Source of the DNA: Sarcina sp. DSM 11001
GTDB taxonomy: Bacteria; Bacillota; Clostridia; Lachnospirales; Lachnospiraceae
Assembly (NCBI RefSeq): GCF_900101015.1
Contig: NZ_FNFZ01000011.1
Span: forward strand, 1 to 64,000
Direction: 5' to 3'
Length of the DNA stretch: 64,000 nucleotides
The notes below the pieces were generated by a model. The model was not told where the DNA came from. It saw only the letters and a list, made by a program, of their open reading frames with translations, and did not search any database. The translations under genes were made by a program, and so were the position numbers. Positions 1-64,000 of this stretch are shown in pieces (the stretch's first letter is position 1; every line of letters begins with the position of its first letter).

Positions 1-4
1 ACCG

Positions 5-1366
5 TTGATAATGCATTCGAAGTTTGGGCTGTTCCAAATGAGCAGCTTAAGTCTCTGTGCAGCTTTAAGTAAAGTTAATTTTGTCGTTTACTATAATTTA
101 GAGATTCAGATGGATGCCGGGTCGGAAACAAAGGATGAACAGACTTCAGTACATTCTGCTACGGGGGCGACGGCTGTTCCCGCTGCGGAGACAGCAGCTC
201 CGGAGCTTCCCGGGGAAGCGGAGGAAGAAAGTCCTTTCATCGGCACATGGGTCTGCGGCAGAGCGACCGTTGAGATCCTTTTAGAAAAAGGAGAAGACGA
301 GGCTGACCCCGCAAGGAAAGCGGCGGCAGAAGCGGACAAGGCGGCAGCAGGTGTGACAGAAGACGCAGCTGTGGAAAGTGCTAAAACCCCTGAGGCAGAG
401 AGTGCAGCGGCTCCTGCAGCCAAAGAAGAGTCTTCTGTATTGGCGGAAACAGGAGCACCCTCGGCAGCAGCAGAGCCGGTCAATCCGGTTAAGACAGGAG
501 TGCCTGCATCTGAAGAGCCGGCCAAAACGGCAGAGACAGGAGCGCCTGCAGCAGAAGAGCCGGCCAAAGCAGGCGGGACAGGCGCATCTGCGGCGGAAGA
601 AAACAAAGAAGCTTCCGGCACTGCCGGTACTGAAGCGGCAGCAGAGACTCCCGCCAAACCGGAGACACCCGCAGGAGACGTTTATAAAGTCGGTATCGTC
701 TGGGGCTCCAGTTACAATGAAGTGTGCAGATGGGACTATACCTGCACACTGGACAAAGAAGGGAAAGTCCTCTCAGATCCCGGAACAGGTATCAGAACGG
801 ATATTGTATTCGGGGCGGAGGGCGCGACTGAAACTGCAGAAGTCATCTATTCAGACGGCGCGGCTGAGTTCACGATCGATAAGGACGGGAAGCTCCTGTG
901 GAATGACAAGAAGGAAGATGCTGCTCAGGATATGGCCTTTGAGAGAGTTTCCTTCTATTCCGAGGCTCCTTCCGCGGAAGACCTCGCAGACGGCTTTTTC
1001 CGTGTCATCAGCAGTTACGGACAGGGTGTCAGCGGGACTTCCCTCAAAGAAGCCATTGCGGCCTGCAGGGCATTCGGTTTTGCAGGAACTTATGACATTA
1101 TGAATGTGGCAGAAGAGGAGCTTGAGCAGAATCTTGAAGCCGCATGGAAGAGCCTGAAAAAGCAGGAGCAGGATGCTTTCAGTATCAATTATCCCGGTGT
1201 GATCTCACTGGTCGATTCCTGCCTCTCCAATTGGAAGGGAGCCCGCGGTCTCTTTGAAGATGCCGGCGTTGCTAAAGAAATGGAGATGCAGCTTGAAGAC
1301 TCCCAGACCAGAGCTTCCTGGGCGGAGCTGCTTGCGGCTTTTGGAAAAGTCAATACCGGAGAATAA
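5..1366 (+). CDS. Low-complexity hypothetical protein, 5' end uncertain
   Basis: I do not recognise this protein. From roughly residue 45 to 220 it is dominated by Ala, Glu, Pro and Thr, with imperfect ~19-residue repeats of the type ETGAPAAEEPAKA. After that comes an ordinary-looking segment (VYKVGIVWGSSYNEVC and on) with alternating hydrophobic strands, then a helical C-terminal ~120 residues. The frame is open to the window edge, so the true start may lie upstream; an internal ATG at 110 follows a possible TATAAT at 92-97. It ends just before ychF, whose RBS follows the stop. The repeat region looks like an expanded linker between a short N-terminus and a C-terminal domain. No function is proposed. 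Confidence 0.6.
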   Translation: MIMHSKFGLFQMSSLSLCAALSKVNFVVYYNLEIQMDAGSETKDEQTSVHSATGATAVPAAETAAPELPGEAEEESPFIGTWVCGRATVEILLEKGEDEADPARKAAAEADKAAAGVTEDAAVESAKTPEAESAAAPAAKEESSVLAETGAPSAAAEPVNPVKTGVPASEEPAKTAETGAPAAEEPAKAGGTGASAAEENKEASGTAGTEAAAETPAKPETPAGDVYKVGIVWGSSYNEVCRWDYTCTLDKEGKVLSDPGTGIRTDIVFGAEGATETAEVIYSDGAAEFTIDKDGKLLWNDKKEDAAQDMAFERVSFYSEAPSAEDLADGFFRVISSYGQGVSGTSLKEAIAACRAFGFAGTYDIMNVAEEELEQNLEAAWKSLKKQEQDAFSINYPGVISLVDSCLSNWKGARGLFEDAGVAKEMEMQLEDSQTRASWAELLAAFGKVNTGE

Positions 1367-1386
1367 ACAAGGAGATAGATGTAAAT

Positions 1387-2520
1387 ATGAAATTAGGAAT
1401 CGTTGGCCTTCCGAACGTAGGCAAGAGCACCCTGTTTAACGCACTTACAAAAGCCGGCGCTGAGGCGGCTAATTACCCCTTTTGCACGATCGATCCCAAT
1501 GTAGGTGTGGTCGCTGTCCCGGACGAGCGGATCAGGCTTCTCGGAGAGATGTATCACTCCAAAAAGGTGACCCCTGCTGTTATTGAATTCGTCGATATCG
1601 CGGGTCTGGTCAAGGGTGCCTCCAAGGGAGAGGGCCTGGGCAACCAGTTCCTGGCCAATATTCGTGAGGTGGACGCCATTGTCCATGTGGTCCGGTGTTT
1701 CGAGGATGAGAACGTGATCCATGTGGACGGCAGTGTGGACCCCTTGCGCGATATAGAAACGATCAACCTGGAGCTGGTCTTTGCAGACCTCGAGGTACTG
1801 GAGCGCAGGATCTCCAAGGTGGCGCGCACAGCCAAGATGGATAAGGAAGCCGGGAAGGAGATGGAATTCCTGAAAAAGGTGAGAGACCATCTCGAGAGCG
1901 GAAAGCCGGCCTCCCTTCTGTCCGGCCACGGCGGAGCCGGGACCGGAGCAGCTGATTCAGACCTGTCCGAGGATGAGGAAAAGTGGCTCCAGACCTATAA
2001 CCTGCTCACGGACAAGCCTGTGATCTATGCCGCCAATGTTGCGGAGGATGATCTGGCAAATGACGGGGCGGACAATGAGGGTGTTCAGAAGGTGCGCGAA
2101 TACGCGGCGCAGACAGGGAGCGAAGTCTTCGTCATTTGCGCGAGCATCGAATCGGAGATCGCTGAGCTTGACGACGATGAGAAAGCCCTGTTCCTGGAGG
2201 ATCTGGGAGTGGAAGAAGCAGGTCTTGACAAGCTTGTCCGTGCAAGCTACAGGACCCTGGGTCTCATGAGCTTCCTCACAGCGGGAGAGGATGAGACCCG
2301 TGCCTGGACCATCAAGATCGGGACCAAAGCTCCTCAGGCTGCCGGAAAGATCCACAGCGATTTCGAGAGAGGCTTCATCAAGGCAGAAGTTGTCAACTAC
2401 AAGACCCTGCTCGAACTTGGTTCCCTCGCCGCTGCCCGTGAAAAGGGCCTGGTCGGCATGGAAGGCAAGGAATATGTCGTCAAGGATGGAGATGTCATCC
2501 TGTTCAGATTTAATGTTTAG
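1387..2520 (+). CDS. ychF: YchF/OLA1-family P-loop ATPase
   Basis: This is a ribosome-associated, redox-responsive nucleotidase of the Obg-related TRAFAC class. The N-terminus [20 protein letters not shown] carries the P-loop; a G3-like [20 protein letters not shown] and a C-terminal TGS-type domain ([23 protein letters not shown]) follow, all typical of the family. At 377 residues it is slightly longer than the usual ~365. The extra length is a Gly/Ala/Ser-rich insertion around residues 178-196 ([20 protein letters not shown]). An AAGGAG ribosome site precedes the ATG. The stop overlaps a possible GTG for lgt, so the two are probably cotranscribed. Confidence 0.95.
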
Positions 2521-2540
2521 TGGCAAGGGCAGCGATTAAT

Positions 2541-3425
2541 ATGGAACAAATGATGGGAGATATGGACATCGCGTTTCCCCACCTGGGAATCTATCTGCAA
2601 AATGTCCCTAAAACGATAATGGTGGGGAACTTCGGGATCGCCATCTATGGCATCCTGGTCGCTTCAGCGATGCTGATCGGCATTTCGATCTCGGCCCATG
2701 TCGGAAAAAAGACAGGGCAGGATCCTGATCTGTACTGGGATTCCTTTGTATGGATCGTGATCTCGGCGATCGCCGGCGCCAGGATCTACTATGTGATCTT
2801 CATGTGGGAGTTTTATAAGGACAATCTCCTCCAGATCTTTAATCTGCGCGCGGGAGGACTCGCGATCTACGGCGGAATCTTCCTGTGCGTGGTCACGATC
2901 TTTATCTATTGCCGGAAGAAAAAGGTCAGCGCTCCCCTGTATCTCGATACGATCGTGTTCGGTCTTCTGATCGGCCAGGTGATCGGGCGATGGGGTAACT
3001 TTTTTAACAGAGAAGTGTTTGGAGAGTATACAGACAGTCTGCTGGCGATGCGCCTGCCTGTCGCTATGGTGCGGGCATCTGACATCAGCGAATCCATCGC
3101 CGCACATATGACAGAAGGCACCAACTATATCCAGGTCCATCCCACTTTCCTGTACGAGGGCATGTGGAACCTCATGATCTGTCTGCTGCTGTTTTTGTAC
3201 ATGCGCAAAAAGAAATTTGACGGTGAGCTGTTCCTGATCTATCTCGCGGCCTACGGTGTCGGCCGCGCCGCCATCGAATATATCCGGACCGACCAGCTCT
3301 ACCTGCCCGGGACGAAGATCCCTGTGTCCATGGTCGTAGGCCTTGTGCTGGCAGTCTGTTCCACAGCCGCAGTGATCATAGGAAGAATGCGAAAAAAGGA
3401 AATAAAAGAGATCAAGACAGTTTAA
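2541..3425 (+). CDS. lgt: Prolipoprotein diacylglyceryl transferase
   Basis: Lgt transfers a diacylglyceryl group from phosphatidylglycerol to the lipobox cysteine of prelipoproteins at the membrane. It is a multi-pass protein with the family signature GRWGNFFNREVFG near residue 155 and the HPTFLYEGMWN motif that carries catalytic-region residues. An in-frame GTG at 2520 overlaps the ychF stop. I prefer the ATG at 2541, which follows a GGCAAGGG stretch and begins closer to the usual family N-terminus. The length (~294 aa) is normal. A strong intrinsic terminator follows directly. Confidence 0.93.
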   Translation: MEQMMGDMDIAFPHLGIYLQNVPKTIMVGNFGIAIYGILVASAMLIGISISAHVGKKTGQDPDLYWDSFVWIVISAIAGARIYYVIFMWEFYKDNLLQIFNLRAGGLAIYGGIFLCVVTIFIYCRKKKVSAPLYLDTIVFGLLIGQVIGRWGNFFNREVFGEYTDSLLAMRLPVAMVRASDISESIAAHMTEGTNYIQVHPTFLYEGMWNLMICLLLFLYMRKKKFDGELFLIYLAAYGVGRAAIEYIRTDQLYLPGTKIPVSMVVGLVLAVCSTAAVIIGRMRKKEIKEIKTV

Positions 3426-3448
3426 AAAAACAATAATAATAAGCCTGT

Positions 3449-3495
3449 AAAGCGGCCTGAAGAGCAGTCCTGTACTGTTTTTCAGGCCGCTTTTT
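3449..3495 (+). terminator. Intrinsic terminator after lgt
   Basis: A perfect 13-bp stem (AAAGCGGCCTGAA at 3449-3461 with its complement at 3481-3493) closes a 19-nt loop and ends in a T-run. It separates ychF-lgt from the dcw cluster. Confidence 0.9.
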
Positions 3496-3694
3496 CGTGA
3501 AATGAGCAAAAGAGAACAGTTCGTTTGAATGCCCGCCATCAGAACCTGTGAAAGGAGAATGCATCCACGGCGCTCTGTAAAAATGTGAAATACAGGAAAA
3601 ATATCTGACAAAATGACCGGACAAAAAGATCCGCAAATACAACCCGCAAATACGATCTGAAATTAACGATCAGGATAAAAACCCCTGCCAAGTA

Positions 3695-3723
3695 TTGAAA
3701 TATCCTGTTTAAGTTGGTATTAT
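3695..3723 (+). promoter_or_regulatory. Promoter of the dcw cluster (mraZ)
   Basis: TTGAAA (3695-3700) and TATTAT (3718-3723) are separated by 17 bp, with a TGG extension just before the -10. Predicted initiation near 3730 falls at the first MraZ box, so bound MraZ would cover the start site. Confidence 0.75.
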
Positions 3724-3731
3724 TACATAAA

Positions 3732-3756
3732 GTGGGTAAAAGTGGAGGAAAGTGGC
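3732..3756 (+). promoter_or_regulatory. MraZ operator: three direct GTGG boxes
   Basis: GTGGG, GTGGA and GTGGC begin at 3732, 3742 and 3752, an exact 10-bp period, immediately upstream of the mraZ start. MraZ is known to bind direct TGGGN repeats spaced one helical turn apart in its own promoter, so this is very likely an autoregulatory site. The middle box overlaps the GGAGG ribosome site. Confidence 0.85.
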
Positions 3757-3758
3757 GG

Positions 3759-4190
3759 ATGTTCATGGGTTCCTATGATCATTCTCTCGACACAAAGGGG
3801 AGGATGATCATTCCTTCCAAATTCAGAGAAGCGCTGGGAGAGAGATTTGTGATCACAAAGAGTCTTGATCACTGTCTCTGCATCTACGACATGGCAGCCT
3901 GGGAGCGGTTTGTACAAAAGCTCTCCGGGCTTCCTTACAATACCCGAAAGCAGCGTGAACTGGTCAGGTTCTTTTTATCAGGAGCCTCAGAGGTGGAACC
4001 GGACAAACAGGGCAGAGTTCTGTTGACACAGAATCTGCGCGATCATGCCCATATCACAAAGGATGTGATCCTGATGGGCGTGGGAGCCAGGATCGAGATC
4101 TGGGATCCTGCCACCTATGAAGCGGAGGCCTTCAGCGATGATATGAATGAGATCGCAGAAGAGCTTCTGGGAAACGGATTTGAGATTTAA
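3759..4190 (+). CDS. mraZ: MraZ transcriptional regulator
   Basis: MraZ is the AbrB-fold DNA-binding protein that heads dcw clusters and represses its own promoter. The 143-residue product starts [19 protein letters not shown] and contains the two SpoVT/AbrB-like halves, the second around [20 protein letters not shown]; this duplicated DxKGR/DxQGR arrangement is the family hallmark. The ATG at 3759 is preceded by GGAGG with 10-nt spacing. Longer in-frame extension upstream would run into the operator and promoter, so it is not used. It is the first gene of the rsmH-ftsL-PBP-mraY run. Confidence 0.95.
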
Positions 4191-4330
4191 ACGGGTCCTG
4201 TCAGGTTTCGGACCAGGTCCCGGACCAGTTTTCAGATTGGGGTTCAGAACATGTTCCCATTCGGGTTCCAGACCGGGTTTTAAACCGTTTTTCAGATACT
4301 GGACGCAGTTTTTTTACAGAGAGATCACAA
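4191..4330 (+). repeat. Degenerate repeats between mraZ and rsmH
   Basis: This spacer is built of variants of CGGGTTC/CAGGTTTCGGACC and CAGGTCCCGGACCAGTTTTC, repeated four to five times with drift. No ORF or terminator is seen. It resembles the repeat-filled gaps elsewhere in the window. Confidence 0.55.
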
Positions 4331-5317
4331 ATGGAATTTAAACATACATCAGTGCTTCTTCAGGAGTGCATCGACGGTCTCAATATCCGGCCGGATGGTT
4401 TATATATTGACGGCACACTGGGCGGAGGCGGGCATTCTTTTGAAATAGCAAAGCGTCTCACTCAGGGAGGAGTTCTGATCGGGATCGACCAGGATGAAGA
4501 AGCACTGTCGGCAGCCGGAGAAAGGCTGTTCGTCTATTCAGACAGAGTGCGCCTGGTCCACGATAATTATGAGAACATGGAAAACGCGGTCCGCAGCTTT
4601 CTGGAGGAAACTGCGTTTTCTGTCGTTCAGAGAGAAGAAGGCCAGGACAAAATTTCCGGGACAGTAGACGGGATCCTTCTGGATCTGGGGGTCTCTTCCT
4701 ATCAGCTGGATAATCCCGAGAGGGGGTTCTCCTACAGGACGGACGCGCCTCTGGATATGCGCATGGACCGGACTGCGGATTTCAGCGCGAGGGATATCGT
4801 CAATACCTACAGCGCCCAGGAGCTGACAAGGATCCTCAGGGATTACGGAGAAGAGAAATGCGCGGCGAAAATTGCCGCGAATATCGTAAAGGAGAGAGAG
4901 ATCGCCCCTATCGAGACGACCGGCAGACTGGCTCAGATCGTGGAGAGATCCATCCCGATGAAAATGCGGGAGAGGGGAGGCAATCCCTGCAAGAGGACAT
5001 TTCAGGCTGTCCGGATCGCCTGCAACAGAGAGCTGGAGGTGCTGGAGGACACGCTGGATACTATGATCGATATGCTAAAGCCCGGCGGAAGGCTCTGCAT
5101 CATCACCTTCCATTCACTGGAGGACCGGATCGTCAAAAATGCTTTCCGCAGGAATGAAAAGCCCTGTATATGTCCGCCGGAGTTTCCCGTCTGTGTATGC
5201 GGGCGCGTTTCAAAAGGCAGAGTGATCACCAGAAAGCCGATCCTTCCCGGAAAGGAAGAACTGGCTCAGAACAGGAGATCTGCAAGCGCAAAGCTCAGGA
5301 TATTTGAGAAGCAATAA
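4331..5317 (+). CDS. rsmH: 16S rRNA (cytosine-1402-N4) methyltransferase
   Basis: RsmH (MraW) methylates N4 of C1402 in the decoding centre of 16S rRNA using S-adenosylmethionine. The N-terminus [17 protein letters not shown] and the SAM-binding motif [10 protein letters not shown] are diagnostic. [34 protein letters not shown] and the Cys-containing [13 protein letters not shown] complete the family pattern. At 328 residues it is slightly long; the extra residues sit around [11 protein letters not shown]. It follows mraZ as in most Gram-positive dcw clusters. Confidence 0.96.
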
Positions 5318-5395
5318 AAGTACAGGCTATCTTAGAAGCGAAAATAGTTGTGTATTAAAAGACGATAAAAACGCAGTACATTGAGAGGCAGTGAG

Positions 5396-5923
5396 ATGGT
5401 AAGAACACTGGACGGGAACAGGGATTCCTCTTTTGAAAAACAGAAAAGACAGCCCGGGTGGAGTAAGACCCCGGCTGTTCCTGCACAGAACTCTTACCGG
5501 GCAGGACGCCGTCTGTCAGGAGTAAGAAACGCAGCCGGCCCGGGATCAGAGGAGAGCGGACCGGACAGGAATACCAGCGGCAGCAGCCTGGTGAGAGGCT
5601 CGGTCATGAGCCTGGGGACTGTTGTGTTCATGCTGGGGATCATTGCCCTGATCACGACCCTGCTGATCTACTACATTACGATCCAGGCGGAAGTCAAGCG
5701 CACCTCCCAGGAAATTGCCGAGATGGAGGAAGAGCTGACCCAGATCAGGGCGGAAAACGATGCGGCCTACAATGAGATCAATGACAGCATCAGCCTGGAT
5801 GAAGTGCGCGAGCGGGCTATCCATGAACTCGGTATGAAATATGCCAACAGGGACCAGGTCGTGATCTATTCCACCGAGGAGGAGGACACTGTGCACCAGG
5901 TGATGGAAGCCGGCGGACAATGA
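5396..5923 (+). CDS. FtsL/DivIC-like cell-division protein
   Basis: A small bitopic septal protein. About 65 polar residues are followed by one membrane segment (TVVFMLGIIALITTLLIYYI) and a coiled-coil (QEIAEMEEELTQIRAENDAA). The short C-terminal domain LDEVRERAIHELGMKYANRD is typical of FtsL/DivIC, which bridge FtsQ/DivIB to the FtsW-PBP synthase. Sequence conservation is too low to separate FtsL from DivIC; position between rsmH and the transpeptidase favours FtsL. The ATG at 5396 has GAGGCAGTGAG before it. The N-terminal tail is unusually long. Confidence 0.82.
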   Translation: MVRTLDGNRDSSFEKQKRQPGWSKTPAVPAQNSYRAGRRLSGVRNAAGPGSEESGPDRNTSGSSLVRGSVMSLGTVVFMLGIIALITTLLIYYITIQAEVKRTSQEIAEMEEELTQIRAENDAAYNEINDSISLDEVRERAIHELGMKYANRDQVVIYSTEEEDTVHQVMEAGGQ

Positions 5924-5947
5924 CCGCGGTCAGAGAGGTAAGAAACT

Positions 5948-8050
5948 TTGAACAGTAATCAGGTTAAGCGGACGGGACGCGGCATAAGGAAAGGACCAAA
6001 ACGTTTTACGATCAGCATGAAAAAAAGGCTGGTGGTCCTGTTTCTGATCATCCTGACAGCTTTTTTTGCGCTGGGGATCCGTCTTTATCTCATTCAGAGG
6101 GACAATGGCCGCTCGTATACCATGCAGGTACTTTCCCAGCAGGCTTACAATAACAAGACTCTTCCCTGTAAAAGGGGAAAGATCATGGACAGCAGCGGCA
6201 CTGTCCTGGCGGACAGTCAGCTGGTCTACAATGTGATCATAGATGCCAAGCAGATGCTTGAAGAGGATGATTATCTGGAACCCTCTCTTGACGCTGCCGA
6301 GCGGCTGGGGATCGACAGGGAAAAACTGCTCGCCTATATAACCGAACATCCTGACTCGCAGTATTACATCGCGAGAAAAAATCTGCCCTATCAGGACAAG
6401 AGGGACTTTGACGAGGAAGTGGAAAAGGGCATCGAAAAGGAAAAGAAAGCTCTTGAGAAAGCAGAAGAAGATAATAAAGACAGCCGGGACGGGGAAAGCG
6501 GACAGGCCGGTCAAAAGACGCCGAAAAAGACAGAGGTCAAACTGGTATACAGCAATATCAAGGGAATCTGGTTTGAAGAGAGCTATATCCGCACTTATCC
6601 CTGCAAAACTCTTGCCGCAGATGTGATCGGGTTTACAGTGGGAGACAATACCGGAGCGTACGGTCTGGAAGAATATTATGAGGAGACCCTCAAGGGAGTC
6701 CCCGGACGGTCCTACGGATATCTGGATGAATCCCTGAATATGGAACAGACCACGATCCAGCCCAAGGACGGCAACAACCTCGTCCTGACCCTGGATGCCA
6801 ATATTCAGAGTATCTGCGAGAAATACCTCAATGAATTAAATGAGGAGTTCAGAAACAGAAGGCACAAAGGAAACGGCTTCAATAACGGCGCCTGCATCAT
6901 TATGGATGTCAATACCGGCGGGATCCTGGCCATGGCCAGTTCTCCTGGTTTTGACCTGAGCGACCCCTATAACATTTCCGCAGTCGCAGGTATGCCCAAG
7001 CTGGATGAAAATTACAATCCGATCAGCAGTTATATGTCGGAGGCTGACACCCAGGCCCTGTCTGATGCCGATAAATCCAAGTACCTGAGTACCCTGTGGA
7101 GTAACTACTGCATAAGTTCCCATTTTGAACCGGGATCGACGGCAAAGCCATTTACCACAGCCACAGGGCTTGAGACAGGAAAGATAAAACCGACCGACAA
7201 ATATGAATGCAACGGTTATCTTCAGGTCGGAGATACCTACATACGATGCGTACACGTGGCGGGCGACGGGATCCTGGATCCCGGCGGCGCGATTGAGAGG
7301 TCCTGCAACGTGGCGCTCATGCAGGAGGCAGAAAAGATCGGCGCGGACATCTTCTGCAAATATCAGAATGTATTTAACTTCGGCCTTAAGACCAATGTCG
7401 ACCTCGCCAGAGAATCGAGGACGAATGAGTTTTTGTATACATCGGACCAGATGTCGGATGTCGACCTCGCCTCCAATTCTTTTGGTCAGAACTTTGAATG
7501 CACGATGATCCAGATGATCTCCGGTTTCTGCTCCCTGATCAACGGAGGCAGCTATTACCAGCCTCATATCGTCGACAGGATCACGAGCGCGGGAGGATCG
7601 ACGGTCCTTACCAATTCCCCCCGCCTTCTGAAAAAGACAGTGTCTGAAGAAACCAGCGCGATGATCCGCAAATACTGCATCCGGGTCGTCGAGGGAGAGA
7701 ACGGAACGGGCCCCCAGGCCAGGCCGGCGGGCTACAGGGTCGGTGGCAAGACAGGAACCGCAGAGACCCTTCCCCGTGAAAACGGGCAGTATATCGTCTC
7801 CTTCCTGGGGTTCGCGCCTGCTGAAAACCCCAGGATCGCCATCTACGTGGTCCTGGACCGCATGAACAAGAAAAATCAGGACGAATCCCTCTGGGCGAGC
7901 GCTACTGCCAGAAAGATTCTGACAGAAGTGCTTCCCTACATGAATATCTACATGACAGAGCCTCTGACAGATGCGGAGCGGATCGAGCTCGAGAAACAGG
8001 GCCTGTATGACACAAATGACCGGAAAAATGACCGGACAAAAGATAAGTAA
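5948..8050 (+). CDS. Class B penicillin-binding protein (FtsI/SpoVD type)
   Basis: A monofunctional transpeptidase that cross-links septal or spore-cortex peptidoglycan. One membrane segment (about residues 27-45) precedes the PBP dimerisation domain and the transpeptidase domain. The catalytic SxxK is in FEPGSTAKPF, SxN in RSCNVALM and KTG in VGGKTGTAE. The dimerisation domain holds a charged insertion near residues 156-198 rich in Lys, Glu and Asp, another low-complexity insertion typical of this window. No PASTA repeats are present, which argues against a full SpoVD and leaves FtsI/PBP2B versus SpoVD open. The TTG start is chosen because AGAGAGGTAAG lies at proper spacing; ATG 6017 is the alternative. 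Confidence 0.92.
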   Translation: MNSNQVKRTGRGIRKGPKRFTISMKKRLVVLFLIILTAFFALGIRLYLIQRDNGRSYTMQVLSQQAYNNKTLPCKRGKIMDSSGTVLADSQLVYNVIIDAKQMLEEDDYLEPSLDAAERLGIDREKLLAYITEHPDSQYYIARKNLPYQDKRDFDEEVEKGIEKEKKALEKAEEDNKDSRDGESGQAGQKTPKKTEVKLVYSNIKGIWFEESYIRTYPCKTLAADVIGFTVGDNTGAYGLEEYYEETLKGVPGRSYGYLDESLNMEQTTIQPKDGNNLVLTLDANIQSICEKYLNELNEEFRNRRHKGNGFNNGACIIMDVNTGGILAMASSPGFDLSDPYNISAVAGMPKLDENYNPISSYMSEADTQALSDADKSKYLSTLWSNYCISSHFEPGSTAKPFTTATGLETGKIKPTDKYECNGYLQVGDTYIRCVHVAGDGILDPGGAIERSCNVALMQEAEKIGADIFCKYQNVFNFGLKTNVDLARESRTNEFLYTSDQMSDVDLASNSFGQNFECTMIQMISGFCSLINGGSYYQPHIVDRITSAGGSTVLTNSPRLLKKTVSEETSAMIRKYCIRVVEGENGTGPQARPAGYRVGGKTGTAETLPRENGQYIVSFLGFAPAENPRIAIYVVLDRMNKKNQDESLWASATARKILTEVLPYMNIYMTEPLTDAERIELEKQGLYDTNDRKNDRTKDK

Positions 8051-8151
8051 AATGCGGAACTGTAAATGTTCTGAAGCGCAAATAAACTGCGGAACGGACA
8101 AATCCTTTAACTGCAAAAACCTGCGGAAAAAGGGAAAGGACTTGGAAACAA

Positions 8152-9123
8152 ATGCATCTGGATGTTGATTTGACTGCAGCTGTGACGACATTTCTCGTCG
8201 GCTTTCTGGTGAGTGCCGTATCGGGGAGATACCTGATCCCCTTTCTCAGGAGGCTGAAGGCGGGACAGACGGAACGCAGCGACGGCCCTCAAAGCCATTT
8301 AAAAAAGACAGGAACTCCGAACATGGGAGGGCTGATGATCCTGCTCGGAGTGACACTGGCCTGTTTTCTCCCCTTCCGGGGGCAAAGAAACACGATCCCG
8401 GTCCTTATCCTCACGATCGGCTTCGGACTGATCGGCTTTGCCGATGATTATATCAAAGTAGTGAAAAAAAGATCGGACGGCCTGCTCGCCTGGCAGAAGT
8501 TTCTGCTGCAGGTGCTGGTCTCTCTTTTGTTTGCCTTTTATGTACAGAAGATCCACTATGTGCCCCTCACCATGAAGATTCCGTTTATGACCGGAAAAGT
8601 TCTCAATTTTGGCTTTTTGAATATTCCGATCATGGTGTTTATCGCTGTGGCCACAGTCAACGGGACGAATTTTACCGACGGAGTGGACGGGCTCGCGAGC
8701 TGCGTGACGATAGCCGTCGCGGTCTTTTTTGTCATTGCCGCCGCGGCTGCAGCCTCCGGAGTGATCCTCGCCGGTACGGCAATGATCGGAGCCCTGATGG
8801 GATTTCTGCTGTATAACGCCTATCCGGCCAAGGTATTTATGGGAGATACCGGGTCTCTGGCGCTGGGAGGTTTCGTCACCGGAATGGCCTATATGCTCCA
8901 GCTCCCTCTCTTTATTCCGATCGTAGGTTTTATTTATGCCATCGAAGTCATTTCCGTGATCATTCAGGTGCTCTGGTTCAGGCATACCGGAGGAAAACGC
9001 TTTTTCCGGATGGCGCCCATCCACCATCATTTTGAGATGGGAGGCTGGTCGGAAGTGCGGGTTGTGGCTGTATTTACGATCGTCACAGCAGTCCTGGGGG
9101 CGGTTGCCATCCTTGCCCTTTAG
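8152..9123 (+). CDS. mraY: Phospho-N-acetylmuramoyl-pentapeptide transferase
   Basis: MraY transfers phospho-MurNAc-pentapeptide to undecaprenyl phosphate to form lipid I. The polytopic 323-residue protein carries the conserved TGTPNMGGLMIL, the Asp-rich GFADDYIKVVKKR, NGTNFTDGVDGLA and the catalytic-region MAPIHHHFEMGGWSE. It follows the transpeptidase gene by 101 bp. The final codons CCC TTT TAG open a perfect tandem repeat that continues past the stop (see 9118-9150). Confidence 0.96.
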   Translation: MHLDVDLTAAVTTFLVGFLVSAVSGRYLIPFLRRLKAGQTERSDGPQSHLKKTGTPNMGGLMILLGVTLACFLPFRGQRNTIPVLILTIGFGLIGFADDYIKVVKKRSDGLLAWQKFLLQVLVSLLFAFYVQKIHYVPLTMKIPFMTGKVLNFGFLNIPIMVFIAVATVNGTNFTDGVDGLASCVTIAVAVFFVIAAAAAASGVILAGTAMIGALMGFLLYNAYPAKVFMGDTGSLALGGFVTGMAYMLQLPLFIPIVGFIYAIEVISVIIQVLWFRHTGGKRFFRMAPIHHHFEMGGWSEVRVVAVFTIVTAVLGAVAILAL

Positions 9124-9150
9124 CAAGACTTTAACAAGACTTTAACAAGG
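9118..9150 (+). repeat. 11-bp tandem repeat across the mraY stop codon
   Basis: CTTTAGCAAGA, CTTTAACAAGA and CTTTAACAAGG follow one another without gaps. The first copy includes the real TAG stop and the next two carry TAA at the same place. It is one of several stop-anchored repeats in the window. Confidence 0.85.
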
Positions 9151-9478
9151 CGCTTTATCAAAAACAGACAGAGAAGAACACCAGCCTGTCTGTAAAGCCT
9201 TCACGGCCTGGGTACGGTCAGCATACCTGACGAGGAGTGCTTTCTGATGGAAACATAAAAAGGAAAGATAACCTGTGCAGCAGAAAGGTTTTATTCTTCA
9301 TCGCGTAATACCCGTGTCTTCAGACGTGGGATACATGCGCAGAAAGGGAAACCCGCAGGCGCGAACCCATGCTGCGCATGAGCGCAAGACTCGCGAGCGA
9401 GTCTTGAAGATAAGAGTTCCTGATTTGAAGATAAAAATATGATCTGTGTGTCGGGGACACTTTGACAGGGAGAAAAAA
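9151..9478 (+). other. Palindrome-rich gap between mraY and murD
   Basis: This gap has no credible ORF. It holds the hairpin element copy A (9291-9352), then a perfect 8-bp stem AAGACTCG/CGAGTCTT at 9386-9405, and a short repeat of TGAAGATAA at 9405 and 9425. murD's ribosome site CAGGGAG is at its end. The hairpins could form a structured leader or be remains of a small mobile element. Confidence 0.5.
9291..9352 (+). mobile_element. Palindromic ~62-bp element, copy A
   Basis: The core CCCGTGTCTTCAGACGTGGG folds into a nine-pair hairpin with a TC loop and two G-T pairs. Flanks TTATTCTTCATCGCG and GGGAAAC are shared with copies at 45946, 46004 and (inverted) 47611. Hairpin-ended short repeats of this kind are typical of IS200/IS605-derived non-autonomous elements. 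That assignment is inferred; no transposase is nearby. Confidence 0.6.
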
Positions 9479-10939
9479 ATGGACTTAAAGGATAAAAAGG
9501 TTCTTGTGATCGGTACAGGGCTCAGCGGCATCGGCTCAGCGGAACTTCTGGTCAAAAAAGGAGCTCATGTGCTTCTTCTGGAGCAGAATGAAAAAGCAGA
9601 CCGGGAAACGATCAAAAAGAAGTTTCAGGAAACGCTGACAGAAGAGGAGACAGCCTCGATCGAGATCCTGATCGGAGACTTCCCTGAAGAAATGATACCG
9701 GAGCTTGTGATCCCGAGCCCCGCTGTTCCTCTGGATTCCCCCCTGCTCATCAGAATGAAGGAAGCCGGAGTGCCTGTCCTGTCCGAGATCGAACTGGGCT
9801 GGCGCTTTGAAAAGGGAACTGTCCTGGCGATCACAGGGACAAACGGGAAAACCACGACGACAACTCTGGTCGGGGAAATCATGAAGGCGGCAGCTGCGGG
9901 AAAAAACGCTGAATGCAGTGAGGAATCAGGCTCAAAGAACTGTAGCGGAGATGGCGGAAGCGGAAAATCCGATGACAGCACCCCCAAGGTCTTTGTCGTC
10001 GGAAATATCGGCCGCTCCTACGCGGCAGCTGCGACAGAGACAGACCAGGATTCCTGGACAGTCGGCGAGATCAGCTCTTTCCAGCTGGAAGCGGCAGATA
10101 CTTTCCGTCCGCATGTCAGTGCTATCCTGAATATTACGCCTGATCATCTGAACCGGCATTATACAATGTTAAACTACGCGGCGATCAAAGAGAGGATCGC
10201 GAAAAACCAGACGGGTGAGGATTTCTGCATACTCAATTACGACGACCCTTATCTGCGTCCCTTCGGAGAGCACCTGTGCCCGGCCAGGGTCGTATGGTTT
10301 TCGTCTAAGAGCACCCTGCCTGAAGGATATTATCTCGATGGAGACGAGATCTTTTTCGCAGAAAGAGGAAAAGCCGCCCGCAGACTGATAAATGTAAACG
10401 AAACACAGCTCGTCGGTGTCTGCAATGCAGAGAACGTCATGGCAGCCATCGCAATGACCAGTTCTGCCGGCGTCCCGATGCAGACCATTCTCTCAGTGGT
10501 CCGGGAATTCCCGCCCGTCCCTCACCGTATTGAGTTCTCCGGGGAGAAAAGGGGAGTCAGATACTACAACGACTCCAAAGCAACCAATCCGGACGCAGCG
10601 ATCCAGGGGATCCGCGCAATGAAGGGACCGACCATACTGATCGGCGGAGGATATGACAAAAAGAACAGCTATGACGACTGGATCGAGGCCTTTGACGGCA
10701 AAGTCAAAAAGCTGGTTCTGATCGGACAGACCCGGGAGGATATAGCCGCCTGCGCCAGAAAGCATGGTTTTGACCAGATCATCATGTGCGAGACCTTCCA
10801 GGAGTGCCTGGAGACATGTACATCGCTGGCTGAGCCCGGTGACGAAGTGCTGCTCTCGCCTGCCTGTGCAAGCTGGGGGATGTTCCCCAACTATGAGGTG
10901 AGGGGAGACCAGTTCAAAGAATATGTCAGAAATCTGTGA
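9479..10939 (+). CDS. murD: UDP-N-acetylmuramoyl-L-alanine--D-glutamate ligase
   Basis: MurD adds D-glutamate to UDP-MurNAc-L-Ala with ATP in the cytoplasm. The N-terminal UDP-binding part begins MDLKDKKVLVIGTGLSGIG. The central ATPase has AITGTNGKTTTTTLVGEI, then EISSFQLEAADTF and LNITPDHLNRH. The C-terminal ligase domain contains NDSKATNPDAA and LSPACASWGMF, all Mur-ligase landmarks. A Cys/Ser/Gly-rich insertion of about 30 residues follows the P-loop helix (near residues 140-168) and is unusual for the family. The ATG at 9479 has CAGGGAG upstream; 486 residues. Confidence 0.95.
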   Translation: MDLKDKKVLVIGTGLSGIGSAELLVKKGAHVLLLEQNEKADRETIKKKFQETLTEEETASIEILIGDFPEEMIPELVIPSPAVPLDSPLLIRMKEAGVPVLSEIELGWRFEKGTVLAITGTNGKTTTTTLVGEIMKAAAAGKNAECSEESGSKNCSGDGGSGKSDDSTPKVFVVGNIGRSYAAAATETDQDSWTVGEISSFQLEAADTFRPHVSAILNITPDHLNRHYTMLNYAAIKERIAKNQTGEDFCILNYDDPYLRPFGEHLCPARVVWFSSKSTLPEGYYLDGDEIFFAERGKAARRLINVNETQLVGVCNAENVMAAIAMTSSAGVPMQTILSVVREFPPVPHRIEFSGEKRGVRYYNDSKATNPDAAIQGIRAMKGPTILIGGGYDKKNSYDDWIEAFDGKVKKLVLIGQTREDIAACARKHGFDQIIMCETFQECLETCTSLAEPGDEVLLSPACASWGMFPNYEVRGDQFKEYVRNL

Positions 10940-11115
10940 CCTGGAATGTCAGAAACTGCAGCCTTTACAGGGAATACCGGTATTTAAAAAATACCTGAAT
11001 CGAATAGAGGATCATAAAATACCGATATTTAAATCCAGAAGGTATTTTTAAACATTAAAATTTCTGAAACTAAACGATATTCCAAATAATGGATATTTAA
11101 ATAAAAAAAGATGTT
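10940..11115 (+). other. AT-rich spacer before ftsW-like gene
   Basis: No ORF. The sequence is built from variants of ATACCGATATTTAAA repeated about four times with inverted forms (GGTATTT, GATATTCC). No clear promoter or ribosome site precedes the next ATG; the A-run AAAAAAAGATG is the only purine tract. Confidence 0.45.
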
Positions 11116-12303
11116 ATGAAAAACAACACTTCAAAAAAAGACAGGGCTTTACAGGGACTGAAACAGAATTTCAACGACTATAGTCTGCTCTTTATCGTTT
11201 TGTTCCTGCTTGCTTTCGGTCTCGTTCTCCTGTATTCGACGACGTCCTACAGGGCTTTGATTGATTATGAAGACTCGGGATATTATCTGAAGCGCCAGCT
11301 TGCCTTTACAGCCGGCGGACTGGTGCTCATGGGACTGATCACGGTCATTCCATACAGATTCTGGAGATTCCTGTCGATTCCCGCTTTCCTCGTCGCAATC
11401 GGTCTGATCCTGCTGACCCTGAGAGAAGACCCGGTCAACGGAGCCAGGAGATGGCTGCATTTCGGATCCAAGATATCCTTCCAGCCTTCTGAAGCGGCAA
11501 AAGTGGCGATCATCATTTTTACAGCCTTCCTGATCGAAATCATAGGGCGAAGACGCCTGCAGACTATATGGGGATTCCTGCTTCCGATGGTACCGGCAGT
11601 GATCATAGCGATCCTTCTGTGGAAACTGACGAACAATCTGAGTTCCGCTCTGATCATCCTTGCCATCGCCTTCGGCATGATTTTTGTGGCCTGCCCGGAT
11701 TATAAGAGATTCGTAGCTTTGGCGGTGGCAGGTGTCGTGGGCTGTATAGCGGGCGTGACTTATATCGTCCGCATGGCAGATCCGGCCAAAATGGGCTTCC
11801 GCAGTGACCGTGTTCTTGTCTGGCTCGACCCTCAGTCCTACGCGGGCGACACAGGATACCAGACCCTTCAGGCTCTTTATGCCATAGGCTCCGGAGGAAT
11901 CTTTGGGAAAGGCCTTGGCCAGAGCATGCAGAAGATTGTAGTGCCTGAAGCCCAGAACGACATGATCTTTTCCATTATCTGCGAGGAACTGGGATTCTTC
12001 GGAGCAATCAGTATCATGGTCCTCTTTATCCTCCTGATCTGGAGATTCATGCTGGTAGCCGGCAATGCGCAGGACCTGTACGGTGCTTTGATCGTCACAG
12101 GAGTCGTCACCCACATTGCGGTGCAGGTCGTCCTGAATATCGCGGTCGTCACCAATACGATCCCCAACACGGGTGTCACCCTTCCCTTCATCAGCTATGG
12201 CGGATCCTCTCTGTTTTTGCTGCTGGCGGAGATTGGAATGGTAATGAGCGTGGCGAGAAGGACCCGCATAGCTGAGATTGAAGCGACGGAAGCCGCAGGC
12301 TGA
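11116..12303 (+). CDS. FtsW/RodA/SpoVE-family lipid II glycosyltransferase
   Basis: A SEDS-family polytopic membrane protein that polymerises lipid II into glycan strands with a partner class B PBP. About ten hydrophobic segments are visible. The family's loop around LDPQSYAGDTGYQTLQALYAIGSGG leads to GLGQSMQK and the C-terminal LPFISYGGSS. Its position in the dcw cluster next to murD and ftsQ favours FtsW or SpoVE over RodA. At 395 residues it is of normal length. murG, which often follows it, is not present. Confidence 0.9.
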   Translation: MKNNTSKKDRALQGLKQNFNDYSLLFIVLFLLAFGLVLLYSTTSYRALIDYEDSGYYLKRQLAFTAGGLVLMGLITVIPYRFWRFLSIPAFLVAIGLILLTLREDPVNGARRWLHFGSKISFQPSEAAKVAIIIFTAFLIEIIGRRRLQTIWGFLLPMVPAVIIAILLWKLTNNLSSALIILAIAFGMIFVACPDYKRFVALAVAGVVGCIAGVTYIVRMADPAKMGFRSDRVLVWLDPQSYAGDTGYQTLQALYAIGSGGIFGKGLGQSMQKIVVPEAQNDMIFSIICEELGFFGAISIMVLFILLIWRFMLVAGNAQDLYGALIVTGVVTHIAVQVVLNIAVVTNTIPNTGVTLPFISYGGSSLFLLLAEIGMVMSVARRTRIAEIEATEAAG

Positions 12304-12582
12304 TGTCGGTCTGACTGCCTTATGACTGTGTCTTAAGACAGAACACGAACTGGAACAAACTGGAACGAACTGACCGGGTCTGCTGACAGACCTGACTGAC
12401 ATGGGGCTGACAGGACAGGGTGACGGGACGGGCTGACGGAGTCTGCTGACTGACCTGACGGAGGCTGTCGGCCTATAACGATTCCAGACAGCTAACACAA
12501 TAAAAACAACAAAAGAATAAACAACAATAGGATTAAACAACAAGAGGATTAAACAACAATAGAAATAGACGGCAAACGGGGT
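12304..12582 (+). repeat. Repeat-filled gap between ftsW-like and ftsQ-like genes
   Basis: The first half repeats CTGACTGACCTGACGG-type units that begin at the ftsW stop (GGCTGATG). The second half has units of the form AGGATTAAACAACAAT near 12510-12565. No ORF, terminator or clear promoter is visible. Confidence 0.55.
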
Positions 12583-14187
12583 ATGAGAACTATGAGAAAC
12601 AGAGTATCCATTCAGAACGGCAGGACCGGAAAACAGGACTCTCGCGATGAGCTGAGGGATATGTATGATAACCTGGGATTTTCAGGAAACTCAGCGGTAT
12701 CGGCAGTCCCCCTGTACCAGATCAACCGGATCAACCCTGCACCTGCAAAACTACTGGGAAAACAGAATATTCCACTTGCTGAAAGGGAGATCGTAAAAGG
12801 AAAAAAGATTCGGGATGTTGTACAGGCACCGGTATTCCCCTTACAGGGGCTTCTTGACCTGCTCGGGAAAATAACACTGAGAGGATGTCTGCTCAGCCTT
12901 CTGGCTCTGGCAGCCATTGCACTTTCTGTGATCCTCATGGTCTTCAACCTGAAGAAAACCGTGATTTATGGAAATACCAAGTACAGCCAGGAACAGATTG
13001 AATCCTTTATCACCAGAGGAAGACTGGGAGACAATACCTTTGTTATGGCTCTCAAATACCATCACAGGACTGTGACGGACATTCCTTTCATTGACCAGAT
13101 TGATATTGACCTGGTCAATGCATCGACTGTTCGAGTCAATATCAAAGAAAAGGAGATTGCAGCCAGTATTTTTCACAATGGAAGGAATGTTTACATCTCC
13201 AGGGACGGTATGATACAGACTGTTTCCGGCAGGACGGCAGAAAACACGACCATGATCACCGGGGTGACACTTACAAATCCAGTCATGGGAGAGCAGATCC
13301 AGGCGGAGAACCAGAAAGGTATGAGTCTTGCCCTCGAACTCCTGAGCGCCCTTGACAAATACGGGATCCATGCTGATTCCATTGACATTGATGAAAAAAA
13401 CAGTCTGACTGCCTCATTTGGAAACGTAAAAGTCCGTGCCGGCAAAGGCGGATATGACCAGAAAATGTTCAAGCTTCATCAGATCGTCCCTTATCTGGAA
13501 GGCAGGAGCGGGATCATTTCAATGACCGGCTATAATTATAATGGAGAAAACATTGTTCTTTATCCGTTCATCAGACCGGAGGTCACCCGCGCTGAGGCGG
13601 CTGTCGAAGCTGTCAAAGCCAATGGCGACGAGAAAGTCGAACAGGTAAAACCTGCTGCCCAGGAAGAAGAGGAAGAATCAAAGACTGAGAAAGCAGGGAA
13701 AGCTGAAAAAGCGGAAAAGGCTGAGAAGGCCGGGGAAGCCGGAAAAGCGGAAAAGGCTGAGAAGGCCGGGAAAGCCGAAGAAGCAGAGAAAGCTGGAAAG
13801 ACTGAGAAGACAGAGAAGGTCGAAAAAGCTGAGAAGTCCGGAGATGCCGGAAAAGCAGAAAAAGCCGAAAAAGCAGAAAAGATAGAAAAGACTGAAACCG
13901 GCAAGCAGGAAATGAAAGAAGAAACCGGATCTGCAAAAGCCTCAGGAGAGAAAGCAGCAACCGAAAATAAAGCGGCGGCTGAGAAGAAAGCAGCGGCCGA
14001 GAAGACGGCAGCAGCCGAAAATAAAGCGGCAGTCGAGAAGAAAGCAGCAGCTGAGAAAGCGTCTTCAGAAGAGAAGACCCCGGAGAAGAAAACTGCGGCA
14101 GAAAAAACTGCGGCGGAAAAGACTGCTGCCGCAGAGAAAACCACTTCAGAAAAGCAGGCTGTTCCTGAAAAGAAGGCCGGAGAGTAA
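12583..14187 (+). CDS. FtsQ/DivIB-like division protein with a long Lys-Ala-Glu tail
   Basis: A bitopic divisome protein that links FtsL/DivIC to the septal synthase. About 100 cytoplasmic residues precede one membrane segment (LLSLLALAAIALSVILMVF). Next are a POTRA-like domain (KKTVIYGNTKYSQEQIESFI) and the FtsQ beta domain (to about residue 335). From about residue 345 to the end, nearly 190 residues are a low-complexity tail of KAEKAEKAG/AAEKKAAAEK repeats, predicted to be a charged helix or disordered. FtsQ/DivIB proteins are usually 250-330 residues, so the tail is an expansion outside the conserved fold. Followed by a strong terminator, then ftsZ. Confidence 0.85.
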   Translation: MRTMRNRVSIQNGRTGKQDSRDELRDMYDNLGFSGNSAVSAVPLYQINRINPAPAKLLGKQNIPLAEREIVKGKKIRDVVQAPVFPLQGLLDLLGKITLRGCLLSLLALAAIALSVILMVFNLKKTVIYGNTKYSQEQIESFITRGRLGDNTFVMALKYHHRTVTDIPFIDQIDIDLVNASTVRVNIKEKEIAASIFHNGRNVYISRDGMIQTVSGRTAENTTMITGVTLTNPVMGEQIQAENQKGMSLALELLSALDKYGIHADSIDIDEKNSLTASFGNVKVRAGKGGYDQKMFKLHQIVPYLEGRSGIISMTGYNYNGENIVLYPFIRPEVTRAEAAVEAVKANGDEKVEQVKPAAQEEEEESKTEKAGKAEKAEKAEKAGEAGKAEKAEKAGKAEEAEKAGKTEKTEKVEKAEKSGDAGKAEKAEKAEKIEKTETGKQEMKEETGSAKASGEKAATENKAAAEKKAAAEKTAAAENKAAVEKKAAAEKASSEEKTPEKKTAAEKTAAEKTAAAEKTTSEKQAVPEKKAGE

Positions 14188-14275
14188 GACACTGAAAAGA
14201 AAAAAGTGTCTGAGGATTGACGGAACTGACAGAAAAGTTACAGTTGAATACAGAGCCAGAGCCTGAAATTGGCTG

Positions 14276-14309
14276 AAAAATCCGCATTTGGAAACGAATG
14301 CGGATTTTT
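14276..14309 (+). terminator. Intrinsic terminator upstream of ftsZ
   Basis: A perfect 13-bp stem (AAAAATCCGCATT with its complement) closes an 8-nt loop and has A- and T-runs on both sides. It ends the dcw transcript, so ftsZ depends on its own promoter. Confidence 0.9.
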
Positions 14310-14361
14310 GACCTTAATAGTCAAATTTCTGCGGACACTTTATATTCGTTCAAAAACAGGA

Positions 14362-14390
14362 TTGATTATTTGATGACCAGATTGTATGAT
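14362..14390 (+). promoter_or_regulatory. ftsZ promoter
   Basis: TTGATT (14362-14367) and TATGAT (14385-14390) are 17 bp apart, directly downstream of the terminator. The leader then contains a small hairpin AAATATC/GATATTT (14405-14422). The same two hexamers at the same spacing occur before the NCS2 permease and the double-glycine peptide gene. Confidence 0.78.
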
Positions 14391-14463
14391 AGGTTTGGCT
14401 TTAAAAATATCGTAGGATATTTGCTTTTATAAAGAAAAAAGGATTTTGAAGGAGGGAGTCACC

Positions 14464-15600
14464 GTGCTCGAGATTAAAACAAATGATACTGAGACAGCTT
14501 GCAAGATTATCGTTGTCGGTGTTGGCGGAGCTGGGAACAATGCAGTAAACAGAATGGTGGATGTGGACATTACAGGCGTTGAGTTCATAGGCGTTAACAC
14601 AGATGTCCAGGCCCTGCAGCTCTGCAGAGCCCCCAAGCTGCTTCAGATAGGAGAAAAGTTGACAAAGGGCCTGGGTGCCGGTGCAAATCCCGAGGTAGGT
14701 ATGAAGGCTGCGGAAGAGAGCGCTGACGAGATCGCAAACGCGATCAAGGGCGCCGATATGGTTTTTGTTACCTGCGGTATGGGCGGCGGAACAGGAACCG
14801 GAGCTGCACCTATCGTTGCCAAGCTCGCCAAGGAGCAGGGCATCCTTACAGTCGGCGTCGTGACAAAGCCTTTCAGCTTTGAGGCGAGAAGCCGCATGTC
14901 CCGCGCGCAGGCCGGTATCGAGAATATTAAGGAAAACGTGGATACCCTGATCGTGATCCCCAATGACAAACTGCTGGAGATCATGGACCGCAGGACGACA
15001 CTTCCCGAAGCGCTCAAGAAGGCTGATGAGGTCCTGCAGCAGGCTGTACAGGGAATCACAGACCTGATCAACGTGCCCGCGATCATCAACCTCGACTTTG
15101 CGGATGTCCAGACCGTCATGCGCGACAAGGGCGTGGCGCATATCGGAATCGGCTATGGCAAGGGAGAAACCAAGGCTACCGATGCTGTCCGTATGGCAGT
15201 TGAGAGCCCTCTGCTCGAGACGACTGTAAACGGAGCGACGGATGTCATCATCAATATCTCCGGAGATATTTCCCTGGCAGACGCTTCTGATGCAGCAAGC
15301 TATGTTCAGGAACAGGCCGGTGAAGATGTCAACATCATCTTTGGCGCCATGTATGATGACAGCAACACGGATGCCTGTGATGTTACCGTTATTGCCACCG
15401 GAATCGGCAACAAGGATATGTTCTCTCCCAATACTATTTTCGGCAGTGCGGCTAAGGGCTCCAGCCCTTACGGCAGAGGCCTGAAGAAAGGTTTTGAGGA
15501 GCAGCTCAGCCGCAACCCTTCTCCCTATGGCCGTCCCGGCGCAGGCAATGCCCAGCAGAAGGAACTTGTGATCCCTTCCTTCCTTAGAAATAAGAGGTAA
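14464..15600 (+). CDS. ftsZ: Cell division protein FtsZ
   Basis: FtsZ is the tubulin-like GTPase that forms the Z ring. The nucleotide loop [13 protein letters not shown] and the tubulin signature [13 protein letters not shown] are intact. The C-terminal conserved peptide [12 protein letters not shown], which binds FtsA/SepF-type anchors, ends the protein. I choose the GTG at 14464, which has AAGGAGGGAG at good spacing; the in-frame TTG at 14446 lies upstream of that site. At 378 residues it is of normal length. Confidence 0.97.
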
Positions 15601-15765
15601 AGGAGAATAAGGGCTGACCCGGAAGCTACCGGGAAGAACCAGGTAAACAAATACCTGGAAAAACATGGCTTGAAAACACAGCAAACCTGGAAAAACAGCG
15701 GGAAACAGAAAATTAAACGACAGCAAATAAAAAAATAAATTTCCTCTTCCCTTTTAAAAAAAAGG
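15601..15765 (+). other. Spacer between ftsZ and tRNA-Ala
   Basis: No gene. Two small inverted repeats are visible: CCGGAAGCTACCGG and CCAGGTAAACAAATACCTGG, about 15619-15658. Neither is followed by a T-run, so they are not clear terminators. Confidence 0.4.
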
Positions 15766-15774
15766 TGCTATAAT
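15766..15774 (+). promoter_or_regulatory. Extended -10 promoter for tRNA-Ala
   Basis: TGCTATAAT is a perfect extended -10 element. The -35 region (CTTCCC) is weak. A 9-bp inverted repeat ATTGTCCGG/CCGGACAAT lies between promoter and tRNA (15799-15830) and would form a hairpin in the precursor 5' leader. Confidence 0.7.
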
Positions 15775-15834
15775 AGTCAAGTCGGAAAAAACAACATCAT
15801 TGTCCGGACCGGTGATCAGGCCCGGACAATATTC

Positions 15835-15907
15835 GGGGACGTAGCTCAGTTGGGAGAGCGCAGCGTTCGCAACGCTGAGGTCGCGGGTTCGAATCCCGTC
15901 GTCTCCA
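15835..15907 (+). tRNA. tRNA-Ala (anticodon CGC)
   Basis: A full cloverleaf folds by eye. The acceptor pairs GGGGACG with CGTCTCC, including the G3-U70 pair that identifies alanine tRNAs. The D-arm is GCTC/GAGC. The anticodon arm CAGCG-TTCGCAA-CGCTG places CGC at 34-36, and the T-arm loop is TTCGAAT. The discriminator is A73 and CCA is not encoded. It stands alone with its own promoter and terminator. Confidence 0.95.
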
Positions 15908-15959
15908 TTTTTTTATGCCTGAAATTTATTCTGAAATTTAACCTGAATTTTATGTACCG

Positions 15960-16007
15960 CACATAGACACGGGATAGCGGAAGCTCCCTGTGCCTGTGTG
16001 TTTTTTT
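15960..16007 (+). terminator. Terminator after tRNA-Ala
   Basis: CACATAGACACGGGA pairs with TCCCTGTGCCTGTGTG apart from one bulge and one mismatch, around a 10-nt loop, and is followed by seven T. Confidence 0.85.
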
Positions 16008-16084
16008 ATGCTTATTTACGATCAGATTATGTTAATATATGTGAAGCGATACAGAGAAGGAAAGGGAAAGGCAGTTAACATAGC

Positions 16085-18349
16085 ATGGAGCATCTCAGAT
16101 GTATTGTGGAAAGGATCACTTACCAGAATGCCATGAACGGCTATTCTGTGATCAAATGCCGGGCGAAGGGGTTTAAGGAGCTGGTGACAGTTGTAGGCTC
16201 TATGCCCGATGTCCATGTCGGCAGTGTGTTGTCTCTCGGGGGAAGCTGGCGGGTCGACGGGAAATATGGCAGGCAGTTTCAGATGGAGACATTTGAGGAA
16301 GCGCTGCCGGCGACAGTTTATGGCATTGAAAAGTATCTCGGCAGCGGCCTTGTAAAAGGGGTCGGTCCGAAGTATGCCAGGCGGATCGTCCAGAGATTCG
16401 GAAAAGATACGCTGACTGTGATCGAAGAGGATCCGGAGAAGCTGCTGGAGGTAGACGGGATCGGCCGGCTCCGCGTGGACCGGATCAAAAAAAGCTGGGA
16501 GGAGCAGAAAGAGATCAAAAACATCATGGTCTTTTTGCAGGGCCATGATGTCAGCACCGCGCATGCGACCAAAATCTACAAGACTTATGGAAACGAAAGT
16601 ATCCGGACCGTGCAGGAGAATCCCTATCGTCTCGCCGATGATATCTGGGGGATCGGCTTCAGGACAGCGGACAGGATCGCGGAAAAACTGGGGTTCGGGC
16701 ATGAAAAATACGTCCGGCTGCGGAGCGGCATCCTTTACACGCTGAACCGGCTCTCGGAGGGCGGGCACTGCTATGCGACCCGGGATCTGCTCCTGAAGAC
16801 GGGAACTGAGCTCTTGTCTGTCGAAGACAGTATTCTGTCCATGACTCTGGACGAAATGATCCGGGCTAAGGACGTCATTATAGAAGATATTCCGGTGAAA
16901 GAAGATCTGCTGTCAGGGAGCGGGACAGAAAAAAATAATAAAGCTTCAGAAAAAAGTCCCGGAACCGGACCGGAAAAAGCCATTTATCTGCCTCCTTTTT
17001 ATTTCTCGGAATCGGGTACGGCGAGGCGCCTGCACGAGATCGGGATCGGGAGCGGCCAGATTCAGGTGGATCCGGAGGGGCTTGCGGACCGCATCCGGAA
17101 AAAAACAGGGATGCAGTATGACCAGATCCAGATGCAGGCGATCCTGACTGCTGTGACCAGCAAGGTGCTGGTCCTTACCGGCGGGCCGGGCACGGGAAAA
17201 ACGACGACTACGCTGGGGATGATCACGGCTTTCCGCGAAGCCGGCGCCAGGATCCTCCTGGCTGCTCCGACCGGAAGGGCGGCAAAGCGTCTCTCCGAGG
17301 CGGCGGGAATCGAGGCCAAAACCATCCACCGGCTGTTGGAAGCCAAGCCGCCGGAAGGTTATCAGAAAAACGAAGAGAATCCCCTCAGGGGGGATGTCCT
17401 GATCGTGGATGAGTGTTCCATGATCGACATCATGCTCATGTATAATCTTCTCAAGGCAGTTCCGGATACGATGACCCTGATCCTGGTCGGGGATATCGAC
17501 CAGCTGCCGAGTGTAGGCCCGGGAAATGTCCTGCGGGACATCATTGATTCCGGCTGCTTTCCGGTGGTGCGCCTGACAAGGATCTTCCGGCAGGCCCAGG
17601 CCAGCCGGATCATCATGAACGCCCACAGGATCAACAGCGGGAAAATGCCGGATATTTCAAACGGCAGGCAGAGCGATTTTTTCTTTATTGATATGGAGAA
17701 AGAAGCCTGGAAAGCCGGCATTCCGGAGGGGGATACCGCGGCGCTTTCCAGGGAAGCTGCAAGGCAGATCGTGGATCTGGTAAAAAACAGGCTGGCCCGG
17801 TATTACAGGACGCCGGCCCGGGAGATCCAGGTCCTGACCCCGATGCAGCGCGGCGCCGTGGGGGCTGTCAATCTGAATCAGGCGCTCCAGGAAGCCATTA
17901 ATCCGGGAAACATGGGGCTCAGGAGGGGCGGATACCTGTTCAAACCGCAGGACAAGGTCATGCAGATCAGGAACAATTACGATAAGGAAGTGTTTAACGG
18001 CGATATCGGTGTGATCGAATCTGTGAATCAGGAGGAGGGATCCCTCATGGCGGACTTTGACGGCCGCCTGGTCACCTATGAGGTCTCTGAGCTGGATGAA
18101 CTGGTCCTGGCCTATGCCGCGACGATCCATAAATCACAGGGGTCGGAATATCCCATTGTCGTGATGCCGGTCCTCATGAACCACTATATCATGCTGCAGC
18201 GAAACCTCATCTATACCGGGGTCACAAGGGCAAAAAAGATCCTGGTCATAGTCGGGACTAAGAAGGCCCTTGCCTATGCCGTCCACAACGTCACTGTGCA
18301 CAGGCGGAATACCCTGCTCAAAGAGCGGCTTATGAAAATGCAGAGGTGA
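16085..18349 (+). CDS. recD2: RecD2-family ATP-dependent DNA helicase
   Basis: An SF1B 5'-3' helicase found without RecBC in Gram-positives and linked to repair and mismatch handling. The N-terminal domain has helix-hairpin-helix-like segments (YLGSGLVKGVGPKYARRIV, LLEVDGIGRLRVDRI). The motor core has Walker A GGPGTGKTTTT, Walker B VDECSMID, the GDIDQLPSVGPG motif and the C-terminal ATIHKSQGSEYP. A Ser/Gly/Lys-rich insertion sits around residues 277-298. Length is 754 residues. The stop begins a run of ~40-bp degenerate repeats. Confidence 0.93.
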   Translation: MEHLRCIVERITYQNAMNGYSVIKCRAKGFKELVTVVGSMPDVHVGSVLSLGGSWRVDGKYGRQFQMETFEEALPATVYGIEKYLGSGLVKGVGPKYARRIVQRFGKDTLTVIEEDPEKLLEVDGIGRLRVDRIKKSWEEQKEIKNIMVFLQGHDVSTAHATKIYKTYGNESIRTVQENPYRLADDIWGIGFRTADRIAEKLGFGHEKYVRLRSGILYTLNRLSEGGHCYATRDLLLKTGTELLSVEDSILSMTLDEMIRAKDVIIEDIPVKEDLLSGSGTEKNNKASEKSPGTGPEKAIYLPPFYFSESGTARRLHEIGIGSGQIQVDPEGLADRIRKKTGMQYDQIQMQAILTAVTSKVLVLTGGPGTGKTTTTLGMITAFREAGARILLAAPTGRAAKRLSEAAGIEAKTIHRLLEAKPPEGYQKNEENPLRGDVLIVDECSMIDIMLMYNLLKAVPDTMTLILVGDIDQLPSVGPGNVLRDIIDSGCFPVVRLTRIFRQAQASRIIMNAHRINSGKMPDISNGRQSDFFFIDMEKEAWKAGIPEGDTAALSREAARQIVDLVKNRLARYYRTPAREIQVLTPMQRGAVGAVNLNQALQEAINPGNMGLRRGGYLFKPQDKVMQIRNNYDKEVFNGDIGVIESVNQEEGSLMADFDGRLVTYEVSELDELVLAYAATIHKSQGSEYPIVVMPVLMNHYIMLQRNLIYTGVTRAKKILVIVGTKKALAYAVHNVTVHRRNTLLKERLMKMQR

Positions 18350-18452
18350 CTGCCTGCGAAAGCTGTCTGAGGAAAGTGCCTGAAGAAGGCTGCCTGCGGT
18401 GACTGCCTGAGGAACGTGCGTGAAGGAGGCTGCCTGCGATGACTGCCTGATT
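18345..18452 (+). repeat. Degenerate tandem repeats after recD2
   Basis: GGTGACTGCCTG recurs starting at the recD2 stop. A clear ~40-bp unit (GGCTGCCTGCGGTGACTGCC and on) repeats from 18388 and 18428. Each unit contains an in-frame TGA-like triplet. Confidence 0.6.
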
Positions 18453-18511
18453 GCTCTGTATAATGTGCCATTTTGAAGCGTTTCAGGTGTCCGGAACACG
18501 AAAACAATGTC

Positions 18512-18540
18512 TTGATTGCCTTCCGCAAATAGTGTATGAT
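18512..18540 (+). promoter_or_regulatory. Promoter of the NCS2 permease gene
   Basis: TTGATT (18512-18517) and TATGAT (18535-18540) are 17 bp apart. The ~60-nt leader has no recognisable riboswitch and ends in CGGGAGGAGC just before the ATG. Confidence 0.75.
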
Positions 18541-18607
18541 GCTACAGATTATTTAAGAGAATTTTTATAAAAAGAGAAAACAACTGTTTTCGGGAGGAGC
18601 ATTTTTT

Positions 18608-19894
18608 ATGACTGATAAAAAAATGACTTACGACATTGATGAAATGCCGCCTATAGGAGAAGCATTAGTTCTTGCTTACCAGCATCTGTTCGCGATGTTC
18701 GGCGCGACGATCCTGGTCCCTATCCTTGTAAATGCCCAGGCAGGGGAAGAGGTGCTCACGATTCCTGTGGCCCTCGTTTCTTCCGGGATCGGTACCCTGA
18801 TTTATATTCTCTGCACGGGAGCGAAGTCTCCGGTATATCTTGGCAGCTCTTTTGCGTTTATTGTTCCTGTAGCTGCCGCTTATATGAAATCCGGCCTCGG
18901 GGGAGCCATGACCGGGATCATGGCAGTCGGCCTGATCTATGTGGTCGTTTCTTTTATCATCAGGGCAGTCGGAGAGAAATGGCTTGAAGACCTTCTGCCT
19001 CCTGTAGTGATCGGCCCTATGATCATGATCATAGGCCTGGGCCTTGCCCCTTCAGCGGTCAGCCAGATCGGACTTACCGGGGGAACACAGATGGAGATCA
19101 GGGTTGTCATCGTGGCACTTGTCTCCTTCATCGTCACAGCGGTTGTGATGACTGCCGCCCGCGGCTTTTTGAAGATCATTCCCTTCCTGGTGGGGATCAC
19201 TGTGGGTTACATTGTGGCTGTTGTGTTCGGTCTCGTGGACTTTACAGCAGTTTATGAGGCGAGCTGGTTTGCGGTGCCGCAGTTTAAGATCATCTTCAGG
19301 GATTACACACCGGATTTCACAGCCCTGATCACTATCGCCCCGATCGCGCTTGTCACCATGTGTGAGCACATCGGCGATCATACATCTTTGAGCAATATAA
19401 TAGGTAGAAACCTGATCGAAGACCCCGGTCTGCACAGAACGATGCTGGGTGACGGGATCGCGACCTTTGTGGCGGGGCTGATCGGAGGCCCGGCGAATAC
19501 GACCTACGGGGAGAACACAGCTGTTGTCGGTATGACCAGGGTGGCCAGTGTCAAGGTCATCAGGCTCGCCGCAGTTTTTGCTATTATCGTCGGATTCTTT
19601 GGAAAATTTACGGCTCTTGTCTCCACGATTCCCAATGCCGTGCTCGGCGGAGTCTCCCTGCTGCTCTACGGCTTTATCGCGGTCAATGGACTGAAGGTCC
19701 TGATCAAGAACCAGGTCAATTTCGATGAGTCCAAAAACATCATTGTAGCCTCCTCCATGCTGGTCCTGGCCCTTGGCGGCGCGGCTATTTCAATCGTTAA
19801 CGGGGATCTGTCCCTGACGATTTCCGGCATGTCCCTGGCCGCTGTGGTCGGGATCCTGCTGAACCGCTTCCTGCCTGAGGAAAGCGGACGATGA
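18608..19894 (+). CDS. NCS2-family uracil/xanthine permease
   Basis: A nucleobase-proton symporter in the membrane. The 428-residue polytopic protein begins with the family opening LVLAYQHLFAMFGATILVPI. It carries the region-8 CEHIGDH and the GGPANTTYGENTAVVGMTRV signature, which points to the UraA/PyrP side rather than purine-specific members. Exact substrate is not determined. Its last 22 codons form the first copy of a 76-bp triplicated repeat that continues beyond the stop. Confidence 0.92.
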   Translation: MTDKKMTYDIDEMPPIGEALVLAYQHLFAMFGATILVPILVNAQAGEEVLTIPVALVSSGIGTLIYILCTGAKSPVYLGSSFAFIVPVAAAYMKSGLGGAMTGIMAVGLIYVVVSFIIRAVGEKWLEDLLPPVVIGPMIMIIGLGLAPSAVSQIGLTGGTQMEIRVVIVALVSFIVTAVVMTAARGFLKIIPFLVGITVGYIVAVVFGLVDFTAVYEASWFAVPQFKIIFRDYTPDFTALITIAPIALVTMCEHIGDHTSLSNIIGRNLIEDPGLHRTMLGDGIATFVAGLIGGPANTTYGENTAVVGMTRVASVKVIRLAAVFAIIVGFFGKFTALVSTIPNAVLGGVSLLLYGFIAVNGLKVLIKNQVNFDESKNIIVASSMLVLALGGAAISIVNGDLSLTISGMSLAAVVGILLNRFLPEESGR

Positions 19895-20046
19895 GATCAA
19901 GGGCATGTCCCTGTCCGCTGTGGTCGGGATCCTGCTGAACCGCTTCCTGCCTGAGGAAAGCGGACGATGAGATCAATGGCATGTCCCTGTCCGCTGTGGT
20001 CGGGATCCTGCTGAACCGCTTCCTGCCTGAGGAAAGCGGACGATGA
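19826..20046 (+). repeat. 76-bp tandem triplication of the permease 3' end
   Basis: Three nearly identical 76-bp units start at 19826, 19902 and 19978. The first encodes the last residues and stop of the permease. The other two are untranslated copies that keep the same stop codon context (GGACGATGA). Only a few substitutions separate them, so the event is recent. Confidence 0.95.
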
Positions 20047-20107
20047 TATTAATGTATGCTGACAGGAAAAAGCTGCAGCGACACGGAAGGACAGAGGGAT
20101 AGTGTTT

Positions 20108-21517
20108 ATGAAGAAAAAAACGCACAACCGGGGCGAAGGCGGTTTCACCGGACAGCTGGGGTTTGTTATGGCATCTGCCGGAAGCGCTGTCGGTGTAGGG
20201 AACCTGTGGCGTTTCCCTTATCTGGCGGCGAAGGACGGCGGCGGGCTGTTTATCCTGATTTACCTCATCCTGACCTTTACATTCGGCTTTACCCTTCTGA
20301 TCTCAGATATTGCTACGGGGCGAAAGACAGAGACGAGTTCTGTTCATGCCTATAATAAAATACACCCGAAATGGGGATTCCTCGGGATCCTCACCTTCCT
20401 TGTCCCGGTCATCATCATGACCTATTATGCGGTCATCGGAGGATGGATCGTCAAATACATTGTGGTCTTTCTGACCGGACAGGGCAGGGCTGCCGCTTCC
20501 GATGATTACTTTACGGCTTTTATCACTTCTCCTGTCGAAGCCTCGGTCTACGCCTGTATCTTCATGTTGATCACGGCAGTGGTCGTTTTTAACGGGGTGA
20601 GGGACGGGATTGAGAAATGTTCAGCTATTCTGATGCCCGCTCTTTTAGTAATGATCATTGCCATTGCGGTTTTTGCCCTGACCCTTAAGAGCACGGACGC
20701 TGAAGGCGTTACGAGGACGGGTCTGCAGGGTCTTAGTGTTTATCTGATGCCTGACCTCACGGGACTGACTGTTTCCCGCTTCCTTCAGGTTCTGCTGGAC
20801 GCCATGAGCCAGATTTTCTTTTCCCTCAGTGTGTCCATGGGAATCATGATCACCTATGGCTCCTATATCAACAAGGATGTGGATATCGTTACATCTGTTC
20901 ATCAGATTGAAGGCTTTGATGTGGGAGTGGCTCTGCTCGCGGGAATGATGATCATTCCGACCATCTATGTTTTTGAAGGAATCGAGGGCATGAAGGCAGG
21001 CCCGAGCCTGATGTTTGTTTCCCTTCCCAAGGTGTTTGAATCCATGTATGGCATTGGACGCTTTGTCGGACTGGCCTTTTTCCTCATGGCGGCTTTCGCG
21101 GCGCTCACCAGCTGCGTCTCCGTGCTTGAGACGATCACGGCCAACTGTATGCAGGTCTTTCACACGAAAAGACACCCTACGACAATAGTCCTGACACTGA
21201 TCTATACAGCGGCATCAGTCATCATTTCTCTCGGATACAGCCTTTTTTATCTGGAACTGCCGCTCCCCAACGGAAGCATCGGCCAGCTCCTGGATCTGAT
21301 GGACTATATCAGCAACAGTGTTATGATGCCCTTTATCTCCCTACTCGCGGCTCTCCTGATCGGATGGGTCGTGGGACCTGGGTGGATCGTAGAAGAAGTG
21401 GAGTATGGGGGAAAACCTTTCTCTATGAAACGCTGTTATTCCCTTATGATCCGTTTCGCAGTGCCGGTCATCATGTTTATTCTATTCCTGGTATCGACGG
21501 GAGTTTTCAATATTTAA
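20108..21517 (+). CDS. Sodium-dependent transporter of the NSS/SNF family
   Basis: A Na+-coupled symporter of amino acids or related amines with the LeuT fold. The N-terminal sodium/substrate segment SAVGVGNLWRFPYL is diagnostic. About eleven to twelve hydrophobic segments follow, with the TM6-like LSVSMGIMITYGSYI and TM8 region FFLMAAFAALTSCVS. The substrate cannot be read from the sequence. The ATG at 20108 is preferred over GTG 20102 because the AGAGGGA site is then 9 nt away. Length is 469 residues, normal for bacterial members. Confidence 0.92.
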   Translation: MKKKTHNRGEGGFTGQLGFVMASAGSAVGVGNLWRFPYLAAKDGGGLFILIYLILTFTFGFTLLISDIATGRKTETSSVHAYNKIHPKWGFLGILTFLVPVIIMTYYAVIGGWIVKYIVVFLTGQGRAAASDDYFTAFITSPVEASVYACIFMLITAVVVFNGVRDGIEKCSAILMPALLVMIIAIAVFALTLKSTDAEGVTRTGLQGLSVYLMPDLTGLTVSRFLQVLLDAMSQIFFSLSVSMGIMITYGSYINKDVDIVTSVHQIEGFDVGVALLAGMMIIPTIYVFEGIEGMKAGPSLMFVSLPKVFESMYGIGRFVGLAFFLMAAFAALTSCVSVLETITANCMQVFHTKRHPTTIVLTLIYTAASVIISLGYSLFYLELPLPNGSIGQLLDLMDYISNSVMMPFISLLAALLIGWVVGPGWIVEEVEYGGKPFSMKRCYSLMIRFAVPVIMFILFLVSTGVFNI

Positions 21518-21710
21518 AAATCAGGGGATAAGTAGAAACAGCATACTTTAAACAGCTCCGAAGAACACAAAAAGATTCGGAGTGGATCCGGGGGCTTTTT
21601 ATGCCTGGCAGAACCGGGATATCCCTGCATACCTCCTCTGTAACAAAAACCTGCCGCGTCTTCTTTTACAAAAAGCACAAAAACTTTCTGTAAGAAGATG
21701 AAAAAAACTG
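21518..21710 (+). other. Gap with an imperfect hairpin after the NSS transporter
   Basis: CTCCGAA/TTCGGAG at 21556-21582 is followed 13 nt later by a T-run (21596-21600). It may act as a poor terminator. Nothing else is recognised before the tRNA promoter. Confidence 0.4.
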
Positions 21711-21739
21711 TTGAAACTGTGTCGCTGTTATGCTAAAAT
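21711..21739 (+). promoter_or_regulatory. Promoter for tRNA-Trp
   Basis: TTGAAA (21711-21716) and TAAAAT (21734-21739) are 17 bp apart with a TGC extension immediately before the -10. Confidence 0.78.
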
Positions 21740-21789
21740 GGCAAAGTCGGCTGAGGGAAAACAGCTGATGCCGCCAGAGCGGCACATAT

Positions 21790-21860
21790 AGGGGAATCAT
21801 ACAATGGCAGTATCACGGTCTCCAAAACCGTTCATGGGGGTTCGAATCCCTCTTCCCCTG
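21790..21860 (+). tRNA. tRNA-Trp (anticodon CCA)
   Basis: The acceptor AGGGGAA pairs perfectly with TTCCCCT and the discriminator is G73, as usual for tryptophan. The anticodon arm is ACGGT-CTCCAAA-ACCGT, giving CCA. The D-arm is ATAC/GTAT with GG in the loop, and the T-arm loop is TTCGAAT. CCA is not encoded. Confidence 0.95.
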
Positions 21861-21871
21861 TTTGGTTTTAT

Positions 21872-21909
21872 AAGCACCTGTCACGCGTTGACAGGTGCTT
21901 TTCTTTTTG
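21872..21909 (+). terminator. Terminator after tRNA-Trp
   Basis: A perfect 12-bp stem (AAGCACCTGTCA at 21872-21883) with a 5-nt loop is followed by TTTTCTTTTT. Confidence 0.92.
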
Positions 21910-22051
21910 CCCGGAAAGCCTTATTTTATGCGGTTTTCGTCCCCTTTTTGGTGTTAGCTGATATTGTCCGGGGTCTCATTCAGTCCGTCTTATTGGACAT
22001 TAGATAATTGGTGTAGTAATTGGTGTAGCAGCGGGCTTTTTCGTCAGGAGC

Positions 22052-22080
22052 TGTCCATAGAAGCTGGTTTATGTTACAAT
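22052..22080 (+). promoter_or_regulatory. Probable promoter of the small antitoxin-like gene
   Basis: TGTCCA (22052-22057) and TACAAT (22075-22080) are 17 bp apart with a TGT extension. Short direct repeats ATTGGTGTAG lie just upstream at about 22007-22028. Confidence 0.6.
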
Positions 22081-22136
22081 GAGATTGCGCTATATGACTA
22101 GCCGGGACGGGGATAGTCCCGTGGAGGGTAAGAAAC

Positions 22137-22307
22137 ATGAGTGACAGAGAAAAGGCTAAGCATTTAATAGATCAGATTCCTGAATACAAAATTGAATTGG
22201 TTCTTGCGTATTTGCAGGGCGTTTTTGATGGTGTGTCGGAGACTCCCAACAAGGAAACTATTGCGGCCTTCAAAGAGATCGAGGAAGGCGGCGGGCATCT
22301 GGTTTGA
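22137..22307 (+). CDS. Short antitoxin-like protein, apparently orphan
   Basis: This 56-residue ORF is too short for standard ORF thresholds but has GGAGG with 9-nt spacing and its own promoter. A small hairpin CGGGAC/GTCCCG sits just upstream (22103-22121). The product, MSDREKAKHLIDQIPEYKIE then LVLAYLQGVFDG, ends NKETIAAFKEIEEGGGHLV. It resembles the N-terminal DNA-binding/dimerisation part of small RelB/YefM-type antitoxins, in which a NxETxAAxxE segment precedes the toxin-binding tail. The tail appears to be missing, and no RelE/ParE-like toxin follows. It is probably a truncated remnant, though it may still act as a regulator. The family call is tentative. Confidence 0.6.
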   Translation: MSDREKAKHLIDQIPEYKIELVLAYLQGVFDGVSETPNKETIAAFKEIEEGGGHLV

Positions 22308-22619
22308 GATGTGAGTCAGACAGAAATCAGAAAGTATAATCAAATGGTGCAGTAAAAACTGCAGTACATGCAGGATTTTCCGCGTAGTTATGCGGTTTCT
22401 GGATTATAACGGAAAAACAAAGACTGTGTAAGCTGCATGCCACAGCTGCTGTACTGACTGCAGCCCTGATCCTGTCGGGGGATTTTGTCTGCTTGCGGAA
22501 GTCCTTCCGGCACCGGGAATGGGGCTTCTGGTAAAATGAACGACATTGTCCGGACCGGGCATTCTTGTAAGCGGAAGAAACGAAAACCCGATCCGCTGAT
22601 GGTACAGAGGAGGAATATG
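22308..22619 (+). other. Gap with a decayed signal-peptide-like stretch
   Basis: No intact gene. One frame around 22396-22520 reads as a hydrophobic, signal-peptide-like segment (HATAAVLTAALILSG) without a usable start and ends in a stop near 22530. It may be a remnant of a duplicated secreted-protein 5' end. TGCAGTAAAAACTGCA (22347-22362) is a short inverted repeat. Confidence 0.35.
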
Positions 22620-24233
22620 ATGAAAAAGAAAAAAGCACTTGCCGCTGCCCTGTCTGTTTTTTCGGCTGTATTAACTGCAGGTACGATTTGTGCGGCTTCC
22701 GTTCTGCCTGCTTTTCCCGTATTTGCGGCTGCGGCACCAAACGGAAATACTGCAGCAGAGGCCTCTCAGAACGAAACAGCGGGAAATACCGAGGAAGCGG
22801 CCTCTCAGAGTGAAACCGCGGCAGGAGCCGCGGAAACAGACCCTGTCCGCCGGCTCCTGGAAGAGTACGCGGGCGGGCTGGATAATCTTTACGGAAAGAC
22901 ATATACCGGATATCTTTGGGATGTGAAGAAAGAGGAATTCAGCAGCCGGCAGGGGTATGACACGACAGAAATACCTGCTTCTGACGCGGCTTTCAGAATC
23001 GATGACTATGATCAGGACGGGACTGATGAACTCCTGGTTGTCTCTGTCAAAGAGGATTCGACGCTCAGGCTTACCATGTATGAGGTCGTAGAGGGACAGG
23101 AGATTTTTCCGGCGGATTCATATGACGCATCGGCAAAGCAGTACGACAGGGAATCCAAAATCTATGCTGCAGAACAGGGACCCGGATATACCAGTGTCTT
23201 TTCCTATGACAAGGACGGTCCCTGCATCGGTATTGACAGCGCAGGATTCGGAATGCAGGCAACCGGAAGGATACGGACCATTCTCACAGTAAAATATGAC
23301 GGAAGCCATTTCCTGGAAGAAGGAGAAACCTATATTGACAGGACGTCGGGCAATTATTTTAACGAAGCCGGGAGAACGATCCGCGGGAAACTGGAATCCT
23401 TTGGAACGACTCCCCTGATGGACACAGATGTGGAACGTATTTTCCTTGGATATGCGATCGATAAATACCTTCCCGGTGCCCAGGAGATTATGAGGACGAA
23501 TACGGTCCCTGTACATGACACTGATCAGTATTCCGAATGGCTGGGAAAAGGCGCTCCCGATAAGCTGGAGGCTGCGTCTATCCATTTTGCGGAGCAGAAC
23601 GAACTCTACAGCACGGAAATGAATGACCGCTTTTCCGGAATGCTCTCCAGCCATATCCTTAGAAAACTTGATTTTACCGATGAACTGGGTAATGGCGGTA
23701 CAGTGGAGTGGTCAACAGAACTGACCGCGCACGGAGAAGGCGGAAACCTGTTCTCAGCCGGATATTCATATGTCATTCCGGATGAAAAAGCCAGGGAAGA
23801 AGAAGTCGAGTTCAAATATAATCAGCTTTCCCTCTGTTTCTGGGAGACAGAAGAGGGAATCTGGATGCTGCCGGAGATGAAGGAAGAAGAGAGGGCTCTT
23901 CTTTTGAAAGAGGGGACCCTGCCGGAAAATGCCGAGCTGGTATACAGTGAAACAGAGCATCCGGACCCGCTCGAACCTTCCGCAGAGGGTGATCACCGGT
24001 CCATTGAAAAATACTCCGGGAATATACAGGCCCATAAAGATATTGTGATTTACAGAGCATACAATATACCAGGCAAAGACCTGGAATCCCGCGACTGCAC
24101 CGATATTATCTGGAAAACGGACACAGGGCTGATTGGATACCAGCACAGCCGCACACCTGCGGGCGCGGACCTGATTCGTGTATGGGAGCCATATTATGTG
24201 GAAGTAGATGGCATGAGGCTTGATGTTAATTGA
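22620..24233 (+). CDS. Secreted protein of unknown function
   Basis: I do not recognise this 537-residue protein. It starts MMKKKKALAAALSVFSAVLT, a typical Sec signal peptide with probable cleavage after VFAAA, followed by a ~45-residue Ala/Glu/Ser/Thr-rich linker. The globular part contains an acidic segment, FRIDDYDQDGTDELLVVSV, like repeat/FG-GAP or calcium-binding loops found in many exported Firmicutes proteins, and a hydrophilic C-terminus. Two adjacent ATGs are possible; 22620 gives the better distance to GAGGAGG. It stands alone, with a strong terminator downstream. Confidence 0.85.
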   Translation: MKKKKALAAALSVFSAVLTAGTICAASVLPAFPVFAAAAPNGNTAAEASQNETAGNTEEAASQSETAAGAAETDPVRRLLEEYAGGLDNLYGKTYTGYLWDVKKEEFSSRQGYDTTEIPASDAAFRIDDYDQDGTDELLVVSVKEDSTLRLTMYEVVEGQEIFPADSYDASAKQYDRESKIYAAEQGPGYTSVFSYDKDGPCIGIDSAGFGMQATGRIRTILTVKYDGSHFLEEGETYIDRTSGNYFNEAGRTIRGKLESFGTTPLMDTDVERIFLGYAIDKYLPGAQEIMRTNTVPVHDTDQYSEWLGKGAPDKLEAASIHFAEQNELYSTEMNDRFSGMLSSHILRKLDFTDELGNGGTVEWSTELTAHGEGGNLFSAGYSYVIPDEKAREEEVEFKYNQLSLCFWETEEGIWMLPEMKEEERALLLKEGTLPENAELVYSETEHPDPLEPSAEGDHRSIEKYSGNIQAHKDIVIYRAYNIPGKDLESRDCTDIIWKTDTGLIGYQHSRTPAGADLIRVWEPYYVEVDGMRLDVN

Positions 24234-24318
24234 GATTCACGCCGGCCATGCCGGTGCATACCACAGCTTACTTTGTTGTGATATAGTTATTTACTCGTTT
24301 TCGATAGTTTGAGAAGGT

Positions 24319-24364
24319 AAAAAGCCAGAAGACGCCCGGTTTGATATGCGCCTTCTGGCTTTTT
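24319..24364 (+). terminator. Terminator after the secreted protein gene
   Basis: AAAAAGCCAGAAG pairs perfectly with its complement across a 20-nt loop, ending in a T-run. Directly after it a 23-bp unit beginning CTGGCTTTTTAATGG is repeated (24355 and 24378), so the terminator's tail has been duplicated. Confidence 0.9.
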
Positions 24365-24533
24365 AATGGTATCAGAACTGGCTTTTTAATGGTATCAGAA
24401 TTGGTGTAAAATGCTGTAAGTAGTGCAGTACTGGCATAGTAATGGGAAAATGATCGGGGGATTAACAGGGGTATGAGCTTTCATGGGCTTTCAGCCGTGA
24501 AGTGGTAAGTTACGAGCTTTTTGTGCCGCGAAC

Positions 24534-24562
24534 TGTAAATAAACACCGGTCCATGGTAGAAT
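24534..24562 (+). promoter_or_regulatory. Possible dtd promoter
   Basis: TGTAAA and TAGAAT are 17 bp apart with a TGG extension before the -10. The leader of about 35 nt ends in GGAGG-type sequence (AGCGGAGGATAGGC). Confidence 0.5.
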
Positions 24563-24603
24563 GGGAGTGCTGCATTTAATTCGGAGACAGCGGAGGATAG
24601 GCA

Positions 24604-25095
24604 ATGAGATTTGTGATCCAGGTAGTGGAAAAGGCCAGCGTATTGATCGCTGAACGCGCAGACGGCACTGTCCCGGAAGGCGGAGGATATATTTCCGGAG
24701 AGATTGGACAGGGGCTGCTGGTCCTGGTGGGGATCGGAGCAAAGGACACCAGGCAGATTGCAGACCGTATGGTCACGAAGATGAAAAAGCTTCGGATTTT
24801 TGAGGATGAAAACGGCAAGACTAATCTGGATCTCGCCTCAGTGGGCGGGAGTCTCCTGATGGTCTCCCAGTTTACCCTCTATGCAAACTGTAAAAAGGGA
24901 AACAGGCCCTCCTTTATTGAAGCCGGGCTGCCGGAGATGGCAGAGCCCCTCTTCGGGTATATCGTAGACAAGTGCCGTGAGGGCGGGACGAAGGTCGAGA
25001 CAGGAGAGTTCGGCGCTCTGATGAAAGTATCTCTGATAAATGACGGTCCTTTTACGATCGTGCTGGACTCGGATGAGATGGGCTGGCAGGGATAG
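24604..25095 (+). CDS. dtd: D-aminoacyl-tRNA deacylase
   Basis: Dtd hydrolyses D-amino acids (and glycine mischarged on tRNA-Ala) from tRNA. The N-terminus [13 protein letters not shown], the catalytic-region [19 protein letters not shown] and the cis-Pro-containing [11 protein letters not shown] are the family motifs. A small insertion ([12 protein letters not shown]) lengthens the beta-hairpin near residue 20; total length is 163 against the usual ~150. GGAGGATAGGCA precedes the ATG. It is a single-gene unit. Confidence 0.94.
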
Positions 25096-25137
25096 GACAG
25101 GCTGAATACTGAGCGGAAGTATCTACACCTGGGAGAA

Positions 25138-25290
25138 CAAGATCTGAACCTGAGACTGTCGAACCCTGAGAAACCACTGAAAAACCCGGAGGAACCACAG
25201 AGAAACGCGGAGAAACCACAGAGAAAAGCGGAGAAACCGCTGAGAAACCTGGAGGAACCACTGAGGAACTATTTAGAACCTCTGAGAAAG
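25138..25290 (+). repeat. Degenerate GAGAAACC repeats downstream of dtd
   Basis: About seven imperfect units of the type GGAGGAACCACAGAGAAACG follow one another, period near 18-21 bp. No ORF of note uses them. They run into the hairpin element that follows. Confidence 0.65.
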
Positions 25291-25473
25291 TGGTGCTGAG
25301 GTTACAGTACAGACCGGCTCGAAACTCGAGGCGTTTTTCGCGGCTTTTTCGCGAAAAACCCGAGTTCAACGGCGCGCGGTGCACGCGAAGCGTATTGGAA
25401 TCACCGCGCGCAAGCGTTACATGTCCACGCCCTTCGAGGGGGCGTGGACAGTAACGTGCTGAGAAAGTGGTGC
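25282..25473. mobile_element. Three-hairpin element bracketed by 15-bp direct repeats
   Basis: CTGAGAAAGTGGTGC occurs perfectly at 25282-25296 and 25459-25473. Between them, 162 bp fold into three strong hairpins: GTTTTTCGCG/CGCGAAAAAC (about 25332-25359), GCGCGCGGTG/CACCGCGCGC (25372-25381/25402-25411), and GTCCACGCCC/GGGCGTGGAC (25423-25432/25440-25449) extended by CGTTAC/GTAACG. The arrangement fits a small non-autonomous element or a structured RNA with flanking duplication. I cannot assign it to a known family. Confidence 0.55.
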
Positions 25474-25493
25474 CAGGGTGACTGACATTTGGA

Positions 25494-25522
25494 TTGTCAA
25501 ACTTCTCAAAAACAAGTATACT
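25494..25522 (+). promoter_or_regulatory. Promoter of the psuG-like gene
   Basis: TTGTCA (25494-25499) and TATACT (25517-25522) are 17 bp apart. Initiation near 25529 gives a ~90-nt leader to ATG 25618. Confidence 0.75.
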
Positions 25523-25617
25523 GTTCTTGTGCTGAGTAATAGGTTAATTCGTCTGGTATTTTTGTGCGATTTGCACAGGAAAAGGACGATGCAGAACAGG
25601 TGAATTACGGGGGCATT

Positions 25618-27210
25618 ATGGGAAAGATATCTTCAGATTTTTATAACAGGTTTTACAGGATCGATGCGATGGAACAGCCTTTCAGCGCGGATGAACTCCT
25701 GCGGATGGCATCTGTGGACACGCAGGAGGAGTACGCGGGATGGCTGAACGGGGATTCCTCGGAGGATTATATTCCGGGTGATATGCTGCTTACGCTTCTG
25801 CGCGACCGGGCCTTTTTCGCGGAGCTCCTTCGCATGAGGGATACCGGGGAGTATGTGGTCCTGAGCGGTGTGACTCTCGGCATCACCACCGATCACATAG
25901 AAAAAATGGGGCTCACACCGGAAGATGCCGCAGAAAACATCGCTCACTTTTTTGAAGTCGAGGATCATGTAATCCCTGTCCTGAGGAGCGCAATGGCAGG
26001 GAGCCGGGATGAGGTCTCCGGACTCTGCATTTTTGCAAATGGATGGCTGGGCGTCGAAACTGAACGGACGGTCGATCCCGGCTGGGCGGCTGAGGAGAGC
26101 GGAGAAAATGGGGATATGGAAGAGGAGTATGAGCCCTCTACCAGCTACATTTTTTCCGATAACGGAGAACTGGTAGCGACGCCGGATCTCCATTATGATA
26201 TTGATTCCTGGATGGATTTTGTCGATTTGTTTTCCACGATTCATGAGGAGGCTTCCGCTACGGAGGATGAATTTGACGAGGCGGAGAAGAATGAGCTCCC
26301 CACTCAGTTTATTGTTTTCTCGGAGGAAGTTGAAAAGGCGATTCAGGAGGGCGGTCCTGTCGTGGTCATAGAGAGTGCAGCCACTTTTGGCGGCATGATC
26401 TATCCCGGCATTGCCGAGTTCGCTTTCCGCATGCGCAATACGATCCGTGAATATGGTGCAACGCCCGCGTTTGCAGCTATCATCCAGGGACAGATCCATG
26501 TGGGTCTGACAGACGAAGAGATCCGTTACCTGGAGACGAAACGGGGATCTGTTTTAAAAGCTTCAGCGCGTGACATTCCGATTCTGCTGGCGATGAAGGC
26601 GGACGCTGTCCTGACCATAGCGGCGGCAGTGGAGGTTGCCTCCATGGTCGGTCTCTATGTGGCCTGCGGGAGCGGTATCGGCGGCGCTCAGATCGGCTCT
26701 TCGAAGACCTGGGATATTTCCACTGACCTCACGTCTCTGGCCAAAAATCCTGTGATGGTTATCTGTTCCGGAACCAAACCTTTCCTGGATCTCAATCTCA
26801 CGATGGAATATCTGGAGACAGCAGGTGTCCCGATCATCGGCTACAAGACGGATCATATGCCGCAGTACATGCTGCGCGACAGCGTTTACCACCTTACCTA
26901 CCGCATGAATACTCCGCATGAGCTTGCGGAAGTCATGAAGATCAAGGCTAAAATGGGCATCGACGGCGGTGTTCTTGTCGTCAACCCGGTTCCGAAGGAT
27001 TTTGAACTTGATCCTGTCAAGATGAAAGATGCTGTAGACGCGGCTCTGAGCGATGCTCGTAAGATCAGTGTGCGCGGCAAGGCGGCAGCCAGATATATCA
27101 TGGGGCGTATCAAAGAATCTCTGGGGTCGGAAAGTGTTGAGTCCCAGAAGGCCTCCCTCATCAACAACGCAAAACTCGCTGCCAGAACTGCTGTAGAGAT
27201 CAGGAAATAA
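25618..27210 (+). CDS. psuG: Pseudouridine-5'-phosphate glycosidase with an N-terminal extension
   Basis: The C-terminal ~310 residues match PsuG, which splits pseudouridine 5'-phosphate to uracil and ribose 5-phosphate. Landmarks are VVVIESAATFGGMIYP (catalytic-region Glu), GIGGAQIGSSKTWDISTDL, CSGTKPFLDLNLTMEYLE with the Schiff-base Lys region, and GGVLVVNPVP with the conserved Asn. PsuG is normally ~310 residues; here ~215 extra N-terminal residues, acidic and otherwise unrecognised, come first (RMASVDTQEEYAGWLNGDSS, GVTLGITTDHIEKMGLT). ATG 25618 is chosen after the GGGGGC tract; an in-frame GTG at 25564 is possible. No psuK kinase or transporter gene is adjacent. Confidence 0.85.
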   Translation: MGKISSDFYNRFYRIDAMEQPFSADELLRMASVDTQEEYAGWLNGDSSEDYIPGDMLLTLLRDRAFFAELLRMRDTGEYVVLSGVTLGITTDHIEKMGLTPEDAAENIAHFFEVEDHVIPVLRSAMAGSRDEVSGLCIFANGWLGVETERTVDPGWAAEESGENGDMEEEYEPSTSYIFSDNGELVATPDLHYDIDSWMDFVDLFSTIHEEASATEDEFDEAEKNELPTQFIVFSEEVEKAIQEGGPVVVIESAATFGGMIYPGIAEFAFRMRNTIREYGATPAFAAIIQGQIHVGLTDEEIRYLETKRGSVLKASARDIPILLAMKADAVLTIAAAVEVASMVGLYVACGSGIGGAQIGSSKTWDISTDLTSLAKNPVMVICSGTKPFLDLNLTMEYLETAGVPIIGYKTDHMPQYMLRDSVYHLTYRMNTPHELAEVMKIKAKMGIDGGVLVVNPVPKDFELDPVKMKDAVDAALSDARKISVRGKAAARYIMGRIKESLGSESVESQKASLINNAKLAARTAVEIRK

Positions 27211-27523
27211 ATAATAGCAGACAAATTACAGTCGAATATCATAAAATAAGTAGATGATACTTCTGACGGGAAGCACGCGTTTCGACCCGGAAGAGCTGAT
27301 CCTCAACCAGTTTCCATACATATTCATTCGCTGCAGGCATGCACACACCATGCGTATGCACATGCTTATCTGCATACTTTTATTTACATACTTATAGTGT
27401 CCTTTACTTAATATAGTATTTTTCACTTATAGTATATTGGTACTGCAGTAAAATCTGTTTAGTCTATTTTATTCAGTATGTATTTGCGGATGAACATAGC
27501 CATGGGTTAAAACGGGATTTTGG
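27211..27523 (+). other. Gap between psuG-like and NifH-like 1 genes
   Basis: No ORF. It includes a GCATGC-rich alternating stretch (about 27333-27376, GCATGCACACACCATGCG and relatives). An AT-rich part follows with CATACTTATAGTGTC and CACTTATAGTATATT as near repeats; the latter may hold a -10 (TATAGT), but no convincing -35 was found. Confidence 0.4.
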
Positions 27524-27561
27524 GCTCCTTCTGTGCGTAAAACGCGGGAAGGAGCTTTTTT
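27524..27561 (+). terminator. Terminator-like hairpin that contains the NifH-like 1 ribosome site
   Basis: GCTCCTTC (27524-27531) pairs with GAAGGAGC (27548-27555). The stem continues inward with GCG/CGC and is followed by six T. The ATG of the NifH-like gene comes 1 nt after the T-run, and its GGAAGGAG ribosome site is the 3' arm. The structure would both end transcription and mask translation unless it is opened, so it may be an attenuator. Confidence 0.75.
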
Positions 27562-27562
27562 C

Positions 27563-28309
27563 ATGCTTAAAATAGCCATTTACGGCAAGGGCGGCATCGG
27601 TAAATCCACCGTGACCAGTCATCTGGCGGCAGCTTTTGCCACGCTGGGAAAACGGGTGATCCAGATCGGATGCGATCCCAAGGCGGACTCTACGATCAAC
27701 CTGCTGGGCGGCAGACCGCTGCGGCCTGTGATGAATTATCTGCGCGAAGAGGATGAGGAGCCGGAGTCGATCGAGGAGATCGCAAAGGTCGGGTTCGGGG
27801 GTGTCCTGTGCATCGAGACCGGCGGTCCGACTCCCGGTCTGGGCTGTGCCGGACGCGGCATTATCGCTACTTTCCAGCTTCTGGAGGATCTGGAGCTGTT
27901 CGAGACCTGGAAACCGGATGTGGTTCTGTATGATGTCCTGGGGGATGTCGTCTGCGGCGGGTTTGCGGCACCGATACGGGAAGGATATGCTGAACACGTG
28001 CTCATAGTCACTTCCGGTGAAAAAATGGCGCTCTATGCAGCAAACAACATCGCGAGCGCAGTGGAGAACTTTGAGGACAGGAGCTATGCCCGCATCCGCG
28101 GGATCATTCTGAACCACCGCAACGTAGTGGGAGAGGACGAAAAGGTCCGCGCTTTCGCGGATAAGAGAGGGCTGGAGATCGTCGGGGAGATTCCCCGCAG
28201 CGATGAGATCACCCGTTTTGAGGACCTCGGCATGACGACTGTGGAGGGGGATCCGACGCTGCCGGTGAGCCGGACATTTATAGAGCTGGCACAGAAGCTG
28301 ATGATGTAA
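27563..28309 (+). CDS. NifH/BchL-like ATPase, system 1
   Basis: A dimeric P-loop iron protein of the nitrogenase superfamily that passes electrons to a NifDK-type partner with ATP hydrolysis. [20 protein letters not shown] holds the deviant Walker [11 protein letters not shown] the switch region. The two [4Fe-4S] ligands are Cys95 (GLGCAGRG) and Cys131 (LGDVVCGGF). ETGGPTPG and [14 protein letters not shown] are also conserved. At 248 residues it is shorter than NifH (~290), mainly in the region before the first cysteine and at the C-terminus. It sits 173 bp upstream of the D-K fusion gene, its likely partner. Whether the substrate is N2, a tetrapyrrole or another compound cannot be read from this gene. 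Confidence 0.92.
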
Positions 28310-28430
28310 ACATCTGCGGCATCTCTGAAGCCGGCACAGAAGCTGATGTGCAAAATCTGCGCTTTTAACACAGCCGGTTCAGAAGCTGATGTGAAACCGG
28401 CAGTATTTCCGCAGCCGGCACAGCTTCTGG
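28285..28430 (+). repeat. Tandem copies of the NifH-like 1 3' end
   Basis: GCTGGCACAGAAGCTGATG from the last codons recurs as GCCGGCACAGAAGCTGATG (28330), GCCGGTTCAGAAGCTGATG (28373) and a partial GCCGGCACAG (28414). The period is 41-45 bp. The copies drift progressively away from the gene. Confidence 0.8.
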
Positions 28431-28482
28431 CGCATAAGGATAAAGGGACAGTTACAAACGAGTCCTGAATCAGGAAATCATT

Positions 28483-31242
28483 ATGGAATCCATTATGGAA
28501 TCGGTCTATTATACCGCCGCGCAGCTCGCGGCCAGGGGGAGCGGGGATATCCCGAAGGAATTGAACTCCTCTACGCATCTGATCTATAGTTCGCCCGCGA
28601 CGCTGGCTTTCAATTCTCCTGGCGCAGAGGGATACGGGGTGAAAAGGGCGGGACTTGCCGTCCCGGGCTCGGTCATGCTGATCGTCTCCCCCGGCTGCTG
28701 CGGCCGCAACACCTCCGCCATCAGCCGCATGCCCGGTTATGAAGACCGTTTTTTTTACCTGACTATGGATGAGACAGATCTGGTCACGGGAAGGCATCTG
28801 AAAAAGATCCCGGACGCGGTCAGCGGTCTGTGCCGCGGCCTGGAGGAAAAGGGAAAACGCCCCCGGGTGGTCATGATCTGCATCACCTGTGTGGATGCCC
28901 TGCTGGGTACGGACATGGAGCGCGTTTGCAGGCGGGCGCAGGATAAAGTCCCCGGCGTGCGTGTCCGGCCCTGTTATATGTACGCACTGACCCGGGAGGG
29001 CAGAAAGCCTCCCATGGTACATGTGCGTCAGTCGATCTATGAGCTGCTGGAACCTCGGAAAAAGAGACCCTCGGCAGTGAACCTGCTGGGCTTTTTTGCC
29101 CCGCTTTCAGAAGGAAGTGAACTTCCCGCGGTCCTGTCGCAGGCTGGTGTGCGGACAGTCCGCCAGATCGGGGCCTGCAGGGATTATGATAGTTTTCAGG
29201 AGATGGCAGAGGCAAATTTCAACCTCGTCCTGAACCCTGAGGCGCGGCCGGCGGCCTATGACCTCCAGAAACGACTCGGCATCCCCTTCATCGAACTGGC
29301 CAGATTTTACCAGATCGACAGGATCGGGGCGCAGTATGCAGCGCTGGGTCAGGTTCTGCAGACGGCTTTTGACGATCAGAAATGGAAAAACGAAGCCGAA
29401 TCCGCGGTGGCTTCCTTCCGCGATGCTTTTCCGGACGCTGTCTTTTCTGTCGGGGAGGGTATGAACGGAAATCCCTTTGAGCTGGCCTGCGCTCTGGTAC
29501 GCGAGGGCTTTGCTGTGCGTGAGATCTTCGGGACGGTGAATGCGGACAGCTTTGTCTGGATCAGGGTGCTTGCTGCCCTGAGTCCGCAGACGCGGATCTA
29601 TTCAAACCTGCATCCCGCCATGCTGCATTACAGAGAGCATTATGCCGCCAGCCTGAATGATCCGGAAGGGGATGACGGAAAGAAAGACTACGGGAAGAAG
29701 GCTCCATTAAAGAAAGACTCCGGAAAGGAAGACCCTGGAAAGAGAGAAACCGGGAAAAAGGATCCCGCTGTCACGATCACCATCGGCCGCGATGCCGGCT
29801 GGTACCATCCTGAACTGCCGAACGTGCAGTGGATCTCGGATGTGCAGCCTTTCGGATACGGAGCAGTGACCGCCCTTTTCAACGCCCTCGGCGAAGCCAT
29901 GAGGACCGGCAGCCGCGGCGGTTTTTCACCGGAGATTACCCTCGGAGAAAAAGACGGCGTCAGCCGGACTGTCCAGGAAGATCGTGCTGCCCCCGGTACA
30001 GAAGAAAAGGCGGAAAAAACAGAAAGAGCGGAGAGACCGGAAAGGGTGGAGAAACCGGAAAGAGCGGAGAAACCGGAAAGAGCAGAGAGACCGGAAATGG
30101 GGGAAAGAACGGAAAAGCGGATCCGCGGTTTCCGGCGTTTTACTACCCCCTTTGCTCCGGACCAGTCCGGTGCGGTCTCTGTACTTTACGATATGGGCGG
30201 AATCAGCGTAGTCTGTGATGCGGGCGGCTGTACCGGTAATATCTGCGGATTTGATGAACCCCGCTGGTTTAAAGAGCGGAGCGCTGTTTTCAGCGCCGGC
30301 CTGAGGGACATGGACGCCATCCTGGGCCGTGATGACCGGCTGGTGGAAAAGCTCGCCGAAGCCGCCCAGCAGACGCCGGCGCGTTTTGCCGCAGTCATCG
30401 GGACACCTGTTCCTGCCGTGATCGGAACAGATTACCGCGCTTTATGCAGGATGGCAGAAAAGAAGACGGGACTCCCTGTCCTAGGGATCAATACAGACGG
30501 TATGGAATATTATGACAGGGGGATTGAAAAAACATATCTAGCCCTGTTGAAGAAGTTCTGCAGAAGAAAGGATGGAGCAAACGGGCTGGTCCGGGCGGAA
30601 AGCGGTTTTGTCCGACAGCAGTCCGTCCCCTCACGGATCATCGGAGTCTGGGGTTTTACTCCCCTGGATTTTGCCGGGATCCTCACTGCGGACGAACTAA
30701 AAAGCAGACTCCGGGACCAGGGCTTTGATGAGATCCTCTGCTGCGGAGCAGGAACAGACATAGAGGCTCTGAAAGACATAAGAAAGGCTGAAAAAAACCT
30801 GGTCGTTTCTCCGGCCGGGGCGGCTGCAGCTGTCTGGCTGGAAAAAGAATACGGAACTCCCTGGGAATATGGTATTCCCGGCGGGGAAGCCCTGATGGAG
30901 ATTATTTTTAAAAAACTGTCCGACCGATCCAATGGAGACAATATTTCGGACGGCATGGGAAAAGTGCTGGTCGTACATCAGCAGGTCCTGGCAGACAGAA
31001 TCAGGCGGCGTCTGGAGGAGGCGGGGATTTATGCAGTGACTGCGGGCTTTTTTATGATGAATAAAGATCTACTCCGCGGGGAGGATTCTGTCCTCAGGGA
31101 GGAAGCGGACCTGTATAAACTGGTCCTCGAAAGAGGCTTTGACTGCGTGATCGCCGACAGGGCGCTGGAACCTGTCCTGGCAGGTCTGCGGGTTAAATTG
31201 ATCCCTCTGCCGCATTTCGCGGTCTCAGGGGATTTGTCATAG
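28483..31242 (+). CDS. Fused NifD-like/NifK-like nitrogenase-superfamily protein, system 1
   Basis: This 919-residue protein joins two halves of the nitrogenase component 1 family. The D-like half (about 1-480) has SPGCCGRN (Cys72/73) and ICITCVDALLGTD (Cys133/136), placed like the cluster-ligating cysteines of NifD/BchN. A Lys-rich insertion near 395-430 and a RAERPERVEKPERAEKPERA linker (about 505-545) separate it from the K-like half. That half has VVCDAGGCTGNICG (Cys578, 583, 588), AILGRDDRL and GTPVPAVIGTDYRAL. Standard D and K subunits are separate ~450-550-residue chains, so the fusion is unusual. No FeMo-cofactor Cys motif is visible in the D half. Start: AGGAAA lies 7 nt before ATG 28483. 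Hyp genes follow. Confidence 0.85.
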   Translation: MESIMESVYYTAAQLAARGSGDIPKELNSSTHLIYSSPATLAFNSPGAEGYGVKRAGLAVPGSVMLIVSPGCCGRNTSAISRMPGYEDRFFYLTMDETDLVTGRHLKKIPDAVSGLCRGLEEKGKRPRVVMICITCVDALLGTDMERVCRRAQDKVPGVRVRPCYMYALTREGRKPPMVHVRQSIYELLEPRKKRPSAVNLLGFFAPLSEGSELPAVLSQAGVRTVRQIGACRDYDSFQEMAEANFNLVLNPEARPAAYDLQKRLGIPFIELARFYQIDRIGAQYAALGQVLQTAFDDQKWKNEAESAVASFRDAFPDAVFSVGEGMNGNPFELACALVREGFAVREIFGTVNADSFVWIRVLAALSPQTRIYSNLHPAMLHYREHYAASLNDPEGDDGKKDYGKKAPLKKDSGKEDPGKRETGKKDPAVTITIGRDAGWYHPELPNVQWISDVQPFGYGAVTALFNALGEAMRTGSRGGFSPEITLGEKDGVSRTVQEDRAAPGTEEKAEKTERAERPERVEKPERAEKPERAERPEMGERTEKRIRGFRRFTTPFAPDQSGAVSVLYDMGGISVVCDAGGCTGNICGFDEPRWFKERSAVFSAGLRDMDAILGRDDRLVEKLAEAAQQTPARFAAVIGTPVPAVIGTDYRALCRMAEKKTGLPVLGINTDGMEYYDRGIEKTYLALLKKFCRRKDGANGLVRAESGFVRQQSVPSRIIGVWGFTPLDFAGILTADELKSRLRDQGFDEILCCGAGTDIEALKDIRKAEKNLVVSPAGAAAAVWLEKEYGTPWEYGIPGGEALMEIIFKKLSDRSNGDNISDGMGKVLVVHQQVLADRIRRRLEEAGIYAVTAGFFMMNKDLLRGEDSVLREEADLYKLVLERGFDCVIADRALEPVLAGLRVKLIPLPHFAVSGDLS

Positions 31243-31311
31243 GTGAATTTTTAACAGCTTTTTATTTTAATAGAATTTAATTTAACAGTTTTAAAAGAAA
31301 GGATCCCGAGA

Positions 31312-33852
31312 GTGACGAACAGAATGACGGTGCGTTTTCGTGTATACGGGATCGTGCAGGGTGTAGGCTTCCGCCCGACAGTGGACAGACATGCTGCTGT
31401 CGCAGGGATCAGCGGCAGCGTGTGCAACAAAGGACCTTACGTGGAGATCATTGCACAGGGTGATCCCGGCCGGATCAGCAGTTTCCGCACCCTGCTGCAG
31501 GAACAGCCGCCCAAAAGAGCAGCGATTCTGAAAATAGATGAGAAGCCGCTGGAAGAGACGACTGTGTATGATGATTTCAGGATCGTGGTCAGTGAGAAGA
31601 CAGACGGTGAGATTTATATTTCTCCTGACATTGCAATCTGCGACGAATGTGCGCAGGAACTGTATGACCCCGGAAACCGCAGATATCTGCATCCCTTTAT
31701 AAACTGCACCTGCTGCGGACCGAGGCTGACGATCCTGGACCTACTTCCTTACGACCGGGAACGGACCAGTATGAAAATGTTTCCCATGTGCAGGACCTGC
31801 GCGGAGGAATATCATAACCCGGCTTCACGCAGATATGATGCCCAGCCTGTCTGCTGCAATGACTGTGGACCACAGGTTTATCTGCTCCCTTCAAAAAAAA
31901 GTACTGGAAATAGAAATAATAGTACTGACACCCTCCGGGGCAGGGATGCCATTACAGCTGCGCGCAGAGCCATTCTTGACGGCGGGATCGTCGCAGTCAA
32001 GGGAATCGGCGGTTTTCATCTGTGCTGTGATGCCACTGATGAGGAGGCTGTCCACAGCCTCCGTCTGCGAAAGCGCCGCCCCGCGAAGCCCTTTGCGGTC
32101 ATGATGCGGGATGAGAAGACGGTCCTCAGGGAATGCCTCCTGAATGAGGAACAGAGACAGATCCTGACCGGCCACCAGAAGCCGATCCTGCTGCTTGACA
32201 GAAAAACAGATTCTGATAAAGAGGAAAAAGCAGGAATTAAAGCAGAGATTAAAGCCGGATTTATTGAAAGAAAGGCGGTTTCCGGGGCGGACATCTTTGA
32301 TTCTGCATCAGCGGACGATACAGTGGGAAGCCTGCTTGCTCCCTCTGTCGCGCCGGGGAACCCCAAAGTCGGCATCATGCTGCCCTATACACCGCTCCAC
32401 ATGCTGCTTTTCCGATATGATGACGGACTCTCCATGCCGGACTGTCTGATCATGACCAGCGGAAATGTCTCCGGAGCGCCGATCTGCAGAGACGATGCGG
32501 ATGTGCTGGCGGAGCTGTCTGATTTCTGTGACTGTATCCTGAGTCATGACCGCCTGATCCGGATCCGGGCCGACGATACGGTGATGGATTTTCACCGCGG
32601 TCATCCCTACATGATCCGCCGGTCGCGCGGCTATGCACCCCTGCCGGTGCTGATGTCGGAGGAGAAACTGTTTTTTGAAAAAAAGAAAGCGGATGCAGGA
32701 AAAACTTCTATCCTGGCGATCGGAGGTGAGCTGAAAAACACTTTCTGCATTACATCGGGAAATCTGTTTTACCTCTCACCTTATGTGGGGGATCTCGAGG
32801 ATCTGCGCACTGTGCGGGCTCTGGAGGAGACTGTGGCGCGCATGGAGAACCTCCTGTAAGTCTCTCCGTCGGCCATTATCTGCGACCTTCATCCGAAATA
32901 CAATTCCACGGCTGTGGCGGAAGAGATGGCCGCGCGAAAAGGAATACCGCTGTACCGCATCCAGCATCACTACGCCCACGTCCTGTCCTGCCTGGCGGAA
33001 AATGACCGCACAGACCGGGTGATCGGCGTGTCCTTCGATGGCACGGGGTATGGAACAGACGGGACGATCTGGGGCGGCGAGATCCTGCTTGCGGACTGCC
33101 ATGGATTTTCCAGGGCCGCTGCCATAGAGCCCTTCCTGCAGATCGGCGGGGACAGCGCCCCCCGTCAGGGATGGCGGATCGCTGCGTCCATGATCTGGTC
33201 CATCTGTAAAAAACAGCAGGATAATCCGGAGGCTGCGGCTGACGCTTATTTCAGGATCCTTGACCAGCTGTCCATCTGCGATTCGCAGAATGCGAAAGTA
33301 CAGCGCATGATGGCGGAACGAAAGATCCAGGCAGTACCTTCTACCAGCGCAGGCCGCCTCTTTGACGCGGTCAGCGCCATGCTGGGCATATGCCGGGAGT
33401 CCACTTATGAGGGCGAGGCCTCCATTGAGCTTGAATTTGCCGCGGAGCGGTATGCGCAAAAAGCAGGCTGTCACGGAACCGGTTACTGTTCGCAGCAAAA
33501 TGGATCGCAGGAGATTCCCCTCCGCTATATGGCAACCAGCCGGTTATTTGCCTCTCTGATGAGCAGGAGGCTTCTTGGAGAGGATCCTGAAAAGCTCGCC
33601 TATGATTTCCATGAGGGGCTTGCAGACCTGATCGTGGAAGCCTGTATCAGGATTTCCGGGGAGACCGGGATCAGGACTGCGGCACTTACAGGCGGCTGTT
33701 TCCAGAACCGCCTGCTGCTGTCTCTGGTGGAGGACAGATTGAGGAAGGATGGTCTTGAGGTACTGATCCATCATCTGGTCCCTCCCAATGACGGAGGGAT
33801 CGCGCTGGGCCAGGCGCTGGCAGGCAGATTTATGGCAGGATCAGAAGAATAA
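31312..33852 (+). pseudogene. hypF: HypF carbamoyltransferase interrupted by an in-frame TAA
   Basis: HypF makes the cyanide precursor for Fe(CN)2CO by moving a carbamoyl group from carbamoyl phosphate to HypE. Part one (31312-32859, GTG start with AAAGGA) has the acylphosphatase motif YGIVQGVGFRPTVDR, two zinc fingers (CDECAQEL to CTCCGPR; CRTCAEEY to CCNDCGP), and the YrdC-like domain with a charged insertion near residue 305. It ends MENLL-TAA. The same frame continues at once as VSPSAIICDLHPKYNSTAVA and then HHYAHVLSCLAEND and SFDGTGYGTDG of the Kae1-like domain, to 33852. Total length and all motifs fit one HypF, so a single stop codon breaks an otherwise intact gene. It may be a sequencing error, true inactivation or readthrough. 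The second part could restart at GTG 32914. Confidence 0.88.
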
Positions 33853-33861
33853 AAGAGCAGG

Positions 33862-33898
33862 AAGCATAAAAATCCCCGGAACGGGTTTTATTATGCTT
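33862..33898. terminator. Hairpin between hypF and hypC
   Basis: AAGCATAA/TTATGCTT forms an outer stem around an inner ATCCC/GGGTT stem. There is a short T-rich 3' side. It could be a weak bidirectional terminator or a processing site. Confidence 0.5.
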
Positions 33899-33947
33899 AA
33901 GACAATGTAAAACATAACGATCTGAAACATATCAGGAGGATACAAAA

Positions 33948-34160
33948 ATGTGTGTGGGATTATCGGCAAGAGTAGTGCGTCTGCAGAAGGACGGGACCGC
34001 CCTGGTGGACGCGTCCGGCGCCCGGAGGGAGGTTTCTGCGCAGCTTCTGGAAGATCTGATGCCGGGAGACTATGTCATGGTTCATGCAGGTGCGGCGATC
34101 GCAAAGATCACGCAGGAGGAGGAAGAAGAGGCAGAGGCGGTACTGGACGCCCTGTTCTGA
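33948..34160 (+). CDS. hypC: HypC/HupF-family hydrogenase maturation chaperone
   Basis: HypC binds HypD and carries the Fe(CN)2CO group to the NiFe-hydrogenase large subunit. The protein begins MCVGLSARVV, with the essential Cys2, followed by the small beta-barrel (GARREVSAQLLEDLMPGDYV) and an acidic tail. At 70 residues it is normal. CAGGAGG precedes the ATG with good spacing. It lies between hypF and hypD. Confidence 0.93.
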   Translation: MCVGLSARVVRLQKDGTALVDASGARREVSAQLLEDLMPGDYVMVHAGAAIAKITQEEEEEAEAVLDALF

Positions 34161-34260
34161 TCAGGTCCTGTCCATAAAAACTTCCGTGCTTTACAATTGC
34201 TTTTCTGCGCCGGATGACTCACTTATCCGGGCGGGAATCTCTAGCTTTTTTGAGGTGATC

Positions 34261-35418
34261 ATGAGTGATTCTAATGTAAAAAAGGATAGTGTTATCTCCA
34301 GGGCGAGGGAGATCATAGACCAATATGACGGCAGGGAGATCCGGATCATGGAGGTCTGCGGGACACATACGCACGAGATTTTCCGGCTCGGGATCCGACA
34401 GATCCTTCCTCCTTCGATCCATCTGATCTCAGGACCCGGATGTCCGGTCTGTGTGACGCCGGTCAGCTTTATCGATGAGGCCGTCCTGCTTGCCATGGAA
34501 AAAAATGCCACGATCTGCACATTTGGAGATCTGGTCAGGGTACCGGGATCAGCAAAATCCGGAGTAAAAGAGGAAGGAAAGACGGCAGACGCTCCTTCAT
34601 TCGAAAAGGAGAACAAAGGGACAGCAGGCCCCCCTCTTTTTCCTGCCTCCCTCGCTGCGGCCCGCGCCGCAGGCGCCCGCATTCAGGTCGTCTACGCGCC
34701 GCAGGACGCGGTCGCTTACGCGAAGGAGCATCCGCAGGAGCAGGTTGTCTTTTTATCTGTTGGATTTGAGACGACGACACCTTCGGTCTGTCTGGCGGTG
34801 AAGCAGGCTGTGGAGGAGGGACTTACGAATTTTTCCATCCTGACAGCGAATAAGACCATGCCGGCAGCGTACGCAGCGATGAAGGACAGCACAGATGCCT
34901 TCTTATATCCGGGCCATGTCCATGCGATCACCGGGACTGCCGTCTGCGAGGAGCTGGCGGCGGAGGGAACGAGCGGGGTAGTGGCGGGCTTTACAGCAAA
35001 GGAACTTTTGACCGCCATCGCCGTGATCGTAAAGAATATACAAAAGGGGGAGCCGTTTTTTGAAAACTGTTATCCCCGTGTTGTGCGCCGGGAGGGTTCG
35101 CCCCGGGCGCAGCGTCTGGTGGAAGAGATGATGGAACCCTGTGATGCCCGCTGGAGGGGGATCGGTGTCCTGCAGATGTCCGGTCTGCAGCTCCGCCCGC
35201 AATATGCGGACTACGATGCCCGGCATAAATTCGGCCTGCCGCAGATCGAGGGACGGGAAAATCCTGCCTGCCGCTGCGGGGAAGTCCTCCAGGGCAAATG
35301 CCTGCCTTCCGACTGCAGGGTGTTCGGAACAGGCTGTACACCGGAGCACCCGGTCGGCGCCTGCATGGTGTCCGGGGAAGGAGCCTGCTCTGCTTTTTAT
35401 CTGTATGGAAAGGCCTGA
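34261..35418 (+). CDS. hypD: Hydrogenase expression/formation protein HypD
   Basis: HypD is the Fe-S scaffold on which CN and CO are attached to iron with HypC. Conserved pieces are MEVCGTHTHEIFR, SGPGCPVCVTP and the C-terminal cysteine cluster CRCGEVLQGKCLPSDCRVF to GTGCTPEHPVGACMVSGEG that holds the [4Fe-4S] centre. A ~25-residue Lys/Glu-rich insertion follows VPGSAKSG (about residues 100-124), in the loop normally read as VPGS-S. GAGGTG lies just before ATG 34261. The 385-residue length is explained by the insertion. Confidence 0.95.
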   Translation: MSDSNVKKDSVISRAREIIDQYDGREIRIMEVCGTHTHEIFRLGIRQILPPSIHLISGPGCPVCVTPVSFIDEAVLLAMEKNATICTFGDLVRVPGSAKSGVKEEGKTADAPSFEKENKGTAGPPLFPASLAAARAAGARIQVVYAPQDAVAYAKEHPQEQVVFLSVGFETTTPSVCLAVKQAVEEGLTNFSILTANKTMPAAYAAMKDSTDAFLYPGHVHAITGTAVCEELAAEGTSGVVAGFTAKELLTAIAVIVKNIQKGEPFFENCYPRVVRREGSPRAQRLVEEMMEPCDARWRGIGVLQMSGLQLRPQYADYDARHKFGLPQIEGRENPACRCGEVLQGKCLPSDCRVFGTGCTPEHPVGACMVSGEGACSAFYLYGKA

Positions 35419-35537
35419 GACTGTTATGAAAAGCCTGAGATGCTGTTTCGATCATTATTACTAAAAAGGCACCGGGAACCGGATCCTCTTTTGGGTACAT
35501 AGAACTGCTTTCACTTTTTCACTACATGGAGGTGAAT

Positions 35538-36545
35538 ATGATTCATGATACAGTCACGCTCGCGCACGGGGCGGGCGGAAAACAGACTTCAGAATTGATT
35601 GAAAAGGTATTCCGCGCGCATTTTGAGAACCCTCTTTTTACACCGGATGACGCAGCTGTGCTGGAGATCCCGGCAGGGCGGCTGGCCATGTCCACAGACG
35701 GCTTTATTGTTTCTCCCGCTTTTTTTCCGGGCGGAAATATCGGCAAGCTGTCGATCTGCGGGACGGTCAACGACCTGGCCTGCATGGGGGCGCAGCCGCT
35801 TTATATGACCTGCGCGTTCGTGATCGAGGAGGGGTTTCCGATGGCGAAGCTGGAGGAGATCGCCGCAACGATGGAAAAGACTGCCGCGGAAACCGGTGTG
35901 AAGATCGTAGCCGGGGATACCAAGGTCGCGGGAAAAGGGCAGGTTGACGGTGTCTTCATCACTACGACGGCCATTGGACGCATCATGGACGGTGTGAAGA
36001 CGGGCGGCGCTCTCGCAAAGCCGGGAGACTGCGTCATCGTCACCGGCGACGTCGGCAGACATGGCTGCACGATCCTGCTCGCCCGGGACGATTTCGGGAT
36101 AGAAGCAGATGTAACCAGTGACTGCGCGCCTCTCTGGAAGGCAGTACAGAATGTTTTGACAGCGGCTCCAGATACCCATGTTATCCGTGATGCCACGCGG
36201 GGCGGCGTCGGTACAGTGCTCTACGAGATCGCCGGCCAGAGCAGCGTCGGATTTTCCCTTGAAGCGGAAAAGATCCCTGTGGATCCCGGAGTGCGCGGTG
36301 TCTGCGGCATGCTTGGACTCGAGCCCCTTTACCTCGCCTGTGAGGGACGTCTGGTCATTATCGCCCCTCCGGAAAAAAAAGACTGCATTCTGGAAACCCT
36401 CAGGACCAGTCCTTACACAGAAGGAGCGGCCTGCATCGGCACTGTCACCAGCGATCATCCGGGACGGGTCGTCATCAATACCGAGATCGGAGCGCAGACG
36501 ATCCTTCCCCAGCCAGGAAACGAACTCCTCCCGAGGATCTGTTGA
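35538..36545 (+). CDS. hypE: Hydrogenase maturation protein HypE
   Basis: HypE dehydrates the carbamoyl group on its C-terminal cysteine to a thiocyanate, the donor of CN. It has the AIRS/PurM fold: LAHGAGGKQTSELI, FTPDDAAVLEIPAG, GNIGKLSICGTVNDLACMGA and ATRGGVGTVLYEIA. The chain ends LLPRIC with the required terminal Cys. GGAGGTGAAT places the start at ATG 35538; the ATG at 35526 overlaps the ribosome site. It completes a hypF-C-D-E group; hypA and hypB are not in the window. Confidence 0.96.
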   Translation: MIHDTVTLAHGAGGKQTSELIEKVFRAHFENPLFTPDDAAVLEIPAGRLAMSTDGFIVSPAFFPGGNIGKLSICGTVNDLACMGAQPLYMTCAFVIEEGFPMAKLEEIAATMEKTAAETGVKIVAGDTKVAGKGQVDGVFITTTAIGRIMDGVKTGGALAKPGDCVIVTGDVGRHGCTILLARDDFGIEADVTSDCAPLWKAVQNVLTAAPDTHVIRDATRGGVGTVLYEIAGQSSVGFSLEAEKIPVDPGVRGVCGMLGLEPLYLACEGRLVIIAPPEKKDCILETLRTSPYTEGAACIGTVTSDHPGRVVINTEIGAQTILPQPGNELLPRIC

Positions 36546-36550
36546 CAAAA

Positions 36551-36670
36551 GGGACAGGGGACGAAGACAGGGTACGGAGACAGGGGAAGGTTCTTTATCT
36601 CCTTCCTGAAGGAGACAAAGAACCTTCCCCTTCTCCTTTCAGGAAGCTGTCTCCCTGCCGGGCTCTGTCC
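36551..36670. repeat. Large nested palindrome between hypE and the TM1266-like gene
   Basis: The core GGGGAAGGTTCTTTATCTCC (36583-36602) pairs almost perfectly with 36611-36630 around an 8-nt loop. Outer arms continue the symmetry: GGAGACAG/CTGTCTCC and GGGACAG/CTGTCCC. It resembles the GGGACAGGGGA-type repetitive palindromes scattered in clostridial genomes, probably a REP-like or MITE-type element. Confidence 0.7.
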
Positions 36671-36750
36671 CGGGAGATTGTGCATTTTTACGTGACCGCC
36701 TTGTGTGTCCTTTTGGTATTGTGTATATTGGAATGAAAGGAACTTGAACT

Positions 36751-37014
36751 ATGTCTACTCGAGTAGCAGTTATCGCCATCATCATTGAAAATTCCGAGTC
36801 CGCCGAGGGTGTTAACGGCATACTGCACAACTACCGGCAGTACATCATCGGCAGGATGGGAATTCCCTACCGGGAAAAGGGAATCAATATCATCAGTGTG
36901 GCTGTTGACGCGCCGGAGCAGGAGATCACTGCTCTTTCCGGCAAGATCGGCCGCCTGAAGGGTGTCAGTGCGAAGACCGCCTATTCGAAGGTTGTCAGTT
37001 CCGGTCCTTTGTAA
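36751..37014 (+). CDS. TM1266-type iron-only hydrogenase system regulator
   Basis: This 87-residue protein, MSTRVAVIAIIIENSESAEG then YRQYIIGRMGIPYREKGINI, matches the TM1266 family. These are small ferredoxin-fold/ACT-like proteins found beside [FeFe]-hydrogenase genes and presumed to regulate them. The C-terminal half (ITALSGKIGRLKGVSAKTAY) is also typical. No DNA-binding motif is obvious. Its presence, with hydF downstream, suggests an [FeFe]-hydrogenase or formate/hydrogen complex elsewhere in the genome. The stop lies inside a 29-bp duplication. Confidence 0.85.
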   Translation: MSTRVAVIAIIIENSESAEGVNGILHNYRQYIIGRMGIPYREKGINIISVAVDAPEQEITALSGKIGRLKGVSAKTAYSKVVSSGPL

Positions 37015-37056
37015 GTTCCAGTCCTGCTTCCGGTCCTTTGTAGGTTCTGGTCCTTC
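36999..37056 (+). repeat. 29-bp duplication across the TM1266-like stop codon
   Basis: TTCCGGTCCTTTGTAAGTTC at 36999 recurs as TTCCGGTCCTTTGTAGGTTC at 37028; both copies contain the stop triplet (TAA, then TAG). Confidence 0.85.
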
Positions 37057-37136
37057 GGACAGCTGACCTGAGCCCGCAGGGTTCATGGCGTTCCGGAACG
37101 GTTATCCGGATTCCCGGACTTATTAAAATCCGGATT

Positions 37137-37270
37137 TATCAAGACACAATTTTATCAAGACACAATTTTATCAAAACAACAATTTTATCAAAACAACAAT
37201 TTTATCCAAACGCAAAATCATCAGAACACAAATTAAACAGAACACAAATTAATCAAAACTCAAATAAGGA
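37137..37270 (+). repeat. 16-17-bp AT-rich tandem repeats before the first NuoF-GltD gene
   Basis: Units ATCAAGACACAATTTT (twice), then ATCAAAACAACAATTTT (twice), then diverged ATCAGAACACAAATTA forms lead directly to the ribosome site AAGGAAAGGTG. About eight units in all. No promoter could be separated from the repeat. Confidence 0.85.
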
Positions 37271-37278
37271 AAGGTGTT

Positions 37279-39102
37279 ATGAAAATACTTGCTGCAGAAG
37301 GCAATATGAACGAGAGGATGGATACGGTCCTGCGGAGATTCCGCTCCCGGCTGAGCGCTTATCCGCCGGGGATGTGTCCGCTTGTGCTGTACCGGTCCCT
37401 GCTTCAGATCTCCATGAATCAGTCCTGCGGGAAATGTGTCCCCTGCCGGGACGGACTGCTGGAAGCGGACCGGCTGATGCGCAGGATCATTGAGGGAGAG
37501 GGAAATTCCGCCACGATGCAGGAGCTGTACGATCTGTGCGTGATGATCCGGAAAACCTCGGACTGCGCGGTGGGAACGGCAGCGGCGGACCTGGTCCTGG
37601 AGAGCATGCGGGAGTTCGCGGATGAATACGAAAGCCACATCCGCGACAGGCGCTGCATGGAAAATACCAGCCAGACTATACCCTGCAGGACACTCTGTCC
37701 CGCCCATGTCGATGTTCCCGGATATATTGCCCTGATCGGCAGGAAGGATTTTGCGGGAGCTGTGAACCTGATCCGCGACAAGAATCCTTTCCCTACAGCC
37801 TGTGCCATGGTCTGTGAACATCCCTGTGAGGAAAAATGCCGGCGTATGATCATAGATGATCCGGTCAATATCCGCGGATTAAAAAAATACGCGGTGGATA
37901 TGGCTCCCGCGGACAAGCTTCCGGCCCCGGAGGCCAATGTCCCGACAGGAAAGAAGATCGCTGTTGTCGGCGCCGGGCCTGCCGGTCTGACGGCCGCCTG
38001 GTTTCTGGGCCTGATGGGCCACCGCGTCGTGGTCTTTGAAGAGCATGAAAAGCCCGGCGGAATGCTCCGCTACGGAATCCCTGCCTACCGGCTCCCCAGG
38101 GAGCGGCTGGACAGTGATATACGGGGGATCCTGTCTGCGGGAGATATTGAGCTTCGCTGCAATACCCGGATCGGGAAGGACATTTCTTTTGAAGAAATAA
38201 GGCAGAAATATGATGCCGTCTACCTGGGACTGGGAGCCCAGATCGGAAACCGTATCCCCATGGGAAATATCAAGGTGGAAAATGTGATCCCTGCCTCGGA
38301 TTTCCTGCGGGATGTGGAAGAAGGACATCCGATGGACCTGGAGGGAAAACGGGTCGTCCTGATCGGCGGAGGCAACGTGGCCATGGACGCCGCCCGCACG
38401 GCCATCCGTCTGGGAGCTCTGACGACCCATGTGCTTGCCCGCAGAAGGTTCAGAGCCCTGTCCAATGAACTGGAGAGCGCCATGCAGGAAGGTGTCCGGT
38501 TCAGGACCCTGCTTGCATTTCAGAAGATAGAGACAGATAAAGAGACCAATGAACTGCGCGCCGTGTGGATGCAGCCCATGATCGCCAAGGGGTTTGATAA
38601 AGAAGGCATGATCACGACGGAGCCTTCCAGTGCACCTCCGCAGAGGTTTAAATGCGATGTCCTGATCCTGTGTGTCGGTCAGCATACAGATACCGGACAC
38701 TTTGCCGCGGCAGGAATTCCTGTCAGCAAGGGCAGGATCAAAGCGGACGAGGCCTGTATGATCGAGGGCTGGGACGGCGTTTTTGCCGGAGGCGACTGTG
38801 TGACAGGTCCCGCTACCGCTATCAAAGCGATCGCGGCGGGGCAGGCTGCCGCCTACAATATCGATGAATATCTCGGATACCACCACAAAATCAAATGTGA
38901 TATCCAGATTCCTCCTGCCGTGTCTGTCGACCACATTCCCACAGCGCGGGCGGAGATCGCGGAGCTGGATCCATTTGAACGGAAAGAGAATTTTGATGAG
39001 GTTGAAGTCCCGATGACGCCGGAGGAAGCGATGCGTGAGGCCGGCAGGTGCCTGAGGTGTGATCATTTCGGCTGCGGATCTATGGTAGGAGGTTGTTACT
39101 GA
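37279..39102 (+). CDS. NuoF-GltD fusion flavoprotein 1 (formate dehydrogenase partner)
   Basis: A 607-residue protein combining two modules. Residues ~1-125 match the C-terminal iron-sulfur part of NuoF/HydB (MNQSCGKCVPCRDGLLEADR, then KTSDCAVGT). From ~130 on it is a GltD/NfnB-type flavoprotein: Cys-rich entry (CRTLCPAHVDVPGYI, CEHPCEEKCRR), FAD-binding VVGAGPAGLTAAWFL, PGGMLRYGIPAYRLP, NAD(P)-binding VLIGGGNVAMDAARTA and the FAD closure WDGVFAGGDCVTGP. A final cysteine pair CLRCDHFGC is present. Such proteins couple NAD(P)H or ferredoxin to formate dehydrogenase. Its stop overlaps the fdh start by 1 bp. Confidence 0.88.
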   Translation: MKILAAEGNMNERMDTVLRRFRSRLSAYPPGMCPLVLYRSLLQISMNQSCGKCVPCRDGLLEADRLMRRIIEGEGNSATMQELYDLCVMIRKTSDCAVGTAAADLVLESMREFADEYESHIRDRRCMENTSQTIPCRTLCPAHVDVPGYIALIGRKDFAGAVNLIRDKNPFPTACAMVCEHPCEEKCRRMIIDDPVNIRGLKKYAVDMAPADKLPAPEANVPTGKKIAVVGAGPAGLTAAWFLGLMGHRVVVFEEHEKPGGMLRYGIPAYRLPRERLDSDIRGILSAGDIELRCNTRIGKDISFEEIRQKYDAVYLGLGAQIGNRIPMGNIKVENVIPASDFLRDVEEGHPMDLEGKRVVLIGGGNVAMDAARTAIRLGALTTHVLARRRFRALSNELESAMQEGVRFRTLLAFQKIETDKETNELRAVWMQPMIAKGFDKEGMITTEPSSAPPQRFKCDVLILCVGQHTDTGHFAAAGIPVSKGRIKADEACMIEGWDGVFAGGDCVTGPATAIKAIAAGQAAAYNIDEYLGYHHKIKCDIQIPPAVSVDHIPTARAEIAELDPFERKENFDEVEVPMTPEEAMREAGRCLRCDHFGCGSMVGGCY

Positions 39103-41888
39103 TGGGTATGGAAAAAATGGAAAAAGTACAGCCTGCGGCTGAAGAAATGGATAAAAATCAGCAGAAAGTTCCCGGCAGGGTATGTCTGACGATCAACGGA
39201 AGGCAGATCACGGCGAAGGAGGGCGCGACGATCCTGGAAGCAGCCAGAGCGGAGGGCATCGACATTCCCACTTTATGCTACATGCCCGGGATCAACGAGA
39301 TCGGTTCCTGCCGTCTCTGCATGGTAGAGGCGGAAGGACTGAATTCGATGCTGGCGGCCTGCCGGACAAAGGTCACAGAGGGAATGGAGATCCGCACGGA
39401 GTCGGATACCCTGACCTCTTTCCGCCGCACCATGCTCCGCCTCATTCTGGCCAATCACAACGTGGACTGCATGAGCTGTCCGGGCAACGGCGTCTGCCGC
39501 CTGCAGGAGCTGTGCAATGCCTATGATGTCCGGGAGGCTGGTTTTGAGGGCTCCCGGATGGAGATGGAGAAAAAGCTCCCCCTTCTCAATGATCACCCCT
39601 ATCTTTCCTACGAACCGGGAAAATGTATCCACTGTCAGCGATGCATCAGTGTCTGCCACAGGGCGGCTGTCAACGGCACCCTGTCCAGCGGGCGTTCGGG
39701 CACCCGGCATATGGTCGAGGCCCCCTTCGGGCCCGGCTGGGAGGACACCGGCTGCGAGAGCTGCGGCAACTGTGCCCAGGCCTGTCCCACAGGCGCATTG
39801 ACGCTCAAGCGCAGGTATGGCTACAGGGAATGGGAAGTGAAGAAGGTCCGCACGACCTGCCCCCACTGCGCAACCGGCTGCCAGATGGATCTGGTAGTAA
39901 AGGGAGACCGGATCGTCAGTGTGGAATCTGCCGATGGTCCCTCCAACCATTTCCTTATGTGTGTCAAGGGCCGGTCCGGCAGCTTCGATTTTGTCCACTC
40001 CGACAACCGTCTGCGCACACCTCTGATCAAAAACAGGGAGACCGGCAAATTCGAGCCCGCTTCCTGGGATGAGGCCATTAACTATGCGGCCGGCGCTTTC
40101 ATGGACATCCGCAGGCAGTACGGAGACGAGTCGCTGGCTGGCTTTGCCTGCTCGCGCTCTGCCAACGAAGATATCTACATGGTCCAGAAGATGGTCAGGA
40201 CCTGTTTTGGCAATAACAACACAGACAACTGCGCCCGCGTATGCCACTCCGCGACTGTGGCCGGCCTTGCCAAAACGCTGGGGTCGGGCGCGATGACCAA
40301 CCCCATCTACGACATCACCCACGACGTGGACTGCATTTTCCTGATCGGCTCCAATCCTGAAGAAGCACACCCTGTGGTGGGCATGCAGATCCGTCAGGCT
40401 GTGGAGAAGGGCACCCGCCTCATCGTCGCTGACCCCCGCGATATTTCCCTGGCGGAAAAGGCGGACATCCATCTGAAGCTCCGCCCGGGCACCAATGTCC
40501 CCCTGGTCAACGGCCTGATCCATGTGATCCTGGAAGAGGGTCTCGAGGACAAAGAATATATTTCCGGATACACGGAGAACTTCGAGGCTCTTAAGGAACT
40601 GGTCAGGGACTACACCCCTGAAAAGGTGGGAGAGATCTGCCATATCGATCCGGACTGTCTGCGGGAAGCCGCCCGGATGTACGCGAGGGCGGACAAGGCG
40701 CCCATCATCTACTGCCTGGGCGTGACGGAACACACTACTGGTACCGAGGGCGTCATGAGCCTCTCCAATCTTGCTCTTGTCACGGGCAAGCTGGGCAGGA
40801 GCGGCTGCGGGGTAAATCCCCTCCGGGGACAGAACAACGTCCAGGGTGCCTGCGACATGGGCGCCCTGCCCACGGACTACACCGGCTACCAGAAAGTGGA
40901 CAACGATGCCGTCAGGGAAAAATTCGAGAAGGCCTGGGGCGTGAAGCTCAACCCCAAACCCGGCCTCAAGGCCACAGAGGTCTTCCCCGCGGCCATCGCC
41001 GGAAAGATAAAGGGTCTCTATATCTGCGGAGAGGATCCCATTGTCTCCGATCCCGATACCACCCATGTGGAAAAAGCCCTCGAGAGCCTCGATTTCCTGG
41101 TGATCCAGGACCTGTTTATGACAAAGACGGCGGAGTATGCCGATGTCATCCTGCCTGCCGTCAGCTATGCGGAAAAAGAGGGTACCTTCACCAATACCGA
41201 GCGGCGAGTGCAGCGAATCCGCAAGGCGGTCACTGTACCCGGCGACATGAGGAACGATATCGACATCATCACCGACCTCATGAACGCCATGGGCTATCCC
41301 CAGAAGCGGGTGACTTCAGCGGAAGTCATGGACGAGATCGCCGCCCTCACTCCCAGCTTCCACGGCATTTCCCATGCCCGCCTGGACGCAGGAGAGAGCC
41401 TCCAATGGCCCTGCCCGGAAAAAGACCATCCCGGGACCCCGATCATGCACGTCGGCGGCCCAGCAAGAGGAAAGGCCCTTCTCTTCCCGGCACCCTACAC
41501 CCCTGCGGCGGAGCTGCCGGATGAAGAATATCCCTTCATCCTCTCCACCGGCCGCATCCTCTACCACTACAACGCGGGCAGCATGACCATGCGGTCCGCC
41601 GGCCTGCGCCGCATCTCCGGCGAGGGCTTTATCGAGATGAATGAGAAGGATGCCGAAAGACTCGGGATCGAAAACGGCGAGAGGATCATCGTGCGGAGCA
41701 GACGCGGCGCCATTGAAGTTCCCGCCAGAGTAGGGAATAAGGTCTCCGAGGGAGAGACCTGGATGCCCTTCCACTTCCCGGATGCTCCCGTCAACCGGAT
41801 CACCAATTCCGTCTTTGACGAATACGCCAGGATCCCGGAGTACAAGGTCTGCGCCGTTACCCTGGAAAAGATGACTGCGAAAGACTGA
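39102..41888 (+). CDS. fdhF: Molybdopterin formate dehydrogenase, catalytic subunit (Cys type)
   Basis: A 928-residue Mo/W-bis-pterin oxidoreductase. From the N-terminus: a [2Fe-2S] domain (CYMPGINEIGSCRLCMVEAE), a His-Cys [4Fe-4S] site (HNVDCMSCPGNGVCRLQ), two ferredoxin-type [4Fe-4S] motifs (CIHCQRCISVCHRA; CESCGNCAQACPTGA), then CPHCATGCQMDL opening the pterin domain. The active-site residue is Cys381 (ARVCHSATVAGL, codon TGC), where many formate dehydrogenases use selenocysteine. Start ATG 39102 has AGGAGG upstream and overlaps the previous stop. Flanking NuoF-GltD genes suggest a soluble NAD(P)/ferredoxin-linked complex, possibly coupled to a hydrogenase. Confidence 0.92.
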   Translation: MGMEKMEKVQPAAEEMDKNQQKVPGRVCLTINGRQITAKEGATILEAARAEGIDIPTLCYMPGINEIGSCRLCMVEAEGLNSMLAACRTKVTEGMEIRTESDTLTSFRRTMLRLILANHNVDCMSCPGNGVCRLQELCNAYDVREAGFEGSRMEMEKKLPLLNDHPYLSYEPGKCIHCQRCISVCHRAAVNGTLSSGRSGTRHMVEAPFGPGWEDTGCESCGNCAQACPTGALTLKRRYGYREWEVKKVRTTCPHCATGCQMDLVVKGDRIVSVESADGPSNHFLMCVKGRSGSFDFVHSDNRLRTPLIKNRETGKFEPASWDEAINYAAGAFMDIRRQYGDESLAGFACSRSANEDIYMVQKMVRTCFGNNNTDNCARVCHSATVAGLAKTLGSGAMTNPIYDITHDVDCIFLIGSNPEEAHPVVGMQIRQAVEKGTRLIVADPRDISLAEKADIHLKLRPGTNVPLVNGLIHVILEEGLEDKEYISGYTENFEALKELVRDYTPEKVGEICHIDPDCLREAARMYARADKAPIIYCLGVTEHTTGTEGVMSLSNLALVTGKLGRSGCGVNPLRGQNNVQGACDMGALPTDYTGYQKVDNDAVREKFEKAWGVKLNPKPGLKATEVFPAAIAGKIKGLYICGEDPIVSDPDTTHVEKALESLDFLVIQDLFMTKTAEYADVILPAVSYAEKEGTFTNTERRVQRIRKAVTVPGDMRNDIDIITDLMNAMGYPQKRVTSAEVMDEIAALTPSFHGISHARLDAGESLQWPCPEKDHPGTPIMHVGGPARGKALLFPAPYTPAAELPDEEYPFILSTGRILYHYNAGSMTMRSAGLRRISGEGFIEMNEKDAERLGIENGERIIVRSRRGAIEVPARVGNKVSEGETWMPFHFPDAPVNRITNSVFDEYARIPEYKVCAVTLEKMTAKD

Positions 41889-41955
41889 CGCGGACCGGGG
41901 GACTATACCTTAGTCCGCTTTCGGCAGACCGGCAGTAAGCGAAAGGATTCTGTTT

Positions 41956-43785
41956 ATGAGAAAACTGGCTGTTAAGGGCAATATGAACCAGAGGGTTGAT
42001 GTGGCCATGCGGAAATTCCGTTCGCGGATGAATTCGTATCCTCTGGGAGTATGTCCTCTTGTCCTGTACCGGTCTCTGCTCCAGATTGCCATGAACCAGT
42101 CCTGCGGCAAATGTGTTCCCTGCCGGAACGGTCTGACAGAGGCGGACCGGCTGCTGCGCGGGATCATCGAAGGAGACGGCACACCGGAGACGATAGACCA
42201 GCTCAGAGATCTGTGCATGTTTATCGCCAGAACAGCGGACTGTGTTGTGGGTGTGGCGGCGGCCCTTCTTGTGCTGGACAGCATGAAGGAGTTTCCTGAC
42301 GAATATGACAGCCACATCTATCACAGGCACTGTGTGGAAAATACCACGCAGGCGGTCCCATGCAGGATCCTCTGTCCCGCGCAAGTCGATGTGCCCGGCT
42401 ATATCGCGCTGATCGCCAGGGGAGATTATGCCGGAGCTGTGAGCCTGATCAGGAACAGGAATCCATTTCCGACGGCCTGTGCGATGATCTGCGAGCATCC
42501 CTGTGAGCAGAAATGCCGCCGCAGGATCATCGATGCTCCGCTCAACATACGTGGACTCAAAAAATATGTTGTGGACATGGTGAATGCGGATGAGGTTCCT
42601 GCTCCGCGGCCCAATGTTTCCACCGGTAAAAAGATTGCCGTCGTCGGGAGCGGTCCCGCAGGTCTCACGGCGGCCTGGTTTCTGGCCCTGATGGGCCACA
42701 AGGCTGTGGTTTTTGAGGAGCACGAAAAGCCGGGCGGCATGCTTCGCTACGGGATCCCCGCCTATCGCCTCCCGAAAGACAGGCTGGACAGAGATATCAG
42801 GGCCATCCTGTCGGCCGGTGATATCGAACTGCGCTGCGGTGTGAAGATCGGGAGGGACGTCTCTTTTGCGGACCTGCGGAGGGATTATGACGCCGTCTAT
42901 CTGGGGCTGGGGGCACAGATTGGAAACCGCGTGCCCATGGAAAATGCCGATGCGGAAAATGTGATCCCGGCTGCGGATTTCCTGCAGGCAGCGGCCTCGG
43001 GACATCCCATGGATCTGAAGGATAAAAAGGTCGTCCTGATCGGAGGCGGCAATGTGGCTATGGACGCCGCCCGCACGGCGGTCCGTCTGGGAGCCGCTAC
43101 GATCCATGTCTTTACCCGGAAGCGCGATGATGTGACTGCGCTGCCCGGCGAACTGGAAAGCGCCATGCAGGAGGGTGTCCGCTTCAGGACAATGCTTTCT
43201 TTTATGAATATCGAGACGGAAAAGGAGAGCGGAAAGGTCTGCGCTGTGTGGCTGCAGCCCCAGATCGCGGGTGAATACAACCGGTTCGGGATGATGACGA
43301 CAGAACATTCAAGCCGCTACCCCTATCGTTTTAAATGTGATGTGCTGATCCTCGGAGTGGGCCAGCGCAGCGATGTCGAGCCCTTCGCAAACGCGGGGAT
43401 TCCGGTGGAGGGAGGCAGGATCGATGCCGATGAAGCCTGTATCGTCCGGGGATGGGACGGCGTATTTGCCGGCGGGGACTGTGTGACAGGCCCCTCCACC
43501 GCCATCAATGCCATCGCGGCAGGACAGGTCGCCGCATTCAATATCGACGAATATCTCGGCTATCATCACAAGATAAACTGCGATGTGCAGGTCCCGCCCG
43601 CCATGCCTGACCGCTGGGTTCCCACCGGCAGGGCTGAGGTCGAAGAAAAAGACCCCTTTGAGAGGAGAGAAAATTTTGATGAGGTCGAGATCCCGATGAC
43701 CCCGGAGGAAGCCATGCGCGAAGCCGGCAGGTGCCTGCGGTGTGATCATTACGGCTGCAATCCCGAAGCAGGAGACTGTTACTGA
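41956..43785 (+). CDS. NuoF-GltD fusion flavoprotein 2 (paralogue)
   Basis: A 609-residue paralogue of the protein at 37279, with the same module order and very similar sequence throughout. It has MNQSCGKCVPCRNGLTEADR at the NuoF-like end, VVGSGPAGLTAAWFLALMGH for FAD, VVLIGGGNVAMDAARTAVRL for NAD(P), WDGVFAGGDCVTGP and the final CLRCDHYGC. GAAAGGA precedes the ATG. Keeping two copies on either side of one formate dehydrogenase suggests heteromeric assembly or different redox partners; simple redundancy is also possible. Confidence 0.88.
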   Translation: MRKLAVKGNMNQRVDVAMRKFRSRMNSYPLGVCPLVLYRSLLQIAMNQSCGKCVPCRNGLTEADRLLRGIIEGDGTPETIDQLRDLCMFIARTADCVVGVAAALLVLDSMKEFPDEYDSHIYHRHCVENTTQAVPCRILCPAQVDVPGYIALIARGDYAGAVSLIRNRNPFPTACAMICEHPCEQKCRRRIIDAPLNIRGLKKYVVDMVNADEVPAPRPNVSTGKKIAVVGSGPAGLTAAWFLALMGHKAVVFEEHEKPGGMLRYGIPAYRLPKDRLDRDIRAILSAGDIELRCGVKIGRDVSFADLRRDYDAVYLGLGAQIGNRVPMENADAENVIPAADFLQAAASGHPMDLKDKKVVLIGGGNVAMDAARTAVRLGAATIHVFTRKRDDVTALPGELESAMQEGVRFRTMLSFMNIETEKESGKVCAVWLQPQIAGEYNRFGMMTTEHSSRYPYRFKCDVLILGVGQRSDVEPFANAGIPVEGGRIDADEACIVRGWDGVFAGGDCVTGPSTAINAIAAGQVAAFNIDEYLGYHHKINCDVQVPPAMPDRWVPTGRAEVEEKDPFERRENFDEVEIPMTPEEAMREAGRCLRCDHYGCNPEAGDCY

Positions 43786-43835
43786 CGGATAAGGAATAAA
43801 CGGACAAAAGGAATGAAAAAAGGAGGTTGCAGAAT

Positions 43836-44291
43836 ATGTTGGAAATCGGAACCAGGGCACCTGAATTTACCCTGCCCGACCAGAATGGCGAGATGAGAAG
43901 CCTCTCGGATTACCTGGGCCAGAAAGTGATCCTGTATTTTTATCCTAAGGACATGACTGCCGGCTGTACAAAACAGGCCTGTGCCTTTGGCGAGCTGTAT
44001 CCCCAGTTCAGAGAAAAGGGCGCGGTCGTCCTGGGTGTGAGCAAGGACAGCGTGGCCTCGCACAAGAAGTTCGAGGAAAAATACGGGCTGCCCTTTACCC
44101 TCCTGTCCGATACGGAAAAAGAAGTGATCCAGGCCTATGATGTCTGGAAAGAGAAAAAGAACTACGGCAAGGTTTCCATGGGAGTGCTCCGTACAACCTA
44201 TCTGATCGATGAGAACGGAATCATCATCAAGGCCTTCGACAAGGTAAAAGCCGCCAATAATCCCGCCCAGATGCTGGAGACATTGTCCTGA
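43836..44291 (+). CDS. bcp: Bcp-type peroxiredoxin
   Basis: A thiol peroxidase of the PrxQ/Bcp group that reduces peroxides. The 151-residue protein has the thioredoxin-fold motif YFYPKDMTAGCTKQACAFGE with peroxidatic and resolving cysteines five residues apart, and the usual GVSKDSVASHKKFEEKYGLP. AGGAGG precedes ATG 43836. It may protect the surrounding oxygen-sensitive Fe-S enzymes. Its stop codon starts a sixfold 20-bp repeat. Confidence 0.95.
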   Translation: MLEIGTRAPEFTLPDQNGEMRSLSDYLGQKVILYFYPKDMTAGCTKQACAFGELYPQFREKGAVVLGVSKDSVASHKKFEEKYGLPFTLLSDTEKEVIQAYDVWKEKKNYGKVSMGVLRTTYLIDENGIIIKAFDKVKAANNPAQMLETLS

Positions 44292-44395
44292 AAAAGGAAT
44301 CATAATCCTGAAAAGAAATCATTATTCTGAAGAAGAAATCATTATCCTGAAGAAGGAATCATTATCCTGAAAAAGAAAGAATTGTCCTGAAAATG
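44272..44395 (+). repeat. ~20-bp repeat, six units, anchored on the bcp stop
   Basis: Units of the form AAGGAATCATTATCCTGA start inside the end of bcp. TCCTGA (once TTCTGA) recurs at 44286, 44306, 44325, 44345, 44365 and 44385. The first TGA is the real stop codon. The array leads to the NifH-like 2 start. Confidence 0.9.
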
Positions 44396-44430
44396 GATTT
44401 CTCTGAAATCGTAAGGGAGAAAAACAGCCC

Positions 44431-45312
44431 ATGATCAAAATCGCGTTTTACGGCAAAGGAGGTATTGGTAAGTCCACGACAGTCACCAATCTGTCTGTCG
44501 CTCTGGCCCGACGCGGAGTTAAGGTACTGCAGATCGGGTGTGATCCCAAGGCGGATTCTACCCGTCTTCTGCGTCCGGACTTCTCTTTATCAGGCAACAG
44601 CACTCTGGAAGTCCGGGAAAAGAATAAAGAAAATGAACTGTCTCGGGATCTGTCTGCAGAGAGCTCCGATATTCCGGATCCTGCGCAAGAGATATCTGCG
44701 ATGATCAGGGGCCTCCGGGAGGGCGCCCGACTGACTGTAATGGATTATATCCGCGCGCGCGAGCCTTTTTCTCTTGAGGACGTGGTCAAAACCGGTTATG
44801 CCGGTGTACTGTGTGTGGAGACGGGAGGTCCGCTTCCCGGGCAGGGATGTGCCGGCAGGGCAGTGATCACAGCGCTTGAAAAGCTGGAGCAGATGGGAAT
44901 CTATGAGTCCTATAAACCGGATGTCGTGCTTTATGATGTCCTGGGGGACGTCGTCTGCGGCGGCTTTGCCAGCCCCATGCGGAGCGGCGTCGCGGACTAT
45001 GTCTACATCCTCACTTCCGGCGAAAGCATGGCGCTGTACGCCGCCGCCAATATCGCCCTCGCCCTCGAACACTTTCAGGGGCGCGGCTATGCCCGTCTGG
45101 GCGGCCTGATCCTCAACCGTCGGGACGTGCCCGATGAACAAGAAAAAGCAGAAGCCCTGGCAGCAGGATTCGGAACACAGGTGATCGGCGCGCTTTCCCG
45201 CAGCTCCCTTGTCCCGGAGGCAGAGGAACGCGGACAATGCCTGCTCCAGGCCTTTCCGCAGTCGGAGATCGCGGAGGAGTACCGCCGGATTGCCGGGAGG
45301 ATTGTCAGGTGA
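44431..45312 (+). CDS. NifH-like iron protein, system 2
   Basis: The second nitrogenase-superfamily reductase. [20 protein letters not shown] is the Walker [14 protein letters not shown] the switch region. The [4Fe-4S] ligands are Cys140 (GQGCAGRA) and Cys176 (LGDVVCGGF). VETGGPLPG and [11 protein letters not shown] are conserved. A ~35-residue polar insertion follows ADSTRLL (about residues 50-85); without it the chain aligns well with NifH, more closely than NifH-like 1 does. The ribosome site is AAGGGAG. It leads the system-2 genes (peptide, D-like, K-like, ferredoxin, NapH-like), so it is the likely reductase for the separate D/K pair. Confidence 0.92.
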
Positions 45313-45410
45313 TCCCGGTCCTGGACCGCGGGAAACAGTCCTTTTACGGAATTTACCCGTTGAATGGTGAACTTACAGTGAATTCGCGGTGAATTATCCG
45401 GCTGTTAGAA
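45313..45410 (+). other. Spacer after NifH-like 2
   Basis: No gene is seen. GTGAATT-type triplets repeat (GGTGAACTTACAGTGAATTC, CGGTGAATTATCC). The peptide-gene promoter begins at 45411. Confidence 0.35.
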
Positions 45411-45439
45411 TTGATTAAGATGGAAAAAAATAGTATGAT
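45411..45439 (+). promoter_or_regulatory. Promoter of the double-glycine peptide gene
   Basis: TTGATT (45411-45416) and TATGAT (45434-45439) are 17 bp apart in an AT-rich setting. With the terminator at 45889 it gives the peptide its own short transcript inside the nitrogenase-like locus. Confidence 0.75.
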
Positions 45440-45522
45440 AAAGTTAGTACAAAACAAGTACAAAGAACAACAATAAAAAACAAGCTTTCCCTGGATCGAT
45501 GCTAAGAAAGGGGGGTAATGCA

Positions 45523-45729
45523 ATGGAAAATACTCTGGAAAAAGGAAAAGGACTTAAGGCGGATCTTAAAAATCCGAATATGTTGAATGATGATGCGATG
45601 AATCAGGTGACCGGAGGAGTCTCTGCTCTGGAGTCTGCCATAAAAGGCGTGTCCGGGTTTGCGGACTTTTTCTCTTCCGCCAATAAAAAAGGCACACCCG
45701 GGTCGAAAGAGGCCGGTGCAAACAAATAA
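45523..45729 (+). CDS. Small peptide with a double-glycine leader
   Basis: A 68-residue product, MENTLEKGKGLKADLKNPN then MLNDDAMNQVTGG, followed by VSALESAIKGVSGFADFFSS and a Lys/Gly-rich end. The LNDDAMNQVTGG stretch matches the double-glycine leaders of class II bacteriocins and Nif11-type RiPP precursors, which are cut after GG by a C39 peptidase/ABC exporter. The core is amphipathic and lacks cysteines. AAGGGGGGT precedes the ATG. It has its own promoter and terminator. No exporter, peptidase or modification enzyme is in the window, so the role (secreted peptide, signal or small partner protein) is open. Confidence 0.72.
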   Translation: MENTLEKGKGLKADLKNPNMLNDDAMNQVTGGVSALESAIKGVSGFADFFSSANKKGTPGSKEAGANK

Positions 45730-45888
45730 CATCCAGATTGTCCAGACGGAATGATCAGATTGCTGCAGCCAGGTGAAGAGGAAGGCTGTGGCGTCAGCAT
45801 ATGGAACAGGCACGTAAGGGTACAGTACCCTTTTGGTTTCACTGCTCTTTTTACTTTGATGCTCTTCTCATAAGACAAAACTCAGCGG

Positions 45889-45921
45889 CGCTTCACTTCT
45901 TCAGAGGTGGAGCGTTTTTTT
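45889..45921 (+). terminator. Terminator after the peptide gene
   Basis: CGCTTCACTTC pairs with GAGGTGGAGCG (two G-T pairs) across a TTCA loop and is followed by seven T. Confidence 0.88.
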
Positions 45922-45945
45922 AGAATTAACCTGACAGGACTGTTT

Positions 45946-46004
45946 TTATTCTTCATTGCGCAACACCCGTGACTTCATTCGTGGGATATGCGCGCAAAAA
46001 AGGT
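45946..46004 (+). mobile_element. Palindromic ~62-bp element, copy B
   Basis: TTATTCTTCATTGCG then CACCCGTGACTTCATTCGTG match copy A with several substitutions. Copy C follows directly in the same orientation. Confidence 0.6.
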
Positions 46005-46065
46005 TATTCGCTTCATCGTGTAATACCCGTGTCTTCAGACATGGGATACGTGCAAAAAGGGAAAC
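46004..46065 (+). mobile_element. Palindromic ~62-bp element, copy C
   Basis: ACCCGTGTCTTCAGACATGG is the hairpin core. The flanks TTCATCGTGTAAT and GGGAAAC match copy A closely. It lies 83 bp before the NifD-like start. Confidence 0.62.
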
Positions 46066-46148
46066 TTATGACATGAAAGCAGACCGGAATGTAAAAAAGT
46101 ACCTGACGTTTGCAGAACAGAATTAAAAAGTATGCCAGGGGTGTAGAT

Positions 46149-47591
46149 ATGCTTCAGAGAATATTGCCGCAGGAACAGGATCGCCGGGGGGATTGTCCGG
46201 CCACTCTTACATCGGGAAAAAGGGGCTGTGCTTCGGCGGAGGATGTCGGAGCGGCTGTCCGGATCCGTGATGCTTCTTTTCCGGAACCCTTTGCCAGGGG
46301 ACTGGAATTCAACGCTCCCGTTCACGGAGCCTGGAACATCGTCCATGTGGGTATGCAGGTGCCCGAATGCCATCAGATTTATGTCTGCGCGGACAACTGC
46401 ATGCGGGGTGTCGTCCTGACAGCGGCGGAAATGGATGCGGCAGACCGTTTTTCCTGTGTACTTCTGGAGGAAGAAGACCTCTATGAGGGAAGTCTGGAGA
46501 CAGTCACGATTGAGGGGGTGGCGGATGCGATCCGGCGCCTGCCCTACCGTCCGAGAGCGGTGGCGGTCTTTCTCGTCTGTCTCCACCATTTTGTGGGGAC
46601 GGATGCCGCCTATGTCTACAGTTCTCTGGAAAAACAGTTTCCCGACATAGATTTCATGCGGTGCTGGATGGATCCGGTCATGAGAAGGAGCGGCCTCTCG
46701 CCGGAACAGAAACTGAAGGAGTCCATGTTCCGTCCGATCCGGCCTTTGCCGCCGGAACGGAGGATCGTCTGTGATCTCGGAGACAACCAGCCGCTCGATC
46801 CTGAGAGCGAGCTTTCGCTGGCCATCCGGGAAGCGGGGTTTACCTTATTTCAGCTTCAGGACTGCAAGACCTATGACGATTATCTGCGGATGGGCGCTGC
46901 AGACCTTTTTATCACGCGCAGCCCGTCCGGGATCCACGGCGTCATGCAGCTGGCAAAGCGTCTGGGCAGGCTCTTTCTCTATCTGCCCCCTGCCTGCGGG
47001 GAAGAGGAGATCAATGCGGAACTGGCAGCCCTCAGGGAGGTGCTGGCGGGTATACGGCCAGAATGCGCACGATCAGGGGATATGCGATCAGGAAGCATAC
47101 GGCTTGAGGATGGAAAGGAGCCGTTCAGGAGATCCCGTGAGGCACTTGCCCGTGTCCTGTCGCTGATCGGTGACACAGAGATGACCATCGACCACTTTGC
47201 GACACCCCGTCCGCTGAGTCTGGCCAGGCTCCTTCTGGAGAGCGGATTCCATGTGACCCGCGTCTACCTGGACGCCGTGGCACAGGAGGAAAAGGATGAC
47301 TTTGACTGGCTCAGGGACAGGTTTCCGGACCTGATCCTCAATGCGACGGTCCACCCCGGGATGCGTGTCCTGCACAAAAGAGAAAATGAGGGACATATGC
47401 TGGCGATCGGACCCAAGGCGGCCTGGTTCGGCGGCACTGCCCATTTCGTCAATCTTGTGGAATGCGGAGGACTCTGGGGCTTTACCGGGATCGAGAAGCT
47501 GGCTGCGCAGATGGAGGATGCTTTCTTACATGAAAAAGATACCCGGAAGCTGGTGCCCCGCAAGGGCTTCGGGTGCACCTGTGTGCTGTGA
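46149..47591 (+). CDS. NifD-like nitrogenase-superfamily protein, system 2
   Basis: A 480-residue member of the nitrogenase component 1 family. HGAWNIVHVGMQVPECHQIY corresponds to the NifD/BchN segment with HGPxGC. Cys74, Cys80 and Cys84 (ECHQIYVCADNCMRG) and Cys144 (FLVCLHHFVGTD) are candidate ligands of an inter-subunit Fe-S cluster. The region where NifD has its FeMo-cofactor Cys reads ITRSPSGIHGVMQLAKRLG, with no Cys. The C-terminus (VECGGLWGFTGIEKLAAQME) keeps the D-subunit fold but not the NifD His context. CCAGGGG sits 7 nt before ATG 46149. The gene is bracketed by inverted hairpin elements. Confidence 0.83.
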   Translation: MLQRILPQEQDRRGDCPATLTSGKRGCASAEDVGAAVRIRDASFPEPFARGLEFNAPVHGAWNIVHVGMQVPECHQIYVCADNCMRGVVLTAAEMDAADRFSCVLLEEEDLYEGSLETVTIEGVADAIRRLPYRPRAVAVFLVCLHHFVGTDAAYVYSSLEKQFPDIDFMRCWMDPVMRRSGLSPEQKLKESMFRPIRPLPPERRIVCDLGDNQPLDPESELSLAIREAGFTLFQLQDCKTYDDYLRMGAADLFITRSPSGIHGVMQLAKRLGRLFLYLPPACGEEEINAELAALREVLAGIRPECARSGDMRSGSIRLEDGKEPFRRSREALARVLSLIGDTEMTIDHFATPRPLSLARLLLESGFHVTRVYLDAVAQEEKDDFDWLRDRFPDLILNATVHPGMRVLHKRENEGHMLAIGPKAAWFGGTAHFVNLVECGGLWGFTGIEKLAAQMEDAFLHEKDTRKLVPRKGFGCTCVL

Positions 47592-47610
47592 TCGATAGCG
47601 GGATGAAGCA

Positions 47611-47674
47611 AGTTTCCTTTTTTGCGCGCGTATCCCACGACTGAAGTCATGGGATACGCGTGATGAAGAATAAA
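47611..47674 (-). mobile_element. Palindromic ~62-bp element, copy D (inverted)
   Basis: On the minus strand this reads TTATTCTTCATCACGCG, then the core CCCATGACTTCAGTCGTGGG, then AAGGAAAC, the same order as copies A-C. It starts 19 bp after the NifD-like stop, so copies B/C and D form inverted repeats around that gene. On the + strand its end merges into three 15-bp GATGAAGAATAAAT repeats (47661-47702). Confidence 0.65.
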
Positions 47675-47732
47675 TGATGAAGAATAAATGATGAAGAGTA
47701 AATTTAGAACCGAGACAACAGGGTGAAAAAAT

Positions 47733-49277
47733 ATGCGACAGGTTTTCAGAAAAATACCGGTTTATACCGGTGACGTCTCCGGCGTCTGCAGCGCGCTTTT
47801 TGAACTGGGAGGCATGGTCGTCATGCATGATCCCTCCGGCTGTAATTCGACCTATAATACGCATGATGAAATTCGCTGGTATGATCACGACAGCCTGATC
47901 TTTCTTTCCGGGCTGGACGAGATGGATGCCATCATGGGAAGTGATGACCGTCTGATCCATGATATTGCAGAGGCGGCCCGTATTTACTCGCCGGAGTTTA
48001 TAGCGGTCGCGAATTCGCCGATCCCCTACATCACAGGAATGGATTTTGAGGCGGTCTGCCGCGCAGTTGAGCAGGAAACGGGCATCCCGTCCTTTTATAT
48101 TTCTACAAACGGGATGCACGATTACGTCCACGGAGCCGGCCTCGCGCTGCTGCGCGTCGCCGAGCGTTTTACTGCACCTGGAAGGCAGGAAACAGAGCAG
48201 GATCCTGGACTTAGTGCATCCGCGGAATTCATGAAATCCATGAAACCTATGAAAGCACATCGGATCACCTGCAATCTCCTGGGGGTGACTCCGCTGGATT
48301 TTACGAATCCATCTACCTTGCCCAGTCTCTATTCAAAATTTTCCGAGGCCGGTGCGGACATCCTTTCCTGCTGGGCAATGGCCTGCAGGCCGGGGAATGA
48401 AGATAAGTGCAATGTGGAGGAAGACGACCTCAATTCGGGAGAGGACAATCCGCTCAGGGAAGAGGTTAGACTCAATATCTGGGAGGACGATCAGCTCAGG
48501 AATGAAGACAGCCGCCCGGTGGACGGTAACTTGGAAGCTGCAGTGAATTCCCGGCATAGTCTGCTGGAACAGATCTCGGTCAGTTCTCAGGCAGATGTGA
48601 ATATCCTCCTGTCTTCCGTTGGTTTTCCTGCCGCAGAGTATATGTATAAAAAATACGGTATTCCTTTCGTGGCAGGTATACCTGCCCGGGGAGTGGAAAA
48701 ACTGTTTTTTGAAGCGGTGCGCAGGGCCGTACAGACTGGACAGAGCCAGTATCCTTTCCGGCAGCGGACGGAGATCACCGGATGCCGGATGTCTGCTGAA
48801 ATGGGCTTTGCAGAAACATCCGCAGAAAAGAAGGAAGAATCTGTATATTGCTTCATTGGAGAGCCTGTCATCATGTCGTCTCTGGCAGCGCAGACAGCCG
48901 CTTTGACCGGGAGCAGGACATATGTTTTTGGCGCGACGGAGGGAGCAGCTGCTTTTCTGGGAGATACGGACTCTCCCCTGGGCGGGGAGGAGGAGATCCA
49001 GGCTGCCCTGGAGCATCTGATGGAAAACGGCTGTGCATTGAAAGTCGTCGCGGATCCCTGCTATGGCGACGTACTGCCAGAGGGCTGCGGCCTGATCCGC
49101 CTTCCTCACCTCGCGTTTTCCGGGCGGATCTTCCTCGATGAGATCCCGGATCTGATGAGTATGGATATTGCAGGACTGGGTGCAGAAACGCGGAAAAAAT
49201 CAGACACAACGAATGTGATCCCCGGGAAAGAGGGACTGTCTGTAAAAACGCGGAAAAATCAGGACAGATTGTATTGA
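47733..49277 (+). CDS. NifK-like nitrogenase-superfamily protein, system 2
   Basis: A 514-residue K-type subunit, clearly homologous to the C-terminal half of the 919-residue fusion protein. It has VYTGDVSGVCSALFELGGMV and HDPSGCNSTYN (Cys17, Cys37), FLSGLDEMDAIMGSDDRLIH and NSPIPYITGMDFEAVCRAVE. Where NifK has a cluster cysteine before the GDD region, this protein has Pro, so its cluster must be simpler than a P-cluster. An acidic insertion (about residues 228-270), itself made of repeated DNA, interrupts the middle. It should pair with the D-like protein just upstream. AGGGTG precedes the ATG. Confidence 0.83.
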   Translation: MRQVFRKIPVYTGDVSGVCSALFELGGMVVMHDPSGCNSTYNTHDEIRWYDHDSLIFLSGLDEMDAIMGSDDRLIHDIAEAARIYSPEFIAVANSPIPYITGMDFEAVCRAVEQETGIPSFYISTNGMHDYVHGAGLALLRVAERFTAPGRQETEQDPGLSASAEFMKSMKPMKAHRITCNLLGVTPLDFTNPSTLPSLYSKFSEAGADILSCWAMACRPGNEDKCNVEEDDLNSGEDNPLREEVRLNIWEDDQLRNEDSRPVDGNLEAAVNSRHSLLEQISVSSQADVNILLSSVGFPAAEYMYKKYGIPFVAGIPARGVEKLFFEAVRRAVQTGQSQYPFRQRTEITGCRMSAEMGFAETSAEKKEESVYCFIGEPVIMSSLAAQTAALTGSRTYVFGATEGAAAFLGDTDSPLGGEEEIQAALEHLMENGCALKVVADPCYGDVLPEGCGLIRLPHLAFSGRIFLDEIPDLMSMDIAGLGAETRKKSDTTNVIPGKEGLSVKTRKNQDRLY

Positions 49278-49355
49278 TAAGTAAACCGGTTTAAGAACAA
49301 AAAAGGTTCCAACTATTAATTAGAAATTTGTTAAAAAGGAATAAGGAGTATTTGG

Positions 49356-49571
49356 ATGGCAGCAAAACGATATGCCGAAGTAGACCAATACCGATGTGTT
49401 TCCTGCGGTGCATGTACCCATGACTGTCCGAAAGAAGCGATCTCTGTGTGGAAGGGCTGTTATGCTGTTGTGGACCGCAGTCTCTGTATCGGCTGCGGGC
49501 GGTGTGAGAAAGTGTGTCCTGCCGGCAGCATTACCATTATCACCATAACGAAAGGTTTGATTAATGAATAA
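49356..49571 (+). CDS. 2[4Fe-4S] ferredoxin
   Basis: A 71-residue ferredoxin with two full motifs: CVSCGACTHDCP and CIGCGRCEKVCP. A short basic N-terminus and a hydrophobic C-terminal strand complete it. AAGGAGTATTTGG precedes the ATG. Its end overlaps the start of the NapH-like gene by 8 bp, which implies translational coupling. It is a good candidate for the electron donor to NifH-like 2 or for a soluble partner of the membrane protein. Confidence 0.95.
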   Translation: MAAKRYAEVDQYRCVSCGACTHDCPKEAISVWKGCYAVVDRSLCIGCGRCEKVCPAGSITIITITKGLINE

Positions 49572-50235
49572 ACAGAAGCATTGGTATGACTATTTCTGGA
49601 TCTGGACCATTGTGTATTTTGTCCTGGGCTTTTTTAACATTCTGTTTGCCTGGCTCGGTATGTTTGACTTTATGGTTCCTCTTCTTTTTGCCATATTCGG
49701 AGGCAACAAGTTTTTCTGCAACCATATGTGCGGAAGGAGCCAGCTGTTGACAGTTATCCCGCAGATCCCGCAGCAGATCCACAAGTCGAGAGTGAAAAAA
49801 TGGAAGGAGAAGGGTGGAAAAGGGGAAATGCCCAGGCAGCGGTTCAGCCTGTGCCGGAATAAACCGACGCCGGCATGGATGCCCTCAAAGGCTTTTCGCT
49901 ATGGATTCCTTATTTTCTTCCTGACCATGTTCGGGAATATTGTTTATCAGACATGGAGAGTATTTGGCGGCGCAACACTCAGACAATCCATCAAACTGTT
50001 CTGGACATTCCGCGTGCCGTGGGGATGGGCCTATACAGCCGGGAGCGCGCCGGACTGGGCTGCGCAGTACGCTTTCGGCTTTTACAGCCTCATGCTTACA
50101 TCAGCGCTGATCGGACTGATCCTGATGGTTCTGTTCAAACCGAGAACATGGTGCAGCTTCTGCCCGATGGGGACCATGACACAGCTGATCTGCCGCCTGC
50201 GGCATCGCGGGGAGAGTCCTGAATCCAACGGATAA
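49564..50235 (+). CDS. NapH-like membrane 4Fe-4S protein
   Basis: A 223-residue membrane protein with about four hydrophobic segments (WIWTIVYFVLGFFNILFAWL; YGFLIFFLTMFGNIVYQTW; ALIGLILMVLFKP). Two cysteine motifs, FFCNHMCGRSQLL and WCSFCPMGTMTQL, match the CxxxCP-type sites of the NapH/NosR/RnfB-related family, which carry electrons between the quinone or membrane pool and periplasmic or cytoplasmic partners. The usual C-terminal pair of 4Fe-4S ferredoxin motifs is missing; the separate ferredoxin gene just upstream may supply it. The function here is inferred from context as an electron conduit for system 2. Confidence 0.8.
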   Translation: MNKQKHWYDYFWIWTIVYFVLGFFNILFAWLGMFDFMVPLLFAIFGGNKFFCNHMCGRSQLLTVIPQIPQQIHKSRVKKWKEKGGKGEMPRQRFSLCRNKPTPAWMPSKAFRYGFLIFFLTMFGNIVYQTWRVFGGATLRQSIKLFWTFRVPWGWAYTAGSAPDWAAQYAFGFYSLMLTSALIGLILMVLFKPRTWCSFCPMGTMTQLICRLRHRGESPESNG

Positions 50236-50510
50236 AGTATAAAAAGTATAAAAAAGTATAAAGCGATAAAGTATAAACCCTTACACAGAACCTTGTGGTT
50301 TCCATGAATCTGATTCTGGTGTATCATTAAAAAAATGCGTTTATAATGCGTTAATTAAAGCATCAGAAGAGAATCAGAAAAGTCTCAGAAAGAATCAGAA
50401 GAGTTTCGGAAAGAATCAGAAAAGTTTCAGAAAGAATCAGAAGAGCATCAGGATACAATAGAAGAGTATCAGAAGTCGTCAGAAGGGCATCAGCAGGAGA
50501 GGGATCAGCC
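50233..50510 (+). repeat. Tandem repeats between NapH-like and FAH genes
   Basis: GATAAAGTATAAAA units starting at the NapH-like stop occupy 50231-50277. Then 17-21-bp units such as AAGAATCAGAAGAGTTTC repeat from about 50365 to 50500. No ORF, and no clear promoter. A GGAGG tract (about 50528) may pair with CCTCC (about 50552) just upstream of the next gene. Confidence 0.7.
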
Positions 50511-50565
50511 TCTCTTTCAAAGGAGAAAGGAGGAGTGGGGCGGCATTGCCGGGCCTCCAGGAAAA

Positions 50566-51603
50566 ATGAGATTTGTCACGTTTCAGAGGGTGATTAAAAA
50601 TGGCGCCGGTGCGGACGCAGTCAATCCGGTTCTGGAATACGGTACTCCCGTGAGTTCGCAGGACGGCAGCGTGATCAGGCCGGTACAGCTGCAGGTAATG
50701 GAGGAAGTGGGACTTATGTCTGCGGATGGGACACGGATCCTCCCCCTTGCCAGGACAGCTTTTTCTTTTCCGGACATGAATACTCTGATCGCGGAGTCGA
50801 CACCGGAGATACTGCAGGAGCTTGGGAAGATCGCTGCGGCCCTGGAGATCTTTGTCAACCGTGATCCAGGCTCTTCAGGTCCTGAGGGAGAGGATCCCAC
50901 GCTCCGGGTCGGGGATGATGCCAGGATCCTGTCGCCGATCCCCTGCCCCCTGCAGGATGTGATCTGCCTTGGACTCAATTATACTGAACACGCGGAGGAG
51001 GCAGCCGCTTATTCCAGCGAAGCTTTTACTTCAAAAGACCGGTACCCAGTCTATTTCTCCAAACGTGTCTTCAGATCGCCCGGAGACGGGGACCCCATAC
51101 CTGCCTACGAGGGACTGGTCGACTCCCTTGACTATGAGGCGGAGCTGGCGGTCATTATCGGCAGGGACATCAAGGGTGTGGCTCCGGAGGAAGTGCCCGG
51201 CTGCATTTTCGGATATACGATCCTGAACGATGTTTCCGCCCGCAATCTCCAGACCCGGCACACCCAGTGGTATCTGGGCAAGAGCCTCGACGGTTATACG
51301 CCCATGGGCCCCTGCATCGTGACAGCGGACGAGTTCTCCTACCCGCCGAAGCTCAGGATCAGCAGTACGGTGAACGGAGAGCTGCGCCAGAACAGTACAA
51401 CAGATATGCTAATCTTCGGTCTGGACCGCATCATCTCCGAACTGAGCGCCGGCATGACGCTGCGCGCGGGGACGATCATCTCGACCGGAACACCCAAAGG
51501 TGTCGGTATGGGCTTTGACCCGCCCAGGTTCTTGAAAAAGGGCGATACGGTCACCTGCGCGATCGAGGGAATCGGGACCCTGACAAACGGGATCGGCGAT
51601 TAA
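50566..51603 (+). CDS. Fumarylacetoacetate hydrolase family protein
   Basis: A metal-dependent hydrolase/decarboxylase/isomerase-type enzyme. The core has CLGLNYTEHAEEA, PVYFSKRV, DYEAELAVIIGRDIKGV, GYTILNDVSARNLQTRHTQW and STGTPKGVGMG, which include the Glu and Asp metal ligands. The family covers oxaloacetate decarboxylase, acylpyruvase and catabolic hydratases, so the substrate is not fixed. Length is 345 residues with a full N-terminal domain. The start follows CCAGGAAAA. Its link with the nitrogenase-like genes is positional only. Confidence 0.9.
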   Translation: MRFVTFQRVIKNGAGADAVNPVLEYGTPVSSQDGSVIRPVQLQVMEEVGLMSADGTRILPLARTAFSFPDMNTLIAESTPEILQELGKIAAALEIFVNRDPGSSGPEGEDPTLRVGDDARILSPIPCPLQDVICLGLNYTEHAEEAAAYSSEAFTSKDRYPVYFSKRVFRSPGDGDPIPAYEGLVDSLDYEAELAVIIGRDIKGVAPEEVPGCIFGYTILNDVSARNLQTRHTQWYLGKSLDGYTPMGPCIVTADEFSYPPKLRISSTVNGELRQNSTTDMLIFGLDRIISELSAGMTLRAGTIISTGTPKGVGMGFDPPRFLKKGDTVTCAIEGIGTLTNGIGD

Positions 51604-51826
51604 AAATCATAATCTCTGACTCTGTAAACCAGTGTCGGCTCTTCCGCATCTGGTAGTGACTTTATCATCAGGAATCACTAATTCTGGGAAAGATAACTGC
51701 AAAACACTGCTGTTTGCGGAAGAACCCCAGTGTCTCACCCGCCTTATAGAAATCAGTCGTAAATGAAGCCGTCTGAGCGGAATAGCGGTGGGCTGAAATA
51801 CAGCGGGCTGGAATGGAGAATAAAAA
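51604..51826 (+). other. Gap upstream of hydF
   Basis: No gene. A long-range pair TTCCGCA (about 51639) and TGCGGAA (about 51716) is accompanied by a direct repeat CCAGTGTC, and GCGGTGGGCTG/GCGGGCTGG repeats precede the hydF ribosome site. Confidence 0.4.
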
Positions 51827-53074
51827 ATGAGTCTGAATGATACTCCTTCGGGAGAACGGATCCATATCGGTTTTTTCGGCCGGAGGAACGCTGGAAAATC
51901 CAGTGTGGTCAATGCTGTCACCGGCCAGGATCTGGCGGTGGTCTCCCAGGTGGAGGGCACTACGACCGATCCGGTCAAAAAAGCGATGGAGCTCCTCCCG
52001 TTGGGGCCTGTAGTCATTATCGACACACCGGGATTTGATGACGAAGGAGCCCTGGGTGAGCTGCGGGTAAAGAAAACACGACAGATCCTGGCTCAGACCG
52101 ATATTGCAGTTCTTGTGATCGACAGCCAGCGGGGCCGGTGCGCCTGTGACGAGGAGCTGGTGGGGCTTTTTAAAGAGAGAAAGATCCCTTATGTCCTTGC
52201 CTGGAACAAATCCGACCTGGCTGGAAAGAAGGCCGGGGAAAAAGAGGAGGAGAACACTGCTTCAGCAGGGCTGAAGACCTGTTCGATCCGGGTCAGCGCG
52301 TTGACCGGGGAGGGGATCTATGCCCTCAAGGAAAAAATCGGAGAACTCTACCGCGCCTGGAAGGCGGAGCAGGGGGAAGAGAGGAAGCTGGTCTCAGACC
52401 TTCTTACAAAAGGAGACCAGGTCATCCTGGTTATTCCCATTGACAAAGCAGCTCCCAAGGGAAGGCTCATCCTTCCGCAGCAGCAGGTGATCCGTGATCT
52501 TCTGGACGCCCGTTGTACCGCGGTCTGCATACAGGAGGACAATGTAAAAGCGACGCTGGAGAGTATGCGGAAGCCGCCGGCGATGGTCATTACCGACTCT
52601 CAGGTCTTTGCCAGGGTTCAGGAAGACGTTCCGGAAGAGGTGCCGCTGACTTCTTTTTCCATCCTGATGGCCCGCTACAAGGGCTTTTTGTCAACTGCAG
52701 TGAAGGGAGCCGCCCAGATCGACCATCTGCAGGATGGAGACAGGGTCCTCATCGCGGAGGGATGCACCCATCACCGCCAGTGCGACGACATCGGGACGGT
52801 CAAGATCCCCCGCTGGCTCCGCACCCGCACCGGAAAAGACATCCTGATCGAGACAGCGTCAGGGACAGGATTCCCGGAGGACCTGACTCCTTTTGCACTG
52901 GTCATTCACTGCGGAGGCTGCATGCTCAACGAACGTGAGATGCAAAACCGTATCGGCCGCGCCAGGGTCCAGAATGTGCCCGTGACTAATTACGGCACAG
53001 CCATTGCCTATATGAACGGGATCCTGAAGAGAAGCGTGGAGATGTTCCCGGATCTGGCAGAGATGCTCAGCTGA
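51827..53074 (+). CDS. hydF: [FeFe]-hydrogenase maturation GTPase HydF
   Basis: HydF is the scaffold that carries the 2Fe subcluster made with HydE and HydG and delivers it to HydA. The G domain has GRRNAGKSSVVNAV, VEGTTTDPV, DTPGFDDEG and AWNKSDLAG. The C-terminal cluster-binding part has EGCTHHRQCDDIGTVKIPRW and HCGGCMLNEREM, the CxH-...-HCGGC ligand set. It is 415 residues, normal. hydE, hydG and hydA are not in the window. GGAGAATAAAAA precedes the ATG. Confidence 0.96.
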   Translation: MSLNDTPSGERIHIGFFGRRNAGKSSVVNAVTGQDLAVVSQVEGTTTDPVKKAMELLPLGPVVIIDTPGFDDEGALGELRVKKTRQILAQTDIAVLVIDSQRGRCACDEELVGLFKERKIPYVLAWNKSDLAGKKAGEKEEENTASAGLKTCSIRVSALTGEGIYALKEKIGELYRAWKAEQGEERKLVSDLLTKGDQVILVIPIDKAAPKGRLILPQQQVIRDLLDARCTAVCIQEDNVKATLESMRKPPAMVITDSQVFARVQEDVPEEVPLTSFSILMARYKGFLSTAVKGAAQIDHLQDGDRVLIAEGCTHHRQCDDIGTVKIPRWLRTRTGKDILIETASGTGFPEDLTPFALVIHCGGCMLNEREMQNRIGRARVQNVPVTNYGTAIAYMNGILKRSVEMFPDLAEMLS

Positions 53075-53157
53075 ATCATGCTGGATAGAAACGATAGAAA
53101 CGTACTGAATAGAAAATACACTGGACAGAAATCACTCTGGATAAAAAGGAACAGAAA

Positions 53158-54195
53158 ATGGGAACATACGATAGCAGGAGATTGGATATTGCGATCCAGT
53201 ATATCAGACGCATGGCGGAGGGACGCAATCCGGTCAACAACAGGCCGGCGCCTGAAAATGAAGTTCTGACCAATGTCAATGTGAACAGATGCCTGAAATT
53301 TGTAGAAGAGATCCTGACCGATGTGCGCAGCGCCGGAGGGACAGTGGGCCTTGTTCAGAAGAGTTCTGCCGCGCGGAAACCTTCTATTGCCGAGATCTTT
53401 CCCTATGAGGTGCTGAGCGGTTTTAAATATGAGCAGGATCAGCAGATCTCTTATTTTTTAAAACAGGTCACAGGGCTGCTTCCTGAGGATCAGTCCATGA
53501 CGATCCAGGCGACGATGGTGACGGACTGGCTCAGGGAGAACGGATATCTGGAAAAGCGGATGTTCAAGGAGACCGGCAAGGAAAATTCTGTTCCCACAGA
53601 AAAAGGAATCGATCTCGGCCTGTACGCGGAGAAGGCCGGGGCTTTTCCCAATGAATATTACAGGGTCTATTACAACCAAAACGCCCAACAGTTCATTGTA
53701 GATAACCTGCGCCGGATCCTCACGGAAACTGCTGAAATCCGGGCAAGGAACCGGAGAGAGAAAAACAAGTCGGCTTTAAGCGAAAAGCAGAAAGCGCTGC
53801 AGCAGACAGGACCGGCAGAAAAGAAGATGCAGGAAGCTGCAGCTTCGCCGAGGAATGGAGAAGGAGAGAACCAGGCTTTTTCCGGCAGGAGCGGACTGGA
53901 AGACAATGCCAGATCCATCCGGGGAAGCGGTTTTGGACAGAAATCCGGATTCTCCGGCAGGGACGGGTTTAAGAACAATTCCGGAACCACCCGGGGGAAC
54001 GGCTTTGGACAGAAATCCGGATCCTCTGGCAGAGGCAGGGTTGAAGAAGATCCCGGCTTTGCCTCTCTGGTGTCCAGTATTCCTGCCGACTATACAGACT
54101 CACAGGGAGGCTGGTCAGATCCGGCAGCCTCAGATGCCTATGATTCCTTCATGGGGGAAGGCTGGGAAAGTGCGGATGACGGACTGCCGTGGTGA
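53158..54195 (+). CDS. Unrecognised conserved-type protein with a Gly/Ser repeat tail
   Basis: I do not recognise a named family. Residues 1-200 look globular and mostly helical (DSRRLDIAIQYIRRMAEGRN, RCLKFVEEILTDVRS, MVTDWLRENGYLEKR), the last having the feel of a winged-helix. The rest is a polar tail with repeats of GNGFGQKSGSSGRG type and an acidic end. There is no signal peptide or membrane segment. It is cytoplasmic by inference. Upstream, AGAAA-type repeats fill the gap to hydF. Its last 14 bp, including the stop, are duplicated. Confidence 0.8.
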   Translation: MGTYDSRRLDIAIQYIRRMAEGRNPVNNRPAPENEVLTNVNVNRCLKFVEEILTDVRSAGGTVGLVQKSSAARKPSIAEIFPYEVLSGFKYEQDQQISYFLKQVTGLLPEDQSMTIQATMVTDWLRENGYLEKRMFKETGKENSVPTEKGIDLGLYAEKAGAFPNEYYRVYYNQNAQQFIVDNLRRILTETAEIRARNRREKNKSALSEKQKALQQTGPAEKKMQEAAASPRNGEGENQAFSGRSGLEDNARSIRGSGFGQKSGFSGRDGFKNNSGTTRGNGFGQKSGSSGRGRVEEDPGFASLVSSIPADYTDSQGGWSDPAASDAYDSFMGEGWESADDGLPW

Positions 54196-54390
54196 GACTG
54201 CCGTGGTGCGGAACCAGTGAGGGAAGGCAGGAGGCTGTTTAAGGCAGTCCGGTAAGAGGATCACCATGACCAGGCCGGGAAGAGAATCACCGGGATCGGT
54301 TCAGGAAGAGAATCACCGGGACAGATTGACCAGGACAGATTGACCGGGACAGATCGGGAAGAAATACAGAAAGGAAATATCGGGAAAAGA
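54182..54390 (+). repeat. Stop-anchored 14-bp duplication and repeat-rich spacer
   Basis: GACTGCCGTGGTGA (ending in the stop codon) is repeated at 54196. Further on, AGAGAATCACCGGGA and ACAGATTGACCGGG repeat two to three times each before the aldolase-like gene. Confidence 0.75.
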
Positions 54391-55428
54391 ATGGCAGAGC
54401 AGAAACTATACTTTGAATGCGACTATATGAAGGGAGCGCATCCATCCATTTTAAACAGGATGGTGGAGACAAACAGGATGGCGACCATCGGATACGGGGT
54501 GGATGAGATATCCGAGTCGGCAAGGGCAAAAATCAGAAAAGCCTGCGGATGCGAAAATGCCATGGTGCAGTTTCTGGTGGGCGGTACGCAGACCAATGCA
54601 GTCGTGATCGACGCTTTCCTGCGTCCCTGGCAGGGAGTGATCGCGGCGCAGACAGGGCATATCAGCGTGCACGAAGCCGGTGCCATTGAAGCGGGCGGGC
54701 ACAAGGTCCTGACTCTGCCTTCAACCCGGGGGAAGATCTTTCCGGAGGAAGTGGAGCTCTATGTAAAAGATTTCTATCAGGATGCCAACCATGAGCATAT
54801 GGTCATGCCGGGCATGGTCTATCTGTCCCAGCCGACAGAGTACGGGACCCTGTACTCCCGGGAGGAGCTGGTACAGTTTCGAAGGGTATGCGACAAGTAT
54901 CACATGGCTCTCTATATTGACGGAGCCAGGCTTGCCTATGCGCTTGCCTGTCCGGAAAATACGGTCACGCTTTCCGACCTCGCAGCCTTATGCGATGCGT
55001 TTTACATAGGAGGCACCAAATGCGGGGCTCTGTTCGGCGAAGCTGTGGTGATCCCGGATCCGCAGCGGATCCCGGCATTTTTTACGCTCGTAAAGCAGCA
55101 TGGCGCTCTTCTCGCCAAGGGGAGGCTTCTCGGCATTCAGTTCGACACACTCTTTACTGATGATCTGTATATGGAGATCGGGAAGACCGCCATTGAGGCG
55201 GCAGGCCGCATTCAGGCTGCCCTTGTCCGGAAAGGCTACCGGCTGTGGCAGGAGTCCCCGACAAACCAGCTGTTTATCATCATGGAGAACAGCAGACTGG
55301 AAGAATTCGGCCGAAAAGTGGAATACAGCTTCTGGGAAAAGTACGATGATTCCCACACCGTGATCCGTCTGGTGACAGACTGGGGCACGACCCCTGAGGA
55401 GACAGAAGCCCTGATCAGTATTCTGTAA
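54391..55428 (+). CDS. Threonine aldolase-like PLP enzyme
   Basis: A fold-type I PLP enzyme of the beta-eliminating lyase/low-specificity threonine aldolase group, which splits L-threonine to glycine and acetaldehyde. YGVDEISESARAKIRKACG, VGGTQTNAVVIDAFL, GHISVHEAGAIEAGGHKV and YIDGARLAYALA are typical. The PLP lysine is in FYIGGTKCGALFGEA. Length is 345 residues. GGGAAAAGA is a weak ribosome site. The last 17 bp with the stop are duplicated (55416-55449). Confidence 0.9.
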   Translation: MAEQKLYFECDYMKGAHPSILNRMVETNRMATIGYGVDEISESARAKIRKACGCENAMVQFLVGGTQTNAVVIDAFLRPWQGVIAAQTGHISVHEAGAIEAGGHKVLTLPSTRGKIFPEEVELYVKDFYQDANHEHMVMPGMVYLSQPTEYGTLYSREELVQFRRVCDKYHMALYIDGARLAYALACPENTVTLSDLAALCDAFYIGGTKCGALFGEAVVIPDPQRIPAFFTLVKQHGALLAKGRLLGIQFDTLFTDDLYMEIGKTAIEAAGRIQAALVRKGYRLWQESPTNQLFIIMENSRLEEFGRKVEYSFWEKYDDSHTVIRLVTDWGTTPEETEALISIL

Positions 55429-55449
55429 TGACCAGTATGCTGTATGATC
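55416..55449 (+). repeat. 17-bp duplication across the aldolase-like stop
   Basis: CAGTATTCTGTAATGAC is followed directly by CAGTATGCTGTATGATC. The true stop TAA is in the first unit. Confidence 0.75.
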
Positions 55450-55490
55450 CTTAATTGTAAAAGAAAGCTTAGAATCGGAGACATCAGACT

Positions 55491-56264
55491 ATGAGATCCA
55501 TTCCTTTTTTCGATGATCATTACCCTGTCCGGACTGTTTTTACGGGCAAAAAAGATATCCATCAATGTGACGGCAGGGATGTTCCTCCCGACGTGGAAGA
55601 GTTCAGTGCCTTTATGAATATGCCTCTGCGGAGGATGCTGTTCGCGAAAGAAGCGCACTCAGGCAGTGTTTGTGTCGTGACAGAGCAGGATCCTGAGGGA
55701 AGGTTTGTTTATACGGACGAGACCTGGTCGGTCAAGCCGCCCGGAGGATATGACAGTGTGATCACCGATATTCCGGAGATCCTGCTCTGCCTGCGCACAG
55801 CGGACTGTATTCCAGTGTTTTTATATGATCCGGCCGGACGGGTCATAGCCATGGCGCACAGCGGCTGGCGCGGGACCTGCAGCGGCATTTCGGTCAATAC
55901 AGTCTGCGCGATGGAAAAACTGTTCGGAACAGACCCGGGGCAGGTGATCGCCGCCTTTGGACCCTGCGTTTGCGGAAACTGTTACGAAGTGGGGCCAGAG
56001 CTTTTAGAGGATTTCTCAAAACGGTTTTCTGCTGACGAACGGAGGATTTTTTTCCGGCCAAAGGGAAAAGACAAATATCATCTGGATGTCAAGGGGGCGG
56101 TCAGAACAGACCTGCTTCGTCTGGGAGTAAAGCCGGAAAATATGTATGACACTGGGATCTGCACTTATGAAAACGATGGCTTCGCATCCTACCGGAGGGA
56201 CGGCTGGGCCCCGCCCGAGAAGCAGATGATCTCAGGAATTGCCTTGAAAAATGAGAATAGATAA
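55491..56264 (+). CDS. pgeF: PgeF/YfiH-family (laccase-domain) protein
   Basis: The DUF152/COG1496 family includes purine nucleoside phosphorylase/adenosine deaminase activities (human LACC1-like) and the E. coli peptidoglycan editing factor. Metal ligands and motifs are visible: AKEAHSGSV, TADCIPVFLYDPAGR, MAHSGWRGT and GPCVCGNCYEVGPEL. Length is 257 residues. The usual second-position Gln-Val-His reads KEAHS here, still keeping the His. It is a single gene between the aldolase-like and the acidic membrane protein genes. Confidence 0.88.
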   Translation: MRSIPFFDDHYPVRTVFTGKKDIHQCDGRDVPPDVEEFSAFMNMPLRRMLFAKEAHSGSVCVVTEQDPEGRFVYTDETWSVKPPGGYDSVITDIPEILLCLRTADCIPVFLYDPAGRVIAMAHSGWRGTCSGISVNTVCAMEKLFGTDPGQVIAAFGPCVCGNCYEVGPELLEDFSKRFSADERRIFFRPKGKDKYHLDVKGAVRTDLLRLGVKPENMYDTGICTYENDGFASYRRDGWAPPEKQMISGIALKNENR

Positions 56265-56468
56265 AAAGAGGGCGGAAAAGGGAAAACATACGATCAATCC
56301 CTGTTTGTTCATGTCATTTTATTCTTTTATTTTCCGGGGAAATAGAGTAGTATTATTAAAGAGACTTGCCGCAACACTGTATCCGATCTCTCTTTCGGGC
56401 CTGTGGCTGGGATCTGATCAATATGGTACTGCAAACCTGGATCGTTGAATGTTCGATGGAGGACAAAA

Positions 56469-57329
56469 ATGAGCAGATTAGGAAGACTGTTATTTGGATG
56501 TACTGTACTGGGTGTAGCGGCTGCGACTGTCTACTATTATCTGGAAGAGAATGTAAAAGAATCCGTCTGTGACGAAGATGATGATCTCTTTGATGATGAT
56601 TTTGAGGAAGTTGGGGATGAGGAAGAAGACGCTTCCGAAGACGATGCTTCTGAAGAGGAACCTGCGGATGAGCAGGAGGATGAGGCAGAAGCTGTAAAAG
56701 CGGAAGAGGCCGCATCAAGAGTGAAGGCTGTTGCCTCCAGGACCTATACGACAATAAAGAACGGATCTACTCAGGCTTACACCCGCATCAAGCAGGCGAT
56801 CGGACCCAAGGGTGAGACAGTACTTGAGGTTGTCGGAGAGACTGCCGGAAAGGTCAAGGATGTATTCGCGGACGGCGCCGTCAAGGTAAAGGATATTCTG
56901 AAGGAGTCTGATGAAGATCTGGACGATGAAGATCTGGACGACGAGGACTTCGAAGAAGTCGGCGAAGAGCTCGATGAAGCAGAAGCCGAGGCAGTCGACG
57001 AAGCGGTTGCCGATGAGCTTGCTGAAGAAGAAGTAAAAGAGGACATGGCTGAAGCGGCTCAGGAAGCTGCGGCTGAGACTGTGGACGCGGCCGTAGAGGC
57101 AGCTGCCGAGGTCGAAAAGGCGGCTGACGAGGCGGCTGTCGCGGCGGAGACGAAAGCAGCAGAGGAAGCTGCAGAGACTGTGGCGGAAGCGGCAGGAGAA
57201 GCAGAAGCGGCGGCAGCAGAAGCAGCGACAGAGACTGCCGGGGACGTGAAGGAAGCGGCGGCGGAAGCAGCTTCTGACATCGCAGAGAAATTTGAGCAGA
57301 AACCGGACAAGGTAGAAGAGCTCCTGTGA
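56469..57329 (+). CDS. Membrane-anchored acidic, Ala/Glu-rich protein
   Basis: An unrecognised 286-residue protein. It starts MSRLGRLLFGCTVLGVAAAT, one hydrophobic anchor, then a very acidic stretch (DEDDDLFDDDFEEVGDEEED). A basic helical part (ASRVKAVASRTYTTIKNGST) and a Val/Lys segment like YtxH/apolipoprotein-type amphipathic helices follow. From about residue 185 it is almost wholly Ala, Glu, Asp and Val, probably one long charged helix. The second acidic block (LDDEDLDDEDFEEVGEE) repeats the first. GGAGG lies before ATG 56469. It is probably surface- or membrane-associated; no function is proposed. Confidence 0.75.
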   Translation: MSRLGRLLFGCTVLGVAAATVYYYLEENVKESVCDEDDDLFDDDFEEVGDEEEDASEDDASEEEPADEQEDEAEAVKAEEAASRVKAVASRTYTTIKNGSTQAYTRIKQAIGPKGETVLEVVGETAGKVKDVFADGAVKVKDILKESDEDLDDEDLDDEDFEEVGEELDEAEAEAVDEAVADELAEEEVKEDMAEAAQEAAAETVDAAVEAAAEVEKAADEAAVAAETKAAEEAAETVAEAAGEAEAAAAEAATETAGDVKEAAAEAASDIAEKFEQKPDKVEELL

Positions 57330-57452
57330 TGATCTGCCGGTTATGGACCGGTTTTTACGAGATTAAAACAGCCATAAAAACAGCCATAACGGAATCAGAC
57401 CAGTTTTAATTGAAACAATCATTTTTATAAAAATTAACAATAACAATTTTAT

Positions 57453-57486
57453 AAAAAGAGCTGCCCATTGCCAGGCAGCTCTTTTT
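57453..57486. terminator. Bidirectional terminator between convergent genes
   Basis: AAAAAGAGCTGCC pairs perfectly with its complement across an 8-nt loop, with A- and T-runs outside. It serves the acidic membrane protein gene on + and citrate synthase on -. Confidence 0.93.
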
Positions 57487-57518
57487 TAAAAGATTTTAAA
57501 TTGTTTTTCCGAAGTCAG

Positions 57519-58883
57519 TTACCTGCGCTCACTCATGGGAACAAATTCCATGGTCTCGCCGACATATTTGGTGGCAGGACGCATGATACGGCCGTCATAG
57601 AGCTTGTTCTCCAGGTTATGGGCGACCCAGCCGGCGACACGCGCCGTGGCAAACAGAGGGGTGAACAGTTCTTCCGGAATTCCCAGCATATGATAAGCCA
57701 GGCCGGAATAGAAGTCGACATTGGTGGGGATCATTGTTCCCCTGCGCTCCATGATGACCTCCTTGACAACATCCTCAAACAGTTTGTAGAAGGTAAATTT
57801 GTACATGCAGCCCTGCTTTTCCGCGAGCCCGCGGCACAGCTTTCGCAATATCTCCGCACGGGGATCGGTCATGGTATAGACAGCGTGGCCGAAGCCATAG
57901 ATCAGGCCGCTGTAGTCATAGTAGTCCTTATCCAGGATCCGCTCGACGATGGACTTGAGCTGGTCCTTGTTCGCCGTGTAATCCGTATCCGCGATGACCT
58001 GGCGCATCATGCGTGCCACCGAGATATTCGCACCGCCATGCTTGGGTCCCTTGAGTGAGCCGATTGAAGCACTGAGGGCGGAATAGAGGTCTGTCCCGGT
58101 GGATCCCACAACGACGTTTGTGAAGGTGGAGTTGTTACCGCCGCCGTGATCCGCGTGGATCAGAAGGATCGCGTCAAGCAGGTTCGCCTCCATGTTTGTG
58201 AAAGAGCCGTCGGGACGGAGCATATACAGGATATTTTCCGCCATGGAATACTCGGGGCGGGGATAATGGATGATCAGGGAGCTCCGGTCGAAGGAATGGA
58301 CCTTTGTATAGTAGGCATAGCAGCCCAGGGCAGGGAACTTTGCGATCAGATTGATCCCCTTGAGGAGATTCTGATAGACGTCTGTCTCATCCGGATTATC
58401 ATCATAGTTGTAGAGGGAGAGAACAGCGGACTGGAGCTTGTTCATCAGGTTGCGGGCGGGCTTGAGCAGCAGCTCATTCGCAAGGAAGCTCTCGGGCAGA
58501 TCGTAGCGGAGAGAGAGACAGGTCTTGAAATTCTCGAACTCCTCTCTGTCCGGCAGATAACCGAAAAGAAGCAGGAAACAGGTCTCCTCAAACCCGAAAT
58601 TTTTCTGGCGGTTCTTGATCAGGTCGCGGATCGAATATCCGCGGAAGAGCAGATCGCCTTCACAGGGAATGACATGGTAATTCTCATCCATGGTATAACC
58701 GATGACATCCGAGATCTTGGTGAGCCCGATCCGGACGCCGGTTCCGTCGTCGTTTCGCAGTCCCTTCTTTACATTATATTCATTAAACAGATTGTTCGGG
58801 ATATCTGTATAATTTGACGAACGTCCGAAATAGCGGGCAAGAATACTGTCATCGTTAAAGCGGGCGGTTTTAAATACGCGCAT
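57519..58883 (-). CDS. Citrate synthase
   Basis: Condenses acetyl-CoA and oxaloacetate to citrate. The 454-residue protein has the catalytic histidines in LIHADHGGGNNSTFT and GFGHAVYTMTDPRA, with GPKHGGANISVARM between and NVDFYSGLAYHML carrying the active-site Asp. It is the longer form common in Clostridia. AAAGGAGCAGT stands just before the ATG on the minus strand. It is the only well-supported minus-strand gene in the window, transcribed toward the shared terminator. The 2-methylcitrate variant cannot be excluded. Confidence 0.93.
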   Translation of the reverse strand: MRVFKTARFNDDSILARYFGRSSNYTDIPNNLFNEYNVKKGLRNDDGTGVRIGLTKISDVIGYTMDENYHVIPCEGDLLFRGYSIRDLIKNRQKNFGFEETCFLLLFGYLPDREEFENFKTCLSLRYDLPESFLANELLLKPARNLMNKLQSAVLSLYNYDDNPDETDVYQNLLKGINLIAKFPALGCYAYYTKVHSFDRSSLIIHYPRPEYSMAENILYMLRPDGSFTNMEANLLDAILLIHADHGGGNNSTFTNVVVGSTGTDLYSALSASIGSLKGPKHGGANISVARMMRQVIADTDYTANKDQLKSIVERILDKDYYDYSGLIYGFGHAVYTMTDPRAEILRKLCRGLAEKQGCMYKFTFYKLFEDVVKEVIMERRGTMIPTNVDFYSGLAYHMLGIPEELFTPLFATARVAGWVAHNLENKLYDGRIMRPATKYVGETMEFVPMSERR

Positions 58884-59000
58884 ACTGCTCCTTTCAAAAG
58901 GAAATACTATTGTTTACAGGTAACGATCTATAACGAAAGGCCCGGAGCAGCTATACAGCTCATCGGACTTATTGTATACACGGATGCATTTGATTTAACG

Positions 59001-59029
59001 ATTATACCATGATGTTGCAAAAAGTCCAA
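59001..59029 (-). promoter_or_regulatory. Citrate synthase promoter
   Basis: On the minus strand TTGGAC (59029-59024) and a perfect TATAAT (59006-59001) are 17 bp apart, with a TGG extension. The leader of ~110 nt to the ATG has no recognised riboswitch. Confidence 0.82.
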
Positions 59030-59207
59030 ACAATTTTTTGCGGGCGGGAAGACAGGACGGGGAGGCTGCCCTCCTTTGCTCCGCCCTTATCCCGCCCTTA
59101 TCCCTTTCGCCCGGGCTTTTCATACTATGCTGTTTTATGATAATATATTGTAGGATATGTGCGGCGGGGAGCCGGGTATTGGGCAGCATGGAAAGGAAGA
59201 TGGGAAC

Positions 59208-59528
59208 ATGACTTGCAAAACTTTTTCGGGCATGATCAGTTCTTTTCTCTCGGGAACGCTGGAGGATGATTCTCTGCGGGAGTTTCTCGAGCATTATGAT
59301 AAATGTGAGAACTGCCGGGAGGAGGTGGAGATCCAGTATCTGGTCAGCAGGGCTTTTGATCACAGGAAGGAAAAAGAAGTGATCAACCTCTCCAGAGATC
59401 TTCCTGCTCTCGTTGAGAAAGAAAGGAGCAGTATGGTTTTCCGCTCCCGTCTGGGTTATACCGCCTATACGCTGGAGATTCTCACGATACTTCTGGTGCT
59501 TATGACGGTTTTTATTTTTCTGAGATAG
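59208..59528 (+). CDS. Zinc-finger anti-sigma-like membrane protein
   Basis: A 106-residue protein. The N-terminus MTCKTFSGMISSFLSG leads to a HYDKCENC motif, which with the early Cys matches the zinc-binding HxxxCxxC of ZAS/zf-HC2 anti-sigma factors. One C-terminal membrane segment (TAYTLEILTILLVLMTVFIF) anchors it. No ECF sigma gene is adjacent, so the partner is unknown. An in-frame ATG at 59157 would add 17 residues; the GGAAGATGGGAAC tract supports 59208. It could also be a generic zinc-finger membrane protein without a sigma partner. Confidence 0.75.
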   Translation: MTCKTFSGMISSFLSGTLEDDSLREFLEHYDKCENCREEVEIQYLVSRAFDHRKEKEVINLSRDLPALVEKERSSMVFRSRLGYTAYTLEILTILLVLMTVFIFLR

Positions 59529-59667
59529 AGACCTGATTTCCGAGGTATTTTCAAGGTATTTTTGAGATAATTTTGAGGATTTTTGAGTTATTTTTTGAGA
59601 TATTTTGATTCGATTTTTTTGAGATAAAAGTATTTTTGAGATATTTGATATAAAGGAAGAAACCATC
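59529..59667 (+). repeat. T-rich degenerate repeats upstream of polA
   Basis: Variants of GAGGTATTTTTGAGATATTTT recur seven or eight times with an 11-17-bp period, ending at the polA ribosome site (AAAGGAAG). No terminator hairpin is visible. Confidence 0.7.
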
Positions 59668-62526
59668 ATGAACACTATAACAGGAGCAGGCGGGTCGTCT
59701 GCCGGAAAAAAGCTGCTGCTGGTCGACGGGCACAGTATTCTGAACCGCGCGTTTTACGGAATGCCGGATCTGACGAATGCGAAGGGTGTCCACACGGGTG
59801 CCGTATACGGCTTTTTGAATATTCTTTTCAGCCAGATCGATGAGCTGCAGCCGGATTATCTGACCGTGGCTTTTGATGTCCATGCGCCGACCTTCCGCCA
59901 TGAGGCTTATGCCGAATACAAGGGGACACGCAAATCCATGCCGGAGGAGCTCCGGGAACAGGTTCCCCTGATGAAAAAAATGCTCACAGCTATGGGGATC
60001 CCCATCTGCGAGCAGGCCGGGCTGGAGGCTGATGACATTCTGGGCACTCTCGCGAAAAAGGCGCAGGCCGTGGATATGGATGTCGTCCTTTTATCCGGCG
60101 ACCGGGACCTTCTACAGATCGCGACGGACCGGATCTGTATCCGGATCCCCCGCACCCGCAAGGGGCAGACGGTGATCGATGATTTCAGGGAGGCGCAGGT
60201 CCTGGAGACCTACGGAGTCACTCCTCTGCAGTTTATCGAGGTCAAGGCTCTGATGGGAGACGCTTCGGACAACATTCCCGGTGTTCCCAAGGTGGGAGAG
60301 AAGACAGCGACCCAGCTGATCCGGGAGTTTGGCTCAGTGGACGGCGTCTATGAGCATCTGGATGAGGTCAAAAAGCCTGCTCTGCACAAAACTCTTGCTG
60401 AAAATGAAGATAAGGCCCGTATGAGCCTGTTCCTGGCTGCCATCAAGACGGACTGCGATGTGGAGCTGGATATGGAGAAAGCCGCTGCAGGCGGGTACTA
60501 TACGAAAGAAGCCTTTGAGCTGTGCACAGAACTGGGCTTCAAAAATATCCTGCCCCGCTTTGACAGGGATGTCGTGGAAGAGACAGCCGGCGGGTTTGAG
60601 CCCCTTGAGATCGTTGAGGAGAAAGCCCTTGCTCAGATGAAAGACACCCTGCTCTCCGAGATCCGGAGCGGTCAGGAAATGGTCATCGGTGTGTGGCCGG
60701 TCCTGGACTTCCCGGGTTACGGGATGGAAAGCCCGGCTGTCCTGACCGGTGTCGGGATCTCATCTTCACCTGCCGGCGCAAAGAGCGCGGACGGGAACTG
60801 GTTTATCCGGACAGACGGTGCCGGTGAGAACAATGCGGCAGTTCTCTCCTTTTTAAAGGAACTCAGGACCGCAGTCAGGGAGAGCAGCACGGCTTCTGAT
60901 TCAAGGGAGACCAGTGCAGCTTCTGATTTAAAGGAAAGCAGCGCAGCTTCTGAATCAAAGGAAAACACGGGTTCAATGCTCGCGGTTTTCGGCCAGAAAG
61001 GCCATATGTTCCTGTGGGGGATCGACGCTGAGGCGGAGTTCTCCGAAGGGATCCGCATGGAGGGGATCCTGGACCTGCTGGTAGGCAGTTATCTGGTCAA
61101 TCCGCTCAAGAGCGATTATGAGATTGAAGATGTGGCGAGTGAGTATCTGGGTATCAGCCTTCAGGGCGCAAAGAGCCTTTTTGGCAAAAAGACCTGGGCC
61201 CGGGCATTCGGCGAGGAGCCTGGCGCGGTCATAAGCTATGCCTGCCGTGCTGCGGACGCCATCAGACAGGCTGCGCCGCTTGTCCGCAGTAAACTGCAGG
61301 ACAGCGGGATGTGGGAGCTTTACACGCAGATCGAACGCCCCCTGACCTTCATCCTCTCGGATATGGAAAGCCTCGGTATCCGCATCCAGCCTGAGGCGCT
61401 CAAGGCCTACAGTGACAGCCTCGGAGGCCGGATCGATGAGCTGGAGCAGCAGATCTACCGCGAGACGGGAGAGACCTTCAACATCGCCTCCCCCAAACAG
61501 CTCGGCGAGGTGCTATTTGAAAAAATGGGCCTGCCGGGCGGAAAAAAGACAAAAACAGGGTATTCTACGGCAGCGGGGGTCCTCGAAAAACTCGCGCCGG
61601 ACTATCCTGTCGTCAATGATATTCTGGAATACAGAGGCCTGACCAAACTCCGCTCGACCTACGCGGACGGCCTGATGGCCTATGTGGCGGATGACCGCCG
61701 GATCCACACGACCCTGAGGCAGACGATCACAGCCACAGGGCGCATCAGCTCGACAGACCCCAATCTCCAGAATATCCCCATGAAGACAGACCTGGGCAGG
61801 CAGATTCGCAAAGCTTTTATCCCCCGTGAGGGTTATACCTTTACAGATGCTGATTATTCCCAGATCGAGCTGAGGATCCTCGCTCATATGTCGGGGGATC
61901 CCGGGCTCATTGAAGCTTACCGGGAAAATGAAGATATCCACCGGATCACAGCCTCCAAGGTCTTCCATACTCCTATCGATGAGGTGACCCCGCTCCAGCG
62001 AAGAAATGCCAAGGCGGTCAATTTCGGGATCGTGTACGGCATCAGCTCTTTCGGACTCTCCCAGGGACTTTCCATTTCCAGGGCGGAGGCGGCGGAATAC
62101 ATAAAAGCCTATTTCAAGACCTATCCGGGAATCAAGATCTTCCTGGACGGACTTGTCTCCTCCGCAAAAAAAGAAGGATACGCGATCACCATGTACGGCC
62201 GGCGGCGCCCCGTTCCGGAGCTCTCCTCCAGCAACTTCATGCAGCGGTCTTTCGGGGAGAGGGTCGCCATGAATTCACCCATCCAGGGTTCCGCGGCGGA
62301 CATCATGAAAATAGCCATGATCCGGGTGTGGGAGAGGCTTGAGAGGGAGAAACTGCAGTCCAGGCTGATCCTCCAGATCCATGACGAATTGCTGATCGAG
62401 ACCGCCCCCGGGGAAGAGGAGACGGTCCGCCGCATCCTTGAAGAGGAGATGGAACATGCGGCAGACCTGTCCGTACGTCTCGAGACAGATGTGCACAGCG
62501 GAGCGGACTGGTATATGGCAAAATAA
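59668..62526 (+). CDS. polA: DNA polymerase I
   Basis: Repair and Okazaki-fragment polymerase. The 5' nuclease domain opens LLLVDGHSILNRAFYGMPDL and has the GDASDNIPGVPKVGEKTA segment. A central 3'-5' exonuclease-like domain lacks clear catalytic acidic motifs, as in many Gram-positives. The polymerase domain has TGRISSTDPNLQNIP, DYSQIELRILAHMSGD (motif A), RRNAKAVNFGIVYGIS and HDELLIE (motif C). At 952 residues it is longer than usual. A Ser/Ala/Glu repeat insertion (about residues 405-435) lies in the exonuclease-like domain. Confidence 0.96.
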   Translation: MNTITGAGGSSAGKKLLLVDGHSILNRAFYGMPDLTNAKGVHTGAVYGFLNILFSQIDELQPDYLTVAFDVHAPTFRHEAYAEYKGTRKSMPEELREQVPLMKKMLTAMGIPICEQAGLEADDILGTLAKKAQAVDMDVVLLSGDRDLLQIATDRICIRIPRTRKGQTVIDDFREAQVLETYGVTPLQFIEVKALMGDASDNIPGVPKVGEKTATQLIREFGSVDGVYEHLDEVKKPALHKTLAENEDKARMSLFLAAIKTDCDVELDMEKAAAGGYYTKEAFELCTELGFKNILPRFDRDVVEETAGGFEPLEIVEEKALAQMKDTLLSEIRSGQEMVIGVWPVLDFPGYGMESPAVLTGVGISSSPAGAKSADGNWFIRTDGAGENNAAVLSFLKELRTAVRESSTASDSRETSAASDLKESSAASESKENTGSMLAVFGQKGHMFLWGIDAEAEFSEGIRMEGILDLLVGSYLVNPLKSDYEIEDVASEYLGISLQGAKSLFGKKTWARAFGEEPGAVISYACRAADAIRQAAPLVRSKLQDSGMWELYTQIERPLTFILSDMESLGIRIQPEALKAYSDSLGGRIDELEQQIYRETGETFNIASPKQLGEVLFEKMGLPGGKKTKTGYSTAAGVLEKLAPDYPVVNDILEYRGLTKLRSTYADGLMAYVADDRRIHTTLRQTITATGRISSTDPNLQNIPMKTDLGRQIRKAFIPREGYTFTDADYSQIELRILAHMSGDPGLIEAYRENEDIHRITASKVFHTPIDEVTPLQRRNAKAVNFGIVYGISSFGLSQGLSISRAEAAEYIKAYFKTYPGIKIFLDGLVSSAKKEGYAITMYGRRRPVPELSSSNFMQRSFGERVAMNSPIQGSAADIMKIAMIRVWERLEREKLQSRLILQIHDELLIETAPGEEETVRRILEEEMEHAADLSVRLETDVHSGADWYMAK

Positions 62527-62530
62527 AAAG

Positions 62531-62607
62531 AGAGCAGTCGATGACGGCTGCAGGGAGTAACAAAAAAACAGAGCAGTCGATGACGGCTGCAGGGAGTAAC
62601 AAAAAAC
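62531..62607 (+). repeat. 39-bp duplication between polA and walJ-like gene
   Basis: AGAGCAGTCGATGACGGCTG and the rest of the unit occur at 62531 and 62570. Each copy carries the GCAGGGAGTAAC that serves as ribosome site for the next gene, so there are two tandem ribosome sites. Confidence 0.9.
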
Positions 62608-63405
62608 ATGCGATTTGAAAGTATTGCCAGCGGAAGCAGCGGCAATTGTATCTATGTGGGTTCGGACAGGACCCATCTGCTGATGGATGTGGGCATCAGC
62701 AGGAAGAGGACCGGGCAGGCTCTTCATGACATCGGACTGGATTTCAAGGACATCGACGGCATCTTTCTGACCCATGAACACTCGGACCATATCATGGGGC
62801 TGCCGGTGATCGCCAAATATTCGCAGATGCCGATCTACGCGACGAAGGGGACGATCAGAGCCCTGGCCAGGATGCCGAAATACCGGGATATCGATCCGGA
62901 CCGGTTTATCTGTATCCGCGCCGATGAGCCGGTCAGTGTGGGAGATCTCAAGATCGACCCCATGACGATTTCCCACGACGCGGCGGAGCCAGTGGGCTAC
63001 CGGGTTTATGAAGGCAGCAAGAAAGCCTGCATCTGCACAGACCTGGGCTGCTATACAGACTATACCCAGGCCTGCCTGCAGGACTCGGACGTCCTTCTTC
63101 TGGAATCCAACCACGATATCAACATGCTGCAGGTCGGGCATTATCCTTATTCCCTCAAACAGCGCATCCTGGGTAACCGCGGCCACCTGTCAAACGCCGC
63201 GAGCGGGCAGCTGCTCAGCCGGGTGCTCAACAGCCATCTGAAGGGGATTTTCCTGGGACATCTGAGCAAAGAAAACAACATCCCGGAGCTTGCTTTTGAG
63301 ACTGTCCGCGTAGAGCTCATGTTCTCGGAAGCAGGGTACCGCGCCGAGGAGCTCCCCATCCGGGTGGCGGAACGCGATGTCCCGTCGGGTCTCGTGGAGT
63401 TGTAA
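62608..63405 (+). CDS. WalJ/YycJ-like metallo-beta-lactamase-fold hydrolase
   Basis: An MBL-fold phosphodiesterase-type protein; YycJ/WalJ members are linked to the WalRK system and DNA repair. MRFESIASGSSGNCIYVGSD and THEHSDHIMGLPVIA (HxHxDH) are family motifs, and later metal ligands are in DLGCYTDY and LESNHDINML. HLSKENNIPELAFETVR closes the domain. Length is 265 residues. No walRK genes are near, so the family rather than the pathway is certain. Confidence 0.88.
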   Translation: MRFESIASGSSGNCIYVGSDRTHLLMDVGISRKRTGQALHDIGLDFKDIDGIFLTHEHSDHIMGLPVIAKYSQMPIYATKGTIRALARMPKYRDIDPDRFICIRADEPVSVGDLKIDPMTISHDAAEPVGYRVYEGSKKACICTDLGCYTDYTQACLQDSDVLLLESNHDINMLQVGHYPYSLKQRILGNRGHLSNAASGQLLSRVLNSHLKGIFLGHLSKENNIPELAFETVRVELMFSEAGYRAEELPIRVAERDVPSGLVEL

Positions 63406-63443
63406 AAGCACTGACTGATTACAACGCAGCTGCATTCTGCGTA

Positions 63444-63590
63444 CAGGATTATATTAGCGTAAGGGACTAAATCAGCATGCGGGATTAAATCAGCGTGCGG
63501 GATTAAGTCAGCATGCGGGATTAAATCAGCGTGCGGGATTAAATCAGCATGCGGGATTAATTGCGCAGGGATTATATTAGCGAAAGGATT
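63444..63590 (+). repeat. 18-bp tandem repeats upstream of coaE
   Basis: Units GGGATTAAATCAGCATGC and GGGATTAAATCAGCGTGC alternate with an exact 18-bp period from 63463 to 63552, then decay (GGGATTATATTAGCGAAA) into the coaE ribosome site. About eight units in total, with a 36-bp higher-order pattern. Confidence 0.92.
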
Positions 63591-63595
63591 TTATT

Positions 63596-64000
63596 ATGAA
63601 ACTGATCGGTGTGACCGGCGGAGTGGGATCCGGAAAATCGGAGATCCTCCGCTATCTGCAGACAACTTATAACTGTCGGATCCTGATGGCCGATGATGCG
63701 GCCCGCGCTCTTGAAGCACCGGGCGGCGGGATCTATGAAGACCTGATCGCTCTTTTAGAGGAATATCCGGGCACGGAGCCGATCACTCATCCTGACGGGC
63801 AGATCAATAACCCTGAAATGGCGCGCCGGATTTTTTCGAACCCGGCACTCCGGGAGAGAGTCAACCAGATGGTGCACCCTGCGGTAAAAATCTATGCGCT
63901 GGATGAGTACAAAAAAGAGTGTGAAGCCGGCAGGATCGACTTTTTTGTCCTGGAGGCAGCGCTCCTCATCGAGGCGGGCTACACGGCCGACATGGATTCC
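63596..64000 (+). CDS. coaE: Dephospho-CoA kinase, 3' end beyond the window
   Basis: CoaE phosphorylates dephospho-CoA in the last step of CoA synthesis. The visible 135 codons begin MKLIGVTGGVGSGKSEILRY with the P-loop. ADDAARALEAPGG (the usual D-x-A/x-x region), PEMARRIFSNPALRERVNQM with HP following, and FVLEAALLIEAGY are typical. The ATG at 63596 follows GCGAAAGGATT. The reading frame is open at the window edge. Confidence 0.93.
   Translation, partial: MKLIGVTGGVGSGKSEILRYLQTTYNCRILMADDAARALEAPGGGIYEDLIALLEEYPGTEPITHPDGQINNPEMARRIFSNPALRERVNQMVHPAVKIYALDEYKKECEAGRIDFFVLEAALLIEAGYTADMDS

Follow-up and report, generated by a model that had tools for sequence, protein, structure and literature searches.

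In [FeFe]-hydrogenases the CO and CN- ligands are attributed to HydG, an enzyme considered essential for assembly of the active site, and the normal client of HypCDEF is the [NiFe]-hydrogenase. In a 2022 survey HydG, and separately HypAB, were reported missing in Clostridium acetogens, and in the sections of that survey cited here both absences are left open (PMC9431212). The window analyzed in this work, a 64,000-nt stretch of the genome of Sarcina sp. DSM 11001 (Lachnospiraceae), carries an operon that combines nitrogenase-like genes with [NiFe]-type Hyp genes, and this operon probably serves to mature the H-cluster of [FeFe]-hydrogenase without HydG. In many gut bacteria HydG appears to have given way to such a nitrogenase-like operon and its Hyp proteins.

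Gene content and relationship to nitrogenase-like systems

The features of the locus are as follows, with curated cut-offs in parentheses where a model was used.

27563..28309, + strand: H1, NifH-like ATP-dependent iron protein of clade H1 (PF00142, 286 bits)
28483..31242, + strand: D1-K1 fusion, nitrogenase component-1-like (top score NifE)
31312..33852, + strand: hypF, with an in-frame TAA at 32857-32859 (Acylphosphatase, zf-HYPF, YrdC and HypF_C over two ORFs)
33948..34160, + strand: hypC (TIGR00074, 58.8 bits; cut-off 48)
34261..35418, + strand: hypD (TIGR00075, 364 bits; cut-off 192.8)
35526..36545, + strand: hypE, C-terminal Cys present (TIGR02124, 405 bits; cut-off 251.6)
36751..37014, + strand: TM1266-family [FeFe]-hydrogenase system regulator (TIGR03959, 113 bits; cut-off 60.8; PF21699)
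37279..43785, + strand: local cassette of a GltD-like flavoprotein, a Cys-type FdhA and a second GltD-like flavoprotein
44431..45312, + strand: H2, second NifH-like iron protein (PF00142, 281 bits, in two stretches)
46149..47591, + strand: D2, divergent component-1-like subunit
47733..49277, + strand: K2, component-1-like subunit (PF00148, 75 bits; hhalign to K1, 100%)
49356-49571, + strand: two-[4Fe4S] ferredoxin, probably local
49564-50235, + strand: NapH-like membrane protein, probably local
51827..53074, + strand: hydF, [FeFe]-hydrogenase maturation GTPase/scaffold (TIGR03918, 567 bits; cut-off 325.6)

The two nitrogenase-like systems described in an earlier note on this stretch, with Hyp and formate dehydrogenase genes between them, are real; the note overlooked the TM1266 gene and the standing of the Hyp genes as a conserved core partner. 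D1 and K1 are separate genes in many relatives, H2 of the window genome carries an insertion of ~40 residues, and the second GltD-like flavoprotein reads as a near-duplicate of the first. In hypF the frame resumes past the TAA, and the site is open in 7/7 close relatives; the interruption of HypF in the window genome counts against the maturation reading.

The locus shares with NifEN/NifHDK the component-1 and iron-protein folds, the NifH cluster cysteines and the NifE top score of D1-K1, but its proteins fall below the curated cut-offs, occupy separate clades in the D tree and are linked to Hyp and Hyd genes. Against the respective cut-offs, the NifH model gave 302 (H1) and 292 (H2) of 394 bits, and the D1-K1 fusion scored 29/654 with NifD, 34.5/823 with VnfD, 33.5/513 with the alternative alpha chain, 103/505 with NifE and 75/1229 with NifEN. 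BchLNB, CfbCD and methylthio-alkane reductase (Mar) have the same fold and H/D/K composition, but the operon proteins lie below the cut-offs for BchL (201/345) and BchX (201/331) with H1, BchB (35/490) and BchN (20/420) with the fusion, CfbC (287 for H1 and 277 for H2, of 402) and CfbD (27 for the fusion and 30 for K2, of 268). Mar was compared by fold scores only, which tie with those of other component-1 proteins. Since every NCBIfam nitrogenase-superfamily model matched scored below its cut-off, the placement in an uncharacterized branch of the superfamily, made in the earlier note, is supported. Its suggestion that one of the two D-K sets may be a scaffold also gains support from the NifE top score and from the solved-structure matches of D1, which comprise nitrogenase alpha chains, NifE/NifEN and protochlorophyllide reductase. 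In the D tree, the outside proteins closest to D2 belong to H-D-K sets with a FecBCD importer (e.g., on a Treponema saccharophilum plasmid), which we take to be of group IV type. Those sets differ from the operon in their D clade, no Hyp genes were seen in their loci, and 8/11 family genomes with such a set lack HydF.

Conservation of the operon

A scan for D1 in a collection of one genome per species (84,980 species) returned 486 encoding stretches, of which the best 80, each cut at 10 kb or at contig ends, were analyzed as related loci. These take in Blautia, Roseburia faecis, Coprococcus comes, Anaerobutyricum hallii, Eubacterium ramulus, Olsenella and Clostridium. The conserved order is H1-D1-K1-hypF-hypC-hypD-hypE-TM1266-(H2)-D2-K2, with hydF and hydE sometimes attached. 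An H1 match was found in 80/80 of these loci (77 in a non-overlapping layout), and HypFCDE accompany D1-K1 most regularly, each in 63–73 of the 80. On either strand and within the cut ends, TM1266 matched in 42/80 loci, HydF in 22/80 and HydE in 8/80. The TM1266 gene lies between HypE and H2; in one locus HydE and HydF are placed between D1 and K1. In Pseudoramibacter the arrangement is K2-HydF-HydE, and in 3/3 relatives with HydG that were examined, HydG adjoins HydF, together with TM1266 and/or HydE. The conserved cysteines of HypC, HypD and HypE are retained across relatives, as in [NiFe] maturation (HypC Cys2 in 82/82, HypE C-terminal Cys in 79/79).

Neighborhood conservation, a check proposed in the earlier note, was found for the H-D-K/Hyp unit but not for the formate dehydrogenase genes, as FdhA with GltD-like flavoproteins occurs in 0/80 of the best 80 loci. 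This cassette is local and outside the conserved system, and the proposed role of formate as electron donor is therefore unsupported. The ferredoxin and NapH-like gene pair was likewise found in 0/80, a set in which few loci extend far past K2. A reductase that receives its electrons from formate by way of the flavoproteins and ferredoxin, as first proposed, would account for the Fdh and GltD-like genes inside the window locus; given their absence from related loci, and with Blautia luti, an operon species, reported to lack formate dehydrogenase in the sections of PMC12773636 cited here, this model is scarcely credible.

Distribution relative to HydG and hydrogenase genes

In the host-family sample of 299 Lachnospiraceae genomes, D1 was present in 19, including Sarcina sp. 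DSM 11001. HydF was called with TIGR03918 at E <= 1e-60, HydE with TIGR03956 over cut-off, HydG likewise by profile over cut-off, and the [FeFe]-hydrogenase gene by PF02906. All 19 operon genomes carry HydF, HydE (in one genome just a fragment at the edge of a contig) and a PF02906 gene, as expected of HydEFG maturation, but HydG is over cut-off in 0/19, against a family-wide presence of 131/299. Among HydF-bearing family genomes the operon occurs in 19/33 lacking HydG vs 0/128 possessing it (Fisher p = 3.5e-16, uncorrected for kinship). HydG was also over cut-off in 0/45 operon genomes of a named collection, drawn from the best 80 of 486 loci; 4 of these repeat members of the 19, some are Actinomycetota, and many are MAGs of unstated completeness. 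HydE was present in 8/8 of the named-collection genomes tested and looks ordinary in operon genomes, and H-cluster motifs are intact in 8/8 operon-genome hydrogenases examined. Both in genomic position and in phyletic distribution the operon occupies the place of hydG, and the two appear from sequence to have been swapped repeatedly, with at least 11 changes of state on one HydF tree, many branches of which are weak.

The [NiFe] branch of hydrogenase biology is sparse in the same genomes. Unlike HypABCDEF maturation, in which the window's HypC, D and E (over curated cut-offs) and HypF (by Pfam domains) would otherwise place it, the operon has its Hyp genes linked to nitrogenase-like genes, 17/19 family operon genomes have no [NiFe] large subunit (2/19 do) and 15/19 have no HypA match (3/19 are over cut-off); the window genome has neither. 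Blautia luti produces H2 and has hydrogenase activity, and only [FeFe]-hydrogenase genes are described in the sections of PMC12773636 cited here; B. luti MSK.16.34, which may differ from the strain of that work, has the operon and no HydG over cut-off.

Other genomes complicate this picture. PF02906 occurs without HydF and without HydG in ~114–118 of the 299 family genomes, so a hydrogenase gene alone is not proof of a maturation pathway; HydE was missing in 15/15 genomes picked from this class. Of 29 family genomes with HydE and HydF but no HydG, 10 lack the Hyp operon: 5 have a Hyp-less nitrogenase-like set, 3 an ABC importer, and 2 are unexplained. The Hyp-less relative set consists of H2-D2-K2 with a FecB/FecD-type importer, TM1266 and HydF; H2 groups in a clade with such HydF-linked sets, and one HydG-plus genome (G224) carries one.

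A candidate route to the H-cluster and its alternatives

The presence of HydE, HydF and TM1266 and the absence of HydG, in the neighborhood and genome-wide, point to [FeFe]-hydrogenase cofactor assembly and away from a stand-alone metabolic reductase. Strong comparative genomics argues for the predicted link between operon and maturation, and the ligand chemistry is what we infer; that the operon replaces HydG stands on far firmer ground than do the order and chemistry of the steps at D1-K1 and D2-K2. HypFCDE and the two nitrogenase-like reductase/scaffold sets may together supply the Fe-CO-CN synthon in place of HydG. HypF and HypE would convert carbamoyl phosphate to the cyanide ligand, and HypC-HypD would build an Fe-CN-CO unit, both as for [NiFe]-hydrogenases. 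With no nickel enzyme to receive it in most operon genomes, this unit would pass to the NifEN-like D1-K1. Because HypCDEF yields Fe(CN)2CO and HydG yields Fe(CO)2CN, a ligand exchange must be assumed, and D1-K1 with ATP-driven electrons from H1 could alter the ligands, for instance by making CO from CO2 or by exchanging CN for CO. D2-K2, with H2 or H1, would complete or carry the Fe(CO)2(CN)-type synthon, and HydE and HydF would then complete the two-iron cluster and hand it to the hydrogenase. That this amounts to a second H-cluster route, in which a nitrogenase-superfamily enzyme reworks the HypFCDE unit into a two-CO/one-CN synthon for HydE/HydF, is a serious but tentative proposal, with somewhat less than an even chance of being correct.

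The nitrogenase-like enzyme might instead bear, or be matured by, Hyp-made Fe(CN)2CO and act on another substrate, its association with HydE/HydF reflecting shared regulation or redox physiology. The constancy of HypFCDE beside D1-K1 and the lack of a [NiFe]-hydrogenase client in most family operon genomes are consistent with this, but it leaves unexplained the absence of HydG from every tested operon genome, the HydE/HydF genes that several loci have within or next to the operon and the position of TM1266, and we consider it unlikely. A ThiH-like radical SAM paralog could perform the HydG reaction, leaving the operon another H-cluster step such as repair, storage or iron supply: 20/45 operon genomes have a HydG-profile match of 162–217 bits in ORFs of ~370–510 aa, and an atypical HydG is proposed for Clostridium acetogens in the sections of PMC9431212 cited here. 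No HydG-profile match above 95 bits was found in 25/45 named-collection and 5/19 family operon genomes, so no ThiH-like stand-in is seen there; Pseudoramibacter alactolyticus and Olsenella profusa are examples of operon genomes with no ThiH-like gene. The exclusion of true HydG is also left unexplained, and this reading is quite improbable. Still less probable is that HydE and HydF draw on CO, CN- or Fe-carbonyl compounds that come from the environment or are imported, with the operon a helper only. HydF matured with HydE alone gave ~1% activation, doubled by added CO or CN- (quoted in the sections of PMC9431212 cited here), and ABC importers adjoin HydE/HydF in some HydG-less genomes, but operon genomes encode a Hyp set of their own, in which the conserved cysteines are retained.

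Returning to HydG-independent maturation by the operon, no prior report of such a route was found in searches of the open-access literature. The operon may answer both puzzles of the industrial Clostridium acetogens, the missing HydG and HypCDEF without HypAB (in C. ljungdahlii, PMC9431212 gives HypE-D-C-F as CLJU_RS11345-11360), and the orphan nitrogenase-like clade becomes a set of testable candidate maturases. If the proposed route is true, the [NiFe], [FeFe] and nitrogenase assembly lines would converge in a single pathway, a nitrogenase-like enzyme would for the first time be seen to work on an organometallic hydrogenase precursor, and much of the hydrogen metabolism of gut microbes would depend on an ATP-dependent organometallic pathway.

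Gene content and spread of the operon

All genes listed in the earlier note were confirmed in the window, where the locus is laid out as follows.

Genes of the window locus (coordinates, strand, product)
27563-28309, +, H1, NifH-like iron protein
28483-31242, +, D1-K1 fusion, nitrogenase component-1-like
31312-33852, +, hypF, with an in-frame TAA at 32857-32859
33948-34160, +, hypC
34261-35418, +, hypD
35526-36545, +, hypE
36751-37014, +, TM1266-family regulator (TIGR03959)
37279-43785, +, cassette encoding FdhA with a GltD-like flavoprotein on either side
43827-44291, +, AhpC/TSA-family peroxiredoxin
44431-45312, +, H2, NifH-like iron protein
46149-47591, +, D2
47733-49277, +, K2
3' of K2, +, ferredoxin, then NapH-like protein
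between the NapH-like gene and hydF, +, fumarylacetoacetate-hydrolase-family gene
51827-53074, +, hydF

The Sarcina sp. DSM 11001 genome (4.15 Mb, 76 contigs, 98.6% complete) contains three PF00148 matches, all inside this locus, and none were found elsewhere in the genome. The hypF frame resumes past the TAA, and the same position is open in 7/7 close relatives; the stop may stem from misassembly, mark a defect of this strain or be read through, and the working state of the system in this strain is therefore uncertain. The FdhA of the cassette is of the Cys type and is flanked by near-duplicate NuoF/GltD-like flavoproteins, the whole forming an insertion between the TM1266 gene and H2. Between H2 and D2 lies a 68-aa ORF (45523-45729) with a double-glycine-type leader, LNDDAMNQVTGG, which resembles a secreted-peptide precursor.

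In a family sample of 299 Lachnospiraceae genomes, drawn nearly one per genus, the D1-K1 protein was matched at E <= 0.001 in 66, and the 19 with a close D1 (over 420 bits) are termed operon genomes here. The operon is split among contigs in three of these assemblies (G136, G230 and G091), D2-K2 sits on a separate contig in G071, and in G167 H1 is preceded by a partial K-like piece only. A D1 scan of 84,980 species genomes yielded 486 encoding stretches, of which the best 80 were retained; these include Blautia schinkii, B. luti, B. massiliensis, Eubacterium ramulus, Roseburia faecis, Coprococcus comes, Faecalicatena contorta, Pseudoramibacter alactolyticus, Olsenella profusa, Clostridium luticellarii and Anaerobutyricum hallii, as well as Coriobacteriaceae/Atopobiaceae MAGs. 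The recurring order is H1-D1-K1-HypF-HypC-HypD-HypE-TM1266-(H2)-D2-K2. Counted by BLAST over 45 bits on either strand, with flanks of <=10 kb that often end at contig ends, the best 80 of 486 loci contain H1 (80), HypF (73), HypC and HypD (66 each), HypE (63), D2 (57), K2 (52), TM1266 (42), H2 (33), HydF (22) and HydE (8); in a non-overlapping ORF layout the numbers are somewhat lower (e.g., HydF 18, TM1266 40). By our estimate, a single-copy gene of a 3 Mb genome would fall in a 20 kb locus by chance in <1/100 loci. Only 18 of 97 loci extend 1.5 kb past K2, four of them with HydF directly after it, so the HydF counts are lower bounds and the absence of the ferredoxin and NapH-like protein from the best 80 of 486 loci is a weak test. 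The earlier note proposed an uncharacterised reductase with formate as a possible electron source; the association of H, D and K with Hyp genes recurs among relatives, but FdhA and GltD-like proteins occur in 0 of the best 80 of 486 loci.

The operon is linked to HydE and HydF and excludes HydG

The operon co-occurs with HydE and HydF, is linked to [FeFe]-hydrogenase genes, and is mutually exclusive with HydG. HydG (TIGR03955) scored above cut-off in 131/299 family genomes and in 0/19 operon genomes. All 19 operon genomes carry HydF (TIGR03918, E <= 1e-60; 161/299 in the family, 160 above the curated cut-off), HydE above cut-off (in G091 only as a contig-end piece), the hydrogenase family PF02906 (275/299) and HypD (54/299). 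Among HydF-bearing genomes the operon is present in 19/33 lacking HydG versus 0/128 with it (Fisher p 3.5e-16, kinship ignored). HydG was likewise below cut-off in all 45 genomes, many of them MAGs of unstated completeness, that we chose from the best 80 named-collection loci, each with D1 and HypF; four share match coordinates with G263, G124, G159 and G202, leaving ~60 distinct operon genomes without HydG. HydE was found in the 8/8 named-collection genomes examined. No [NiFe] large subunit was matched in 17/19 operon genomes and no HypA in 15/19, HypA being above cut-off in three.

HydG-profile matches of 162-217 bits were obtained in 20 of the 45 named-collection genomes, from ORFs of ~370-510 aa; by our reading this is what ThiH-like proteins would give. 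No match above 95 bits was found in the other 25, nor in five of the 19 family operon genomes (G000, G230, G069, G167 and G203), where the sole match coincides with the HydE gene, and thus the HydG profile detected no tyrosine-lyase stand-in in these 30.

The TM1266 product (113 bits to TIGR03959, cut-off 60.8) belongs to a family named iron-only hydrogenase system putative regulator. Gene order was inspected in three HydG-plus relatives and is TM1266-HydE-HydG-HydF (L192), TM1266-HydG-HydF (L193) or HydE-HydG-HydF (L194). The Pseudoramibacter locus L198 reads HypE-TM1266-H2-D2-K2-HydF-HydE, in L043 HydE and HydF stand between D1 and K1, and in G203 a hydrogenase gene shares the operon contig, ~3 kb past hypE. 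H-cluster motifs are intact in 8/8 operon genomes whose hydrogenase region was inspected.

INDEPENDENCE
The HydF tree comprises 50 rows, 20 from operon genomes and 30 HydG-plus rows picked by us, non-randomly, from 128. At least 11 changes between operon and HydG states are needed on it, a figure that is an indication, since only 18/58 inner branches are well supported in the 61-row version. Some operon/HydG neighbours are well supported, such as G243 and G183 with G054 (100/96). Judged from this tree, there seem to have been repeated swaps between HydG and the operon.

HydG-less genomes without the operon

About 114-118 of the 299 family genomes have PF02906 without HydF or HydG (e.g., L163 in G059 and L162 in G003), HydE was also missing in 15/15 such genomes picked by us, and the G059 hydrogenase keeps all three H-cluster motifs. 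A hydrogenase gene alone therefore proves no maturation route; it is the retention of HydE and HydF that carries the argument. HydE is present in 29 of the 33 HydF-plus, HydG-minus family genomes, and 19 of these 29 have the operon. Five more (G117, G134, G226, G227 and G281), all without HypD, carry an H2-D2-K2 set alongside a FecB-type binding protein or a complete FecBCD-type importer; in three (G048, G142 and G181) a different ABC importer adjoins HydE/HydF, its binding protein being of the NMT1 type in G142 and G181 and the G048 importer being assigned by layout only; and two, G011 (86% complete) and G128 (69% complete), fall in none of these groups. Two genomes go against the proposed replacement of HydG: G224 has a Hyp-less H2-D2-K2 set together with both HydG and HydF, and such a set is also found in G175, which has neither HydF nor HydG.

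In the Hyp-less loci L172-L175, L058 and L207, H2-D2-K2 accompanies a FecB/FecD-type importer; L172-L175 carry HydF, which in L207 stands at the locus edge, and L172 and L175 also carry HydE. TM1266 occurs in L172 and L207 and, as a fusion with the importer ATPase, in L174 and L175. In L182, L183 and L197, all from HydG-less genomes, a TauT-like ABC importer, with a PF09084 NMT1 binding protein in the first two and recognized by layout in L197, adjoins HydF/HydE and perhaps imports a cofactor precursor. A 213-aa protein without Pfam match (L182:7160-7798, -) adjoins HydE and the NMT1 importer. On Treponema saccharophilum plasmid pTS1 (L202), H-D-K genes annotated as nitrogenase adjoin an iron ABC transporter, a set of the same broad kind as FecBCD-linked sets without Hyd genes; in the D tree such H-D-K-FecBCD sets lie apart from the D1 and D2 clades.

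Protein relationships and a possible route to the H-cluster

The D tree separates a D1 clade (100/99) and a D2 clade (100/100) from NifD/NifE, the D2 clade taking in the Hyp-less H2-D2-K2 sets, and in the H tree H2 joins Hyp-less, HydF-linked sets (96/84). By hhalign D1 is related to D2 and K1 to K2. The best profile for the D1-K1 fusion is NifE, nitrogenase alpha chains and NifE/NifEN score about equally with D1, and fold comparison fails to separate the component-1 families for these proteins. Both H1 and H2 retain the two cluster cysteines. Conserved cysteines in D1 are C72, C73, C133 and C136 (98/98), C149 (95/98), C164 (96/98) and C232 (90/98), and in K1 C53 and C58 (52/52). D2 keeps C97 and C157 (73/73), C93 (72/73) and C252 (66/73), and K2 keeps C37 (57/57); the three-plus-one pattern of D2 and K2 would suit a NifEN-type [4Fe4S] cluster. 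The HypE C-terminal Cys (79/79), HypC Cys2 (82/82) and many HypD cysteines (82/82) are kept, and so the cyanide-making chemistry looks intact.

Blautia luti produces H2, its extracts show H2-dependent methyl viologen reduction (14-644, apparently mU per mg), its described hydrogenases are [FeFe]-type (hydABC and hydM), and it is without formate dehydrogenase; the words HydG and maturation are absent from the sections of this source drawn on here (PMC12773636). Strain MSK.16.34 (L108/G312), which may differ from the published strain, has the operon and HydE, and the profile found no HydG, only a 190-bit ThiH-like match. According to the portions used of PMC9431212, hydG was undetected in five of eight Clostridium acetogens despite HydE and HydF, and five have HypCDEF without HypA/HypB, with locus tags ordered F-C-D-E; an atypical HydG, environmental ligands and unknown nickel traffic were hypothesized, both puzzles were left open, and nitrogenase appears there once, within a reference title. 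The same acetogens also have [NiFe] hydrogenases, so their Hyp proteins may serve both. We found no publication in the open-access literature joining HydG absence, Hyp genes and the nitrogenase-like operon.

Fe(CN)2CO is the established product of HypFCDE, and HydG is known to provide HydE with an Fe(CO)2CN synthon (both products are also given in the portions used of PMC9431212). The HydE of operon genomes looks ordinary, with 71 positions invariant in 26 sequences, including all three radical-SAM motif cysteines, and three others consistently different from HydG-plus sequences, of which only two were compared. Reduction of CO2 to CO is a known activity of nitrogenase iron proteins and cofactors. 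In the proposed route, HypFCDE would be the source of the cyanide and iron unit, CO and reducing power would come from H1/D1-K1 and H2/D2-K2, which would also act as scaffold, and the product of the Hyp and nitrogenase-like sets would enter H-cluster assembly at HydE.
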